Source: Corallium rubrum
Taxonomy: Eukaryota; Cnidaria; Anthozoa; Scleralcyonacea; Coralliidae
Direction: 5' to 3'
Length of the DNA: 64,000 nt
Assembly: GCA_964035015.1 (NCBI GenBank)
Contig: OZ036008.1
Location: forward strand, 8,148,504-8,212,503
Shown here: positions 1-64,000 of the stretch, in pieces
Position numbering within the stretch: the stretch's first letter is position 1
How the letters are laid out: every line of letters begins with the position of its first letter
Notes under the pieces: model-generated
Database searches by the model: none
What the model was told of the DNA's origin: nothing
What the model saw: only the letters and a program-made list of their open reading frames with translations
Made by a program: the position numbers and the translations under genes

Positions 1-255
1 GGGATACAAAGGGGGCACTTTGTGTTGTAAAAGGGGATACAAAGGAGCACTTTGTGTTGTAAAAGGGGATACAAAGGGGCAATTTGTGACTTGTGTTGTA
101 AAAGGGGATACAAAGGGGCACTTTGTGTTGTAAAAAGGGATACAAAGGAGTACTTTGTGTTGTAAAAGGGGATACAAAGGGGCACTTAGTTGTAAAAAGG
201 GATACAGAGGGACTATCTATTGTAAAAAGGGATACAAAGGAGCACTTGGTATTGT
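1..255. repeat. Minisatellite, about 32-bp period
   Basis: About eight imperfect copies of a unit reading GGGATACAAAGGGGCAC followed by TTTGTGTTGTAAAA. Copies vary in G-run length and by small indels. The array runs off the left edge, so its true length is unknown. No coding potential is seen. Confidence 0.9.
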
Positions 256-293
256 AAAATGATGAATTAAAAGGGTCATTTTCTGTTGTATTA

Positions 294-759
294 CAGTCAA
301 ACCGGATGTTCGTTACCGCGCAACATTGCAATATTGAGAGCAACATTGCAATGCTGATTGCAATCAGTAAACAGCTAAGTTGCTAAAAATTCGCATTTTA
401 AATATCAAACTTCACAAGTCAGAATAACTAACTCTAAGTAAACTTCATGATATGCGAACTTCAATATTTAACCCTGTAATCCTGTAATGCCCAAGCGTGC
501 CTTTAGTATTTTACTCTGGCTAACACCAGATGATTTTACCTGTCAATTGGAGACCTCCTGGGCTATGCAGGGTTAAAATGCAAATTTTTTATAGCATCTG
601 ACTTTCAATATTAGAACTTCATATTATGTGAAGTTCGATATTTAAAATGCAAATTTTTAGCAACTTACCAAGGAGTCGTCATGTACTGAATGCAATCAAC
701 ATTGCAATGTTGCTGTCAATATTGCAAGGTAGTGCAGTAAAGAACATCCGGTTTGACTG
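294..759. mobile_element. Foldback MITE, Tc1/mariner type (TA target)
   Basis: The ends are inverted repeats starting CAGTCAAACCGGATGTTC, each flanked by TA (292-293 and 760-761), as in Tc1/mariner elements. The two halves are imperfect reverse complements over most of their length, including AACATTGCAAT motifs and GTTGCTAAAAATTYGCATTT. No transposase frame is present, so this is non-autonomous. A degenerate short repeat (about 475-570) lies near its middle. Confidence 0.8.
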
Positions 760-846
760 TAATAAATACATGTAGCAGTAAAAAGGGCACTTTTCATTGT
801 AAAAAAAAACTACCCAGAAAGACTTGCAACACAGGCTATTGTAAAA

Positions 847-870
847 GTGTGTGTGTGTGTGTGTGTGTGT
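847..870. repeat. (GT)n microsatellite
   Basis: A run of GT dinucleotides of about 24 bp between the MITE and the 3' flank of the RNF34-like gene. The remaining sequence to 1167 is AT-rich and shows no gene. Confidence 0.95.
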
Positions 871-1167
871 GGGATTTCTTCCAAACAAAAATGCTCAAAA
901 CAATGCCAGCATAATTGACAATCCAGCTATCAAACAAGGCAACTTAAAAACATTTTGTGCAATTCACACGTAAAAGTTGCAAAAAAGAACCCAATTAAAC
1001 AATGTATTTACAACTAATTAACTATAGTGATACAACATGAAATAAAAATATCCATTTGACACAACTAAATCTCAAAAAAATTTGCATTGACATAATGCAC
1101 GTCAAGTATTAATAATAACATTAATAAAAATTTTCCTATTTGGCATACTGTACGTCTGAGTCTGTGA

Positions 1168-4100
1168 CTAACTTTTGAAAACACGAACAATTCTTGTAAT
1201 ATTTTGTCTACACATAGGACATTCTCTCATTCTTTTCCCACAGTCCACACAGGTCACCAGGTGTCCACATTCTAGAAGAACACAGTCGACCATACTGTCC
1301 ATGCACACTTTACATAGCTCACTTTCACCAGCACCCATCGTCTCATTTTCAGCAGAAGCTGTAAAACAATTAACAAATGAATTAATTATTATTTATAACC
1401 CTTTAGCTCCCAGACTAGGCAAAACTGGCCCTTTTTTATTTTTCTTTGTCTATGCCAGATGATTTAATTCTTCAAATAAGAACCTCTGGTAATCAATTAA
1501 ACTATTAACTTAGCATATTTGCCTCATCTTTCCTCCTTAATCCTAAAGTTGACTCCCAGTAACGCTACCATAAAGTTCCAAAAGTACAAAAGTAACAACC
1601 CCCAAAAGTAACAGTAAAATTGGACAGCTCGTTGTAAATCCTGACAATAGCAACCCCCCCCCCCCCAAAAAAAAAAAAAAAAAATTTAAAAAAGTAGCGA
1701 TCCCCCAAAGGTAGTAATACACACAAAGAAATCCTGTTTTAGCATAATAATGTTCATTTTTTATAATAATAGGAGATAGAGCGTGTACCGTTGTAGAAGA
1801 TAATGATTTTAGCACCCCAAAGTAACAACCCCCAAAAGTAGTGATCCCTAAAGGCTGCTAGTTCCAAAAGTAATGAGGGTTGTTACTTTCAGAACTTTAC
1901 GGTAGCTAAAACCACCTTCTTTGTTCTTTTACTTAATTGTCTAATGGTAGACAATTTGGTAGTCAAACGATTAATCATAATACTGTACAACAATGACAAA
2001 CAACAATCATGAGTGACAATGATGGTAATGCAATGGTGGTAATGACAAATGAATATGACTGTCCACCGCTCATTCAACCAATACAATACAATATCTTGCA
2101 TATGCCTTTAGTAAAACTGTGTGCAATATGCTGTTTTTTAATCTTTTAAGCTCTTCTTAAGGTTTAGAACACCTAGCTACTAAAAAAACATGAAAGAGTT
2201 TGCATACCATTTTCATTTAATTTTTTAGACTGCCACAACATCAAAGCACGTTGAATAAGTTCATCCTTCTCACAACATCCTTTATAATCAACAAAATTTT
2301 GCTCCAACAACACTTTCAATTCCTTGACAGATAACTTTTGGATATCATTAGCATTTTTTATGTCTTCTAGACGTATGGACTTTGAAGACTTTTGACCCTG
2401 AAAATAAATACAGTAGTTATTTTCGGGCTATGGAATATGTTTAAAAAATGATTAGTCTGTTTTATGAGACTATCGTTGTTATTTGGGAATGATCAATTAA
2501 GTGCTTTCCCTTGAATAACCACACCTCACCCTCTCAAATAAGCACCCATCCAGGGCTCCTATTAAATGTTTTTTAAAAGGAAAAACACCAGGTGGAGTAA
2601 CTTTAAATTTTTCAAAGTTGTACAAGAAAAAGAAACACTTTATTTAAGCTTATATTGTGCAACAATCTACTGTATAAAAGCTATACAACTGGAAAATCAT
2701 TTAAATTACCTGCATTGACCAGACTGTGCTTGGTTCAAAACCTGTGTGTGGTGGTGGTGGTGTTGCTTGATTTTGACTGCCAGTAGTTGAAAAACCACTA
2801 TGCGTTTGGGGCTGCACTTCCCTCACTCCATTAATTCCATCCATTTGAAAAACAGAGTGCAAAAAATCTGGATTTATTACAGTCCGGTTGCTTTGAGTAT
2901 GATTGCTCTGAGTAGAATTATGTGGTGCTCCAGATTGATTGTGCATTAAACCAAAGAAATCTCCAGCAGCAACTTGACGAAGGACAGAATCAACATAACT
3001 TGAGGGAGAGTTTGATGATGAAGAATGAGTGTTAGAGGAAGAATGAGAGTTGCTCCATGGGGTAGAATGAGATTGAGGAGGAGTGTTACTATGTGAATTA
3101 TTAAAGGCTGATTGTGAATGAGGAGTGGTGCTACTAGAATCATTTGAATGTTCTTCATGTCTTTGGTGATTGATAATAACTTCTACTAGATCACGCTTCT
3201 CCCTACATCCTGTTGTAGATACATTATTTTGTGCTAAAAATGCCTTTAATTCTTTTATTGAAAGAAGCATAAGTTCGGATGGAATAAAAGGTTTTGATGA
3301 TGATAAAGCGTGGCATTTGAAACAGTGTTTCATATTTCTCTCAGGAAGACTCTGTCCTTTTCTAAAGCATGATGAGCAGTACAGTAGCTTGCAAACAACA
3401 CAACGATTCTAAAAAGTGTTGAATGAAGAATGTTTTAGTTCAAGTAATCAGAAAAGATTTGATAGTAGTACTTGTACAGTGGAACCTCATTAATACAACC
3501 ATCATCGGGCCAAAAATTAAAAGTGGTCATAATAATGGGGTGGTCATATTAAATATGGGGAAGTATTGCACTGCTTAGAAATATGTATTCAGGCCAGAAA
3601 AAAGTATAGTTGTAATAACAAGATGGTCGTATTAACTGCTGGGTGGTCATATAGTGGGGTGCACTCTAATGGTGGGTTGTAATCAATTCCCTCAGATTTA
3701 GAGAACAAAGGCACAGCAGCCACATCGGTTGGTAGGTACAATAACATCTTAATATAATATTTTTTGTACCTTAACCCTTTCTCAACTGTATCATGTCTTT
3801 TGGAATGATGCAGACGTTAGTACTTTACTCTGGTTAACACCAAACAATTTTACTCATCAAGGGGGGGGGGGGGGGGAGTTTTCAGGCACTAAGGGGTTAA
3901 CCAACATGGCCACCATGTTACATGCAACCTAGCAATACAACCCTTTCTCTGTTAGAGGGGGACATTGGGATTTTTGGTATTGTGGTGTTTTTTGGGTGGT
4001 ATTTCAGTAATTTTGCAGGTTTTCAGGGAGAGCGAGGAACTAATCAAATGAATTGGTAAAAGTTAGGAAATGAACTGCTCAACATTTCTCAGAATGCTTC

Positions 4101-4911
4101 TATTGCCACAACTGTAAAAAAACAACTACATAGGCCACATTGTAAAGTTTGCTAAGTGTGCGGGTAAGACGGATCAAAGGATTGGAAATGCGCAGACAGG
4201 CAGGTAAAAACTGCGCGGATGGCTGGTAAAAACTGCGCAGATATGACACAACCATATTACTTAACTCATTTTGTGCGGATGCAGATATATTTAACCCATT
4301 TTGCGCGGATGCACTTCAAATCTGAAAAAATTGCGTGGGGAAGATCTTCCCTGCGAATGACAAACTTTACAATCTGGTACATAGGCAGTTTAAGTTGGCA
4401 GTACAGTACACTAAATCTTACCTTGTAAATATTTAATAAGGTATTAAGCTTACGTCATTAAATATGTTTGTATATATGTACAGCACTATATTGTGTCAAA
4501 AAATTCTAGTTGTAATTTCCTGACAACAAACAAATTGTTCAGATAATCAGCGTGTGTTTCAGAAGAAATGGCTTATCTACTTTGACAAAATCGACTAAAA
4601 TATGTGATACAGAAAGCCGGTTGTCATCCAGTTAAGTTTCATCAAAAATTGTTTTAGTTATTCTCTTGTGTGTTGTATTAAATGGATGTTGACTTATTTC
4701 ATGTTGATTACTTAAATCTGGTCTCAACCGCATTCTGTGATCGCTAATTTTCTAATTTTGTCACACAGCGTTTTCTAATTTCTAGTTCGACACAAAAATT
4801 CATGATCGTTTGAAGCAAAACAGGAAATATATATATATTTGCGTAACTCACCTTTCGTTTGAATAAGGAAAATGCCAATGAACAACTACCACACAAGGCA
4901 GTTGAACTCAT
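1168..4911 (-). CDS. RNF34/RFFL-like RING E3 ubiquitin ligase, four coding exons
   Basis: My spliced model is complement(join(1168..1358, 2208..2397, 2710..3408, 4852..4911)), 379 codons, close to vertebrate RNF34/RFFL (about 360-370). All junctions are GT-AG and keep frame: donors GTGAGT, GTAATT, GTATGC; acceptors TTTTTAG, TTTTCAG, TTTACAG. Exons 1-2 encode an N-terminal FYVE-like zinc finger (CGSC, CVVC, CSSC, CFKC). Exon 2 then has a SAP-like helix ending [11 protein letters not shown] and a long Ser/Asn/Thr/His-rich linker. Exon 3 has the second SAP-like segment ([26 protein letters not shown]). Exon 4 is the C-terminal C3HC4 RING ([22 protein letters not shown]) ending VFKS. This domain order is diagnostic of RNF34/rififylin, which in vertebrates ubiquitinate caspase-8/10, p53 and other targets; the substrates here are unknown. 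The ATG is supported by its position just before the first Cys pair. The gene lies outside the duplicated array. Confidence 0.88.
1564..1906. mobile_element. Foldback MITE in the last intron of the RNF34-like gene
   Basis: The left end GCTACCATAAAGTTCCAAAA and the reverse complement of the right end (GCTACCGTAAAGTTCTGAAA) are clear inverted repeats. Inside are reiterated AAAGTAACAACCCCC and AAAGTAGTGATCCC motifs plus homopolymer C and A runs. It lies wholly in the intron between 1359 and 2207. Confidence 0.7.
3478..3665. repeat. Dispersed repeat, probably a DNA-transposon end
   Basis: The sequence starts ACAGTGGAACCTCATTAATAC and contains repeated GGTCATATTA and GGTCGTATTA phrases. This start resembles pogo/Tigger-type terminal repeats known in animal genomes; the family assignment is inference. 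It lies in the first coding intron of the RNF34-like gene. Confidence 0.4.
3772..3900. repeat. Short palindromic interspersed repeat (TTAACCCTTT...GGGGTTAA)
   Basis: An element of about 110-130 bp bounded by TTAACCCTTT and AGGGGTTAA, with the internal phrase TTTACTCTGGTTAACACCA and a long G run. Diverged relatives with the same phrase order (TTTACTCT, TAACRCCA, ATTTTAC, TCAA) occur near 475-570, 1398-1500, 15945-16050, 22760-22890 and in every D block, so this is an abundant short family. Confidence 0.6.
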
Positions 4912-5387
4912 CTTGTCAAAGACAGTACGATTTATACGTAGGTTTTTACATCAAAATGTCACAAAAAGGTTCATAACGCCGTAGCGATGGTGTCATATCA
5001 TCCCACCGCACAGGACAAAGAATGAAAGAAATCCTGGCCGCCCCCCACCCCCCTAACCTAACCAACCCAAACCCCCTCCAAGCCAATGCGCACGAAACTG
5101 GTGTTTATGAGACGAAACCATGACGAAACTAAGGTTTTTCAAAAGAAAAGGGGAAAAAATTCGAAGAAATATCCCGGTCGCTTTACTTCATTAGTTTTTG
5201 AAAGTTTTTGGTCACTCTACATACATTGAAGTACTTCATGTAATCCCATGTTAATCTGCGCACCATAGATGCCTGCAACTGCGCGCGAGAATTGTTTGCG
5301 CCACCTCGCAAAAACACACTATTGTTATCGAAACTCCTGCCGGATTAGATTTTACCAACTCAAGCTGAAAACACTAATAACGTACAA
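4912..5387. other. Upstream flank of the RNF34-like gene; no gene seen
   Basis: This stretch runs from the RNF34-like start codon to the first duplicated block and should hold that gene's promoter. I see a C-rich tract (about 5039-5075) and no convincing coding exon or TATA box. Confidence 0.5.
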
Positions 5388-5629
5388 AAATAAATTAGAT
5401 GACGCGATCTGACGTGATCCATGCGTATGTCCCAATCTCCAATTCTTCATGGTGATAGATTATCGGGTAACAACCAATCAAAACACACATAGAAACACAA
5501 GGCCACTTCTGGCGAGTTGAAAGTAGGACTGTGATGCAGGTTTAGATGAACACCGCTGCCAAACATTTTGCGCATGCGCGACGTCCGAGCTCGTAAAATG
5601 AGCGGGAAAACACTGAAATACACGCGTAA

Positions 5630-6010
5630 AAATCTCGCATGTTGTTACAACATTGTTGCCTGAACAATGCTGTAACAACTTGCAACACTGCTGTAACGAC
5701 GTGTTGACATATGTGAACAACATTGATAAATGAACATTGTTCATCATTGTTTCAACAGGTTGTTACTGCTTGATGAAACAACAACCGTTGTTCATGCATG
5801 TTGTAACAACCGAAGAACGTGTTGATACATCAACCATGTTCACCATTGTTGTAACATTGTTGTCCATCGTTGTTATTTCGTCATGCTGTTACAACATGTT
5901 GTATCATGTGCGAACAACGTTGTTGGCTATAAAAAATGTGCTGTTGGAACAAATTGTTCATGACTGTTGATTTATCCGTGAACAAGTTGTTCGAATCATA
6001 AGTGAACAAT
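5630..6010. repeat. Palindrome-rich repeat with reiterated TGTTGTAACAACA motifs
   Basis: Dense variants of GTTGTTACAACATTGTTG and TGAACAATGTTG, many nearly self-complementary, ending in (AAT)n and AATAAACTTTATTT. The same cassette recurs at 43165-43520 and 63385-63775. Open frames here (for example 5478-5747 and 5737-5970) only translate the repeat. The segment 6010-6165 looks like a reversed LINE 3' end, which is uncertain. Confidence 0.75.
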
Positions 6011-6404
6011 AATAATAATAATAAACTTTATTTCAGTGTCTAGATTCTTTAGCATTGACAGCTAATTGGGGACACTATTTACCTAAATTAGTTACATAAA
6101 ATGTTTCCTAACATTTAAAAATAATCCTCCAAGATACAAAGAAGAAAAGCCGCGACCTGCGTTGAGTTCACCTTGAGAGAGTACCAAGATACGAATCTTC
6201 TTCCTTCAAGCTCTCCTTCAACCGAGGTACGAAGAACAGCCATCGTTTCTTCAAACTCTCCAAGATACGAAAAAGAAAGGAATTACGTCGTCTTCTTGCC
6301 TTCTTCGAAGTTGAAATAAGGTCTTTGCCTCTTTCTTCTTCTTCGACTCTTTCTTCTTCTTCGATCAGAGTCGCCTTCCTTGAACAAACAGCCTGCTCGC
6401 AGGC

Positions 6405-6560
6405 TAGAGAACAAACAGAATTTGTTGGCAACTTGTTCACGGCGAGCAGCACAACATTGTTCACGGCGAGCAGCACAACATTGTTCACGCCTGTTGACAA
6501 CCGTGAACAAGTTGTGCGTTTTTACGCGTGTATTTGGACTGGTCCGGGAGTCCCACACAA
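6405..6560. repeat. Distal part of the GTTGTTC/ACAACATTG repeat
   Basis: TTCACGGCGAGCAGCACAAC occurs twice in tandem here but once in A' (about 43906-43930), a small expansion. TTTTTACGCGTGTATTT here is the inverse of AAATACACGCGTAAAAA near 5615, so the stretch 5615-6535 may be one element bounded by these inverted ends. Confidence 0.55.
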
Positions 6561-6595
6561 AAGTTAAAATTATAAGCATATCACCAAAAAGATAA

Positions 6596-7665
6596 GGCCA
6601 TAGGAATGAAAGTATTAGAATACCGTCCGAAAATATTTGAAAAGTAATGCGGGTTTTTTTCATTATTCATTATTCATTATTTAGCAATTTTGATATAAAG
6701 TACATATTTTTGGTGCATAAAAGTGATTTTAAGGGTACATGCACCCACAATAAAGTCATGCGCAGTTTGTCTTGGCAGATTATGCATGACATTTTATAGG
6801 AACTTGCAGAAAATACAAACCCCAAGAACGTTTTATATACTCATCTGTACGTTTTTAGAGGTGTGCTTTTGTTTATATTCAGACAGATATTAAAACCGCC
6901 TCTCCAAACAAACAAACAAACAAACAAACAAACAAACAAACAATATATCCACGAGGATCGAACGAACGCCATCAGTTATAAAACACGTGTAAACACCATT
7001 TCTGCGCCCACGTTCAATATTACATTTGGTATGCGTTGATGCAAAAAAATCTACCAAATCTTTCACCCGTTGCTCACGTTGTAACCAATAAACTACTGTA
7101 ATTGTAAAGGCATTGTATGCAGTAAGTTACTGGAAATTGTTTAATTGTAAGATGCGATTAAAACTCACTGCGCATCCCACAATCTTTGTCAAGAACTGTT
7201 GACCATAAATTAAAAACACTATTAGGGGGTTGGACGGGGAGGAGGTGGCTTAACCCCCCCCCCCCCCCCCCCCAACACTTTTCAAGTTAGGGTTAGGGTT
7301 ACCCCCGGGAAATTCACATTTTTGAGATTAGGGTTAGGGGGTTCGGGGGGGGGGGGAAGGGTTTCATTAAAAACCTCTTTATTAAACAATTTCCAGTAAC
7401 TTACTGGATACAATGCCTTTACAATTACAGTAGTTTATTGGTTACAACGTGCGGATCGGCTGAATCTTTCGAAGTGATACTTTTAACTTTTTATACACGT
7501 TAATTTTGTATTATAACCTGATTTGCTGATTATACCAGTTTTATGTTAAAATACCTGAATCTTTCAGCAAATAATGAAAATTTTATAAATAATGAAAATT
7601 TTTGCACGGGGCTTTGAACTGACGTGGGCGGTGGACGGTATTCTAATACTTTCATTCCTATGGCC
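6596..7665. mobile_element. PIF/Harbinger-like non-autonomous element (TAA target)
   Basis: Terminal inverted repeats start GGCCATAGGAATGAAAGTAT and extend over 33 bp (6596-6628 and 7633-7665). A 3-bp TAA duplication flanks it (6593-6595 and 7666-7668), and A' has the empty site with a single TAA near 44040. A TWA target and GG-starting ends fit PIF/Harbinger. Inside, a second inverted pair (about 7078-7145 and 7383-7449) surrounds a C/G-homopolymer region with two short TTAGGG runs. No transposase is encoded. Confidence 0.85.
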
Positions 7666-7783
7666 TAAGGTAGGTAATTTGTACTTTTGTACATGGCTTC
7701 TTGGTCACTATTGTAACATATTCTGAAATAATCCCTTCGTAATTTTCACGATTTTTTTTAAAACACAAATGAATAGTCGAGTC

Positions 7784-10700
7784 TTACTTAGTCTTCACTG
7801 TCTGGTTGTTGTTGCCACGGTTAGTTCCCACTTCTCTAGACTTTCTCAAAGTCCTTTAAAATAAGTTTTCAAACATTTTTGACCTTTCGACATTTACTTC
7901 TCTTGCAATGTTTACTCAAATCTCGTTCCCAGACCCGCGCGTTCCCATAGTCACAATTTTTATACTCTAGCAAATTCACGCATGCGCAAACGTTTGGCAG
8001 CGACGCAGATCAAGGCATATCAAGATATCGAGGCATATCAAAATGAAAATCCTTGTCACAGTACATGCCTGCTCTTTTACAGACAAAAGATTTTGCTTGT
8101 TTTTGATTTTCTGGAAAGAACTAGGGAAAACTTTTCTTAACTATTCCGTTAACCAAATTTTGGTGAATCTCTTTCATGGAGTTCTTGTAATGTCTGGAAT
8201 GAAAGATTAAGAAGTGCAATGAATATTAACAACAGAGGAAATAACTAATTGATTTTCAAGTACAATTGTTTCAAGTACAATTTCATGTACAATTCAATTT
8301 CATGTACAATTTAATTTCATGTACAATTCAATTTCATGTACAATTCAATTTCATGTACAATTCAATTTCATGTACAATTCAATTTCATGTACAATTCAAT
8401 TTCATGTACAATTCAATTTCATGTACAATTCAATTTCATGTACAATTCAATTTCATGTACAATTCAATTTCATGTACAATTCAATTTCATGTACAATTCA
8501 ATTTCATGTACAATTCAATTTCATGTACAATTCAATTTCATGTACAATTCAATTGCATGTACAATTCAATTTCGTGTACAATTCAATTTCGTGTACAATT
8601 CAATTTCATGTACAATTCAATTTCATGTACAATTCAATTTCATGTATAATTCAATTTCATGTACAATTCAATTTCGTGTACAATTCAATTTCGTGTACAA
8701 TTCAATTTCGTGTACAATTCAATTTCGTGTACAATTCAATTTCGTGTACAATTCAATTTCATGTACAATTCAATTTCATGTACAATTCAATTTCATGTAC
8801 AATTCAATTGCATGTACAATTCAATTTCGTGTACAATTCAATTTCGTGTACAATTCAATTTCATGTACAATTCAATTTCATGTACAATTCAATTTCATGT
8901 ACAATTCAATTTCATGTACAATTCAATTTCATGTATAATTCAATTTCATGTACAATTCAATTTCGTGTACAATTCAATTTCATGTACAATTCAATTTCGT
9001 GTACAATTCAATTTCGTGTACAATTCAATTTCGTGTACAATTCAATTTCATGTACAATTCAATTTCATGTACAATTCAATTTCATGTACAATTCAATTTC
9101 ATGTACAATTCAATTTCATGTACAATTCAATTTCATGTACAATTCAATTTCGTGTACAATTTAATTTCGTGTACAATTCAATTTCATGTACAATTCAATT
9201 TCATGTACAACTCAATTTCATGTACAATTCAATTTCGTGTACAATTCAATTTCATGTACAATTCAATTTCGTGTACAATTCAATTTCGTGTACAATTCAA
9301 TTTCGTGTACAATTCAATTTCATGTACAATTCAATTTCATGTACAATTCAATTTCATGTACAATTCAATTTCATGTACAATTCAATTTCATGTACAATTC
9401 AATTTCATGTACAATTCAATTTCATGTACAATTCAATTTCGTGTACAATTTAATTTCGTGTACAATTCAATTTCATGTACAATTCAATTTCATGTACAAC
9501 TCAATTTCATGTACAATTCAATTTCATGTACAATTCAATTTCATGTACAATTCAATTTCGTGTACAATTCAATTTCGTGTACAATTCAATTTCATGTATA
9601 ATTCAATTTCATGTACAATTCAATTTCGTGTACAATTCAATTTCATGTACAATTCAATTTCGTGTACAATTCAATTTCATGTATAATTCAATTTCATGTA
9701 CAATTCAATTTCATGTACAATTCAATTTCGTGTACAATTTAATTTCGTGTACAATTCAATTTCATGTACAATTCCATTTCGTGTACAATTCAATTTCATG
9801 TACAATTCAATTTCATGTACAATTGTTTCAAGTACAATTTATATCCTCATTATAATAATTCTATCGGGCATCGTGGTGTATTTTGCGGGCTAAAATGGAG
9901 AATTCAGTTGATCTGATCCTACCAGTTTTAACAGTTCTAAATCACTATTCATTTGTTGTTTATGGAATTGTATACTTTAACTGTATTGTCAATACTTTGG
10001 AGCAAAGATTGTTTTGATGACAAATGTTGCGTTTTTCTGCCAAGTTACAGAATTATGTAAATATGTGTTGCAATGAAATACACGCGAAGGTAGGCACTGT
10101 TCAAGATACTGTTCACCGTATATTGTCTTTGATTTTCTTCCAAATGCCCACTAAAATTATTACAATAGTAATACAGTTGATGTTCTTGGGCATAATTTTT
10201 TTTTTGGTCCTTCTCTTCTTCGGCTCGGGCTAAAATGAGCCTGAGTAGGGCCAAAACATATATTTGTGCTTGCAAACATCAACTCTATTGTTATAAACAA
10301 ACCTCCATTTATCCCCCAACATCTCGACATTCTCCTTGTGTTTTGTAACATCCTCTTGAACGAGAGCCAATTCCGCTCTAATCAAATGATGTAAGAAAAC
10401 TACCATGAACATATGATGACAAGTTGTTGGCTCAAATGTTTTAAAAGATTTTTTTTCTGGGCTTATACTTGCGGAAGGGACTATTTTCGGAAAAAAAATT
10501 ATAATTGCACAAAATTCAATTTTCCGTTTCAACATTGCAAAGTTTGATCGTCTAAAAGCTATGATATCGGCTTCAATACGGACACTGCGATCATTTTAAC
10601 AATACTGGGGCGTTTTGGAAGTCGTTAAACTAGCTTCAAATATCAAATATAATAGTTAACCGTGACTATAATAGTTGACCACCGTCGTCGTCCTAGCATC

Positions 10701-13700
10701 TTAAAGTCCCTAGTACTGTTTCGTGTTGTTTTGTTTTGTTTACTTTAAATTTACTTACCTCGCTTTATCCATTATTTCCATTACGTTAGTCAATGGTGTA
10801 CTTCTTGTTAACCCTAACGATGTTTTATTTTCGGCGCGAATTTCGTCTTCGGAACTCTTCAAGTCAAATCGTGAATTGGTCTGGCTGAGTTTGTCATTTT
10901 CTGTGATTGATTTTCCGAGAGAGATCGTAAGTTCTTGGATTGTGCTAGAAAAAAAGACTCATGCATGTTAAACCAAAATATAGTTAATAGAAATACACTT
11001 ATAGATGCACAGATGACGTCACAACGTGGTAAGAACAAAAAAGTGGCCCACGAGACGCACTTTTGTTTGTTTTATACAATACAAAAATTTAAAAGGTTTT
11101 TATTGCAACTCTTGCTCGATTTTGGAGCATTTTGAGTTGACATGACCTTTGAGTTGAGGTGTATGATCCATGTGTCTATCCTCTAATAGATCATGGCCAA
11201 CAACCAATGAAAACACGCATAGCAACCAGGGTATTGTATACTAAGGTTTGATATACTGCCGAAACAGAGAACGTATAGTCTTCTAACGTTTCGAGTGAAG
11301 GCCTTTCGTCAGAGAGAAATGCCATGCAGAGAGACAGCTTTCTTTCTGACGAAGGGCCTTCGCTCGAAACGTTAGACTCCTACGTTCTATTTCGGCAGTA
11401 TATCTAACCTTACTATATTTCGATTGTTGTTTCTACACTGCCTACACAGCATGCTAATTTTATTTCAATATGCTTACACATACTGTTAACTGTTGTCACC
11501 GTGCATTTTGCAATGGTCAATTTATTATGTGGTGTAGCGTCTCACAGTTAGTAGGCAATGCATTGTACTGCTTTCCTGAAATACTTAGAACTTGTAGCAA
11601 GTTCTGAGTATTATCTTCTAGTGTTTAGTGACCGCGATCAGGTAGAGTTTTTCTCTGCTTATCCGGTATAGTCCAGTAAATCTGTGGTTTAACATCAAAC
11701 AAATTGGAACAGAAATAGTTTAGCTTTTCCAGTTCCATGATGCAGTCAGAAATAACATACCAAAAGTCCCGGAAAATCCACCTAGTGGAAAGTTAACAAA
11801 AATCAAGTTTTTCTTAAAATTTACACAAATACACTATTCTCTAGAAAGAGAGAAATTTTGAGTTCCGTTTTAGCAAATATCACCTATGTCGTTTGTAAGT
11901 TCTTAAAAAATTATATGAAGGACATTTAAGTGAGTAATATGACTTTCCATGCCCTTTTTAGTTATTAATGTTAAAAAATGTGGAAAATGCTGCAAAATGG
12001 TGTTTTTAGCAGGTTTAATAACCTCCTGTAACTTTAAATGGACCTGGAAAACCGTACTACCTGCTTAAATGTCCTTCATATAGTTTTCTGAGCACTTTCT
12101 AACTACATAAGTGATATTTTCTAAAACGGAACTTGAAATTTCTCTCTTTTTAGAGAATAGTGTATTTGTATGTGAATTTTAAGAAAAACTTGATTTTTGT
12201 TAAGTTTCCACCAGGTGGATTTTCCGGGACTTTTGGTATGTTATTTCTAACTGCATTATGGTACTAAAAAAGCAAAAATAAGAGCCTACATCAAACAAAT
12301 TGCAACAGAAATGGTTTTAAAGTACATAAGCGTAGAGTTTTGTTTTCGTCTAGGGAGGCTGAAGTGCTGAACAGGGCCTTTCTAAGAAGTTTTCCGTAGG
12401 GGGCGTTTACAAAAAGGGACTCTTCTAGGGGGTCTGGAAATTTTTGAAATTTGGAGTTTTGGAAATGCCATTTCCTGCATTCTGAGGGGTAATTTTTAAG
12501 AACACTGAAGGTCATGAAATGTCATAAAAACTAGTTAAAATACAACACATTTCAACAATTTTTCGATGTTGTGTTTATTGGGTTGACTTATCACTGTATA
12601 TGGGTGCTTTTGGTTGACAAGAATGAGGCTGTAACAGTTACTTTAGCCTAACGAGTAACCTATAACTTGTGAATGGTGATTGATGAGCCATTTGCTGCAA
12701 AATTTCTGGAGGGAGCTCAGCCCTCTCCGGGGGCTAAAGCCCCTCAGCTCCCCCCCCCCCCCATACTCTACGCATGTTAAAGTAGATTGACTGAACTATG
12801 ATTCGTCATTGCAACGATTCCATTCTTACCTATCTTTTTGTAACAGTCTCTCTTTCAGCTCTGTCAGTTCCCCCTCGTCTTCTACTAGCTTTTCTTGCCA
12901 AGACTTGACGCAGTCCCTTGCCTCGTTCAATTGTAGTCTCAGTTCGTCATTAATCTTCATTTCATTTTCCAGATTTTCTTTTGTGTCCTGTAATTCGGCG
13001 TCTTTCTTTTGAAATTCCTCAACAGTTTGCAAGCTGACGTCGACAAAACATTTCTTTTGTAATAACTTTCTTTCATTCGTCGTTTCCATAACTTTTAATT
13101 TTTCGTTTTCTAGACTGTTTGTCAAAGCTTCTATCTGCTCATTCATATTCTTTTTATCTTCATTTAAACTGCTAACTTCATGTACTAAATTCTCTATTTC
13201 GGTTCTTGTTTCTTTGATTTCCTTTGAATATTTCTCGGACTCTTTATTTCTCTCTTCAACTGCCTGATTTTTATCGTACAACTCTTGTTCTAATTCAGTT
13301 TGTCTTTCTTCTAATTGCTTAACGGTCGCTTCAGTTTCGCTTCGAATTTTTTGAAGTTCTTTTAAATCTTCTTCGAACTTTTCTTTCTCCGCATGAACGC
13401 TTGTAAGTTTTACTTTTAACTCAGAAATAACCTCGTTTTTCTTTTTCGTTTTTTCTACGCTATCCGTCGACTCTTTTTTTCTTAATTTTTCACAATCTGT
13501 TAACTCGGTAGTCAGTTTCTTATTCTTAATCACTAACTCTTGAGTTTTGTTTAATAATTCTTCTATCTCCAACTGTTTTTCTTGAACTTCACTTGCCCAG
13601 TTTCTCTCGCCGTTCACTGCCTCTATTTCTAACACCCTTAACTGTTCAATAACGCGGTTTCGCTCGGCTTTGTGTTTTTGTCTCGCCACAGAAAGGCATC

Positions 13701-14415
13701 GCCGTAGCCTCGCGTTATCTTTCTTCAAATATTCACTGTTCTCATCGTAAGCAACCATCTCCAAATCTTCCAAACCCATCTCAGATTTATCTATAGATTC
13801 ACTCCCATCCAGCCATTCGTCCATTTTACTCGTAATCTCATTGGTTTTCACAAAAGGGAAACACAAGTTCTCGTTATTGCAAATCAATTTCTTAGAAATC
13901 TGGCCATTTTCCGTCTCGTTAAGACAAGAAGATTCCTCGTTCGGTTTTTCGTCTCTATGGCTCTGTTCGGAAACTACATTAGTAAACGTTTCCTGACTGT
14001 TATTCTGCCGCGGTCTTAGTTCTAACTCCTTCTTTGATATGAATTCCTTCAGTTCTTCGATATTGGCTTCTAAAACAGCCTTACTTTCTTCGAGAGCTTC
14101 AAGGTCCATTCCGTTAGGCTTTCCGCGATCTCCCGAACTGGCTTGTTCCAAAATTAAGGTCAACGATCTTACTTGTGTTTCGGCTTCTTTTAGTTTCCTG
14201 TAAGTAAACTGGACTTCGTCTAATGCTTCGACGTTGCTTTTGGTAATTTTCGTTTCTTTCCTTTCATTTCCTACGCAAGCACTTATCGTTGGCTTGCTAC
14301 TTTTATTTAAATTTGTCTGTGTGAACAGTTTAAACTGATCGATGCCACCAGAATCATTCACATTGGACTGAAATTTATCCGTTGTAATATCAACCTCCTT
14401 TTTCGTGTCAGTCAT
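7784..14415 (-). CDS. Long coiled-coil protein, four coding exons, intact copy
   Basis: My model is complement(join(7784..7853, 10303..10377, 10759..10944, 12830..14415)), 638 codons. Each junction is GT-AG (donors GTAAGA, GTAAGT, GTTTGT), and every coding exon breaks after the second codon base, so all four join in frame. Exon 1 supplies 528 residues: an acidic, Ser/Asn-rich N-terminal part to about residue 230, then almost continuous heptad-like Glu/Lys/Leu coiled coil. Exons 2 and 3 continue the coil (TIQELTISLG; AELALVQEDV), and exon 4 gives a short basic tail (TLRKSREVGT) and stop. No enzymatic motif, signal peptide or membrane segment is seen, and I do not recognise the family; a structural or scaffold role is inference. 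The same exons occur in A'. The gene runs opposite to the Kelch genes. Confidence 0.8.
8266..9840. repeat. 17-bp satellite array in the last intron of the coiled-coil gene
   Basis: About 92 head-to-tail copies of a 17-bp unit, TTCAATTTCATGTACAA, nearly all with one polymorphism (CATGTAC versus CGTGTAC) plus rare variants. Both edges carry TTTCAAGTACAATT. Because 17 is not a multiple of 3 and the unit lacks stops, several frames stay open for 200-280 codons; these are artefacts. It sits between exons 3 and 4 of the minus-strand gene. Confidence 0.95.
11243..11413. repeat. Foldback repeat with hammerhead-ribozyme-like core on both strands
   Basis: Inverted arms start AAGGTTTGATATACTGCCGA and end at the matching complement. 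On the plus strand CTGACGA (11348-11354), a GGGC/GCTC stem, GAAA (11368-11371), then ACGT pairing with ACGT before a predicted cleavage site after 11388 match a hammerhead core. The minus strand (about 11281-11312) has the same order. Stem I pairing is not obvious. A copy lies at 49667-49833. Confidence 0.6.
11690..12320. mobile_element. Foldback MITE with direct-repeat flanks
   Basis: A palindromic core (about 11735-12270) begins near TGCAGTCAGAAATAACATAC and ends with its complement; arms share TTTTCTTAAAATTYACA and the CGGAACT/AGTTCCG segments. Direct copies of ACATCAAACAAATTG lie on both sides (about 11691 and 12288). No frame is coding. The copy in A' is at about 50110-50740. Confidence 0.65.
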
Positions 14416-14504
14416 TGTGTAAAATATTACTATTTAAAACAAATGAAGAAAATTGTTATTTGATTACATGTTTTTTCAAGTTCATTTATTTCACACTATA
14501 AAGT

Positions 14505-14820
14505 TGATGGTGATAGTGGTGATGATGATGATGATGATAATGACAATGATGACGATAATGACAATGATGACGATAATGATGACAATGATAATGATCATGA
14601 TAATGACAATGAGGATGATGATAATGATGATCATATGATGACGATAATGATGACGACGATAATAATGATGACAATGATAATAATAATGATGATAATGGTG
14701 ATGATGATGATGATGATGATGATAATGATGACAATAAAAATATGATGATGATAATCATTGACAATGATGATGATGACGACGACGATGATGATGATAATCA
14801 TGACAATGATGATAATCATT
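14505..14820. repeat. GATGAT/GACAATGAT compound microsatellite
   Basis: About 310 bp of interrupted GAT, AAT and GAC triplets, with open frames reading only Met/Ile/Asp or Ser/His runs. A matching array of slightly different length is at 53925-54225. A related shorter patch occurs at 15085-15185. Confidence 0.95.
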
Positions 14821-15080
14821 TATTTATTTATTTATAGACAATATTTATACACGGTACAATTTCACCTGTTAAATATATACAAAATTGATCTTCCAACCGG
14901 CCGTGCTCACACAATTATAAAATAAAATTATTAAAATATTTACAAAGAAGATAATAACTACATAACAGTGAAGGCAAGGCAAGAATTAAAAGTTAAAATT
15001 AGACAGTCGTATTGTCCATATTGTGTATATAATGCTTATAAATGGACTCCACCCAGCTATGATTTCAATATGTTAATTTG
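14820..15080. repeat. Probable LINE 3'-end remnant (antisense)
   Basis: Starts with (TTTA)n and a tract containing TATTTATACACGGTACAATT, resembling the reverse complement of a non-LTR retrotransposon 3' end. Present also at 54220-54480. Family not determined. Confidence 0.4.
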
Positions 15081-15810
15081 TTTCATTTCATGATAATCAT
15101 GACAATGATTATAATGACGTCATGATAATCATGACAATGATTATAATGACGACGACGATGATGTTCTTGACGATGATGATGAGTATCGGCATCGCAAACT
15201 TGAATCACGCGCACGTGCATTTATTTACATTCTCGATAATCTCGCGCAAAGCGCGGGGAGCATATCTCGCGTCCTCCCTAACATTCTTGCGCGATTCAGA
15301 GACCTCGACTTTATTGCAAAATGTCAGTTCTTTAAATTCAAGTCTGACAGAAGTCCCAAACGACAAACACCAACTCACAAGTCAAGTCCATTTTGATGGT
15401 TGAGTCTTGAATTAAATTGAGGCAAGACCGCGTCAAGATGTAAATCACGAAATCTTGCGGCCTGTGTGTATGGTCGCCAACCCTGTTTCGGACCTAATGA
15501 TGCTGTAGTGAGATGTAGTGAGAAAGTGCAATTTAAAAACAATCAATGTAGCACTAAGAATGCCTGTTGTATAATTCGTTTATGTTCACTAATCACTATG
15601 CTTATATGGCTTGGATATATAAAATGCTTTGATCCGTAACGGACCGTATTCATTGTTGCTCTAGAAAATTTCATGTTATGGATGCTTTTTGCGTTTTATA
15701 TGTTTATCATTTGACCTATAAGCATATACCATCCGGTTCACACAAATCTCACTGCAGATTGATCGCGAGTCCCAAAGACAGAAATGCTAAGTTTATCGTT
15801 TTAACTTACC

Positions 15811-16288
15811 TCCCGGTGTTTCCAATCTGAATCTTGAACGATTCTTGATCTATCAGTAAAATGGCTTCGCTCCGAAGAGACGCGAAAATTACAGATTGGT
15901 GTTCGATTACTTCGAACGCCTGTTGCGCGTAGATTAATTAAACTTATCCCTTTCAGTCGCATCGTTGGTGTGGGACAATTTTATCCTTTTTACTCTGTCT
16001 AACGCCGTGGAGACAATTTTTCTCGTCAAGGGGGAGACGTCTAACCATTACAACCACTATACTTATCGCTATGGATGATGGTAAGGTACCGGAGGAAAGT
16101 GGAAACCTGCGACTGTTTGTCTGTCCTTTAATTATGTATATATTTATTTATAACACTGTTGGCAAAAAACATAATAAATAACTAATAAATAAATAAATAA
16201 ATAAATAAATGTGTGGAGAAACGTTCGGGCCCAAATTGGGCTTCTCAGCCATCTGAGGACCCACAGAACACAGTCTTCGACAACGATG
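15811..16288. other. Upstream flank of the coiled-coil gene; repeats only
   Basis: Contains the presumed 5'UTR exon sequence upstream of the donor at 15810, a diverged TTTACTCTGTCTAACGCC short repeat (about 15945-16050) and an (AAAT)n tract near 16185-16210 that is much longer in A' (about 55735-55801). No other gene is seen. Confidence 0.5.
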
Positions 16289-16314
16289 GACGAATATTAA
16301 ACAACACACGAGGC

Positions 16315-16325
16315 ATATATCTATA

Positions 16326-16395
<70 letters not shown>
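16315..16395. repeat. (AT)n microsatellite
   Basis: Long AT run at the left of the segment missing from A'. Similar runs lie at about 16605-16686, 16889-16930, 17133-17210 and 17705-17762, separating three different foldback elements. Confidence 0.95.
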
Positions 16396-16398
<3 letters not shown>

Positions 16399-16602
16399 TT
16401 AACAATTAGATTATGAGCTCGAAATTTCTATGAGTGAAAACGAAGCATAACCGTTGTTTCTGTGTGAAAACCAAGGCAAACAAATCTTTCACTCCTCGTG
16501 GCCTCCATGTTGTTTTACTGCATGGCCGCGCGAGTACTGGTACTCAATTTGCTACTCGCTATCTATTGACGAATAGATATCGAGTAGAGTAGCCAGCATT
16601 TG

Positions 16603-16690
<88 letters not shown>

Positions 16691-16731
16691 TAATAAAAGT
16701 AGTGTGCTGCATAGGCAGTGTTGAAACAACA

Positions 16732-16885
16732 ATCGAAATATGGTATAGTAGGTTAATATTGCCGAAACAGAGAACGTAAGTGGTCTAACGTTTCGAGCGA
16801 AGGCCTTCTGACGAAGGGCCTTCGCTCGAAACGTTAGACCACTTACGTTCTCTGTTTCGGCAGTATTAACCTACTATACCATATT

Positions 16886-16890
<5 letters not shown>
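16732..16890. repeat. Foldback repeat with hammerhead-like core, inside AT repeats
   Basis: Near-perfect inverted arms (16732-16805 and 16817-16890) begin ATCGAAATATGGTATAG. Plus-strand core: CTGACGA at 16808-16814, stem II GGGC/GCTC, GAAA at 16828-16831, stem III ACGT/ACGT, then ACGTT ending at 16849. Same family as 11243-11413. It is bordered by (AT)n on the right and, past about 45 bp, on the left. Confidence 0.65.
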
Positions 16891-16933
<43 letters not shown>

Positions 16934-16991
16934 TGAGTTTTGGTTCACGAAATGTTAGAGAGTGCTCAATACCATATAGATAGAGCAAAAT

Positions 16992-17126
16992 ATAAAGCAT
17001 GAAGTATAGTTACCTTAAAGTCTTCGCTACCAGAGGTTTCACCCTAAACGGGATCATCAGGCGACTCTGATGATCCCGTTTAGGGTGAAACCTCTGGTAG
17101 CGAAGACTTTAAGGTAACTATACTTC

Positions 17127-17135
<9 letters not shown>
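16992..17135. repeat. Perfect foldback with a second type of hammerhead-like core
   Basis: Arms 16992-17060 and 17067-17135 are complementary throughout, separated by six bases. Each strand reads CTGATGA (17067-17073 on plus), CCC/GGG stem II, GAAA (17087-17090), then CC-TCT-GG closing stem III and a GTA cleavage triplet ending at 17099. The core is thus present on both strands. (AT)n follows directly on the right. Confidence 0.65.
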
Positions 17136-17208
<73 letters not shown>

Positions 17209-17246
17209 GATAAATGAGATATGTGTTGACACACAAGTAATAATTT

Positions 17247-17700
17247 ATAAGGAAAAAGACATTTGTCAAATAGAGGCAATTGAATGTAACACTCGTTTTA
17301 GTTGTGTGGTATTTATTGCACTAACGTTTTCGCTGTTTAGCTCTTCAGGTGCTATACTAAATTTACGAGTGTTAAACCTAATCTATATACATGAATTTAC
17401 CTACGTCACTCCTGTTGCTACGTTACCTAATTGAATGAAATATTATATTACATAATTTGATATCATGAACTACGAATAAAAATAAATATAATATTATATG
17501 TAATATAATATTTCATTCAAATTAGGTAACGTAGCAACAGGAGTGACGTAGGTAAATTCATGTATATAGATTAGGTTTAACACTCGTAAATTTAGTATAG
17601 CACCTGAAGAGCTAAACAGCGAAAACGTTAGTGCAATAAATACCACACAACTAAAACGAGTGTTACATTCAATTGCCTCTATTTGACAAATGTCTTTTTT

Positions 17701-17706
<6 letters not shown>
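17247..17706. repeat. Foldback with a third hammerhead-like core
   Basis: Arms 17247-17459 and about 17500-17706 are nearly perfect complements starting ATAAGGAAAAAGACATTTG. Each carries CTGAAGA (17604-17610 on plus), a GCT/AGC stem II, then GAAAACGTTAGTG. Stem III is less canonical because of one extra A. (AT)n lies on both sides. Confidence 0.6.
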
Positions 17707-17763
<57 letters not shown>

Positions 17764-17785
17764 TAGATATATAGATATATATAGA

Positions 17786-18097
17786 TAATGTACCCAGGGA
17801 CATCAACTCAATGGCAACATGCATTTAAGAAAGAACTCAAGACATATTTGTTTAATATAGCATTTAATTAGATTGTATATTTGGATGAGAATATCTAGTT
17901 TTTCTTAATATATATTATTAGGACTATTGCATATAGTATCTTACACGATGTTTTTACATGATATATTACCAAACTGATAAGTTGAATAGGGCTCTTATAA
18001 TAAGAATTGTATTCTTATTATTGATATGTATTGTAAGGCGCATTTGAAAACCTTAAGTTGAATTTGCGCGGTATAAATAAATGTTATTATATTATTG
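17786..18097 (+). mobile_element. LINE 3' end (C-terminal codons plus 3'UTR)
   Basis: The first 80 bp read in frame as TSTQWQHAFKKELKTYLFNI before a stop, the Phe-Lys-x-x-Leu-Lys-Thr-x-Leu-Phe signature found at the C-terminus of many CR1/L2-like reverse transcriptases. A 3'UTR follows, ending GCGCGGTATAAATAAATG and (TTA)n. In A' only the last 110 bp or so remain (from about 55853). Confidence 0.65.
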
Positions 18098-19087
18098 AAA
18101 CACTGCTATGCTTACACATACTGTTAACTGTAGTCATAGTGCATTATACAACGGTCAATTTATTAGGTGGTGTAGACTGTAGTGTCTCACACTTATAAGC
18201 AATTGCTTTCCTGTGACACCAGAAAATACCGCCGCGCATGACGGCCTGGTCATTGCACGTCATTGCAATGTGTCAATTGTCAAAGCCAGCAAAAAGCTCG
18301 GCACAGATGATTACCAGCTAGGCCACGGTGAGTACTTATGTAGCGTGTTTTTGGGCCATAGTGAAAAGACTTTCTTCTCTGATTCTGGAACAACTTTATT
18401 GACAAACGAGCTTGAACAGCTGAACGTTACAAACGTCTTCTCTAGCTACATCGCACCTTCGGTTCTCACATCTCGGTCACTCAGTCTCACCACTCTCACT
18501 TCTAACCTATAAATACATCGAGTTGCTGTGTTAATATATCTTACATTTCAGCGACAGTATACAAACATTATCTACGTCAATGTACTACGTATAAAACTGA
18601 TCTGGAAACCTAGAGATTAAACATTTTAACGCCTTAGTAAAGTTAAGTTATAATAGCCGCTACACATATAGTCTTATAGATAGTTCACTTGTTCAGAATA
18701 GGTGAAGTCAATTACTTCTTCTCTGGCTAAGCAGATAGGGTGCTTGTAGGCGAAGATAAGACCGGGGATAAGACACAGTCCAGTCACTACAAACATTGTT
18801 AAAACAAGTCAGCAGTAAAAAAAGTATTGCATTGCTTCATGACTTCCTTTTTTACCTTAAAAGGGCTGGGATCACGACCTTCACAAATCACGAGACTTTC
18901 TCCGAAGTATCAAGTAGATAAATCTAGGTGTTGGCTGACTCAGATCAAAAGCGAAAGAAAGCCAGTCAGTCAGCAAAGCAGTGTTTGTGTATTGTTCCGT
19001 AGCTGCAACTGTGAACAACGAAACCAATAATTATATATTTAATAGTTCAAACAAAACCATGGTCCAAACCTAGTAATCGCCTTTAAG
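18098..19087 (+). promoter_or_regulatory. 5' flank of Kelch gene 1
   Basis: Conserved with the gene 4 flank (about 55950-56898). It starts with a dispersed repeat also seen near 11450-11560, then a stretch with a good splice donor (GCCACG/GTGAGT near 18328; conserved near 56158) that may end an upstream noncoding exon. The frame 18213-18512 is open here but carries deletions in copy 4, so I do not call it coding. A CArG box lies at 18855-18864. Confidence 0.5.
18855..18864 (+). promoter_or_regulatory. CArG box (SRF-type site) upstream of Kelch gene 1
   Basis: CCTTAAAAGG, a perfect CC(A/T)6GG match, 224 bp before the start codon. The same ten bases stand before gene 2, gene 3 and gene 4. Use as an SRF/MADS site is inference. 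Confidence 0.5.
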
Positions 19088-20633
19088 ATGAATCCTGTTG
19101 AACAAGGATATGACGACCAGAGATTTCAGAATGTCGTCGACGATAATTTCCACTGTCCAATTTGTATGAACGTTTTAAAAGAACCTGTTCAGTGCCGTCG
19201 TAACGAGCATTACTATTGCACGCCGTGTATTACAAGGCACTTGAGAGAGACATCTCAAACTTGCCCGAAATGTATGGAGGTTCTGACGGTGCAAACACTG
19301 AAAGAACCTTCAAGAATGGTCACTAACTGTTTGTCTTCATTGAAGATCAACTGTGACTTCGCTTCCAGAGGTTGTCGTCAGGTCGTCGAGCTGGGACTGC
19401 TGAAAACTCATGTCAAAAACTGTGAGTTTTCTCCAGTGGCTTGTTCGATTGATGGCTGTTTGATGATAGTAAACAAACGAGATGTACAGCATCACGAAAC
19501 GCAAGTCTGTGAATTTCGAAAGCTAAAGTGTGACGACTGTGGTAAGGAGGTGCAGTACAAGAAATACAAAACACACGGCTGTGTTTTGAGCAAGGAAATG
19601 GATAAAATGAAGATGAATCAAGCTGAGATGAAAGATCAACTGGGTGCCCAAGAAGACATGATGAAAGGGATCAGAGGAATGATGGCTGAAATGAAAGACG
19701 AAATTATGAAATTAACCAAGCAAGTCACGGTTGGTTTACCAAGAGGAGATATCATCGTGGCGGGGGGGTATGACGGTACTTCCTACCTGAATTCCGCAGA
19801 AATATTTAGTTGGCGGACAAGAACCTGGGTACCACTGCCACCAATGAAACAACGTCGTTCAACGCCATCTTCGTTCATCTGTCAGGACGGAATTATTGTT
19901 AATGGAGGGTTCAATGGCAAGTCTAGACACTGATTGCATGGAAGGAATAAACATGAATCAGGAAGATAAAGAATGGTTTGCCTACCCTGCGAAATTACCG
20001 TTCAAGTGCAATGGACACGCGACTGTTGTTCACCAGGAGAGTCTGATAGTGACAGGAGGATATGATGGCAGCAAAGGTAAAGTCTCTGACGGTATTTATA
20101 AAGTTTTAATCAAACCTCCTTACACAATCGAGTCAGTATGTCGTATGAAACAACCGAGACGTGGTCATGGGGCAGTAGTTTACAATAATGAGGTTTTGAT
20201 TGCTGGAGGGATGACAGCTAACAGCTACGAAGATAGTGTTGCCAGTGTTGTCTTGTACGATGTGAATGAAAATAAGATTAAAGAAATGCCGGCATTACCT
20301 TTTGAAGTGTGTTATATGGCAACTGTTTGTCATGGTGATAGCTTAATTATGATGGGAGGGTGGGATAAGAAAGGTGAGGTCCTTAACAAGGTTGTTATGT
20401 ACAATATTGAAACAGGAGAATGTCAAATGTTACCGAATATGAATGTTAAGAGAGTAGGATGTGTGGCTATTGTTACTGGCAATACAATTGTAGTGATGGG
20501 AGGGAGGGATGAGAAACGAAAATATCTTAATTCAGTAGAATATTTCAGGTTTGATCATCAGGTATGGGAAGAACTTCCTTCCATGACAGAACCCAGGGGA
20601 TATGCAACTGCTGTAGTTAAACCCATTGTCTAA
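19088..20633 (+). pseudogene. RING / NRDP1-type zinc finger / Kelch gene, copy 1, frameshifted
   Basis: Same architecture as the intact copies: C3HC4 RING (CPICMNVL, CTPC, CPKC), NRDP1-like zinc-binding region, short coiled coil, Kelch propeller. Relative to copies 2-4 one extra base lies at about 19927 (TCTAGACACTG against TCTAGCACTG). The upstream frame therefore stops at 19933 after 281 codons, in blade 2, while the remaining blades stay open to 20633 in another frame. Everything else is intact, so the break is recent, an assembly error, or a polymorphism. If real, the product would keep RING, zinc fingers and coiled coil but lose the propeller and could act as a truncated or dominant-negative form (inference). 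The second RING Cys pair reads CPKC here, against CPIC, CPLC and CPMC in the others. Confidence 0.85.
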
Positions 20634-23600
20634 AATGTTGTTTAATTTATTAAAAGGGGACGACATTCTGTTTTGTTCATGTCCATAAGATTGTTAACAT
20701 TTTGATTTGATTTCATAGAGAGTTTGATAATATTTTGATAAATATTAATAACATTTTGATAAAAGTCTTGGCCAAAAGACTTTCACAGATTATCTGGTTT
20801 CCAGCAAAATAAAAATCAAGCAACATTTATACAGCAACTTTTAGTGTGGTATGAAGTGTCATCAGGCCTGGTGGAAGCTCTGAAGAAGTGGAGCAGCTGT
20901 TGCTAGGGGGGTCTGGGGGTATGCTCCCCCAGAAAATTTTGCATTCTCCAGAAGGGCATTTTTGGAGAGTTCTGAGAGGAATTTCTGAAAAATTAATCAG
21001 TAAGACCACGGTGATATTCAGACATTTAAAGAGAAAAACTGGGAACTGCTTGGTGAAATTTAATAGCAAGCATCTCAGCCAAAATATTGCCCTGAACAAT
21101 TGAAACTCCTCCGTCTGGGAAGACACAGAGTTGCCTGCGGAGGAGGCTAATTTTTATATATTTTAAAAATGCTTATGTCAGCAAAACATTGACAGAAAAG
21201 TGGGGTGGCTGTGGCTGCCCCGTCTCCGCTCAGGGCCTGAGTGTCATGAAAACGGCTCCTGTAGGATTTTTGTGCTAAAGTTGTGTTTTTTTTAGTTGAC
21301 TAGATGTCAAACTATCAGAAAATGACAGGGTTCAAATTTTCAACCTTTCAACACTGATACAGGGGGTTGAGAGCTTGGAAAATTTGAACTGCATTTTCTG
21401 ATAGTCTGACACACCCATTCAACTCGTAAAAGAAATAAAAATCAACTTTAGCATGAAAATCCTACAGGAGCTGTTTTCACGACACTTCATACCACATTAT
21501 TAGGGCTAGGATCAAGGTCAAGGAAAGGTTTTTCAGTCACCCCTATTAGCCATGTCTCTGACCCCTTGACCCCCCTGGTATATTGAAAGGTTGAAAATGT
21601 GAACTCCATCAGTTTCCAATAGTTTGATATCTAGTCAATTCAAAAAAGGAAAAAAAATCAACTTTAGCGTGCAAATCCTATGGGATTACACTTTATACCA
21701 CACTATTCCTGATCTGTCTTCAGGTTGCTTTCTTCTTTAAATTTTCTCCACCTCAAAAAAGTTTCAAATCAATATACCTTAGATGCATCTGGTGGCATAA
21801 TATTGTTTCCTGCTACTACCAATGCAAGTGGTTGTATCTGATGAAGTGGCCATCTTGTTTACAAACAAGATCAACATGAACTATTGGCCATGTAGAATGA
21901 GAATGAGCATATTGAATTTCCAGTAGAGTCCCCAACAACAAAAACAAAGAACATGCGCAAAACAGATTGTATATAGTCCCCCTTTAAGAAAATTGTGATC
22001 GACAGGGATGTAGAAAGCAGGGTCTTTGCAAGGATAAGCTCAGAAATTTCTATATTAGCAATGTTGTTTCTATACTTTATCACTAAAGCAGTACCTCGTT
22101 ATTATTCATAAATGTTTTATGAATATTCATTATTTCTACCAAAAAATAATTACTACACACTTTTTATAATGCAAACTTGTAGTTTTCAATAGATCTCAGT
22201 TGATACATAGTTAATAGAAAATAATCATGGTTTGGAAACTCAGTAAAGTTGAAAGCAGTTGACAACTGACCTACGATTCATTTTGAAAGGTATCTGTAGA
22301 TGCACAAATGCCTTTGTTTTAGCTTCATGACTATTTAAACAGCAAGGTTGAGTGATTCATCTCAAACTTTGCTATTGGATGATTGCTTCATTATACAGAA
22401 AACACAATATGTTCAGTAACCGTGAAGGTGCACAAATTTTCATAAACCTGAACAAAAACATAAAACAATGACTTTTGTTGAGCTTCCAAACCATGATTAT
22501 TTTCTATTAACTATGGTTGATAACATAATATTTAAATCCCATACAGTTTGGACACAAATGTTGTATTCGATTTATCCCAATTCACACATCTAACTGTTCA
22601 GATTTATCAACAATCTTTAAGATATAAGATATAAGATGTTTAAGCTGAGAAAATCAAATTTATGTAAATCAGGTCGAATTTTTATCTGATTTACAACACC
22701 TGATTAAACATTCGTTTCTGTTGAATTTCTTCATGAATTGGATAAAACATTTACTGACTCAACTCAATGTTTAATCCATTCCTGCCTGAGCTGGCCAAAA
22801 ATGGCCTCTATTGTTTTACTCCATCTAATGCCAGGCAATTTTACTTCTCAAATGGACAACCTTCAGAAATCTTAAGCAGCAATGGGTTAAAGTATTTCCT
22901 TTGGCCTATGGAAGTGAAGTATCAGTTTACCATCACCCACCGACATGAGACTTTTCATTATTTCATTATTTGTCTGATTTTTATGGCAAAGTGTTTGATA
23001 AAGTTGTTTTGTGCAGAAATTTTGCAAGAATCAAGGTCTTGATATGATATTTGCGCTATTTAGTATCGTCAACTACGGCATTTAATCATGTATCACTATG
23101 GAGAAGGAATGTATCACTTTCTTCCAAATGATTCCAAAGAAAAATTAGTGAATATTACCTACTTGACACACAATTAAAATAATGAAAAAAAAAGAAGCCT
23201 CATTGGCTCTTGAAAATTTTGGTGATGGTAAACTGACACCTTAATTCCATTTATGGGCCTAAAAGAGTTTATAAACTAGGCTAAAGGGTTTTCCTTTCAC
23301 AATTAAATTATCTGGCATTAGGTCAGGCATGGATCCCTTTTAACACTTTTTCACCTCTGAGGCTAGCTGAGGGGTCTGTTTGTGATGAGTAAATTGCCTG
23401 ATAAAATGGCTATTTTTGGGCCATCCCAGGCAGGAATGGGTTAAACATAAAAGCAAAGCATCTGTAGTTAATAAAATTTGATGCATGTTATGTGAAGGAA
23501 ATTCATTGTAAATATATATAATCATTTGACATTTGAAATGACTTGCAGTTTTGTAATCATTCTAGACTATGCAGAAGTAGTATTAATCGGGTTAAACATG

Positions 23601-23850
23601 AAAGCAAAGCATTTGTAGTTAATAAAATTTGCTATATGAAGGAACTTCAATATAATTATATATAATCATTTGACATTTGAAATGACTTGCAATTTTGTAA
23701 TCATTCTGGACTATGTAGAAGTAGTATTAATAAACTTTTCTTTAAAAGTTGTATATTCAGTCTCCAAGACCAAGGTTTGCTTGCCTTTTTTTGATGATTA
23801 AAGTTTTTTAAATGATAAATTGTTATGTTATTTGTTTAAGGTAGTAGCAT
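20634..23850. repeat. Duplicated 3' block D1
   Basis: Starts with the Kelch 3'UTR (AATAAA near 20808) and continues as nested foldback MITEs: a TAGTGTGGTATGA-ended palindrome, ATAGTTAATAGAAAATAATC inverted ends (about 22203-22510), and TAATCCATTCCTGCC / GGCAGGAATGGGTTA inverted ends (about 22760-23450). Tandem units of about 140 bp follow (two copies, 23440-23745). No gene is seen. Homologous to D2, D3 and D4. Confidence 0.8.
20863..21239. mobile_element. hAT-like MITE, present only in D1
   Basis: Ends CAGGCCTGG and the complement of CAGGCCCTGA, flanked by a perfect 8-bp duplication AGTGTCAT (20855-20862 and 21240-21247). D2, D3 and D4 hold the empty site with a single AGTGTCAT. An 8-bp duplication and CAG-starting ends fit hAT. 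Non-coding. Confidence 0.85.
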
Positions 23851-24306
23851 AGTTTCGAATGCAATTTGGGAAGAAAAAAAATATGCACTCGTGAGTTTTT
23901 CGAAGACTACAAAATTGGACAAGTCTGAAGGACTAGTACTAGCACTATTTGAGGTCTTTGAAAAACTCACGAGTGTATGTCTTTTTAACGAAAAAACCCG
24001 AAAAAACCTTGCTATTTAATTAATAATATACATGAAAAATTGCTCAAGTCAACTGTACGACATTTACAGCGCCCTTTCATTCCGTTCGCTCCTCGTATAT
24101 TTCGTTGTTTAAAAACGCTTCGCTTCTACCACTAATCAAAAAAGTTTACTTAAAGCACTAAGAATCTTCTAGTTTTCTTGCAGGTACTTTACTTGACAAT
24201 GAGAAAGAGAAATTAGCTTCAAATTTGAACGAATTGTTCTCCACTATAATTCAACATTATGGCCGCCATCTTTGTCAATTTTGTGCGGAAAAAGCCTGGG
24301 TACGAG

Positions 24307-25293
24307 CATAGATATAGATTGCTGACTCAATCTCGTACCCAGAGCCAAATATGCCCGGCCGCGCGGGCAAGTTGAGATTGTTGCTGACTGTAATATAATT
24401 TATAGCGCACGCGCGCGCCAACATGAGTAATCCAAGATGGCGGCTCAACCGGTCAAAAATCATAGACAGTGCATAGGAAAAACGATGTTTTTCGCATTTT
24501 ACGTCCGCCCACTGTTTCCGATCCCGTTCGACCACCTTTTTTGGGGAAGAACTACCTATTGTGAAGGTCTTGGATGAAAATCGTACAATTTGAGTGGAAT
24601 TAACAACAAAATAATCGATCGTTAAATGTTTTTATTTTGCCAATCATAGATATAGAACTGGAACTTTCACCTGATTGCTGCTGCAGATTGTATAGTATAA
24701 TATGCTTTAGAAAGCTAATTTTGGGTTAAATGTACTTGTTGAAGTAAAATTCTGTCTCAGTTTAACGCAAAAGATGTATATAATACTTCGTGTTTAAAAG
24801 AAGCGAATTAGATAGTAAAATGTTCACTGGAGTTATTATAACTATATTCTACAAAATAGTGAAAATTACTGAGGACAGATCGCTATCTGTTTGTCCACTA
24901 ACACGTAAGCTTTCCATCTCGTATCTTACACAGAACGTCCTAGAATCTTCCAACACCTCAAAACTAACCAAAACCTTTATTTTCGGCCAGAAATGTCTCG
25001 AACCGACCAAGTGACCGCAAGTGACTGTTTCGGCAACATTTAACGATCGATTATTTTGTTGTTAATTCCACTCAAATTGTACGATTTTCATCCAAGACCT
25101 TCACAATAGGTAGTTCTTCCCAAAAAAAGGTGGTCGAACGGGATCGGAAACAGTGGGCGGACGTAAAATGCGAAAAACATCGTTTTTCCTATGCACTGTC
25201 TATGATTTTTGACCGGTTGAGCCGCCATCTTGGATTTTCAAATTTGGCGCGCCTCTTCAGCCGAGTCAGCAATCTAGGTCTCCTATATCTATG
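24307..25293. mobile_element. Foldback element with 8-bp target duplication (E1)
   Basis: Inverted ends CATAGATATAG...CTATATCTATG lie inside a perfect duplication GGTACGAG (24299-24306 and 25294-25301). E2 carries the empty site (CGTACGAG, 33324-33331). Long complementary arms make both ends read the same frame starting MVERDRKQWADVK; this is a repeat shadow, not a gene. hAT-like or P-like by duplication length. Confidence 0.85.
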
Positions 25294-27190
25294 GGTACGA
25301 GGTTGGAAAATACCATGTGGTCAAAATACGGGGTGGAACGTGATTGGCTCTTCTCAGTTTTAATTGTTTTTGATTGGTTGATTGGCTTTAAAATTTGCCT
25401 TGTATTAATTTCCTAAAACTATAAAGAATGAATTTCAAATTTCCCACCCACACTTTTATATTGTTACCAAGATATCAATCAACTAGATTGCTGATTTTTA
25501 GACGAATTGTAATAATTAGAACACCATTTGGAGAAAAAGGAGATTGAAATAAATCTTATTAAAAACCTACTTCTTATGCAAAAGAGAATGGTAGTTTTAC
25601 TGCTTGAAATTTAATAAAAAAGTTAAAAGGGATTCTCCACACAAAACTGACCAATATTTTGTAATTTTCAATGTTTGCTCATACCAGGCGGTACTGGTTA
25701 TGTTAATTAGCAGTAGCTAAAATATTCCTAAAATATTGTCGCAATTCGTTTGCTTTGCCTGACCAACAGGCCATTCAGGCGCGCAACTAGGATGTTGTGG
25801 GGGGGGGGGTTGCAACCCCTGCCCTTTTTAACCCCTGCCATTTTTGTGAGACCTCTAATACTAGGTTAGACATTAGATAAACAGATAATTAATCGTCTGT
25901 TGTAGTACGCAATACAATTCTCCGCAAATCTGGCGAGACTCAGAGGCTTCTGGCAGTGGGCCTGGGTGTCAGCTAGGCTGAATATAATTATGATAAACTT
26001 TAAATAATGAGACCAAAATAAAAATTTCCGCAACCGAAAATACGAGAAAAGCGTCCTCGAAATGCAGGAAATGCCGTTTCAGAGATCCAAAATTCAAAAA
26101 TGTTTCGGGGGGGGCATGCCCCCAGACCCCCCGTAGTCCCAAACTGTTTAGAAACTGCCCTCGAAATTTTCTAGTCCCTGCCATTTGTACCAGAATGCTT
26201 TGCCAGTATTCTAGGGTTTCGGCTAAAAGGGATCACTCAAAGGGAGCCGTCGAGTCCTTTCGTTGCCTTTCCAAAATATGTCGTGAAATATGTTTTTTGT
26301 AAAAGCTAGGAGGTAAACCATATTTCTGATTAGTCTGTTAGGGTTTATGTTGTGGTTAGGGTATCGAAAAGATTGCTAAAATCTCGAGACTCACTGAAAG
26401 TTGACGACAAATTTGGAAACAACAAATTTAACAACATATTTTGGAACAGCCGCGAAAGGACTGGACAGGTCCTTTTGAGTTATCCCTTTTAGCCGAAACC
26501 CTAGAATACTGGCAAAGCATTCTGGGTAGTTATAGTCACCCAATTGCAACGCCATTTCACGTCACGTACAAATGCCTATTATTTGAGATCAGTTGCAAAT
26601 GCTCTAAACATCGTTTTCACTCGCGTGATCGGTGTCCAATTAGGATGGTGAAACAATACGAAATATTTGAATAAGAGTAGAGCTAAATTCCCATAGGATA
26701 ATGATGGTACACCAATATGGCCGCCATGACGTCAGATGAAAACGATCTATTGATCTATTCATTTGATGAAGTTCGTTGGACAACTTCCTGTTTTGAATTG
26801 GATTGGTGTTAGAGTAAGTCATATTTCTTATTGGTTGTTCAAAAACCACAAAGCAGGAAAGGTCCAACAAATTTGGTCAACTGAATTATCAGACAGAACA
26901 ACGGAACTGCGCCACGACGTGCAGTAGAGCTACTTCAAATTAACCCACACACACACAGCAGGACATGATTTTCCCAGCAGGACATAGCAGCTGGCTTTAA
27001 TGAATAGTTACAGTAAAAACCCGCTAACATGAACCTACATTTCACCCAATCAGCCTGGGATAGGTTCTCATATTCTTATACTATATATAAATTCTTAATT
27101 TCATCCTGAGGTTCTTCTAGTGGAAGGTTCTTCTTGGCGGGTTTTTACTGTATTCAAACTAAAATTAGTGCAATGACGCCATGAACCATA

Positions 27191-27200
27191 CCTTAAAAGG
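27191..27200 (+). promoter_or_regulatory. CArG box upstream of Kelch gene 2
   Basis: CCTTAAAAGG, 454 bp before the start codon, or about 195 bp if the proposed 259-nt 5'UTR intron is removed. Confidence 0.45.
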
Positions 27201-27345
27201 ATTCGGGTTACTGACCTTTCAATCACAAGACATGGTAATTTTTACCGTTAGAATTAAATAGGCGTTGGTTTCAATTCGAACAAGAACACTTCGAGTATTC
27301 ATAGACATCTCACTCCGTTGCTGTGTCGTCAACATTTCCCAAAAG

Positions 27346-27604
27346 GTAAATTACTAATTCTTAGATCATTAGAGTAATGTGAAAGAATGTTGCATTTGCT
27401 GTGTATTGAAAATTAACTTGAGAGGATGGTGTAGTTCCGAGATTTAACAAACAGATGACTTTCGAGTGTGCTGAAGTGAAAGCGTTCACAAGGGAAAGCC
27501 CTTCACAAGGGTTTGTGTTGATGTCGAAGAGTTGTTGGTCTTAACGTCTTGTATTTCATTGTTTTGTAATCACCCTCGTGTTTTTACATCAATATTTCTT
27601 TTAG
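27346..27604 (+). other. Probable 5'UTR intron of Kelch gene 2
   Basis: Donor CCAAAAG/GTAAAT and acceptor TTTCTTTTAG/ATTGCC bound a 259-nt interval ending about 50 bp before the ATG. The same sites exist before gene 3. Genes 1 and 4 have no matching interval, but their flanks resume similarity on the promoter side. Confidence 0.5.
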
Positions 27605-27653
27605 ATTGCCAACATTTCCAAGATATGTTATCTGAAACTCACTGGCAGAGAAT

Positions 27654-29198
27654 ATGAATCCCGTTGAACAAGGATATGATGACCAAAGATTTCAGAATGT
27701 CGTCGACGATAATTTCCACTGTCCAATTTGTATGAACGTTTTAAAAGAACCAGTTCAGTGCCGTCGTAACGAGCATTACTATTGCACGCCGTGTATTACA
27801 AGGCACTTGAGAGAGACATCTCAAACTTGCCCGATATGTATGGACGTACTGACGGTGGAAACACTGAAAGAACCTTCAAGAATGGTCACTAACTGTTTGT
27901 CTCCATTGAAGATCAACTGTGACTTCGCCTCCAGAGGTTGTTGTCAGGTCGTCGAGCTGGGACTGCTGAAAACTCATGTCAAAAACTGTGAGTTTTCTCC
28001 AGTGGCTTGTTCGATTGATGGTTGTTTGATGATGGTAAACAAACGAGATGTACAGCATCACGAAACGCAAGTCTGCGAATTTCGAAAGCTAAAGTGTGAC
28101 GACTGTGGTAAGGAGGTGCAGTACAAGAAATACAAAACACACGGCTGTGTTTTGAGCAAGGAAATGGATAAAATGAAGATGAATCAAGCTGAGATAAAAG
28201 ATCAACTGGGTGCCCAAGAAGACATGATGAAAGACATGAGAGGAATGATGGCTGAAATGAAAGACGAAATTATGAAATTAACCAAGCAAGTCACGGTTGG
28301 TTTACCAAGAGGAGATATCATCATGGCGGGGGGGTATGATGGTACTTCCCAGCTGAATTCCGCAGAAATATTTAGTTGGCGGACAAGAACCTGGGTACCA
28401 CTGCCACCAATGAAACAACGTCGTTCATCGCCATCTTCGTTCATCTGTCAGGACGGAATTATTGTTCATGGAGGGTTCAATGGCAAGTCTAGCACCGATT
28501 GCATGGAAGGAATAAACATGAATCAGGAACATAAAGAATGGTTTGCCTACCCTGGTAAATTACCGTTCAAGTGCAGTGGACACGCGACTGTTGTTCACCA
28601 GGAGAGTCTGATAGTGACAGGAGGATATGATGGCAACAAAGGTAAAGTCTCTGACGGTATTTATAAAGTTTTAATCAAACCTTCTTGCACAATCGAGTCA
28701 GTATGTCGTATGAAACAACCGAGATGTAGGCATGGGGCAGTAGTTTACAATGGTAAGGTTTTGATTGCTGGAGGGAAGACAACTGGCAACTACGAAGATA
28801 GTGTTGCCAGTGTTGTCTTGTACGATGTGAATAAAAATAAGATTAAAGAAATGCCGCCATTACCTTTTGAAGTTTGTAATATGGCGACTGTTTGTCATGG
28901 CGATAGCTTAGTTATGATGGGGGGACAGAATAAGAAAGGTGAGGCTCTTAACAAGGTTGTTATGTACAATATTGAAACAGGAGAATGTCAAATGTTACCG
29001 AATATGAATGTTAAGAGAGCAGGATGTGTGGCTATTGTTACTGGCAATACAATTGTAGTGATGGGAGGGGGGGATGAGAAAAGAAAATATCTTAATTCAG
29101 TAGAATGTTTCAAGTTTGATGATCAGGTATGGGAAGAACTTCCTCCCATGACAGAACCCAGGTCAGCTGCAACTGCTGTAATTAAACCCATTGTCTAA
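27654..29198 (+). CDS. RING / NRDP1-type zinc finger / coiled-coil / Kelch protein, copy 2
   Basis: 514 residues in one exon. RING C3HC4 uses C23, C26, C36, H41, C44, C47, C59 and C62. Residues 65-165 resemble RNF41/NRDP1 (LKEPSRMV, LKINCDFASRGC, Cys/His pairs C89/C96/H108/C112, C119/C124/H136/C141, C148/C151/H163/C165). Residues 168-212 are a Met/Glu/Lys-rich coiled coil. Six Kelch blades follow, with GG pairs at 226, 273, 323, 373, 423 and 471. In known families the RING recruits E2 and the Kelch propeller binds substrate, so a ubiquitin ligase with a Kelch recognition domain is inferred. NRDP1 itself has a different C-terminal domain and TRAFs have MATH, so the combination is unusual. No signal peptide or membrane segment; cytosolic. 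The start is the first ATG, conserved in all copies. Confidence 0.92.
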   Translation: MNPVEQGYDDQRFQNVVDDNFHCPICMNVLKEPVQCRRNEHYYCTPCITRHLRETSQTCPICMDVLTVETLKEPSRMVTNCLSPLKINCDFASRGCCQVVELGLLKTHVKNCEFSPVACSIDGCLMMVNKRDVQHHETQVCEFRKLKCDDCGKEVQYKKYKTHGCVLSKEMDKMKMNQAEIKDQLGAQEDMMKDMRGMMAEMKDEIMKLTKQVTVGLPRGDIIMAGGYDGTSQLNSAEIFSWRTRTWVPLPPMKQRRSSPSSFICQDGIIVHGGFNGKSSTDCMEGINMNQEHKEWFAYPGKLPFKCSGHATVVHQESLIVTGGYDGNKGKVSDGIYKVLIKPSCTIESVCRMKQPRCRHGAVVYNGKVLIAGGKTTGNYEDSVASVVLYDVNKNKIKEMPPLPFEVCNMATVCHGDSLVMMGGQNKKGEALNKVVMYNIETGECQMLPNMNVKRAGCVAIVTGNTIVVMGGGDEKRKYLNSVECFKFDDQVWEELPPMTEPRSAATAVIKPIV

Positions 29199-32100
29199 AG
29201 TGTTGTTAAATTTATTAAAAGGGGACTACAGTCTGTTTTGTGCATGACCATAGGATTGTCAACATTTTGATTTGAGTTCTTAGAAAGTTTGATAATATTT
29301 TTGATAAATATTAATAACATTTTGATAAAAGTCTTGGCCAAAAGACTTCCACAGATTATCTGATTTCCAGCAGCATAAAAATCAAGCAACATTTATACAG
29401 CAACTTCTAGTGTGGTATGAAGTGTCATGAAAACAGCTCCTGCAGGATTTTTGTGCTAAAGTTGTTTTTTTTTAGTTGACTGGATGTCCAACTATCAGAA
29501 AATGATGGGGTGCAAATTTTCAACCTTTCAACATACAGGGGGGTTGAGAGCTTGGAAAATTTGAACTGCTTTTTCTGATAGTCTGACACCTAGTCAACTC
29601 ATAAAAGAAATAAAAATCAACTTTATCATGAAAATCCTACAGGAACTGTTTTCATGACACTTCATACCACACTATTAGGGCTAGGATCCAGGTCAAGGAA
29701 AGGTTTTTCAGTCACTCCTATTAGCCATGTCTCTGACCCCTTGACCCCCCTGTGTATTGAAAGCTTGAAAATTTGAACCCCATCATTTTCCAATAGTTTA
29801 ACATCTAGTCAATTCAAAAAAGAAGAAAAAATCAACTTTAACATGCAAAATCCTATGGGATTACAGTTATACCACACTATTCCTGATCTGTCTTCAGGTT
29901 GCTTTCTTCTTTAAATTTTCTCCATCTCAGAAAAGTTTCAAATCAATATACCTTAGAGGCCTCTGGTGGCATAATAGTGTTTCCTGCTACTACCAATGCA
30001 AGTGGTTGTATCTGATGAATTGGCCATCTTGTTTAACAAACCAGATCAACATGAACTATTGGCCACAGAGAATGAGAATGAGCATATTGAATTTTCCGTA
30101 GAGTCCCCCAACAACAAAAACAAAGAACATGCGGATAACAGACTGTAGTCCCCCTTTCAGAAAATTGCGATAGACAGGGATGTAGAAAGCAGGGTCTTTG
30201 CAAGGATAAGCTCAGAAATTTCTATATTTAGCAATGTTGTTTCTATACTTTATCACTAAAGCAGTACCTCGTTATTATTCATAAATGTTTTATGAATATT
30301 CATTATTTCTACCAAAAAATAATTACTACACACTTTTTATAATGCAAACTTGTAGTTTTCAATAGATCTCAGTTGATACATAGTTAATAGAAAATAATCA
30401 TGGTTTGGAAACTGAGCAAAGTTCAAAGCAGTTAACAATTGACCTATGATTCATTTTGAAAGGTACCTGTAGATGCACAAATGCCTTTGTTTTAGCTTCA
30501 TGAATATTTAAACAGCAAGGTGGAGTGATTCATCTCAAACTTTGCTATTGGATGATTGCTTCATTATACAGAAAACACAATATGTTCAGTAACCGTGAAG
30601 GTGCACAAATTTTCATAAACCTGAACAAAAACATAAAACAGTGACTTTTGTCGAACTTCCAAACCATGGTTATTTTCTATTAACTATGGTTGATAACATA
30701 ATATTTAAATCCCATACAGTTTGGACACAAATATTGTATTTGATTTATCCAATTCACACATCTAATTGTTCAGATTTATCAACAATTTTAAAGATATAAG
30801 CTTTTTAAGCTGAGAAAATCGATTAGAACATTTATGTAAATCAGGATGAATTTTTATCTGATTTACAACACCTGATTAAACATTCGTTTCTTTTGAATTT
30901 CTTCATGAATTATTAATGAATTGGATAAAACATTTACTGACTCAACTCAATGTTTAATCCATTCCTGCCTGAGCTGGCCAAAAATGGCCTCTATTGTTTT
31001 ACGCCATCTAATGCCAGGCAATTTTACTTCTCAAATGGACAACCTTCAAAAATCTTAAGCAGCAATGGGTTAAAGTATTTTCCTTAGGCCTATGGAAGTG
31101 AAGTATCAGTTTACCATCACCCACCCACATGAGACTTTTCATTATTTCATTTTTTTCATTATTTGTCTGATTTTTATGGCAAAGTGTCTGATAAAGTTGT
31201 TTTGTGCAGAAATTTTGCAAGAATCAAGGTCTTGATCTGATATTTGAGCTATTTAGTATCGTCAACTACGGCATTTAATCATGTATCACTATGGAGAAGG
31301 AATGTATCACTTTCTTCCAAATGATTCAGAAGAAATATTAGTGAATATTACCTACTTGACACACAACTAAAATAATGAATAATGAAAAAAAAGAAGCCTC
31401 GTTGGCTCTTGAAAATTTTGGTGATGGTAAACTGACACCTTAATTCCATTTATAGGCCTTATAGAGTTTATAAACTATGTAGTTTTTTTTAATATTTATG
31501 GCAAGAGATTGAAATCCTTGTTTGACCCATTACTCTCTGGCTAGGCTAAAGGGTTTTCCTTTCACAATTAAATTATCTGCCATAAGGGCAGGCATGGATC
31601 CCTTTTAAAACTTTTTCACCTCTGAGGCTAGCTGAGGGGTCTGTTTGTGGTGAGTAAATTGCCTGATAAAATGGCTATTTGGGCCATCCCAGGCAGGAAT
31701 GGGTTAAACATGAAAGCAAAGCATCTGTAGTTAATTAAATTTGATGCATGTTACGTGAAGGAAATTCATTGTAAATATATATAATCATTTGACATTTGAA
31801 ATGACTTACAGTTTTGTAAATCATTCTAGATTATGTAGAAGTAGTATTAATGGGTTAAATATGAAACCAAAGCATCTGTAGTTAGAGCTGTGCCCGATTA
31901 ATCGACTCTTTTTCGGCAATCGATTAATCGTTAACAACAATCGAATCATTGACAAAAGTCAACAGCATGATACTAAAATGAGTTTTTGTTAAAAAGTTGT
32001 GGAAATATGAGATGGCATTGTGACATTCGCCCTGTTAAAAACAGCTATATTGCGTATCAAATGTCGAATGCGACTTGTTTTGATTCTTATCTCTAAGGAA

Positions 32101-32604
32101 GTGGTAAAAAGCTTAAAAGCACCCCTTTATTTGGAGGGACAAACAAAACCAACATGTGTTGATTTTTTAATACGATTAATCGATTGTTGTGAAAGATTAC
32201 GAATATGGACCGATGGGCACAGCTCTGTCCATAGTTAATAAAATTTGATGCATGTTATATGAAGGAAATTCATTTTAAATATATATAATCATTTGACATT
32301 TGAAATGACTTGCAGTTTTGTAATCATTCTAGATTATGTAGAAGTAGTATTAATCGGGTTAAACATGAAAGCAAAGCATTTGTAGTTAATAAAATTTGCT
32401 ATATGAAGGAACTTCAATGTAATTATATATAATCATTTGACATTTGAAATGACTTTTGTCATCATTCTGGACTATGTAGAAGTAGCATTAATAAACTTTT
32501 CTTTAAAAATTGTATATTCAGTCTCCAAGACCAAGGTTTGCTTGCCTTTTTTTGATGATTAAAGTTTTTAAAACGATAAATTGTTGTGTTATTTCACTTA
32601 TTTG
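29199..32604. repeat. Duplicated 3' block D2
   Basis: Same order as D1 without the hAT-like insertion. It has an extra segment of about 70 bp (about 31477-31545, also in D3) and three tandem units of about 140 bp, the middle one split by the hAT-like MITE at 31883-32227. The palindrome bounded by TAGTGTGGTATGA is clean here (29408-29674). No gene is seen. Confidence 0.8.
31883..32227. mobile_element. hAT-like MITE in D2
   Basis: Ends TAGAGCTGTGCCCGATTAAT and GGGCACAGCTCT(A/G) with 8-bp flanks TCTGTAGT (31875-31882) and TCCATAGT (32228-32235, two changes). The D4 copy (61538-61876) sits at the same point and keeps TCTGTAGT on its right side, so the insertion predates that duplication. Confidence 0.85.
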
Positions 32605-32832
32605 TGTAGCGTCCAGCGCTATGGGGACTTGTACTTAGTTTGTAGTCGTATGTACTGTAGTCGTGATTGTATAGTTGACGTGTGTCATTGTATAAATAGC
32701 GTGAGCACTGTCGTGATACAGCAGTTGTTGTTGAGTTGTCGTCCAGTAAAGTACACCTTTTACAACCAGCCTTCTGTCTTTTTATCCCGGCTTGGGCGGC
32801 AATCAACACACTCAGGTTAACTGAACGTTACA
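32605..32832 (+). mobile_element. Probable solo LTR
   Basis: A 228-bp segment with complementary short ends TGTAGCGT...ACGTTACA, an internal TATAAATAGC near 32690, and no counterpart in D1 or D3. Flanks ATTTG and ATTGT are a weak 5-bp duplication. D4 has only the left two-thirds (62254-62401). The LTR family is not identified. Confidence 0.5.
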
Positions 32833-34409
32833 ATTGTGTAAGGTATTCATGGGTTTCGAGTGCAATTTGGAAAAAAACAACATGCACGAGTGAGTTTTTC
32901 AAAGACTATCAAAATTGCACAAGTCTGAAGAACGAGTGCTATTTGACGTCTTTGAAAAACTCAGGAGGAGGTATCGTTTTAACGAAAAAAACATGCTATT
33001 TACTAATAATATACATGAAAATATGGTCAAGTGTACTTACATTACAGTGGACTGCAAAGTTTGGTCCGCGCGGGGGACACGTTCCCCGCGCAATTTTTTC
33101 TTGTCGAGTATATACGAGTCGTATATTTGGTTGTTTAAAACGCTTCGCTTCTACCACTACTCGAAAAAGTTTACTTAAAGCACTAAGAATCTTCTAGTTT
33201 TCTTGCAGGTACTTTACTTGACAATGAGAAAGAATAATTAGCTTCAAATTTGAACGAATTGTTCTCCACTATAATTCAACATTATGGCCGCCATCTTTGT
33301 CAATTTTGTGCGGGAAAAGCCTACGTACGAGGTTGGAAAATACCATGTGTCAAAATCCGCCGTGGAACGTGATTGGCTCTTCTCAGTTTTAATTGTTTTT
33401 GATTGGTTGATTGGCTTTAAAATTTGCGTTGTATTTCCTAAAACTATAAAGAATGAATTTCAAGTTTCCCACCCACGCTTTTATATTGTTACCAAGATAT
33501 CAATCAACTAGACTGCTGATTTTTAGACGAATTGTAATAATTAGAACACCATTTGGAGAAAAAGGAGATTGAAATAAATCTTATTAAAAACCTACTTTTT
33601 ATGCAAAAGAGAATGGCAGTTTTACTGCTTGAAATTTAATAAAAAAAGTTAAAAGGGATTCACCACACAAGACTGACCAATGTTTTGTAATTTTCAATGT
33701 TTGCTCAACCAGGCGGTACTGGTTATGTTAATTACTGCCTTGGCAATAGAAGTGTTCCTAAAATATTGTCGCAATTCGTTTGCTCTGCCTGACCAATAGG
33801 CCATTCAGGCGCGCAACTAGGGGTTGGAGGGGGTTGGGGTGGTGTTGCAACCCCTGCCCTTTTTAACCCCTGCCCTTTTTGTGAGACCTCTAATACTAGG
33901 TTAGACATTAGATAAACAGATAATTAATCGTCTGTTGTAGTACGCAATACAATTCTCCGCAAACCTGGCGAGACTCAGAGGCTTCTAGCAGTATGATAAA
34001 TTTTAAATAATGCGAGACTAAAATAAAAATTTCCGCAACCGAAAATACGAGAAAAGCGTCCTCAAAATGCAGGAAATGCCGTTTCAGAGACCCAAAATTC
34101 AAAAATCGTTCGGGGGGGGGGGGGGGGGGCATGCCCCCGGACCCCCCGTAGTCCCAAACTGTTTAGAAACTGCCCTCGAATTTTCTAGTCCTGCCATTTG
34201 TACCAGAATGCTTTGCCAGTATTCTAGGGTTTCGGCTAAAAGGGATCACTCAAAGGGAGCCGTCCAGCCCTTTCGTTGCCTTTCCAAAATATGTCGTGAA
34301 ATACGTTTTTTGTAAAAGCTAGCAGGTAAACCATATTTCTGATTAGTCTGTTCGGTTTTATGTTGTGGTTAGGGTATCAAAAAGATTGCTAAAATCTCGA
34401 GACTCACTG

Positions 34410-35064
34410 TTGTGTTTCTCTGGTTCAATATCTGAACCACCTGGAATCCAAATTAGAGACGAAATTGTTGAAAGAGTCAATACCTTTAAGTTACTACGGA
34501 AAACAAATCGACTATTATACCACCTAAGAGAGTGCAGGAAATCAAACCTTCCCACGGAAGTAGGGCTAACATTATACAAATCTAAAGTAAGACCAATTGT
34601 AGAATATACCTCCCCCGTTTGGGGTGGTCTTCCAAGTTGCCTTGAAAACGAGATCGAGCGGATACAGTCAAGAAGTCTTCGTATTCTTGCCGGTCTGGAA
34701 AAGAATAGCTTACCTGAACTTAGCAGCAGAAGAGAGACTGCCACTAAACGCGAAATTGAGAGGATAGTAAATGATCTAAGCCATCCCTGTCGTAGCTTAA
34801 TTCCTGATGCAATCAATAATACATACAATTTAAGAGCGAGCAATGCAAATGGACGGACCTACATATTTTCAGGAACTGAAAGACATAAAAGATCCTTTCT
34901 TGCACGTGCATACAAATTTTGTAACTTGGCCTTCATTTTTATCTTGTATAATATATATATATTGTTTTTATTCTTGTAAATGTTTTAACCAACATTTTAT
35001 ATTATGTTATACTCATTTCACTATATATTATAATCCAAGATGGATGATTAAAGATTATTATTAA
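34410..35064 (+). mobile_element. 5'-truncated LINE, reverse transcriptase C-terminal region
   Basis: An insertion relative to E1. It encodes in one frame RDEIVERVNTFKLL followed directly by RKTNRLLYHLRECRKSNL and LYKSKVRPIVEYTSPVW, the well-known C-terminal segment of CR1/L2/Jockey-type reverse transcriptases. The usual linker between FKLL and the next helix is missing, suggesting an internal deletion. Coding ends at 34979; the tail ends GATTATTATTAAA. Not functional. Confidence 0.8.
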
Positions 35065-35794
35065 ACTTGACGACAAATTTGGAAACAACAAATTTGGCGA
35101 TATAATTTGGAAAAGCCGCGAAAGGACTGGACAGGTCCTTTTGAGTTATCCCTTTTAGACGAAACCCTAGAATACTGGCAAAGCATTCTGGTAGTTGTAG
35201 TCAACCCAACGCCATTCACGTCAACGTGCAAATGCTCTATAGATCGTTTTCATTCACGTGATCGGTGTCCCCATTAGGGTGGTGAAACAATACGAAATAT
35301 TTGAATAAGAATAGAGCTAAATTCCCATAGGATAATGATAGTACTCCAATATGGCCGCCGTGACGTCAGATGAAAACGATCTATTGATCTATTCATTTGA
35401 TGAAGTTCGTTGGACAACTTCCTGCTTTGAATTGGATTGGTGTTAGAGTAAGTCATATTTCTTATTGGTTGTTCAAAAACCACAAACCAATTAAATTCAA
35501 AGCAGGAAAGGTCCAACAAATTTGGTCAACTGAATTATCAGACAGAACAACAGAACTGCGCCACGACGTGCAGTAGAGCTACTTCAAATTAACCCCCCCA
35601 CACACACAGCAGGACATGATTTTCCCAGCAGGACATAGCAGCTGGCTTTAATGAATAGTTACAGTAAAAACCCGCTAACACGAACCTACATTTCACCAAA
35701 TCAGCCTGGGATAGGTTCTCATATTCTTATATTATATTATACTATATATAAATTATTAATTTCAGCCTGTAGTGCAATGACACCATGAACAATA

Positions 35795-35804
35795 CCTTAA
35801 AAGG
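35795..35804 (+). promoter_or_regulatory. CArG box upstream of Kelch gene 3
   Basis: CCTTAAAAGG, 423 bp before the start codon, or about 160 bp after removing the proposed intron. Confidence 0.45.
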
Positions 35805-35920
35805 ATCGGGGTTACGGGTAATTTTTACCGCTAGAATTAAATAGGCGTTGGTTTCAATTCGAACAAGAACACTTCGACGTCTCACTCTGTTGCTGCGGTG
35901 TCGTTAACATTTCCGAAAAG

Positions 35921-36183
35921 GTAAATTACTAATTCTTAGATCATTAGAGTAATGTGAAAGAATGTTGCATTCAGTGCTGTGTATTGAAAATTAACTTGAG
36001 AGGATGGTGTAGTTCCAAGATTTAACAAACAGACGACTTTCGAGTGCTGAAGTGAAAGCGTTCACAAGGGAAAGCCCTTCGCAAGGGCTTGTGTTGCAGG
36101 ATGTGGAAGAGTTGTTGGTCTTAACGTCTTGTATTTCATTGTTTTGTAATCACCCTTGTGTTTTTACATCAATATTGTTGTAG
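35921..36183 (+). other. Probable 5'UTR intron of Kelch gene 3
   Basis: Donor CGAAAAG/GTAAAT and acceptor ATTGTTGTAG/ATTGCC, 263 nt, matching the candidate before gene 2 in position and sequence. Confidence 0.5.
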
Positions 36184-36226
36184 ATTGCCAACATTTCCAA
36201 GATATGTTATCTGAAACTCAGAGAAG

Positions 36227-37768
36227 ATGAATCCCGTTGAACAAGGATACGAGGACGAGAGATTTCAGAATTTCGTCGACGATAATTTCCACTGTCCAAT
36301 TTGTATGAACGTTTTAAAAGAACCAGTTCAGTGCCGTCGTCACGAGCATTACTATTGCACGCCGTGTATAACAAGGCACTTGAGAGAGACATCTCAAAGA
36401 TGCCCGTTGTGCATGGAGGTTCTGACGGTGGAAACACTGAAAGAACCTTCAAGAATGGTCAGTAATTATTTGTACCCATTGAAGATCAACTGTGACTTCG
36501 CTTCCAGAGGCTGTCGTCATGTCGTCGAGCTGGGACTGCTGAAAACTCATGTCAAAAACTGTGAGTTTTCTCCAGTGGCTTGTTCGATTGATGGCTGTTT
36601 GATGATGGTAAACAAACGAGATGTACAGCATCACGAAACGCAAGTCTGTGAATTTCGAAAGCTAAAGTGTGATGACTGTGGTGAGGAGGTGCAGTACAAG
36701 AAATACAACACACACGGCTGTGTTTTGAGCAAGGAAATGGCTAAAATAAAGATGAATCAAGCTGAGATGAAAGATCAACTGGGTGGCCAAGAAGACATGA
36801 TGAAAGAGATGAGAGGAATGATGGCTGAAATGAAAGACGAAATTATGAAATTAACCAAGCCAGTCACGGTTGGTTTACCAAGAGGAGATATCATCGTGGC
36901 GGGGGGGTATGATGGTACTTCCTGCCTGAATTCCGCAGAAATATTTAGTTGGCGGACAAGAACCTGGGTACCACTGCCACCAATGAAACAACGTCGTTCA
37001 ACGCCATCTTCGTTCATCTGTCAGGACGGAATTATTGTTAATGGAGGGTTCAATGGCAAGTCTAGCACTGATTGCATGGAAGGAATAAACATGAATCAGG
37101 AAGATAAAGAATGGTTTGCCTACCCTGCGAAATTACCGTTCAAGTGCAATGGACACGTGACTGTTGTTCATCAGGAGAGTCTGATAGTGACAGGAGGATA
37201 TGATGACAAAGGTAAAGCCTCTGACGGTATTTATAAAGTTTTAATCAAACCTCCTTACACAATCGAGTCAGTATGTCGTATGAAACAACCGAGATGTAAT
37301 CATGGGGCAGTAGTTTACAATAATGAGGTTTTGATTGCTGGAGGGACGACAACTAACAGCCACGCAGATAGTGTTGCCAGTGTTGTCTTGTACGATGTGA
37401 ATAAAAATAAGATTAAAGAAATGCCGCCATTACCTTTTGAAGTGTGTGGTATGGCAACTGTTTGTCATGGTGATAGCTTAGTTGTTATGGGAGGTTGGGA
37501 TAAGAAACGTGAGGTTCTTAACAAGGTTGTTATGTACAATATTGAAACAGGAGAATGTCGAATGTTACCGAATATGAATGTTAAGAGAGTAGGATGTGTG
37601 GCTATTGTTACTGGCAATACAATTGTAGTGATGGGAGGATTGGATGAGAAAGGAAAACGTCTTAATTCAGTAGAATGTTTCAAGTTTGATCATGAGGTAT
37701 GGGAAGAACTTCCTCCCATGACAGAACCCAGGGGATTTGCAACTGCTGTAGTTAAACCCATTGTCTAA
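36227..37768 (+). CDS. RING / NRDP1-type zinc finger / coiled-coil / Kelch protein, copy 3
   Basis: 513 residues, intact, one shorter than copy 2 because blade 3 reads GGYDDKGK instead of GGYDGNKGK. All RING and zinc-finger Cys/His are kept. The RING region is the most diverged of the four: EDERFQNF, RRHEHYYC, QRCPLCME. Paralog-specific residues at propeller positions include C after GGYDGTS (blade 1), CN after QPR (blade 4 strand), G after EVC, L after the sixth GG, and GF after the final EPR. The coiled coil has P for Q just before the propeller (TKPVTVGL). Presumed substrate-recognising ubiquitin ligase, by family inference only. Confidence 0.92.
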   Translation: MNPVEQGYEDERFQNFVDDNFHCPICMNVLKEPVQCRRHEHYYCTPCITRHLRETSQRCPLCMEVLTVETLKEPSRMVSNYLYPLKINCDFASRGCRHVVELGLLKTHVKNCEFSPVACSIDGCLMMVNKRDVQHHETQVCEFRKLKCDDCGEEVQYKKYNTHGCVLSKEMAKIKMNQAEMKDQLGGQEDMMKEMRGMMAEMKDEIMKLTKPVTVGLPRGDIIVAGGYDGTSCLNSAEIFSWRTRTWVPLPPMKQRRSTPSSFICQDGIIVNGGFNGKSSTDCMEGINMNQEDKEWFAYPAKLPFKCNGHVTVVHQESLIVTGGYDDKGKASDGIYKVLIKPPYTIESVCRMKQPRCNHGAVVYNNEVLIAGGTTTNSHADSVASVVLYDVNKNKIKEMPPLPFEVCGMATVCHGDSLVVMGGWDKKREVLNKVVMYNIETGECRMLPNMNVKRVGCVAIVTGNTIVVMGGLDEKGKRLNSVECFKFDHEVWEELPPMTEPRGFATAVVKPIV

Positions 37769-40480
37769 AATGTTTAATTTATTAAAAGGGACTAGTCACA
37801 TTCTGTTTTGTGCATGTCCATAGGATTGTCAACATTTTGATTTGAGTTCTTAGAAAGTTTGATAATATTTTGATAAATATTAATAACATTTTGATAAAAG
37901 TCTTGGCCAAAAGACTTCCACAGATTATCTGGTTTCCAGCAAAATAAAAATCAAGCAACATTTATACAGCAACTTCTAGTGTGGTATGAAGTGTCATGAA
38001 AACAGCTCCCTTAGGATTTGTGTGCTAAAGTTGATTTTTTATTAGTTGACTAGTTGTCAAACTATCAGAAAATGATGGGGTTCAAATTTTCAACCTTTCA
38101 ACATACAGGGGGCTTGAGAGCTCAGAAAATTTGAACTGCTTTTTTTGATAGTCTGACACACCTAGTCAACTCATAAAAGAAATAAAAATCAACTTAATAG
38201 CATGAAAATCTTAGAGGAGCTGTTTTCACGACACTTCATACCACAATATTAGGGCTGGGATCAAGTCAAGGAAAGGTTTTTCAGTCACTCCTATTAGCCA
38301 TGTCTCTGACCCCTTGACCCCCCTGTATATTGAAAGGTTGAAAATTTGAACTCCATCATTTTCCAATAGTTTGACATCTAGTCAATTCAAAAAAGAAGAA
38401 AAAATCAACTTTAGCATTCATATCCTACGGGATTACACTTTATACCACACTATTCCTGATCTGTCTTCAGACTGCATTCTTCAAATTTTCTACATCTCAG
38501 AAAAGTTTCAAATCAATATACCTTAGAGGCCTCTGGTGGCATAATATTGTTTCCTGCTACTACCAATACAAGTGGTTGTATCTGATAAAGTGGCCATCTT
38601 GTTTACAAACCAGGTCAACATGAACTATTGGCCATATAGAATGAGAATAAGCGTATTGAATTTCCAGTAGAGTCCCCACAACAAAAACAAAGAACATGCT
38701 CAAAACAGATTGTAGTCCCCCTTTAAGAAAATTGTGATAGACAGGGATGTAGAAAGCAGGGTCTTTGCAAGGATAAGCTCAGAAATTTCTATATTAGAAT
38801 GTTGTTTCTATACTTTATCACTAAAGCAGTACCTCGTTATTATTCATAAATGTTTTATGAATATTCATTATTTCTACCAAAAAATAATTACTACACACTT
38901 TTTATAATGCAAACTTGTAGATTTCAATAGATCTCAGTTGATACATAGTTAATAGAAAATAATCATGGTTTGGAAACTCATGATTCATTTTGAAAGGTAC
39001 CTGTAGATGCACAAATGCCTTTGTTTTAGCTTCATGACTATTTAAACAGCACGGTTGAGTGATTCATCTCAAACTTTGCTATTAGATGATAAGCTTCATT
39101 ATACAGAAAACACAATATGTTCAGTAACCGTGAAGGTGCACAAATTTTCATAAACCTGAACAAAAACATAAAACAATGACTTTTGTCGAACTTCCAAACC
39201 ATGGTTATTTTGTATTAACTATGGTTGATTACATAATATTTAAATCCTATACAGTTTGGACACAAATATTGTATTTGATTTATCCAATTCACACATCTAA
39301 TTGTTCAGATTTATCAACAATTTTAAAGATATAAGCTGAGAAAATCGATTAGAACGTTCATGTAAATCAGGACGAATTTTTATCTGATTTACAACACCTG
39401 ATTAATCATTCGTTCTTTTGAATTTCTTTCATGAATTATTAGTGAATTGGATAAAACATTTACTGACTCAACTTATTGTTTAATCCATTCCTGCCTGAGC
39501 TGGCCAAAAATGGCCTCCGTATTGTTTTACTCATCTAACACCAGGCAATTTTACTTCTCAAATGGACAACCCTCGGACATCTTAAGCAGCAATGGGTTAA
39601 AGTATTTCCTTAGGCCTATGGAAGTGAAGTATCAGTTTACCATCACATGAGACTTTTCATTATTTCATTTTTTTCATTATTTGTCTGATTTTTATGGCAA
39701 AGTGTCTGATAAAGTTGTTTTGTGCAGAAATTTTGCAAGAATCAAGGTCTTGATCTGATATTTGAGCTATTTAGTATCATCAACTACGGCATTTAATCAT
39801 GTATCACTATGGAGAAGGAATGTATCACTTTCTTCCAAATGATTCAAAAGAAAAATTAGTGAATATTACCTACTTGACACACAACTAAAATAATGAATAA
39901 TGAAAAAAAAGAAGCCTCGTTGGCTCTTGAAAATTTTGGTGATGGTAAACTGACACCTTAATTCCATTTATGGGCCTTATAGAGTTTATAAACTATGTAG
40001 GTTTTTTTTTAATATTTATGCCAAGAGATTGAAATCCTTGTTTGACCCATTACTCTCTGGCTAGGCTAAAGGGTTTTACTTTCACGAGTAAATTATCTGC
40101 CATTAGGTCAGGCATGGATCCCTTTTAACACTTTTTCACCTCTGAGGCTAGCTGAGGGGTCTGTTTGTGATGAGTAAATTGCCTGATAAAATGGCTATTT
40201 TTGGGCCATCCCAGGCAGAAATGGGTTAAACATTGAAACCAAAGCATCTGTTGTTAATTAAATTTGATGCATGTTACGTGAAGGAAGTTCATTGTAAATA
40301 TATATAATCATTTGACGTTTGAAATGACTTGCAATTTTGTAATCATTCTGGACTATGTAGAAGTAGTATTAATAAACTTTTCTTTAAAAGTTGTATATTC
40401 AGTCTCCAAGACCAAGGTTTGCTTGCCTTTTTTTGATGATTAAAGTTTTTTAAATGATAAATTGTTATGTTATTTGTTTA
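37769..40480. repeat. Duplicated 3' block D3
   Basis: Homologous to D1, D2 and D4 with the extra segment of about 70 bp (about 39999-40068) but only one of the tandem 140-bp units and neither hAT-like MITE. It lacks part of the 22203-22510-type foldback left arm. No gene is seen. Confidence 0.8.
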
Positions 40481-43103
40481 AGGTAGTAGCATAGTTTCGA
40501 ATGCAATTTGGGAAGAAAAAAAATATGCACTCGTGAGTTTTTCGAAGACTACAAAATTGGACAAGTCTGAAGGACTAGTACTAGCACTATTTGAGGTCTT
40601 TGAAAAACTCACGAGTGTATGTCTTTTTAACGAAAAAACCCGAAAAAACCTTGCTATTTAATTAATAATATACATGAAAAATTGCTCAAGTCAACTGTAC
40701 GACATTTACAGCGCCCTTTCATTCCGTCCACTCCTCGTATATTTCGTTGTTTAAAAACGCTTCGCTTCTACCACTAATCAAAAAAGTTTACTTAAAGCAC
40801 TAAGAATCTTCTAGTTTTCTTGCAGGTACTTTACTTGACAATGAGAAAGAGAAATTAGCTTCAAATTTGAACGAATTGTTCTCCACTATAATTCAACATT
40901 ATGGCCGCCATCTTTGTCAATTTTGTGCGGAAAAAGCCTGGGTACGAGCATAGATATAGATTGCTGACTCAATCTCGTACCCAGAGCCAAATATGCCCGG
41001 CCGCGCGGGCAAGTTGAGATTGTTGCTGACTGTAATATAATTTATAGCGCACGCGCGCGCCAACATGAGTAATCCAAGATGGCGGCTCAACCGGTCAAAA
41101 ATCATAGACAGTGCATAGGAAAAACGATGTTTTTCGCATTTTACGTCCGCCCACTGTTTCCGATCCCGTTCGACCACCTTTTTTGGGGAAGAACTACCTA
41201 TTGTGAAGGTCTTGGATGAAAATCGTACAATTTGAGTGGAATTAACAACAAAATAATCGATCGTTAAATGTTTTTATTTTTTGCCAATCATAGATATAGA
41301 ACTGGAACTTTCACCTGATTGCTGCTGCAGATTGTATGGTATAATATGCTTTAGAAAGCTAATTTTGGGTTAAATGTACTTGTTGAAGTAAAATTCTGTC
41401 TCAGTTTAACGCAAAAGATGTATATAATACTTCGTGTTTAAAAGAAGCGAATTAGATAGTAAAATGTTCACTGGAGTTAATGCGTAGTGTATAACTATAT
41501 TCTACAAAATAGTGAAAATTACTGAGGACAGATCGCTATCTGTTTGTCCACTAACACGTAAGCTTTCCATCTCGTATCTTGCACAGAACGTCCTAGAATC
41601 TTCCAACACCTCAAAACTAACCAAAACCTTTATTTTCGGCCAGAAATGTCTCGAACCGACCAAGTGACCGCAAGTGACTGTTTCGGCAACATTTAACGAT
41701 CGATTATTTTGTTGTTAATTCCACTCAAATTGTACGATTTTCATCCAAGACCTTCACAATAGGTAGTTCTTCCCAAAAAAAGGTGGTCGAACGGGATCGG
41801 AAACAGTGGGCGGACGTAAAATGCGAAAAACATCGTTTTTCCTATGCACTGTCTATGATTTTTGACCGGTTGAGCCGCCATCTTGGATTTTCAAATTTGG
41901 CGCGCCTCTTCAGCCGAGTCAGTAATCTAGGTCTCCTATATCTATGGGTACGAGGTTGGAAAATACCATGTGGTCAAAATACGGGGTGGAACGTGATTGG
42001 CTCTTCTCAGTTTTAATTGTTTTTGATTGGTTGATTGGCTTTAAAATTTGCCTTGTATTAATTTCCTAAAACTATAAAGAATGAATTTCAAATTTCCCAC
42101 CCACACTTTTATATTGTTACCAAGATATCAATCAACTAGATTGCTGATTTTTAGACGAATTGTAATAATTAGAACACCATTTGGAGAAAAAGGAGATTGA
42201 AATAAATCTTATTAAAAACCTACTTCTTATGCAAAAGAGAATGGTAGTTTTACTGCTTGAAATTTAATAAAAAAGTTAAAAGGGATTCTCCACACAAAAC
42301 TGACCAATATTTTGTAATTTTCAATGTTTGCTCATACCAGGCGGTACTGGTTATGTTAATTAGCAGTAGCTAAAATATTCCTAAAATATTGTCGCAATTT
42401 GTTTGCTTTGCCTGACCAACAGGCCATTCAGGCGCGCAGCTAGGAGGGGGGGGGGGGGGGGGTTGCAACCCCTGCCCTTTTTAACCCCTGCCCTTTTTAA
42501 CCCCTGCCCTTCTTGTGAGACCTCTAATACTAGGTTAGACATTAGATAAACAGATAATTAATCGTCTGTTGTAGTACGCAATACAATTCTCCGCAAATCT
42601 GGTGAGACTCAGAGGCTTCTAGCAGTGGGCCCGGGCGTCAGCCAGGCTGAATATAATTATGATAAATTTTAAATAATGCGAGACCAAAATAAAAATTTCC
42701 GCAACCGAAAATACGAGAAAAGCGTCCTCGAAATGCAGGAAATGCCGTTTCAGAAACCCAAAATTCAAAAATGTTTCGGGGGGGGATGCCCCCGGACCCC
42801 CCGTAGTCCCAAACTGTTGAGAAACCACCCTCGAAATTTTCTAGTCCCTGCCATTTGTACCAGAATGCTTTGCCAGTATTCTAGGGTTTCGGCTAAAAGG
42901 GATCACTCAAAGGGAGCCGTCCAGTCCTTTCGATGCCTTTCCAAAATATGTCGTGAAATATGTTTTTTGTAAAAGCTAGGAGGTAAACCATATTTCGGAT
43001 TAGTCTGCTAGGGTTTATGTTGTGGTTAGGGTATTGAAAAGATTGCTAAAATCTCGAGACTCACTGAAAGCTGACGACAAATTTGGAAACAACAAATTTA
43101 ACG
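40480..43103. repeat. Duplicated block E3
   Basis: Nearly identical to E1 from the TTTCGAATGCAATTTGGG start through the G-homopolymer repeat, including the 1-kb foldback and the same hairpin. It breaks off at about 43103, inside the palindrome completed in E1 and E2, where a short unique stretch leads into A'. Confidence 0.8.
40949..41946. mobile_element. Foldback element with 8-bp target duplication (E3)
   Basis: Copy of 24307-25293 at the same site, with GGTACGAG on both sides (40941-40948 and 41947-41954). It differs mainly by small indels, so it was copied as part of the block and not inserted independently. Confidence 0.85.
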
Positions 43104-44639
43104 ACATATTTTGGAAAAAGGAAAATTCGAGTGTAGAATATATACATTAAGTCTTTAAATGTATGCTGTAACATGCTTGCAACACTGCTGTAACAACGTG
43201 TTGACATATGTGAACAACATTGATAAATGAACATTATTCATCATTGTTTCAACAAGTTGTTACTGCTTGATGAAACAACAACCGTTGTTCATGCATGTTG
43301 TAACAACCGAAGAACGTGTTGATACATCAACCATGTTCACCATTGTTGTAACATTGTTGTTCATCGTTGTTATTTCGTCATGCTGTTACAACACGTTGTA
43401 TCATGTGCGAACAACGTTGTTGGCTATAAAAAATGTGCTGTTGGAACAACTTGTTCATGACTGTTGATTTATCCGTGAACAAGTTGTTCGAACCATAAGT
43501 GAACAATAATAATAATAATAAACTTTCTTTCAGTGTCTAGATTCTTTAGCATTGACAGCTAATTGGGGACACTATTTACCTAAATTAGTTACATAAAATG
43601 TTTCCTAACATTAGATACAAAGAAGAAAAGCCGCGACCTGCGTTGCGTTCACCTTGAGAGAGTACCAAGATACGAATGTTCTTCCTTCAAGCTCTCCTTC
43701 AACCGAGGTACGAAGAACAGCCATCGTTTCTTCAAACTCTCCAAGATACGAAAAAGAAAGGAATTACGTCGTCTTCTTGCCTTCTTCGAAGTTGAAATAA
43801 GGTCCTTGCCTCTTTCTTCTTCTTCGATCAGAGCCGCCTTCCTTCCTTGAACAAACAGCCTGCTCGCAGGCTAGAGAACAAACAGAATTTGTTGGCAACT
43901 TGTTCACGGCGAGCAGCACAACATTGTTCACGCCTGTTGACAACCGTGAACAAGTTGTGCGTTTTTACGCGTGTATTTGGACTGGTCCGGGAGTCCCACA
44001 CAAAAGTTAAAATTATAAGCATACGACCACCAAAAAGATAAGGTAGGCAATTTGTACTTTTGTACATGGCTTCTTGGTCACTCTTGTAACATATTCTGAA
44101 ATAATCCCTTCGTAATTTTCATGATTTTTTTTTAAAACACAAATGAATAGTGGAGTCTTACTTAGTCTTCACTGTCTGGTTGTTGTTGCCACGGTTAGTT
44201 CCCACTTCTCTAGACTTTCTCAAAGTCCTTTAAAATAAGTTTTCAAACATTTTTGACCTTTCGACATTTACTTCTCTTGCAATGTTTACTCAAATCTCGT
44301 ATCCAGACCCGCGCGTTCCCAAAGTCACAATTTTTATACTCTGCAAATTCACGCATGCGCAAACGTTTGGCAGCGACGCAGATCAAGACATATCAAGATA
44401 TCGAGGCATATCAAAATGAAAATCCTTGTCACAGACCATAGTACATGCCTACTCTTTTACAGACAAAGATTTTGCTTGTTTTTGATTTTCTGGAAAAAAC
44501 TAGGGAAAATTTTTCTTAACTTTTCCGTTAACCAAATTTTGGTGAATCTCTTTCATGAAGTTCTTGTAATGTCTGGAATGGAAAGATTAAGAAGTGCAAT
44601 GAATATTAACAACAGAGGAAATACAACTAATTGATTTTC

Positions 44640-47600
44640 AAGTACAATTGTTTCAAGTACAATTTCATGTACAATTCAATTTCATGTACAATTCAATTTC
44701 ATGTACAATTCAATTTCATGTACAATTCAATTTCATGTACAATTCAATTTCATGTGCAATTCAATTTCATGTACAATTCAATTTCATGTACAATTCAATT
44801 TCATGTGCAATTCAATTTCGTGTACAATTCAATTTCATGTACAATTCAATTTCGTGTACAATTCAATTTCGTGTACAATTCAACTTCATGTATAATTCAA
44901 TTTCATGTACAATTCAATTTCGTGTACAATTCAATTTCGTGTACAATTCAATTTCATGTATAATTCAATTTCATGTACAATTCAATTTCATGTATAATTC
45001 AATTTCATGTACAATTCAATTTCATGTATAATTCAATTTCATGTACAATTCAATTTCATGTACAATTCAATTACAATTCAATTTCGTGTACAATTCAATT
45101 TCGTGTACAATTCAATTTCATGTGAAATTGAATTGTACACGAAATTGAATTGTATGTACAATTCAATTTCATGTACAATTCAATTTCATGTACAATTCAA
45201 TTTCATGTACAATTCAATTTCATGTACAATTCAATTTCGTGTACAATTCAATTTCATGTACAATTCAATTTCATGTACAATTCAATTTCATGTACAATTC
45301 AATTTCATGTACAATTCAATTTCATGTACTATTCAATTTCGTGTACAATTCAATTTCGTGTACAATTCAATTTCGTGTACAATTCAATTTCGTGTACAAT
45401 TCAATTTCGTGTACAATTCAATTTCATGTATAATTCAATTTCATGTACAATTCAATTTCATGTATAATTCAATTTCATGTACAATTCAATTTCATGTATA
45501 ATTCAATTTCATGTACAATTCAATTTCGTGTACAATTCAATTTCATGTACAATTCAATTACAATTCAATTTCGTGTACAATTCAATTTCGTGTACAATTC
45601 AATTTCGTGTACAATTCAATTTCATGTGAAATTGAGTTGTACACGAAATTGAATTGTATGTACAATTCAATTTCATGTACAATTCAATTTCATGTACAAT
45701 TCAATTTCATGTACAATTCAATTTCATGTACAATTCAATTTCGTGTACAATTCAATTTCGTGTACAATTCAATTTCATGTATAATTCAATTTCATGTACA
45801 ATTCAATTTCATGTATAATTCAATTTCATGTACAATTCAATTTCATGTATAATTCAATTTCATGTACAATTCAATTTCGTGTACAATTCAATTTCATGTA
45901 CAATTCAATTACAATTCAATTTCGTGTACAATTCAATTTCGTGTACAATTCAATTTCATGTGAAATTGAATTGTACACGAAATTGAATTGTATGTACAAT
46001 TCAATTTCATGTACAATTCAATTTCATGTACAATTCAATTTCATGTACAATTCAATTTCATGTACTATTCAATTTCGTGTACAATTCAATTTCGTGTACA
46101 ATTCAATTTCGTGTACAATTCAATTTCGTGTACAATTCAATTTCGTGTACAATTCAATTTCATGTATTCAATTTCATGTACAATTCAATTTCATGTATAA
46201 TTCAATTTCATGTACAATTCAATTTCATGTATAATTCAATTTCATGTACAATTCAATTTCGTGTACAATTCAATTTCATGTACAATTCAATTACAATTCA
46301 ATTTCGTGTACAATTCAATTTCGTGTACAATTCAATTTCGTGTACAATTCAATTTCATGTGAAATTGAGTTGTACACGAAATTGAATTGTATGTACAATT
46401 CAATTTCATGTACAATTCAATTTCATGTACAATTCAATTTCATGTACAATTCAATTTCATGTACAATTTAATTTCGTGTACAATTCAATTTCGTGTACAA
46501 TTCAATTTCATGTATAATTCAATTTCATGTACAATTCAATTTCATGTATAATTCAATTTCATGTACAATTCAATTTCATGTATAATTCAATTTCATGTAC
46601 AATTCAATTTCGTGTACAATTCAATTTCATGTACAATTCAATTACAATTCAATTTCGTGTACAATTCAATTTCGTGTACAATTCAATTTCATGTGAAATT
46701 GAATTGTACACGAAATTGAATTGTATGTACAATTCAATTTCATGTACAATTCAATTTCATGTACAATTCAATTTCATGTACAATTCAATTTCATGTACTA
46801 TTCAATTTCGTGTACAATTCAATTTCGTGTACAATTCAATTTCGTGTACAATTCAATTTCGTGTACAATTCAATTTCGTGTACAATTCAATTTCATGTAT
46901 TCAATTTCATGTACAATTCAATTTCATGTATAATTCAATTTCATGTACAATTCAATTTCATGTATAATTCAATTTCATGTACAATTCAATTTCGTGTACA
47001 ATTCAATTTCATGTACAATTCAATTACAATTCAATTTCGTGTACAATTCAATTTCGTGTACAATTCAATTTCGTGTACAATTCAATTTCATGTGAAATTG
47101 AGTTGTACACGAAATTGAATTGTATGTACAATTCAATTTCATGTACAATTCAATTTCATGTACAATTCAATTTCATGTACAATTCAATTTCATGTACAAT
47201 TCAATTTCGTGTACAATTCAATTTCGTGTACAATTCAATTTCATGTATAATTCAATTTCATGTACAATTCAATTTCATGTATAATTCAATTTCATGTACA
47301 ATTCAATTTCATGTATAATTCAATTTCATGTACAATTCAATTTCGTGTACAATTCAATTTCATGTACAATTCAATTACAATTCAATTTCGTGTACAATTC
47401 AATTTCGTGTACAATTCAATTTCATGTGAAATTGAATTGTACACGAAATTGAATTGTATGTACAATTCAATTTCATGTACAATTCAATTTCATGTACAAT
47501 TCAATTTCATGTACAATTCAATTTCATGTACAATTCAATTTCGTGTACAATTCAATTTCGTGTACAATTCAATTTCGTGTACAATTCAATTTCATGTACA

Positions 47601-48150
47601 ATTCAATTTCATGTACAATTCAATTCCATGTACAATTCAATTTCATGTACAATTCAATTTCATGTACAATTCAATTTCGTGTACAATTCAATTTCGTGTA
47701 CAATTCAATTTCGTGTACAATTCAATTTCGTGTACAATTCAATTTCGTGTACAATTCAATTTCATGTGAAATTGAATTGTACACGAAATTGAATTGTATG
47801 TACAATTCAATTTCATGTACAATTCAATTTCATGTACAATTCAATTTCATGTACAATTCAATTTCGTGTACAATTCAATTTCGTGTACAATTCAATTTCG
47901 TGTACAATTCAATTTCGTGTACAATTCAATTTCGTGTACAATTCAATTTCATGTACAATTCAATTTCGTGTACAATTCAATTTCATGTATAATTCAATTT
48001 CATGTACACTTCAATTTCGTGTACAATTCAATTTCATGTATAATTCAATTTCGTGTACAATTCAATTTCATGTATAATTCAATTTCATGTACAATTCAAT
48101 TTCGTGTACAATTTAATTTCGTGTACAATTCAATTTCATGTACAACTCAT
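44640..48150. repeat. Expanded 17-bp satellite with 733-bp higher-order repeat
   Basis: Same TTCAATTTCATGTACAA unit and same intron as 8266-9840, but about 3.5 kb. Units recur exactly at 733 bp (for example 45794, 46527, 47260 and 45988, 46721, 47454), giving at least three higher-order copies. Eight inverted islands of about two units (reading GAAATTGAATTGTACACG) lie near 45125, 45627, 45960, 46360, 46692, 47093, 47426 and 47766, alternating about 333 and 400 bp apart inside the higher-order part. Open frames here are repeat artefacts. Confidence 0.93.
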
Positions 48151-48982
48151 ATCCTCATTATAATAATTAGGCATTGTGGTATATTTTGCGGGCTAAAATG
48201 GAGAATTCAGTTGATCTGATCCTACCAGTTTTAACAGTTCTGAATCACTATTGGTTTGTTGTTTACGGAATTGTATACTTTTCTTGTCAATACTTTGAAG
48301 CAAACATTGTGTTGATGACAAAGGTTATGTAGTTATGTAAATATGTGTTGCAATGAAATACACGACGACGCGAAGGTAGGCACTGTTCAAGATACTGTTT
48401 ACTGTATACTCTCTTTGATTTTCTTCCAAATGCCCACTAAAATTATTACAATAGTAATACAGTTGATGTTCTTGGGCATAATTTTTTTTTTCCCTTCTCT
48501 TCTTCGGCTCGGGCTAAAATGAGCCTGAGTCGGGCCATAACATATATTTGTGCTTGCAAACATCAACTCTATTGTTATAAACAAACCTCCATTTATCCCC
48601 CAACATCTCGACATTCTCCTTGTGTTTTGTAACATCCTCTTGAATGAGAGCCAATTCCGCTCTAATCAAATGATGTAAGAAAACTACCATGAACATATGA
48701 TGACAAGTTGTTGGCTCAACTGTTTTAATTAAAAGAATTTTTTTTCTGATTCAATTTTCCGTTTCAACATTGCAAAGTTTTATCGTCTAAAAGCTATGAT
48801 ATCGGTTTCAATACGGACACTGCGATCATTTTAACAATACTGGGGCGTTTTGGAAGTCGTTAAACTAGCTTCAAATATCAAATATAATAGTTAACCGTGA
48901 CTTCTTTAAATTGTAAAACTTATCTTGCTTTTTGACCACCGTCGTCGTCCTAGCATCTTAAAGTCCCTAGTACTGTTTCGTG

Positions 48983-49037
48983 TTGTTCTGTTTTGTTTTG
49001 TTTTGTTTTGTTTTGTTTTGTTTTGTTTTGTTTTGTT
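48983..49037. repeat. (TTTTG)n microsatellite
   Basis: About ten TTTTG units just downstream of coiled-coil exon 2 in A'. Block A has only two units at the matching place (near 10728). Confidence 0.95.
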
Positions 49038-49274
49038 TACTTTTAATTTACTTACCTTGCTTTATCCATTATTTCCATTATATTAGTCAATCGTGTACTT
49101 CTTGTTAACCCTAACGATGTTTTATTTTCGGAGTGAATTTCCTCTTTGGAACTCTTCAAGTCAAATCGTGAATTGGTCTGGCTGAGTTTGTCATTTTCTG
49201 TGATTGATTTTCCGAGAGAGATCGTAAGTTCTTGGATTGTGCTAGAAAAAGACTTACGCATGTTAAACCGAAAT

Positions 49275-49418
49275 ATAGTTCAAAGAAATACAGTTATAGA
49301 TGCACAAATGACGTCACAACGTGGTAAGAACAAAAAAGTGGCCCACGAGACGCAGTCGAGTGGGTTACTGATGTTCTTACCACGTTGTGAAGTCTTCTGT
49401 GCATCTATAACTGAACAG

Positions 49419-49479
<61 letters not shown>
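49275..49479. repeat. Inverted add-on plus (CAA)n in A'
   Basis: AGATGCACAAATGACGTCAC (from about 49299) is followed by its imperfect reverse complement (about 49371-49410) and about 20 CAA triplets. Block A has only the first arm (near 11005). This looks like a local inverted duplication that acquired a microsatellite. Confidence 0.75.
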
Positions 49480-49666
49480 AATGGAATCTATTTGTTTAAT
49501 ACAATACAAAAATTTAAAAGGTTTTTATTGAAACTCGTGCTGGATTTTGGAGCATTTTGAGTTGACGTGACCTTTGAGTTGAGGCGCATGTCCATGTGTC
49601 TATCGTCTAATAGATCATGGCCAACAACCAATGAAAACACACATAGCAACCAGGGTACTGTATAAT

Positions 49667-49833
49667 AAGGTTTGATATACTGCCGAAACAGAGAACGTAG
49701 TCTTCTAACGTTCCGAGTGAAGGCCTTTCGTCAGAGAGAAATGTCATGCAGAGAGACAGCTTTCTTTCTGACGAAGGGCCTTCGCTCGAAACGTTAGACT
49801 CCTACGTTCTGTTTCGGCAGTATATCTAACCCT
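49667..49833. repeat. Foldback with hammerhead-like core (copy of 11243-11413)
   Basis: Same inverted arms and the same CTGACGA / GAAA order (CTGACGA at 49768-49774). The minus-strand copy has ACGTTCCGAG where block A has ACGTTTCGAG, changing its GAAA to GGAA, so only one strand keeps the core. Confidence 0.6.
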
Positions 49834-51878
49834 ACTATATTTCGATTGTTGTTTCTACACTGCCTACGTAGCACGCTACTTTTATTTCAATATGCTTACA
49901 CATACTGTTAACTGTTGTCACCGTGCATTTTGCAATGGTCAATTTATTATGTGGTGTAGCGTCTCACAGTTAGTAGGCAATGCATTGTACTGCTCTCCTG
50001 TGACACCAGAAAATACTTAGAACTTGTAGCAAGTTCTGAGTATTATCTTCTAGTGTTTAGTGACCGCGGTCAAATAGAGTTTTTCTCTGCTTATCCGGTG
50101 TAGTCCAGTAAATCCGTGGTTTAACATCAAACAAATTGGAACAGAAATAGTTTAGCTTTTCCAGTTCCATGATGCAGTCAGAAATAACATACCAAAAGTC
50201 CGGAAAATCCACCTAGTGAAAAGTCAGTAACAAAAATCAAGTTTTTCTTAAAATTTACACAAATACACTATTCTCTAAAAATAGAGAAATTTTGAGTTCC
50301 GTTTTAGCAAATATCACCTATGTCGTTTGTAAGTTCTTAAAAAATTATATGAAGGGCATTTAAGTGAGTAATATGACTTTCCAGGCCCCTTTTAGTTATT
50401 AATGTTAAAAAATGTGGAAAATGCTGCAAAATGGTGTTTTTAGCAGGTTTAATAACCTCCTGTAACTTTAAATGGACCTGGAAAACCGTACTACTTGCTT
50501 AAATGTCCTTCATATAGTTTTCTGAGCACTTTCTAACTACATAAGTGATATTTTCTAAAACGGAACTTGAAATTTCTCTCTTTTTAGAGAATAGTGTATT
50601 TGTATGTGAATTTTAAGAAAAACTTGATTTTTGTTAAGTTTCCACCAGGTGGATTTTCCGGGACTTTTGGTATGTTATTTCTAACTGCATTATGGTACTA
50701 AAAAAGCAAAAATAAGAGCCTACATCAAACAAATTGCAACAGAAATGGTTTTAAAGTACATAAGCGTAGAGTTTTGTTTTCGTCTAGGGGAGCTGAAGTG
50801 CTGAACAGGGCCTTTCTAAGAAGTTTTCCGTGGGGGGCGTTTACCAAAAGGGACTCTTCTAGGGGGTCTGGAAATTTTTGAAATTTTGAGTTTTGGAAAT
50901 GCCATTTCCTGCATTCTGAGGGGTAATTTTTAAGAACACTGAAGGTCATGAAATGTCATAAAAACTAGTTAAAATACAACACATTTCAACAATTTTTCGA
51001 TGTTGTGTTTATTGGGTTGACTTATCACTGTATATGGGTGCTTTTGGTTGACAGGAATGAGGCTGTAACAGTTACTTTAGCCTAACGAGTAACCTATAAC
51101 TTGTGAATGGTGATTGATGAGCCATTTGCTGCAAAATTTCTGGGGGGGAGCTCAGCCCCCTCATTGAGATTTCTCCGGGGGCTAAAGCCCTTCAGCTCCC
51201 CCCCCCCCCCCCCCACCCCCCCATACTCTACGCATGTTAAAGTAGATTGACTGAACTATGATTCGTCATTGCAACGATTCCATTCTTACCTATCTTTTTG
51301 TAACAGTCTCTCTTTCAGCTCTGTCAGTTCCCCCTCGTCTTCTACTAGCTTTTTTTGCCAAGACTTGACGCAGTCCCTTGCCTCGTTCAATTGTAGTCTC
51401 AGTTCGTCATTAATCTTCATTTCATTTTCCAGATTTTCTTTTGTGTCCTGTAATTCGGCGTCTTTCTTTTGAAATTCCTCAACAGTTTGCAAGCTGACGT
51501 CGACAAAAGATTTCTTTTGTAATAACTTTCTTTCATTCGTCGTTTCCATAACTTTTAATTTTTCGTTTTCTAGACTGTTTGTCAAAGCTTCTATCTGCTC
51601 ATTCATATTCTTTTTATCTTCATTTAAACTACTAACTTTATTTACTAAATTCTCTATTTCGGTTCTTGTTTCCTTGATTTCCTTTGAACATTTCTCGGAC
51701 TCTTTATTTCTCTCTTCAACTGCCTGATTTTTATCGTACAACTCTTGTTCTAATTCAGTTTGTTTTTCTTCTAACTGCTTAACGGTCGCTTCAGTTTCGC
51801 TTCGAATTTTTTGAAGTTCTTTTAAATCTTCTTCGAACTTTTCTTTCTCCGCATCAACGCTTGTAAGTTCTACTTTTA

Positions 51879-52822
51879 ATTCTGGTAAGAAATATTATTG
51901 CCCAGCATACTGCTTTAAACAAAACCATAACACAAAATAATTTTGAAAAAATTTTTACTAACGTTTCGTTACTACACGTAACATCATCAGAGTGATAAAT
52001 ATACATACATGAAGGTGACTTAAATAGCTTAACTAGTTACATAAATAGAAAGTGATAAGGTGACAGACAAGGTGACAGAAAAGGTGATGTAAGACAAATG
52101 AATTGTCAAACTGGTGAAGAGACGCCACAGCGTAAAGAAAAAATAAATATAAATAAATAAATAAAAAAAAATAAAAAATCTAAAAGAGTGCTAAGGGAAA
52201 TGATCTAATGTTAGCGTTAAGAGAGGGTTTAAACTTAGAAATTAACAAGCTTTCTCGAAGAAGAACATCTAATTGGTTAGAACCTGACGATATAATTGAG
52301 AAGTCATCGAAAGAAACATCGTGTCCAGTTTTTATCTTAGTTTTTATGTTTCTTTCGATGACTTCTCAATTATATCGTCAGGTTCTAACCAATTAGATGT
52401 TCTTCTTCGAGAAAGCTTGTTAATTTCTAAGTTTAAACCCTCTCTTAACGCTAACATTAGATCATTTCCCTTAGCACTCTTTTAGATTTTTTATTTTTTT
52501 TTATTTATTTATTTATATTTATTTTTTCTTTACGCTGTGGCGTCTCTTCACCAGTTTGACAATTCATTTGTCTTACATCACCTTTTCTGTCACCTTGTCT
52601 GTCACCTTATCACTTTCTATTTATGTAACTAGTTAAGCTATTTAAGTCACCTTCATGTATGTATATTTATCACTCTGATGATGTTACGTGTAGTAACGAA
52701 ACGTTAGTAAAAATTTTTTCAAAATTATTTTGTGTTATGGTTTTGTTTAAAGCAGTATGCTGGGCAATAATATTTCTTACCAGAATTAGATTTCCGCCTG
52801 GTTCATCCATTGCGACAATTTC
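51879..52822. mobile_element. Foldback insertion with a hammerhead-like core, Penelope-like
   Basis: Near-perfect arms (about 51879-52330 and 52340-52790) start AATTCTGGTAAGAAATATTA, followed on the right by about 32 extra bases. TTCTACTTTTAA stands on both sides as a 12-bp target duplication, and block A has the empty site. Plus-strand core: CTGATGA 52675-52681, stem II GTTAC/GTAAC, GAAA 52698-52701, stem III AC/GT with GTTA loop, GTA ending at 52709. Hammerheads at Penelope-like element ends are known; assignment to that class is inference, as no reverse transcriptase is present. Confidence 0.65.
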
Positions 52823-53924
52823 TACTTTTAACTCAGAAATAACCTCGTTTTTCTTTTTCGTTTTTTCTACGCTATCCGTCGACTCTTTTTTTCTTAATTT
52901 TTCACAATCTGTTAACTCGGCAGTAAGTTTCTTATTCTTAATCACTAACTCTTGAGTTTTGTTTAATAATTCTTCTATCTCCAACTGTTTTTCTTGAACT
53001 TCACTTGCCCAGTTTCTCTCGCCGTTCACTGCCTCTATTTCTAACACCCTTAACTGTTCAATAACGCGGTTTCGCTCGGCTTTGTGTTTTTGTCTCGCCT
53101 CAGAAAGGCATCGCCGTAGCCTCGCGTTATCTTTCTTCAAATATTCACTGTTCTCATCGCAAGCAACCATTTCCAAATCTTCCAAACCCGTCTCAGATTT
53201 ATCTATAGATTCACTCCCATCCAGCCATTCGTCCATTTTACTCGTAATCTCATTGGTTTTCACAAAAGGGAAACACAAGTTCTCGTTATTGCAAATCAAT
53301 TTCTTAGAAATCTGCCCATTTTCCATCTCGTTAAGACAAGAAGATTCCTCGTTCGGTTTTTCGTCTCTATGGCTCCGTTCGGAAACTACATTAGTAAACG
53401 TTTCCTGACTGTTATTCTGCGGTCTTAGTTCTAACTCCTTCTTTGATATGAATTCCTTCAGTTCTTCGATATTGGCTTCTAAAACAGCCTTGCTTTGTTC
53501 GAGAGCTTCAAGGTCCATTCCGTTAGGCATTCCGCGATCTCCCGAACTGGCCTGTTCCAAAATTAAGGTCAACGATCTTACTTGTGTTTCAGCTTCTTTT
53601 ATTAGTTTCCTGTAAGTGAACTCGTCTTCGTCTAATGCTTCGACGTTGCTTTTGGTAATTTTCGTTTCTCTCCTTTCATTTGCTACGCAAGCACTTATCG
53701 TTGGCTTGCTATTTTTATTTAAATTTGTCTGTGTGAACAGTTTAAACTGATCGATGCTAGAATCATTCACATTGGCCTGAAATTTATCCGTTGTAATATC
53801 AACCTCCTCTTTCGTGTCAGTCATTGTGTAAAATATTACTATTTAAAACAAATGAAGAAAATCGTTATTTGATTACATTTTTTTTCAAGTTTAAGTTCAT
53901 TTATTTCACACTATAAAGTTGATG

Positions 53925-54225
53925 GTGATAGTGGTGATGATGATGATGATGATGATAATGACAATGATGACGATAATGACAATGATGACGATAATGATGA
54001 CAATGATAATGATCATGATAATGACAATGATGATAATGATGATCATATGATGACGATAATGATGACGACGATAATAATGATGACAATGATAATAATGATG
54101 ATAATGGTGATGATGATGATGATGATAATGATGACAATAAAAATATGATGATGATAATCATTGACAATGATGATGATGACGACGATGATGATGATAATCA
54201 TGACAATGATGATAATCATTTATTT
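53925..54225. repeat. GATGAT/GACAATGAT compound microsatellite (A')
   Basis: Copy of the block A array, a little shorter in places. It lies in the proposed 5'UTR intron of the second coiled-coil copy and is followed by the same LINE-like debris (54226-54480). Confidence 0.95.
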
Positions 54226-55734
54226 ATTTATTTATTTATTTATAGACAATATTTATACACGGTACAATTTCACCTGTTAAATATATACAAAATTGATCTT
54301 CCAACCGGCCGTGCTCACACAATTATAAAATAAAATTATTAAAATATTTAAGAAGATAATAACTACATAACAGTGAAGGCAAGGCAAGAATTAAAAGTTA
54401 AAATTAGACAGTCGTATTGTCCATATTGTGTATATAATGCTTATAAATGGACTCCACCCAGCTATGATTTCAATATGTTAATTTGTTTCATTTCATGATA
54501 ATCATGACAATGATTATAATGACGTCATGATAATTATGACAATGATTATAATGACGACGACGATGATGTTCTTGACGATGATGATGATGAGTATCGGCAT
54601 CGCAAACTTGAATCGCGCGCACGTGCATTTATTTACATTCTCGATAATCTGCCAAACGCGGCACGAGATGTGAACACGCAAGGCGCGCAAAGCGCGGGGA
54701 GTACATCTCGCGTCCTCCCTAACATTCTTGCGATTGAGACCTCGACTTTGTACTTTATTTTGTCCTTCGCTACAAGTTTAGTTGCAAAATGTCAGTTCTT
54801 TAAATTCAAGTCTGACAGAAGTCCCAAACGACAAACACCAACTCACAAGTCGAGTCCATTTTGATGGTTGAGTCTTGAATTAAATTGAGGCAAGAACGCG
54901 TCAAGATGTAAATCACGAAATCTTGCGAGCATTACTCTGTGGTCGTGTCGCTGAGCAGCCTGTGTGTATGGTCGCCAACCCTGTTTCGGACCTAATGATG
55001 CTGTAGTGAGATGTAGTGAGAAAGTGCAATTTAAAAACAATCAATGTAGCACTAAAAATGCCTGTTGTATAATTCGTTTATGTTCACTAATCACTATGCT
55101 TATGGCTTGGATATATAAAATGCTTTGATCCGCAACGGTATTCATTGTTGCTCTAGAAAATTTCATATGTTATGGATGCTTAGTATAACTATATTTGAGG
55201 ACATATCATGTACGTTTTATATGTTTATCATTTGACCTATAAGCATATACCATCCGGTTCACACAAATCTCACTGCAGATTGGTCGCGCGTCCCAAAGAC
55301 AGAAATGCTAAGTTTATCGTTTTAACTTACCTTTCGGTGTTTCCAATCTGAATCTTGAACGATTCTTGATCTATCATTAAAATGGCTTCGCTCCGAAGAG
55401 ACGCGAAAATTACAGATTGGTGTTCGATTACTTTGAACGCCTGTTGCGCGTAGATTAATTAAACTTATCCCTTTGAGTCGCATCGTTGGTGTGGGACAAT
55501 TTTATCCTTTTTACTCTGTCTAACGCCGTGGAGACAATTTTTCTAGTCAAGGGGGAGAAGTCTAACCATTACAATCACTATACTTATCGCTATGGATGGT
55601 AAGGTACCAAGGTACGGACATAATTAGAAGTTCAGTCCCGGAGGAAAGTGGAAACCTGCGACTCATGTTTGTCTGTCCTTTAATTATGTATATATTTATT
55701 TATAACACTGTTGACAAAAAACATAATAAATAAC

Positions 55735-55737
55735 TAA

Positions 55738-55800
<63 letters not shown>

Positions 55801-55801
55801 A
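55735..55801. repeat. (AAAT)n microsatellite
   Basis: About 16 AAAT units against about 6 in block A (near 16186). Immediately right, A' joins CGATGGA to GGGCTCTTAT, skipping the 1.7 kb present in A. Confidence 0.95.
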
Positions 55802-55949
55802 TGCGTGGAGGAACGTTCGGGCCCACAGAACACAGTCTTCGACAACGATGGAGGGCTCTTATAATAAGAATTGTATTCTTATATATATTGTAAGGCGCAT
55901 TTGAAAACCTTAAGTTGAATTTGCGCGGTATAAATAAATGTTATTATTA

Positions 55950-56898
55950 TTGAAGCACTGCTATGCTTACACATACCGTTAACTGTAGTCATAGTCCATT
56001 ATACAACGGTCAATGTATTAGGTGGTGTAGACTGTAGTGTCTCACACTTATAAGCAATTGCTTTCCTGTGCAGAAAATACCGCCGCGCATGACGGCCTGG
56101 TCATTGCAGCAAAAAGCTCGGCACAGACATGGCACAGATGTTTACCAGCTAGGCCACGGTGAGTACTTATGTAGCGTGTTTTTGGGCCATAGTGAAAAGA
56201 CTTTCTTCTCTGATTCTGGAACAACTTTATTGACAAACGAGATTGAACAGCTGAACGTTACAAACATCTTCTCTAGCTACATCGCACCTTCGGTTCTCAC
56301 ATCTCACCACTCTCACTTCTAACCTATAAATACATCGAGTTGCTGTGTTAATATATCTTACATTTCAGCGACAGTATACAAACATCTACGTCAATGTACT
56401 ACGTATAAAACTGATCTGGAAACCTAGAGATTAAACATTTTAACGCCTTAGTAAAGTTAAGTTATAATAGCCGCTACACATATAGTCTTATAGATAGTTC
56501 ACTAATTGTTCAGAATAGGTGAAGTCAATTACTTCTTCTGTGGCTAAGCAGATAGGGTGCTTGTAGGCGAAGATAAGACCGAGGATAAGACACAGTCCAG
56601 TCACTACAAACATTCTTAAAACAAGTCAGCAGTAAAAAAAGTATTGCATTGCTTCATAACTTCCTTTTTTACCTTAAAAGGGCTGGGATCACGACCTTCA
56701 CAAATCACGAGACTTTCTCCGAAGTATCAAGTAGATAAATCTAGGTGTTGGCTGACTCAGATCAAAAGCGAAAGAAAGCCACTCAGTCAGCAAAGCAGTG
56801 TTTGTGTATTGTTTATAGCTGCAACTGTGAACAACGAAACCAATCTTCTTTAATAGTCCAAACAAAACCATGGTCCAAACCTAGTAATCGCCTTTAAG
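55950..56898 (+). promoter_or_regulatory. 5' flank of Kelch gene 4
   Basis: Homologous to the gene 1 flank, with several small deletions that break the frame open there at 18213-18512. CArG box at 56672-56681, 217 bp before the ATG. The donor-like GCCACG/GTGAGT is kept near 56158. No TATA box is obvious. Confidence 0.5.
56672..56681 (+). promoter_or_regulatory. CArG box upstream of Kelch gene 4
   Basis: CCTTAAAAGG, identical to the sites before genes 1-3, in the same local context as gene 1 (TTTTTTACCTTAAAAGGGCT). Confidence 0.5.
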
Positions 56899-58440
56899 AT
56901 GAATCATGTTGAACAAGGATATGACGACCAGAGATTTCAGAATGTCGTCGACGATAATTTCCACTGTCCAATTTGTATGAACGTTTTAAAAGAACCAGTT
57001 CAGTGCCGTCGTAACGAGCATTACTATTGCACGCCGTGTATTACAAGGCACTTGAGAGAGACATCTCAAACTTGCCCGATGTGCATGGAGGCTCTGACGG
57101 TGGAAACACTGAAAGAACCTTCAAGAATGGTCAGTAATTATTTGTCCCCATTGAAGATCAACTGTGACTTCGCTTCCAGAGGTTGTCGTCAGGTCGTTGA
57201 GCTGGGACTCCTGAAAACTCATGTCAAAAACTGTGAGTTTTCTCCAGTGGCTTGTTCGATTGATGGCTGTTTGATGATGGTAAACAAACGAGATGTACAG
57301 CATCACGAAACGCAAGTCTGTGAATTTCGAAAGCTGAAGTGTGACGACTGTGGTGAGGAGGTGCAGTACAAGAAATACAAAACACACGGCTGTGTTTTGA
57401 GCAAGGAAATGGATAAAATAAAGATGAATCAAGCTGAGATGAAAGATCAACTGGGTGGCCAAGAAGACATGATGAAAGAGATCAGAGGAATGATGGCTGA
57501 AATGAAAGACGAAATTATGAAATTAACCAAGCAAGTGACGGTTGATTTACCAAGAGGAGATATCATCGTGGCGGGGGGGTATGATGGTACTTCCCGACTG
57601 AATTCCGCAGAAATATTTAGTTGGCGGACAAGAACCTGGGTACCACTGCCACCAATGAAACAACGTCGTTCAACGCCATCTTCGTTCATCTGTCAGGACG
57701 GAATTATTGTTAATGGAGGGTACAGTGGCAAGTCTAGAACTGATTGCATGGAAAGAATAAACATGAATCAGGAAGATAAAGAATGGTTTGCCTACCCTGC
57801 TCAATTACCGTTCAAGTGCAGTGGACACGCGACTGTTGTTCATCAGGAGAGTCTGATAGTGACAGGAGGATATGATGACAAAGGTAAAGTCTCTGACGGT
57901 ATTTATAAAGTTTTAATCAAACCTCCTTACACGCCCGAGTCAGTATGTCGTATGAAACAACCGAGATGTTGTCATGGGACAGTAGTTTACAATGATATGG
58001 TTTTGATTGCTGGAGGGACGACAACTAACAGCTACAAAGATAGTGTCGCCAGTGTTGTCTTGTACGATGTGAATAAAAATAAGATTAAAGAAATGCCGGC
58101 ATTACCTTTTGAAGTGTGTTCTATGGCAACTGTTTGTCATGGCGATAGCTTAGTTATGATGGGAGGACAGGATAAGAAAGGTGAGGTTCTTAACAAGGTT
58201 GTTATGTACAATATTGAAACAGGAGAATGTCAAATGTTACCAAATATGAATGTTAAGAGAGCAGCATGTGTGGCTATTGTTACTGGCAATACAATTGTAG
58301 TGATGGGTGGGGCAGGTGAGAAAGGAAAATTTCTTAATTCAGTAGAATGTTTCAGGTTTGATCATCAGGTATGGGAAGAACTTCCTCCCATGACAGAACC
58401 CAGGGCATTTGCAACTGCTGTAGTTAAACCCATTGTCTAA
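56899..58440 (+). CDS. RING / NRDP1-type zinc finger / coiled-coil / Kelch protein, copy 4
   Basis: 513 residues, intact, closest in flanking DNA to copy 1 and so the likely functional counterpart in the second 38-kb unit. RING reads CPICMNVL, CTPC, CPMC; zinc-finger Cys/His are all kept. Paralog-specific residues in the propeller: R after GGYDGTS, YSGKSR in blade 2, CC after QPR, S after EVC, A after the sixth GG (then G for D), AF after the final EPR. It also has MNHVEQ instead of MNPVEQ. A TTAA-type MITE sits 12 bp after the stop codon, inside the presumed 3'UTR. Function inferred as for copy 2. Confidence 0.92.
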   Translation: MNHVEQGYDDQRFQNVVDDNFHCPICMNVLKEPVQCRRNEHYYCTPCITRHLRETSQTCPMCMEALTVETLKEPSRMVSNYLSPLKINCDFASRGCRQVVELGLLKTHVKNCEFSPVACSIDGCLMMVNKRDVQHHETQVCEFRKLKCDDCGEEVQYKKYKTHGCVLSKEMDKIKMNQAEMKDQLGGQEDMMKEIRGMMAEMKDEIMKLTKQVTVDLPRGDIIVAGGYDGTSRLNSAEIFSWRTRTWVPLPPMKQRRSTPSSFICQDGIIVNGGYSGKSRTDCMERINMNQEDKEWFAYPAQLPFKCSGHATVVHQESLIVTGGYDDKGKVSDGIYKVLIKPPYTPESVCRMKQPRCCHGTVVYNDMVLIAGGTTTNSYKDSVASVVLYDVNKNKIKEMPALPFEVCSMATVCHGDSLVMMGGQDKKGEVLNKVVMYNIETGECQMLPNMNVKRAACVAIVTGNTIVVMGGAGEKGKFLNSVECFRFDHQVWEELPPMTEPRAFATAVVKPIV

Positions 58441-58452
58441 AATGTTGTTTAA

Positions 58453-58977
58453 AGGGATATGGCAATAAAAATTATTTTTGTCCAATTTGTAAGAATATGT
58501 AGAAAAGTTAGAAGGTACGTTTACAGATTTTCATTAGCTGGCTTACTTTTTCAGATATTTGCGAAGAAAAACACAAGCCGTCCGCCATCTTGTTTCACAA
58601 TTAGATCTAATTAAGTGACGTCACAAGCAGGGTAAACATTGTAAAAATTGCAATCAGTAGCCAAATGTCAGCTAAAATTCTTTTACATTGTTAGAGTTTC
58701 AATTTGAAATATGTCAGATCAAAATACTTAAGATTTTGCATTAAAATACCTAGGAAATTAAGAAATGTTTAGACAAATTTTACCCTGCTTTTGACGTCAT
58801 GCATATCTGACGATAGACATGCATATCCAAAATGGCCGATGGCGAGCATATTCGTACGCAAATAATGCCGAATTTCTTAAAAAATAAAAAATCTAATGAA
58901 AATTTGTAAACGCACTTCATAACTATTCTTGATGTTCTTACAAATTAGACAAAAATAATTTTTATTGCCATATCCCT
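58453..58977. mobile_element. TTAA-target foldback element in the 3'UTR of gene 4
   Basis: Inverted ends AGGGATATGGCAATAAAAAT (arms about 60 bp or more) flanked by TTAA (58449-58452 and 58978-58981). The other copies have one TTAA at this point (TTGTTTAATTTATT). TTAA duplication is typical of piggyBac and Kolobok; which one is not decided. Non-coding. Confidence 0.85.
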
Positions 58978-58981
58978 TTAA

Positions 58982-61900
58982 TTTATTAAAAGGGGACTAC
59001 ATTCTGTTTTGTGCATGTCCATAGGATTGTTAACATTTTGATTTGAGTTCTTAGAAAGTTTGATAATATTTTGATAAATATTAATAACATTTTGATAAAA
59101 GTCTTGGCCAAAAGACTTCCACAGATTATCTGGTTTCCAGCAAAATAAAAATCAAGCAACATTTATACAGCAACTTCTAGTGTTGGTATGAAGTGTCATG
59201 AAAACAGCTCCTGTAGGATTTTCATGCTAAAGTTGTGTTGTTTTTTTAGTTGATTAGATGTCAAACTATCAGAAAATGACTGGTTCAAATTTTCAACCTT
59301 TCAACATACAGGAGGTTGAGAGCTTGGAAAATTTGAACTGCATTTTCTGATAGTCTGACACACCTAGACAACTCATAAAAGAAATAAAAAATCAACTTTA
59401 GCATGAAAATCCTACAGGAACTGTTTTCATGACACTTCATACCACATTATTAGGGCTAGGATCAAGTCAAGGAAAGATTTTTCAGTCACTCCTATTATAT
59501 TGAAAGGTTGAAAATTTGAACTCCATCATTTTCTAATAGTTTGACATCTACTCAATTCAAAAAAGAAGAAAAAATCAACTTTAGCATGCAAAATCCTACG
59601 GGATTACAGTTATACCACACTATTCCTGATCTGTCTTCAGGTTGCTTTCTTCTTTAAATTTTCTCCATCTCAGAAAAGTTTCAAATCAATATACCTTAGA
59701 GGCCTCTGGTGGCATAATAGTGTTTCCTGCTACTACCAATGCAAGTGGTTGTATCTGATGAATTGGCCATCTTGTTTAACAAACCAGATCAACATGAACT
59801 ATTGGCCACAGAGAATGAGAATGAGCATATTGAATTTTCAGTAGAGTCCCCCAACAACAAAAACAAAGAACATGCGGATAACAGACTGTAGTCCCCCTTT
59901 CAGAAAATTGCGATAGACAGGGATGTAGAAAGCAGGGTCTTTGCAAGGATAAGCTCAGAAATTTCTATATTTAGCAATGTTGTTTCTATACTTTATCACT
60001 AAAGCAGTACCTCGTTATTATTCATAAATGTTTTATGAATATTCATTATTTCTACCAAAAAATAATTACTACACACTTTTTATAATGCAAACTTGTAGTT
60101 TTCAATAGATCTCAGTTGATACATAGTTAATAGAAAATAATCATGGTTTGGAAACTCAGCAAAGTTCAAAGCAGTTGACAATTGACCTATGATTCATTTT
60201 GAAAGGTACCTGTAGATGCACAAATGCCTTTGTTTTAGCTTCATGAATATTTAAACACTTTGCTATTGGATGATTGCTTCATTATGCAGAAAACACAATA
60301 TGTTCAGTAACCGTGAAGGTGCACAAATTTTCATAAACCTGAACAAAAACATAAAACAATGACTTTTGTTGAGCTTCCAAACCATGATTATTTTCTATTA
60401 ACTATGGTTGATAACATAATACTTAAATCCCATACAGTTTGGACACAAATATTGTATTTGATTTATCCAATTCACACATCTAATTATTCAGATTTATCAA
60501 CAATTTTAAAGATATAAGCTCTTTAAGCTGAGAAAATCGATTAGAAAATTTATGTAAATCAGGATGAATTTTTATCTGATTTACAACACCTGATTAAACA
60601 TTCATTTCTTTTGAATTTCTTCATGAATTATTAATGAATTGGATAAAACATTTACTGACTCAACTCAATGTTTAATCCATTCCTGCCTGAGCTGGCCAAA
60701 AATGGCCTCTGTATTTTTTTACTCCATCAAACACCAGGCAATTTTACTTCTCAGATGGACAACCTTCAGACATCTTAAGCAGCAATGGGTTAAAGTATTT
60801 CCTTAGGCCTATGGAAGTGAAGTATCAGTTTACCATCACCCACCCGCATGAGACTTTTTATCATTTCATTTTTTTCATTATTTGTCTGATTTTTATGGCA
60901 AAGTGTCTGATAAAGTTGTTTTGTGCAGAAATTTTGCAAGAATCAAGGTCTTGATCTGATATTTGAGCTATTTAGTATCATCAACTACGGCATTTAATCA
61001 TGTATCACTATGGAGAAGGAATGTATCACTTTCTTCCAAATGATTCCAAAGAAAAATTAGTGAATATTACCTACTTGACACACAATTAAAATAATGAATA
61101 ATGAAAAAAAAAGAAGCCTCATTGGCTCTTGAAAATTTTGGTGATGGTAAACTGACACCTTAATTCCATTTGTGGGCCATATAGAGTTTATAAACTAGGC
61201 TAAAGGGTTTTCCTTTCACAATTAAATTATCTGGCATTAGGTCAGGCATGGATCTCTTTTAACACTTTTTCACCTCTGAGGCTAGCTGAGGGGTCTGTTT
61301 GTGATGAGTAAATTGCCTGATAAAATGGCTATTTTTGGGCCATCCCAGGCAGAAATGGGTTAAACATGAAACCAAAGCATCTGTTGTTAATTAAATTTGA
61401 TGCATGTTATGTGAAGGAAATTCATTGTAAATATATATAATCATTTGACATTTGAAATGACTTACAGTTTTGTAAATCATTCTAGTTTATGTAGAAGTAG
61501 TATTAATGGGTTAAATATGAAACCAAGGCATGTGTAATAGAGCTGTGCCCGATTAATCGACTCTTTCGGCAATCAATTAATCGTTAACAACAATCGAATC
61601 ATTGACAAAAGTCAACAGCATGATACTAAAATGAGTTTTTGTTAAAAAGTTGTGGAAATATGAGATGGCATTGTGAGATTCGCCCTGTTAAAAACAGCTA
61701 TATTGCATATCAAATGTTGAATGCCATTTGTTTTGATTCTTATCTCTAAGTAGTAAAAAGCTTAAAAGCACCCCTTTATTTGCAGGGACAAACAAAAGCA
61801 ACACGTGTTGATTTTTTAATACGATTAATCGATTGTTGTGAAAGATTACGAATATGGACCGATGGGCACAGCTCTATCTGTAGTTAATAAAATTTGATGC

Positions 61901-62253
61901 ATGTTATATGAAGGAAATTCATTTTAAATATATATAATCATTTGACATTTGAAATGACTTGCAGTTTTCTAATCATTCTAGACTATGTAGAAGTAGAATT
62001 AATCGGGTTAAACATGAAAGCAAAGCATTTGTAGTTAATAAAATTTGCTATATGAAGGAACTTCAAGGTAATTATATATAATCATTTGACATTTGAAATG
62101 ACTTTTGTAATCATTCTGGACTATGTAGAAGTAGTATTAATAAACTTTTCTTTAAAAATTGTATATTCAGTCTCCAAGACCAAGGTTTGCTTGCCTTTTT
62201 TTGATGATTAAAGTTTTTTAAACGATAAATTGTTGTGTTATTTCACTTATTTG
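58982..62253. repeat. Duplicated 3' block D4
   Basis: Homologous to D1-D3. It shares the hAT-like MITE position and three 140-bp units with D2 but lacks the segment of about 70 bp, like D1. The clean TAGTG-ended palindrome is at about 59180-59447. No gene is seen. Confidence 0.8.
61538..61876. mobile_element. hAT-like MITE in D4
   Basis: Same element and site as 31883-32227. The right flank TCTGTAGT (61877-61884) is intact; the left flank is degraded (ATGTGTAA). Confidence 0.82.
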
Positions 62254-62401
62254 TGTAGCGTCCAGCGCTATGGGGACTTGTACTTAGTTTGTAGTCGTAT
62301 GTACTGTAGTCGTGATTGTATAGTTGACGTGTATCATTGTATAAATAGCGTGAGCACTGTCGTGATACAGCAGTTGTTGAGATGTTGTCCAGTAAAGTAC
62401 A
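62254..62401 (+). mobile_element. Truncated solo LTR copy
   Basis: The left two-thirds of the LTR at 32605-32832, including TATAAATAGC, ending at GTAAAGTACAC where unrelated sequence begins. This is a breakpoint joining D4 to the third A block. Confidence 0.5.
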
Positions 62402-62444
62402 CTGGTATTTCGGTAAAAAGTACGAAAATGTGTATTTATACTAA

Positions 62445-62549
62445 AACAATTATTCGCCTCAGGCTCAGTGAATATCGGTGAATAATAACCTCGACTTCGT
62501 CTCGGTTATTATACACCGATATTCACCTCGCCTTCGGCGAATAATTGTT
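62445..62549. repeat. Palindromic repeat (AACAATTATTCGCC...)
   Basis: An imperfect palindrome whose ends are AACAATTATTCGCCT and its complement, with GTGAATATCGGTG arms and a CCTCGACTTCGTCTCGG middle. It stands exactly between the truncated LTR and the start of the third A block. Confidence 0.7.
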
Positions 62550-64000
62550 AAATAAATTAGATGACGCGATCTGACGTGATCCACGCGTTATGTCGACCCA
62601 TTAACCTCCAATTCTTCATGGCGATAGATTATCCAATAGTCATAGGTAATAACCAATCAAAACACACATAGAAACACATGGCCACTTCTGGCGAGTTGAA
62701 ATTGTTCTTTAAAATAACACATGGTTTAGTTAATCTTAAGTCCTCTGTTCTTCCTGTTATGCTTACTCACAGAACCACTAGATCATCTAGTGGTAATGTA
62801 GTCAAATTTGTTACCCGTAAATGTAAAACTACCACCTACCAGAGATCCTTTTTTATCAGAACCTGTCGAATTTGGAACGCTCTTGCAAATGAACTGAACC
62901 TTAGTATGGATAGTCTAAACTCATTTAAATCTGTTATGCTAAATTATTATTTTGCATCATTGGAAACTAGTTACAACTGTGAAAACCCACGTACGTTTAA
63001 AACTATATGTCTAAAATGTAATTCTGTCCGTAGTCTTAGCTGTCCAATTTCTTGCTGTTGTTAGTATCTGTATCTGTAAATTATATTTAGTTATACTTTG
63101 TATATAGTTATATAGCTTTATACATTAACTTATATCTTGGGCCCGCTGTAATTGGTTAATCGCTGTTGCGGATCCCCTGCCATCGTTTCTAAGTAACTTT
63201 TCTATGTTATCTGTACATAAACATTTTTTATCTGGCAAAGCTAATAAAATAAAATAAATAAATAAAATGAAAGTAGGGCTGTGATGCAGGTTTAGATGAA
63301 CACCGCTGCCAAACGTTTTGCGCATGCGCGACGTCCGAGCTCGCAAAATGAGCGGGAAAACACTGAAATACACGCGTAAAAATCTCGCATGTTGTTACAA
63401 CATTGTTGCCTGAACAATGCTGTAACAACTTGCAACACTGCTGTAACAACGTGTTGACATATGTGAACAACATTGATAAATGAACATTATTCATCATTGT
63501 TTCAACAAGTTGTTACTGCTTGATGAAACAACAACCATTGTTCATGCATGTTGTAACAACCGAAGAACGTGTTGATACATCAACCATGTTCACCATTGTT
63601 GTAACATTGTTGTTCATCGTTGTTATTTCGTCATGCTGTTACAACATGTTGTATCATGTGCGAACAACGTTGTTGGCTATAAAAAATGTGCTGTTGGAAC
63701 AACTTGTTCATGACTGTTGATTTATCCGTGAACAAGTTGTTCGAACCATAAGTGAACAATAATAATAATAATAAACTTTATTTCAGTGTCTAGATTCTTT
63801 AGCATTGACAGCTAATTGGGGACACTGTTTACCTAAATTAGTTACATAAAATGTTTCCTAACATTTAAAAATAATCCTCCAAGATACAAAGAAGAAAAGC
63901 CGCGACCTGCGTTGAGTTCACCTTGAGAGAGTACCAAGATACGAATGTTCTTCCTTCAAGCTCTCCTTCAACCGAGGTACGAAGAACAGCCATCGTTTCT
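62548..64000. repeat. Third copy of block A (partial, runs off the window)
   Basis: Matches 5388-6250 of block A (TAAATTAGATGACGCGATCT onward), with a LINE inserted at 62702-63267. Its presence shows the array continues to the right, so further Kelch and coiled-coil copies may lie outside the window. Confidence 0.88.
62702..63267 (+). mobile_element. 5'-truncated LINE in the third A block
   Basis: Inserted in GAGTTGAAAGTAGG, with TGAAA duplicated (62697-62701 and 63268-63272) and an AAATA-rich tail. It encodes the reverse transcriptase C-terminus: KLFFKITHGLVNL, RSFFIRTCRIWNALANEL, LNSFKSVMLNYY, stop at 63064. The SFFxRTxxxWNxL motif is typical of Jockey/CR1/RTE-like LINEs. Too short to be active. 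Confidence 0.85.

Follow-up and report, generated by a model that had tools for sequence, protein, structure and literature searches.

The locus considered here raises the question of why four nearly identical genes, standing in one tandem array, differ from each other repeatedly at equivalent positions of the protein that they encode. The window, a stretch of 64,000 nucleotides from the red coral Corallium rubrum, holds between 19088 and 58440 four copies of a single-exon gene for a RING finger, a TRAF-type zinc finger, a coiled-coil-like stalk and a six-blade kelch propeller (Table 1). The interval 27654..58440, given for the array in the preliminary description, is too short, as copy 1 lies outside it at 19088-20633. 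The one-base insertion that this copy carries near 19927 had gone unrecorded there. The copies are recombinant mosaics: their 5' flanks group as 14|23, the N-terminus mostly as 12|34 and the propeller mostly as 13|24. Among the window copies propeller dN is 0.042-0.069, compared with a flank K of 0.027-0.073.

Domain plan and variable positions

In the Pfam search zf-C3HC4_2 scored above its cutoff in all three intact copies, and the zinc ligands of a C3HC4-type RING are complete (C23, C26, C36, H41, C44, C47, C59 and C62, each conserved in no fewer than 90% of the 123 sequences aligned). The TRAF-type zinc finger reached 26.3 bits in copy 2 (cutoff 27) and 28.2 in copy 4, and C96, H108, C112, C119, C124 and H136 in its region are invariant across the 123 sequences. 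The propeller (Kelch_1, E 9e-38 to 9e-43 over the three intact copies) has six GG registers, and its closing strand is C-terminal. This plan predicts a RING-type E3 ubiquitin ligase with the substrate domain and the RING in a single chain.

Table 1. Genes, domains, variable slots and repeat units of the array (positions in the window; residue numbers of the copy named)
Feature	Position	Strand	Basis or remark
Copy 1, RING-TRAFzf-kelch gene	19088..20633	+	frameshift by a single-base insertion near 19927; seen from ORFs 19088-19933 and 19848-20633, which do not share a frame, and from alignment with other copies
Copy 2	27654..29198	+	intact single-exon ORF, 514 aa
Copy 3	36227..37768	+	intact single-exon ORF, 513 aa
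Copy 4	56899..58440	+	intact single-exon ORF, 513 aa
RING finger, copy 3, residues 23-62	36293..36412	+	Pfam zf-C3HC4_2, 31.3 bits, cutoff 27
TRAF-type zinc finger, copy 3, residues 108-163	36548..36715	+	Pfam, 27.3 bits, cutoff 27
Stalk joining zinc finger to propeller, copy 3, residues 166-212	36722..36862	+	coiled-coil-like by eye
Six-blade kelch propeller, copy 3, residues 220-509	36884..37753	+	Kelch_1 E 8.6e-43; sequence match to solved kelch propellers including KEAP1
Blade 1 BC loop, slots 228 and 233 (copy 2)	28335..28352	+	KEAP1 register
Strand-A start slots 258/259 (copy 2)	28425..28430	+	KEAP1 register
Blade 2 BC loop, slots 275 and 280 (copy 2)	28476..28493	+	KEAP1 register
Strand-A start slots 308/309 (copy 2)	28575..28580	+	KEAP1 register
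Blade 3 BC loop, slots 325 and 331 (copy 2)	28626..28646	+	both slots invariant in four copies; one-codon indel between copies
Strand-A start slots 358/359 (copy 2)	28725..28730	+	KEAP1 register
Blade 4 BC loop, slots 375 and 380 (copy 2)	28776..28796	+	KEAP1 register
Strand-A start slots 408/409 (copy 2)	28875..28880	+	KEAP1 register
Blade 5 BC loop, slots 425 and 431 (copy 2)	28926..28946	+	KEAP1 register
Strand-A start slots 456/457 (copy 2)	29019..29024	+	KEAP1 register
Blade 6 BC loop, slots 473 and 479 (copy 2)	29070..29090	+	KEAP1 register
Closing-strand slots 504/505, strand-A start (copy 2)	29163..29168	+	KEAP1 register
Repeat unit around copy 1	11066..20645	.	matches copy 4 unit 49491-58452, three blocks, 91-96% (self-BLAST)
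Repeat unit around copy 2	23589..31851	.	matches copy 3 unit 35063-43116, two blocks, swapped order, 91% and 97% (self-BLAST)

The differences were analysed in 24 codon slots, comprising in each of the six blades the pair of residues with which strand A starts, the residue that follows GG and the one that precedes L-x-S; the classes were taken from KEAP1, but with the earlier list of variable positions already known, and the slot before L-x-S was set by eye in blades with longer loops. In copy 2 numbering, copies 1/2/3/4 read 233 Y/Q/C/R, 259 T/S/T/T, 308 N/S/N/S, 358-359 RG/CR/CN/CC, 409 Y/N/G/S, 425 W/Q/W/Q, 456-457 VG/AG/VG/AA, 473 R/G/L/A and 504-505 GY/SA/GF/AF, precisely as first listed. 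All entries of that list are right, yet it was incomplete: positions 275, 280, 375, 380, 431 and 479, of the same classes, also vary. The proposed recurrence of 258/308/358/408/456/504 is exact, the position standing in five blades 15 residues ahead of the next GG, as in KEAP1, while the sixth (504) was assigned by register to the closing strand, which is followed by no GG. Slot codons occur singly or in pairs, once in every blade, with unvarying codons on either side.

As a check on the classes, 15 of 16 KEAP1 pocket residues tabulated from passages of two papers fall within them. Eight of the 16 are described there as interacting with the NRF2 peptide, and seven of these eight are inside the slot classes; the remaining eight are described as contacts of inhibitors, of dimethyl fumarate or of the docking site. 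Judged by this register, the slots are predicted to line a KEAP1-like ligand pocket.

Positive selection at the slots

Replacement-variable codons occupy 18/24 slots versus 34/265 other usable propeller codons (Fisher odds ratio 20, p 1.5e-10), a result by which chance clustering of replacements was rejected; codons with synonymous changes only number 0 at the slots and 13 elsewhere. Codon models, applied to four closely related DNA copies of which one is frameshifted, gave the slots an omega of 8.0-9.0 (likelihood-ratio test against omega = 1, p between 6e-16 and 6e-19 for three topologies, the p-values resting on chi-square asymptotics), while the remaining propeller codons gave 0.61-0.66 and the N-terminal part 0.57-0.64. 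The preliminary description had held that the array diversifies its substrate-contact positions under positive selection, and had staked this beforehand on dN/dS there exceeding that of the rest of the propeller. Such an excess was found, in agreement with that proposal insofar as the KEAP1 register identifies contact sites.

With the propeller taken alone and given its own branch lengths, omega was 10.9-11.9 at the slots and 0.77-0.83 in the rest (p 2e-16 to 4e-19, three topologies), and the three intact copies alone gave a slot omega of 7.9 (p 7e-13). The copies are recombinant, yet the three topologies and the three-copy test agree. The slot classes behaved alike when separated (8.8 for the strand-A slots, 9.5 for the BC slots); slots before residue 340 were weaker (omega 4.2, p 0.0013). 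Sliding the slots by -4 to +4 codons brought omega to 0.21-1.35, in no case significantly above 1. Outside the slots the omega of the propeller does not fall significantly below 1 (p 0.07), so that some relaxation there is possible. Within the four window copies, omega above 1 is confined to the ligand-contact sites defined by the KEAP1 register.

Relatives and the competing readings

The hypervariability of the slots is replicated outside the locus, in hundreds of relatives that were compared as proteins, a comparison that bears on hypervariability and not on omega. The slots vary most in 39/39 disjoint close pairs (differing cells 474/897 at slots, 1468/10237 in the rest of the propeller and 456/6004 in the N-terminus), although pairs and groups share ancestry, partly overlap and are not independent trials. 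In the octocoral-type group A (106 proteins) slot entropy is 2.44 bits versus 0.52 elsewhere, 17/24 slots lie above 2 bits, while five stay at or below this value and two have gaps, and Tyr is enriched 6.3-fold at the slots; in the octocoral-type group B (117 proteins) the entropy is 2.21 versus 0.65 bits, 14/24 slots lie above 2 bits, and there is no enrichment of Trp. The slots of both groups are rich in Tyr, Phe and Arg, and all slot sets are distinct (106/106 and 117/117). Pairs with at least 90% identity outside the slots have a median slot identity of 0.32 (48 pairs, group B) or 0.33 (7 pairs, window-like set); the pair P0167/P0202 has 0.93 outside versus 0.06 at the slots, and some of the closest group A pairs retain 0.59-0.65. 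High entropy is also found beyond the slots, at 256, 278, 279, 377, 476, 477 and 501.

General loop variability was considered and rejected, since in close pairs (identity of at least 0.75) the CD and AB turns differ at 0.155 and 0.132 versus 0.143 for the rest; in the whole, more distant set the CD turns reach 2.46 bits, the rest 1.72 and the slots 3.2. Among the relatives listed, 20 lie on contig(s) of one reported size, 1,659,711 b, and many are reported to lie on long contigs. A pattern search for relatives at the DNA level returned 12 viral-contig and 44 genome-contig pattern matches, among which tblastn confirmed no relative.

We consider it probable that these genes form a family of germline single-chain E3 ligases whose pocket diversifies under positive selection to bind changing ligands. 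The family would be tandemly expanded and probably anthozoan; its propeller would be carried by a RING, a TRAF-type zinc finger and a stalk, all of them conserved. The propeller scaffold is kept, while replacements recur at about 24 pocket residues, four per blade (two where strand A starts, two in the BC loop). Duplication and gene conversion would spread the copies and shuffle them anew. The family would probably serve as a germline-encoded intracellular recognition repertoire, marking with ubiquitin those ligands that it binds, which may be viral, bacterial, symbiont or effector proteins. The ligase activity, the pocket geometry, the intracellular location, the foreign nature of the ligands and an arms race are inferences here.

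It is also conceivable, if rather unlikely, that each duplicated ligase has adapted its pocket to an endogenous degron of its own, no external antagonist being involved. Selection on a substrate-like pocket would be expected in that case too, and KLHL paralogues do differ in pocket and substrate. However, where two members share 90% or more identity outside the slots, most of the hypervariable slots already differ between them, and no two slot sets within either group coincide; such turnover in near-identical pairs appears quicker than would be expected of stable endogenous partners. We give a smaller chance to a repertoire that serves self/non-self or symbiont recognition instead of defence, sensing allogeneic or algal/bacterial symbiont proteins. 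Tandem-duplicated receptor families of corals have been linked to immunity and symbiosis, according to passages of PMC10236652, but the domain plan here is that of an intracellular ligase, and visual inspection of the translations revealed neither a signal peptide nor a membrane anchor.

Local hypermutation or templated copying, placing changes at the slots with no selection, is improbable. It would accord with the mosaic structure of the copies and with the several slot codons that differ at two or three bases. Nevertheless, the at least 39 nucleotide changes at the slots, versus 8.1 under neutrality, are distributed over codon positions 1, 2 and 3 as 14, 19 and 6 (33/39 at positions 1 or 2), codons one to three away from slots have 0.12-0.44 changes per codon versus 0.34 expected, which is about or below neutral, and the slots form a once-per-blade pattern of one or two codons set among unvarying ones. 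Relaxed constraint in decaying duplicates, to which the frameshift in copy 1 and the omega of 0.6-0.7 outside the slots could point, is the least credible explanation, as three copies are intact and by themselves retain the signal, the scaffold is kept in relatives, and an omega of 8-9 is beyond what relaxation can give.

Relation to known recognition systems

KEAP1 and the other BTB-kelch (KLHL) proteins have a sequence-related propeller with the same pocket register, but no BTB or BACK was found among the Pfam matches of the coral genes, which sets these apart from that family; KEAP1, moreover, binds a fixed partner. NRDP1/RNF41, RNF151 and PDZRN3, whose names are attached to relatives in Paramuricea clavata, likewise have a RING followed by a TRAF/SIAH-like zinc finger, but possess C-terminal domains of their own where the coral genes have kelch. 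In antibody paratopes, as at the group A slots, Tyr, Trp, Phe and Arg are abundant among the variable contact residues that a fixed scaffold presents; the coral repertoire, unlike antibodies, would be germline-encoded, the predicted ligase effector being part of the same polypeptide.

Positively selected E3 receptor families are already known. According to the papers cited, plant F-box/kelch receptors form an expanded family with the kelch substrate domain under positive selection and the ligase-recruiting domain conserved (PMC3719486, citing Schumann 2011); fish finTRIM, btr and trim35 and the B30.2 domain of TRIM5 belong to RING ligases with positively selected hypervariable sites in the recognition domain (PMC3137616); and the large families of F-box and MATH ligase adapters in Caenorhabditis have positively selected substrate-domain sites and a link to pathogen response (PMC5392922). 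The animal genes described here are unlike the plant receptors in uniting RING and propeller in one chain, with no F-box among the Pfam matches, and in having their selected sites in a periodic pocket register. Nor do they belong to the TRIM proteins: a TRAF-type finger stands in place of the B-box, for which there was no Pfam match at E up to 0.01, B30.2 is absent among the Pfam matches, and the variable domain is a kelch propeller. The Caenorhabditis proteins are adapters with other folds than the single-chain ligase-like coral proteins. In corals, E3 ligase orthogroups are among the families that differ between the species compared (PMC12005167), and selected orthogroups include RING/B-box or TRAF-type fingers, the RING-TRAFzf-kelch architecture being absent in the passages concerned (PMC9145168); the word 'kelch' is absent from the main text of PMC10236652 and PMC12005167. 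Among the matches listed in our literature search, no description of a hypervariable RING-TRAFzf-kelch family was found.

Outside vertebrates, the search for recognition repertoires has usually centred on surface lectins, immunoglobulin-like families or NLR families. The kelch propeller, best known for fixed partners, here appears as the variable part of a predicted ligase repertoire. Tentatively, and with less confidence than in the reading preferred above, we suggest that anthozoans may possess hundreds of germline single-chain RING ligases in which an antibody-paratope-like kelch pocket joins the recognition and the destruction of foreign proteins in one protein. Such a pocket would present some 14-24 hypervariable positions, rich in aromatic residues and Arg, on a scaffold that stays fixed, and the system would owe its diversity to tandem duplication, gene conversion and positive selection. 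Because the variable residues are placed almost to the codon, a sharp test is possible, in which a swap of slots should change the ligand. The family would also offer natural data on the range over which a kelch pocket can be re-specified, which may bear on the engineering of degraders.

Gene copies and neighbouring features

The window has the character of eukaryotic DNA. The four near-identical single-exon genes (copies 1–4) are carried by larger duplicated blocks that are about 90–97% alike, and each encodes a RING, a TRAF-type zinc finger, a stalk that appears coiled-coil-like by eye and a six-blade kelch propeller. In all three intact copies the RING scored above its Pfam cutoff, the TRAF-type zinc finger lay near its cutoff of 27 (26.3, 27.3 and 28.2 bits) and the kelch repeats were recognised with E-values of 9e-38 to 9e-43 (Kelch_1); their Pfam matches included no B-box, BTB or F-box. 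Solved kelch propellers including KEAP1 were sequence matches of the propeller. Across an alignment of 123 sequences, each of the eight RING ligand positions is at least 90% conserved. Residue 61, at the RING end, reads K, I, L and M across the four copies, which takes at least three nucleotide changes, more than any other codon outside the propeller has.

Genes, repeats and other features of the window
Feature	Position	Strand	Remark
Copy 1, single-exon gene	19088–20633	+	One-base insertion near 19927 breaks the ORF
Copy 2, intact single-exon gene	27654–29198	+	
Copy 3, intact single-exon gene	36227–37768	+	
Copy 4, intact single-exon gene	56899–58440	+	
Coiled-coil-like gene, first copy	12826–14415	-	
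Coiled-coil-like gene, second copy, split	51286–51894 + 52670–53842	-	
ORF with RNF34/RFFL-type SAP domain	2701–3408	-	Part of another ubiquitin-ligase-like gene adjoining the array
17-base minisatellite, two long arrays	about 8118–9900 and 44600–48200		Open in several frames; matching places of two duplicated blocks
Perfect 180-nt inverted repeat	17253–17432 / 17520–17699		TA-rich microsatellite nearby
Inverted repeats, 218-nt arms about 97% alike	24413–25252 and 41055–41905		In both duplicated blocks; possibly a mobile element
Perfect 443-nt palindrome	51877–52319 / 52346–52788		26-nt spacer; within second coiled-coil-like gene copy; either fold-back rearrangement or assembly artefact
ORFs, reverse-transcriptase- or LINE-remnant-like (by eye)	34347–34979 and 62672–63064		

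Selection at the KEAP1-defined sites of the propeller

To keep the choice of sites independent of the data, site classes were taken from KEAP1, although they were chosen with the earlier list of variable residues already known; the KEAP1 sequence used for the register was checked against PDB. The four classes are the first residue after the GG that marks a kelch blade, the sixth after it (before L-x-S, set by eye where a blade has longer loops) and, where strand A begins, the two residues that precede the next GG by 15 and 14 places. Over six blades they give 24 sites (slots), two at the strand-A start and two in the BC loop of each blade. These classes take in 15 of the 16 KEAP1 pocket residues tabulated from two papers, namely eight interacting with the NRF2 peptide and eight of inhibitor, dimethyl fumarate or docking sites (PMC12266349, PMC6891428); Ser363 and Ser602 were assigned by register since an extra GG and the chain end distort the computed distance, and the sole tabulated residue outside is Asn382, three after GG.

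The preliminary description had listed residues for each copy at propeller positions 233 to 505 (copy 2 numbering), all of them correctly, and had proposed positive selection, which our counts and codon models bear out. Amino-acid differences occur at 18 of the 24 slots vs. 34 of the 265 propeller codons that were usable outside them (Fisher OR 20, p = 1.5e-10), and synonymous-only differences number 0 at slots and 13 elsewhere in the propeller. Folded on the blade register, position -15 is variable in four of six blades and -14 in five, whereas no blade varies at -20 to -16 or at -13.

In the N-terminal half, nine of 11 informative sites up to codon 195 group copies 1 and 2 against 3 and 4; from codon 301, nine of 12, slots included, group 1 and 3 against 2 and 4, and by eye the 5' flanks pair 1 with 4 and 2 with 3. 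This mosaic structure probably arose by gene conversion or unequal exchange, and it is the reason why the selection tests were rerun on every topology and with the copy set reduced to three. With separate omega values for N-terminus, slots and remaining propeller, the codon model gave 8.0–9.0 at slots, 0.61–0.66 in the rest of the propeller and 0.57–0.64 in the N-terminus over three topologies, and omega = 1 at slots was rejected throughout (p = 6e-16 to 6e-19). The three intact copies alone gave a slot omega of 7.9 (p = 7e-13). Taken by themselves, strand-A slots gave 8.8 and BC slots 9.5; slots before residue 340 gave 4.2 (p = 0.0013) and those after it 13.3 (p = 6e-20), and propeller-only fits gave 10.9–11.9 at slots vs. 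0.77–0.83 elsewhere. The N-terminus omega is significantly below 1 (p = 0.025); for the remaining propeller it does not fall significantly below 1 (p = 0.07), which counts against the selection reading. When the slots were moved by -4 to +4 codons (eight controls), omega was 0.21 to 1.35, significantly above 1 in none and marginally below 1 at -1 (p = 0.049).

The slots carry at least 39 nucleotide changes vs. 8.1 expected. That they mark a mutation hotspot is unlikely, since the changes are split 14, 19 and 6 over codon positions 1, 2 and 3 and codons one to three away carry 0.12–0.44 changes per codon vs. 0.34 expected. Propeller dN is 0.042–0.069 vs. a K of 0.027–0.073 in the non-coding flanks of the copies; two further duplicated segments have K of 0.015 and 0.023.

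Variability of the slots among relatives

The first protein search returned 1174 matches, with a top identity of 60% and no annotated name among the best 120 that were listed. Second and third searches, seeded by members of that list, returned 1701 and 622 matches (120 each listed); seven and six named proteins, respectively, were among those listed, all from the octocoral Paramuricea clavata and called RING finger 151-like, NRDP1, PDZRN3 or PDZRN3-like and, once, 'kinase'. From these names an anthozoan source of the window is likely. At least 20 relatives, among the matches listed, presumably lie on one contig (1,659,711 bases). As the relatives were compared as proteins only, we infer positive selection in them from the window.

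From the best 120 of the 1174 matches, disjoint pairs with an identity of at least 75% were taken, omitting pairs that share fewer than 380 aligned positions. Over the 39 pairs 474 of 897 slot cells differ, vs. 1468 of 10237 in the other propeller and 456 of 6004 in the N-terminus, and the slot rate is above the others in 39 of 39, a number given no p-value weight because the pairs share ancestry. The CD and AB turns, loops of the other face, differ at 0.155 and 0.132, like the rest.

Entropy is 2.07 bits at slots and 0.44 in the rest for 20 paralogues of the presumed single contig. Three further sets, which are search results and not tree-tested clades and which overlap with the 39 pairs, gave 2.44 vs. 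0.52 (group A, 106 newly listed matches of the second search, 14 previously listed being omitted), 2.21 vs. 0.65 with more than 2 bits at 14 slots (group B, 109 newly listed matches of the third search and eight of 11 previously listed) and 3.08 vs. 1.53 (window-like matches P0001–P0063, 63 of the best 120). A one-codon shift of the slots lowers the entropy in relatives to 0.9–1.9 bits.

Slots account for 17 of the 24 sites of highest entropy in group A, and all 106 slot combinations are distinct. Over 5565 pairs the median identity is 0.82 outside the slots and 0.19 when the 17 slots of highest variability are compared, and the 15 closest pairs have slot identities of 0.06–0.65. The exceptions are four of the 24 slots at 0.8–1.5 bits, one at 1.9 and two that are gapped. 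Group A slots are enriched in Tyr (6.3-fold), Trp (3.2-fold), Phe (2.6-fold) and Arg (1.9-fold) and depleted in Pro; those of group B are enriched in Phe (5.1-fold), Arg (4.5-fold) and Tyr (3.1-fold) and not in Trp (0.6). Residues 256, 278, 279, 377, 476, 477 and 501 (copy 3 numbering), beside the slots, are also hypervariable in octocoral-type relatives and perhaps form the pocket rim.

Possible working and ligands of the family

Positively selected recognition domains of expanded ligase families have been described for fish TRIM B30.2 (PMC3137616), nematode F-box/MATH (PMC5392922) and plant F-box/kelch proteins (PMC3719486). The RING-TRAF zinc finger-kelch family is unlike each of the three in architecture, in host and in the sharpness with which variable sites map to the kelch pocket, and no description of it was found among the literature matches listed.

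The conserved RING would recruit a charged E2, the stalk would form oligomers and the pocket on the top face of the propeller would bind a ligand that would then be ubiquitinated; for the four-copy family we infer the ligase activity and the oligomerisation as well as the geometry of the pocket and the class of ligand. Because the pocket residues turn over while the scaffold and RING stay, the ligands must either change or not be the same for all copies. The main rival explanation is that the copies are specialised on endogenous substrates; as ligands, foreign or fast-evolving proteins fit best.
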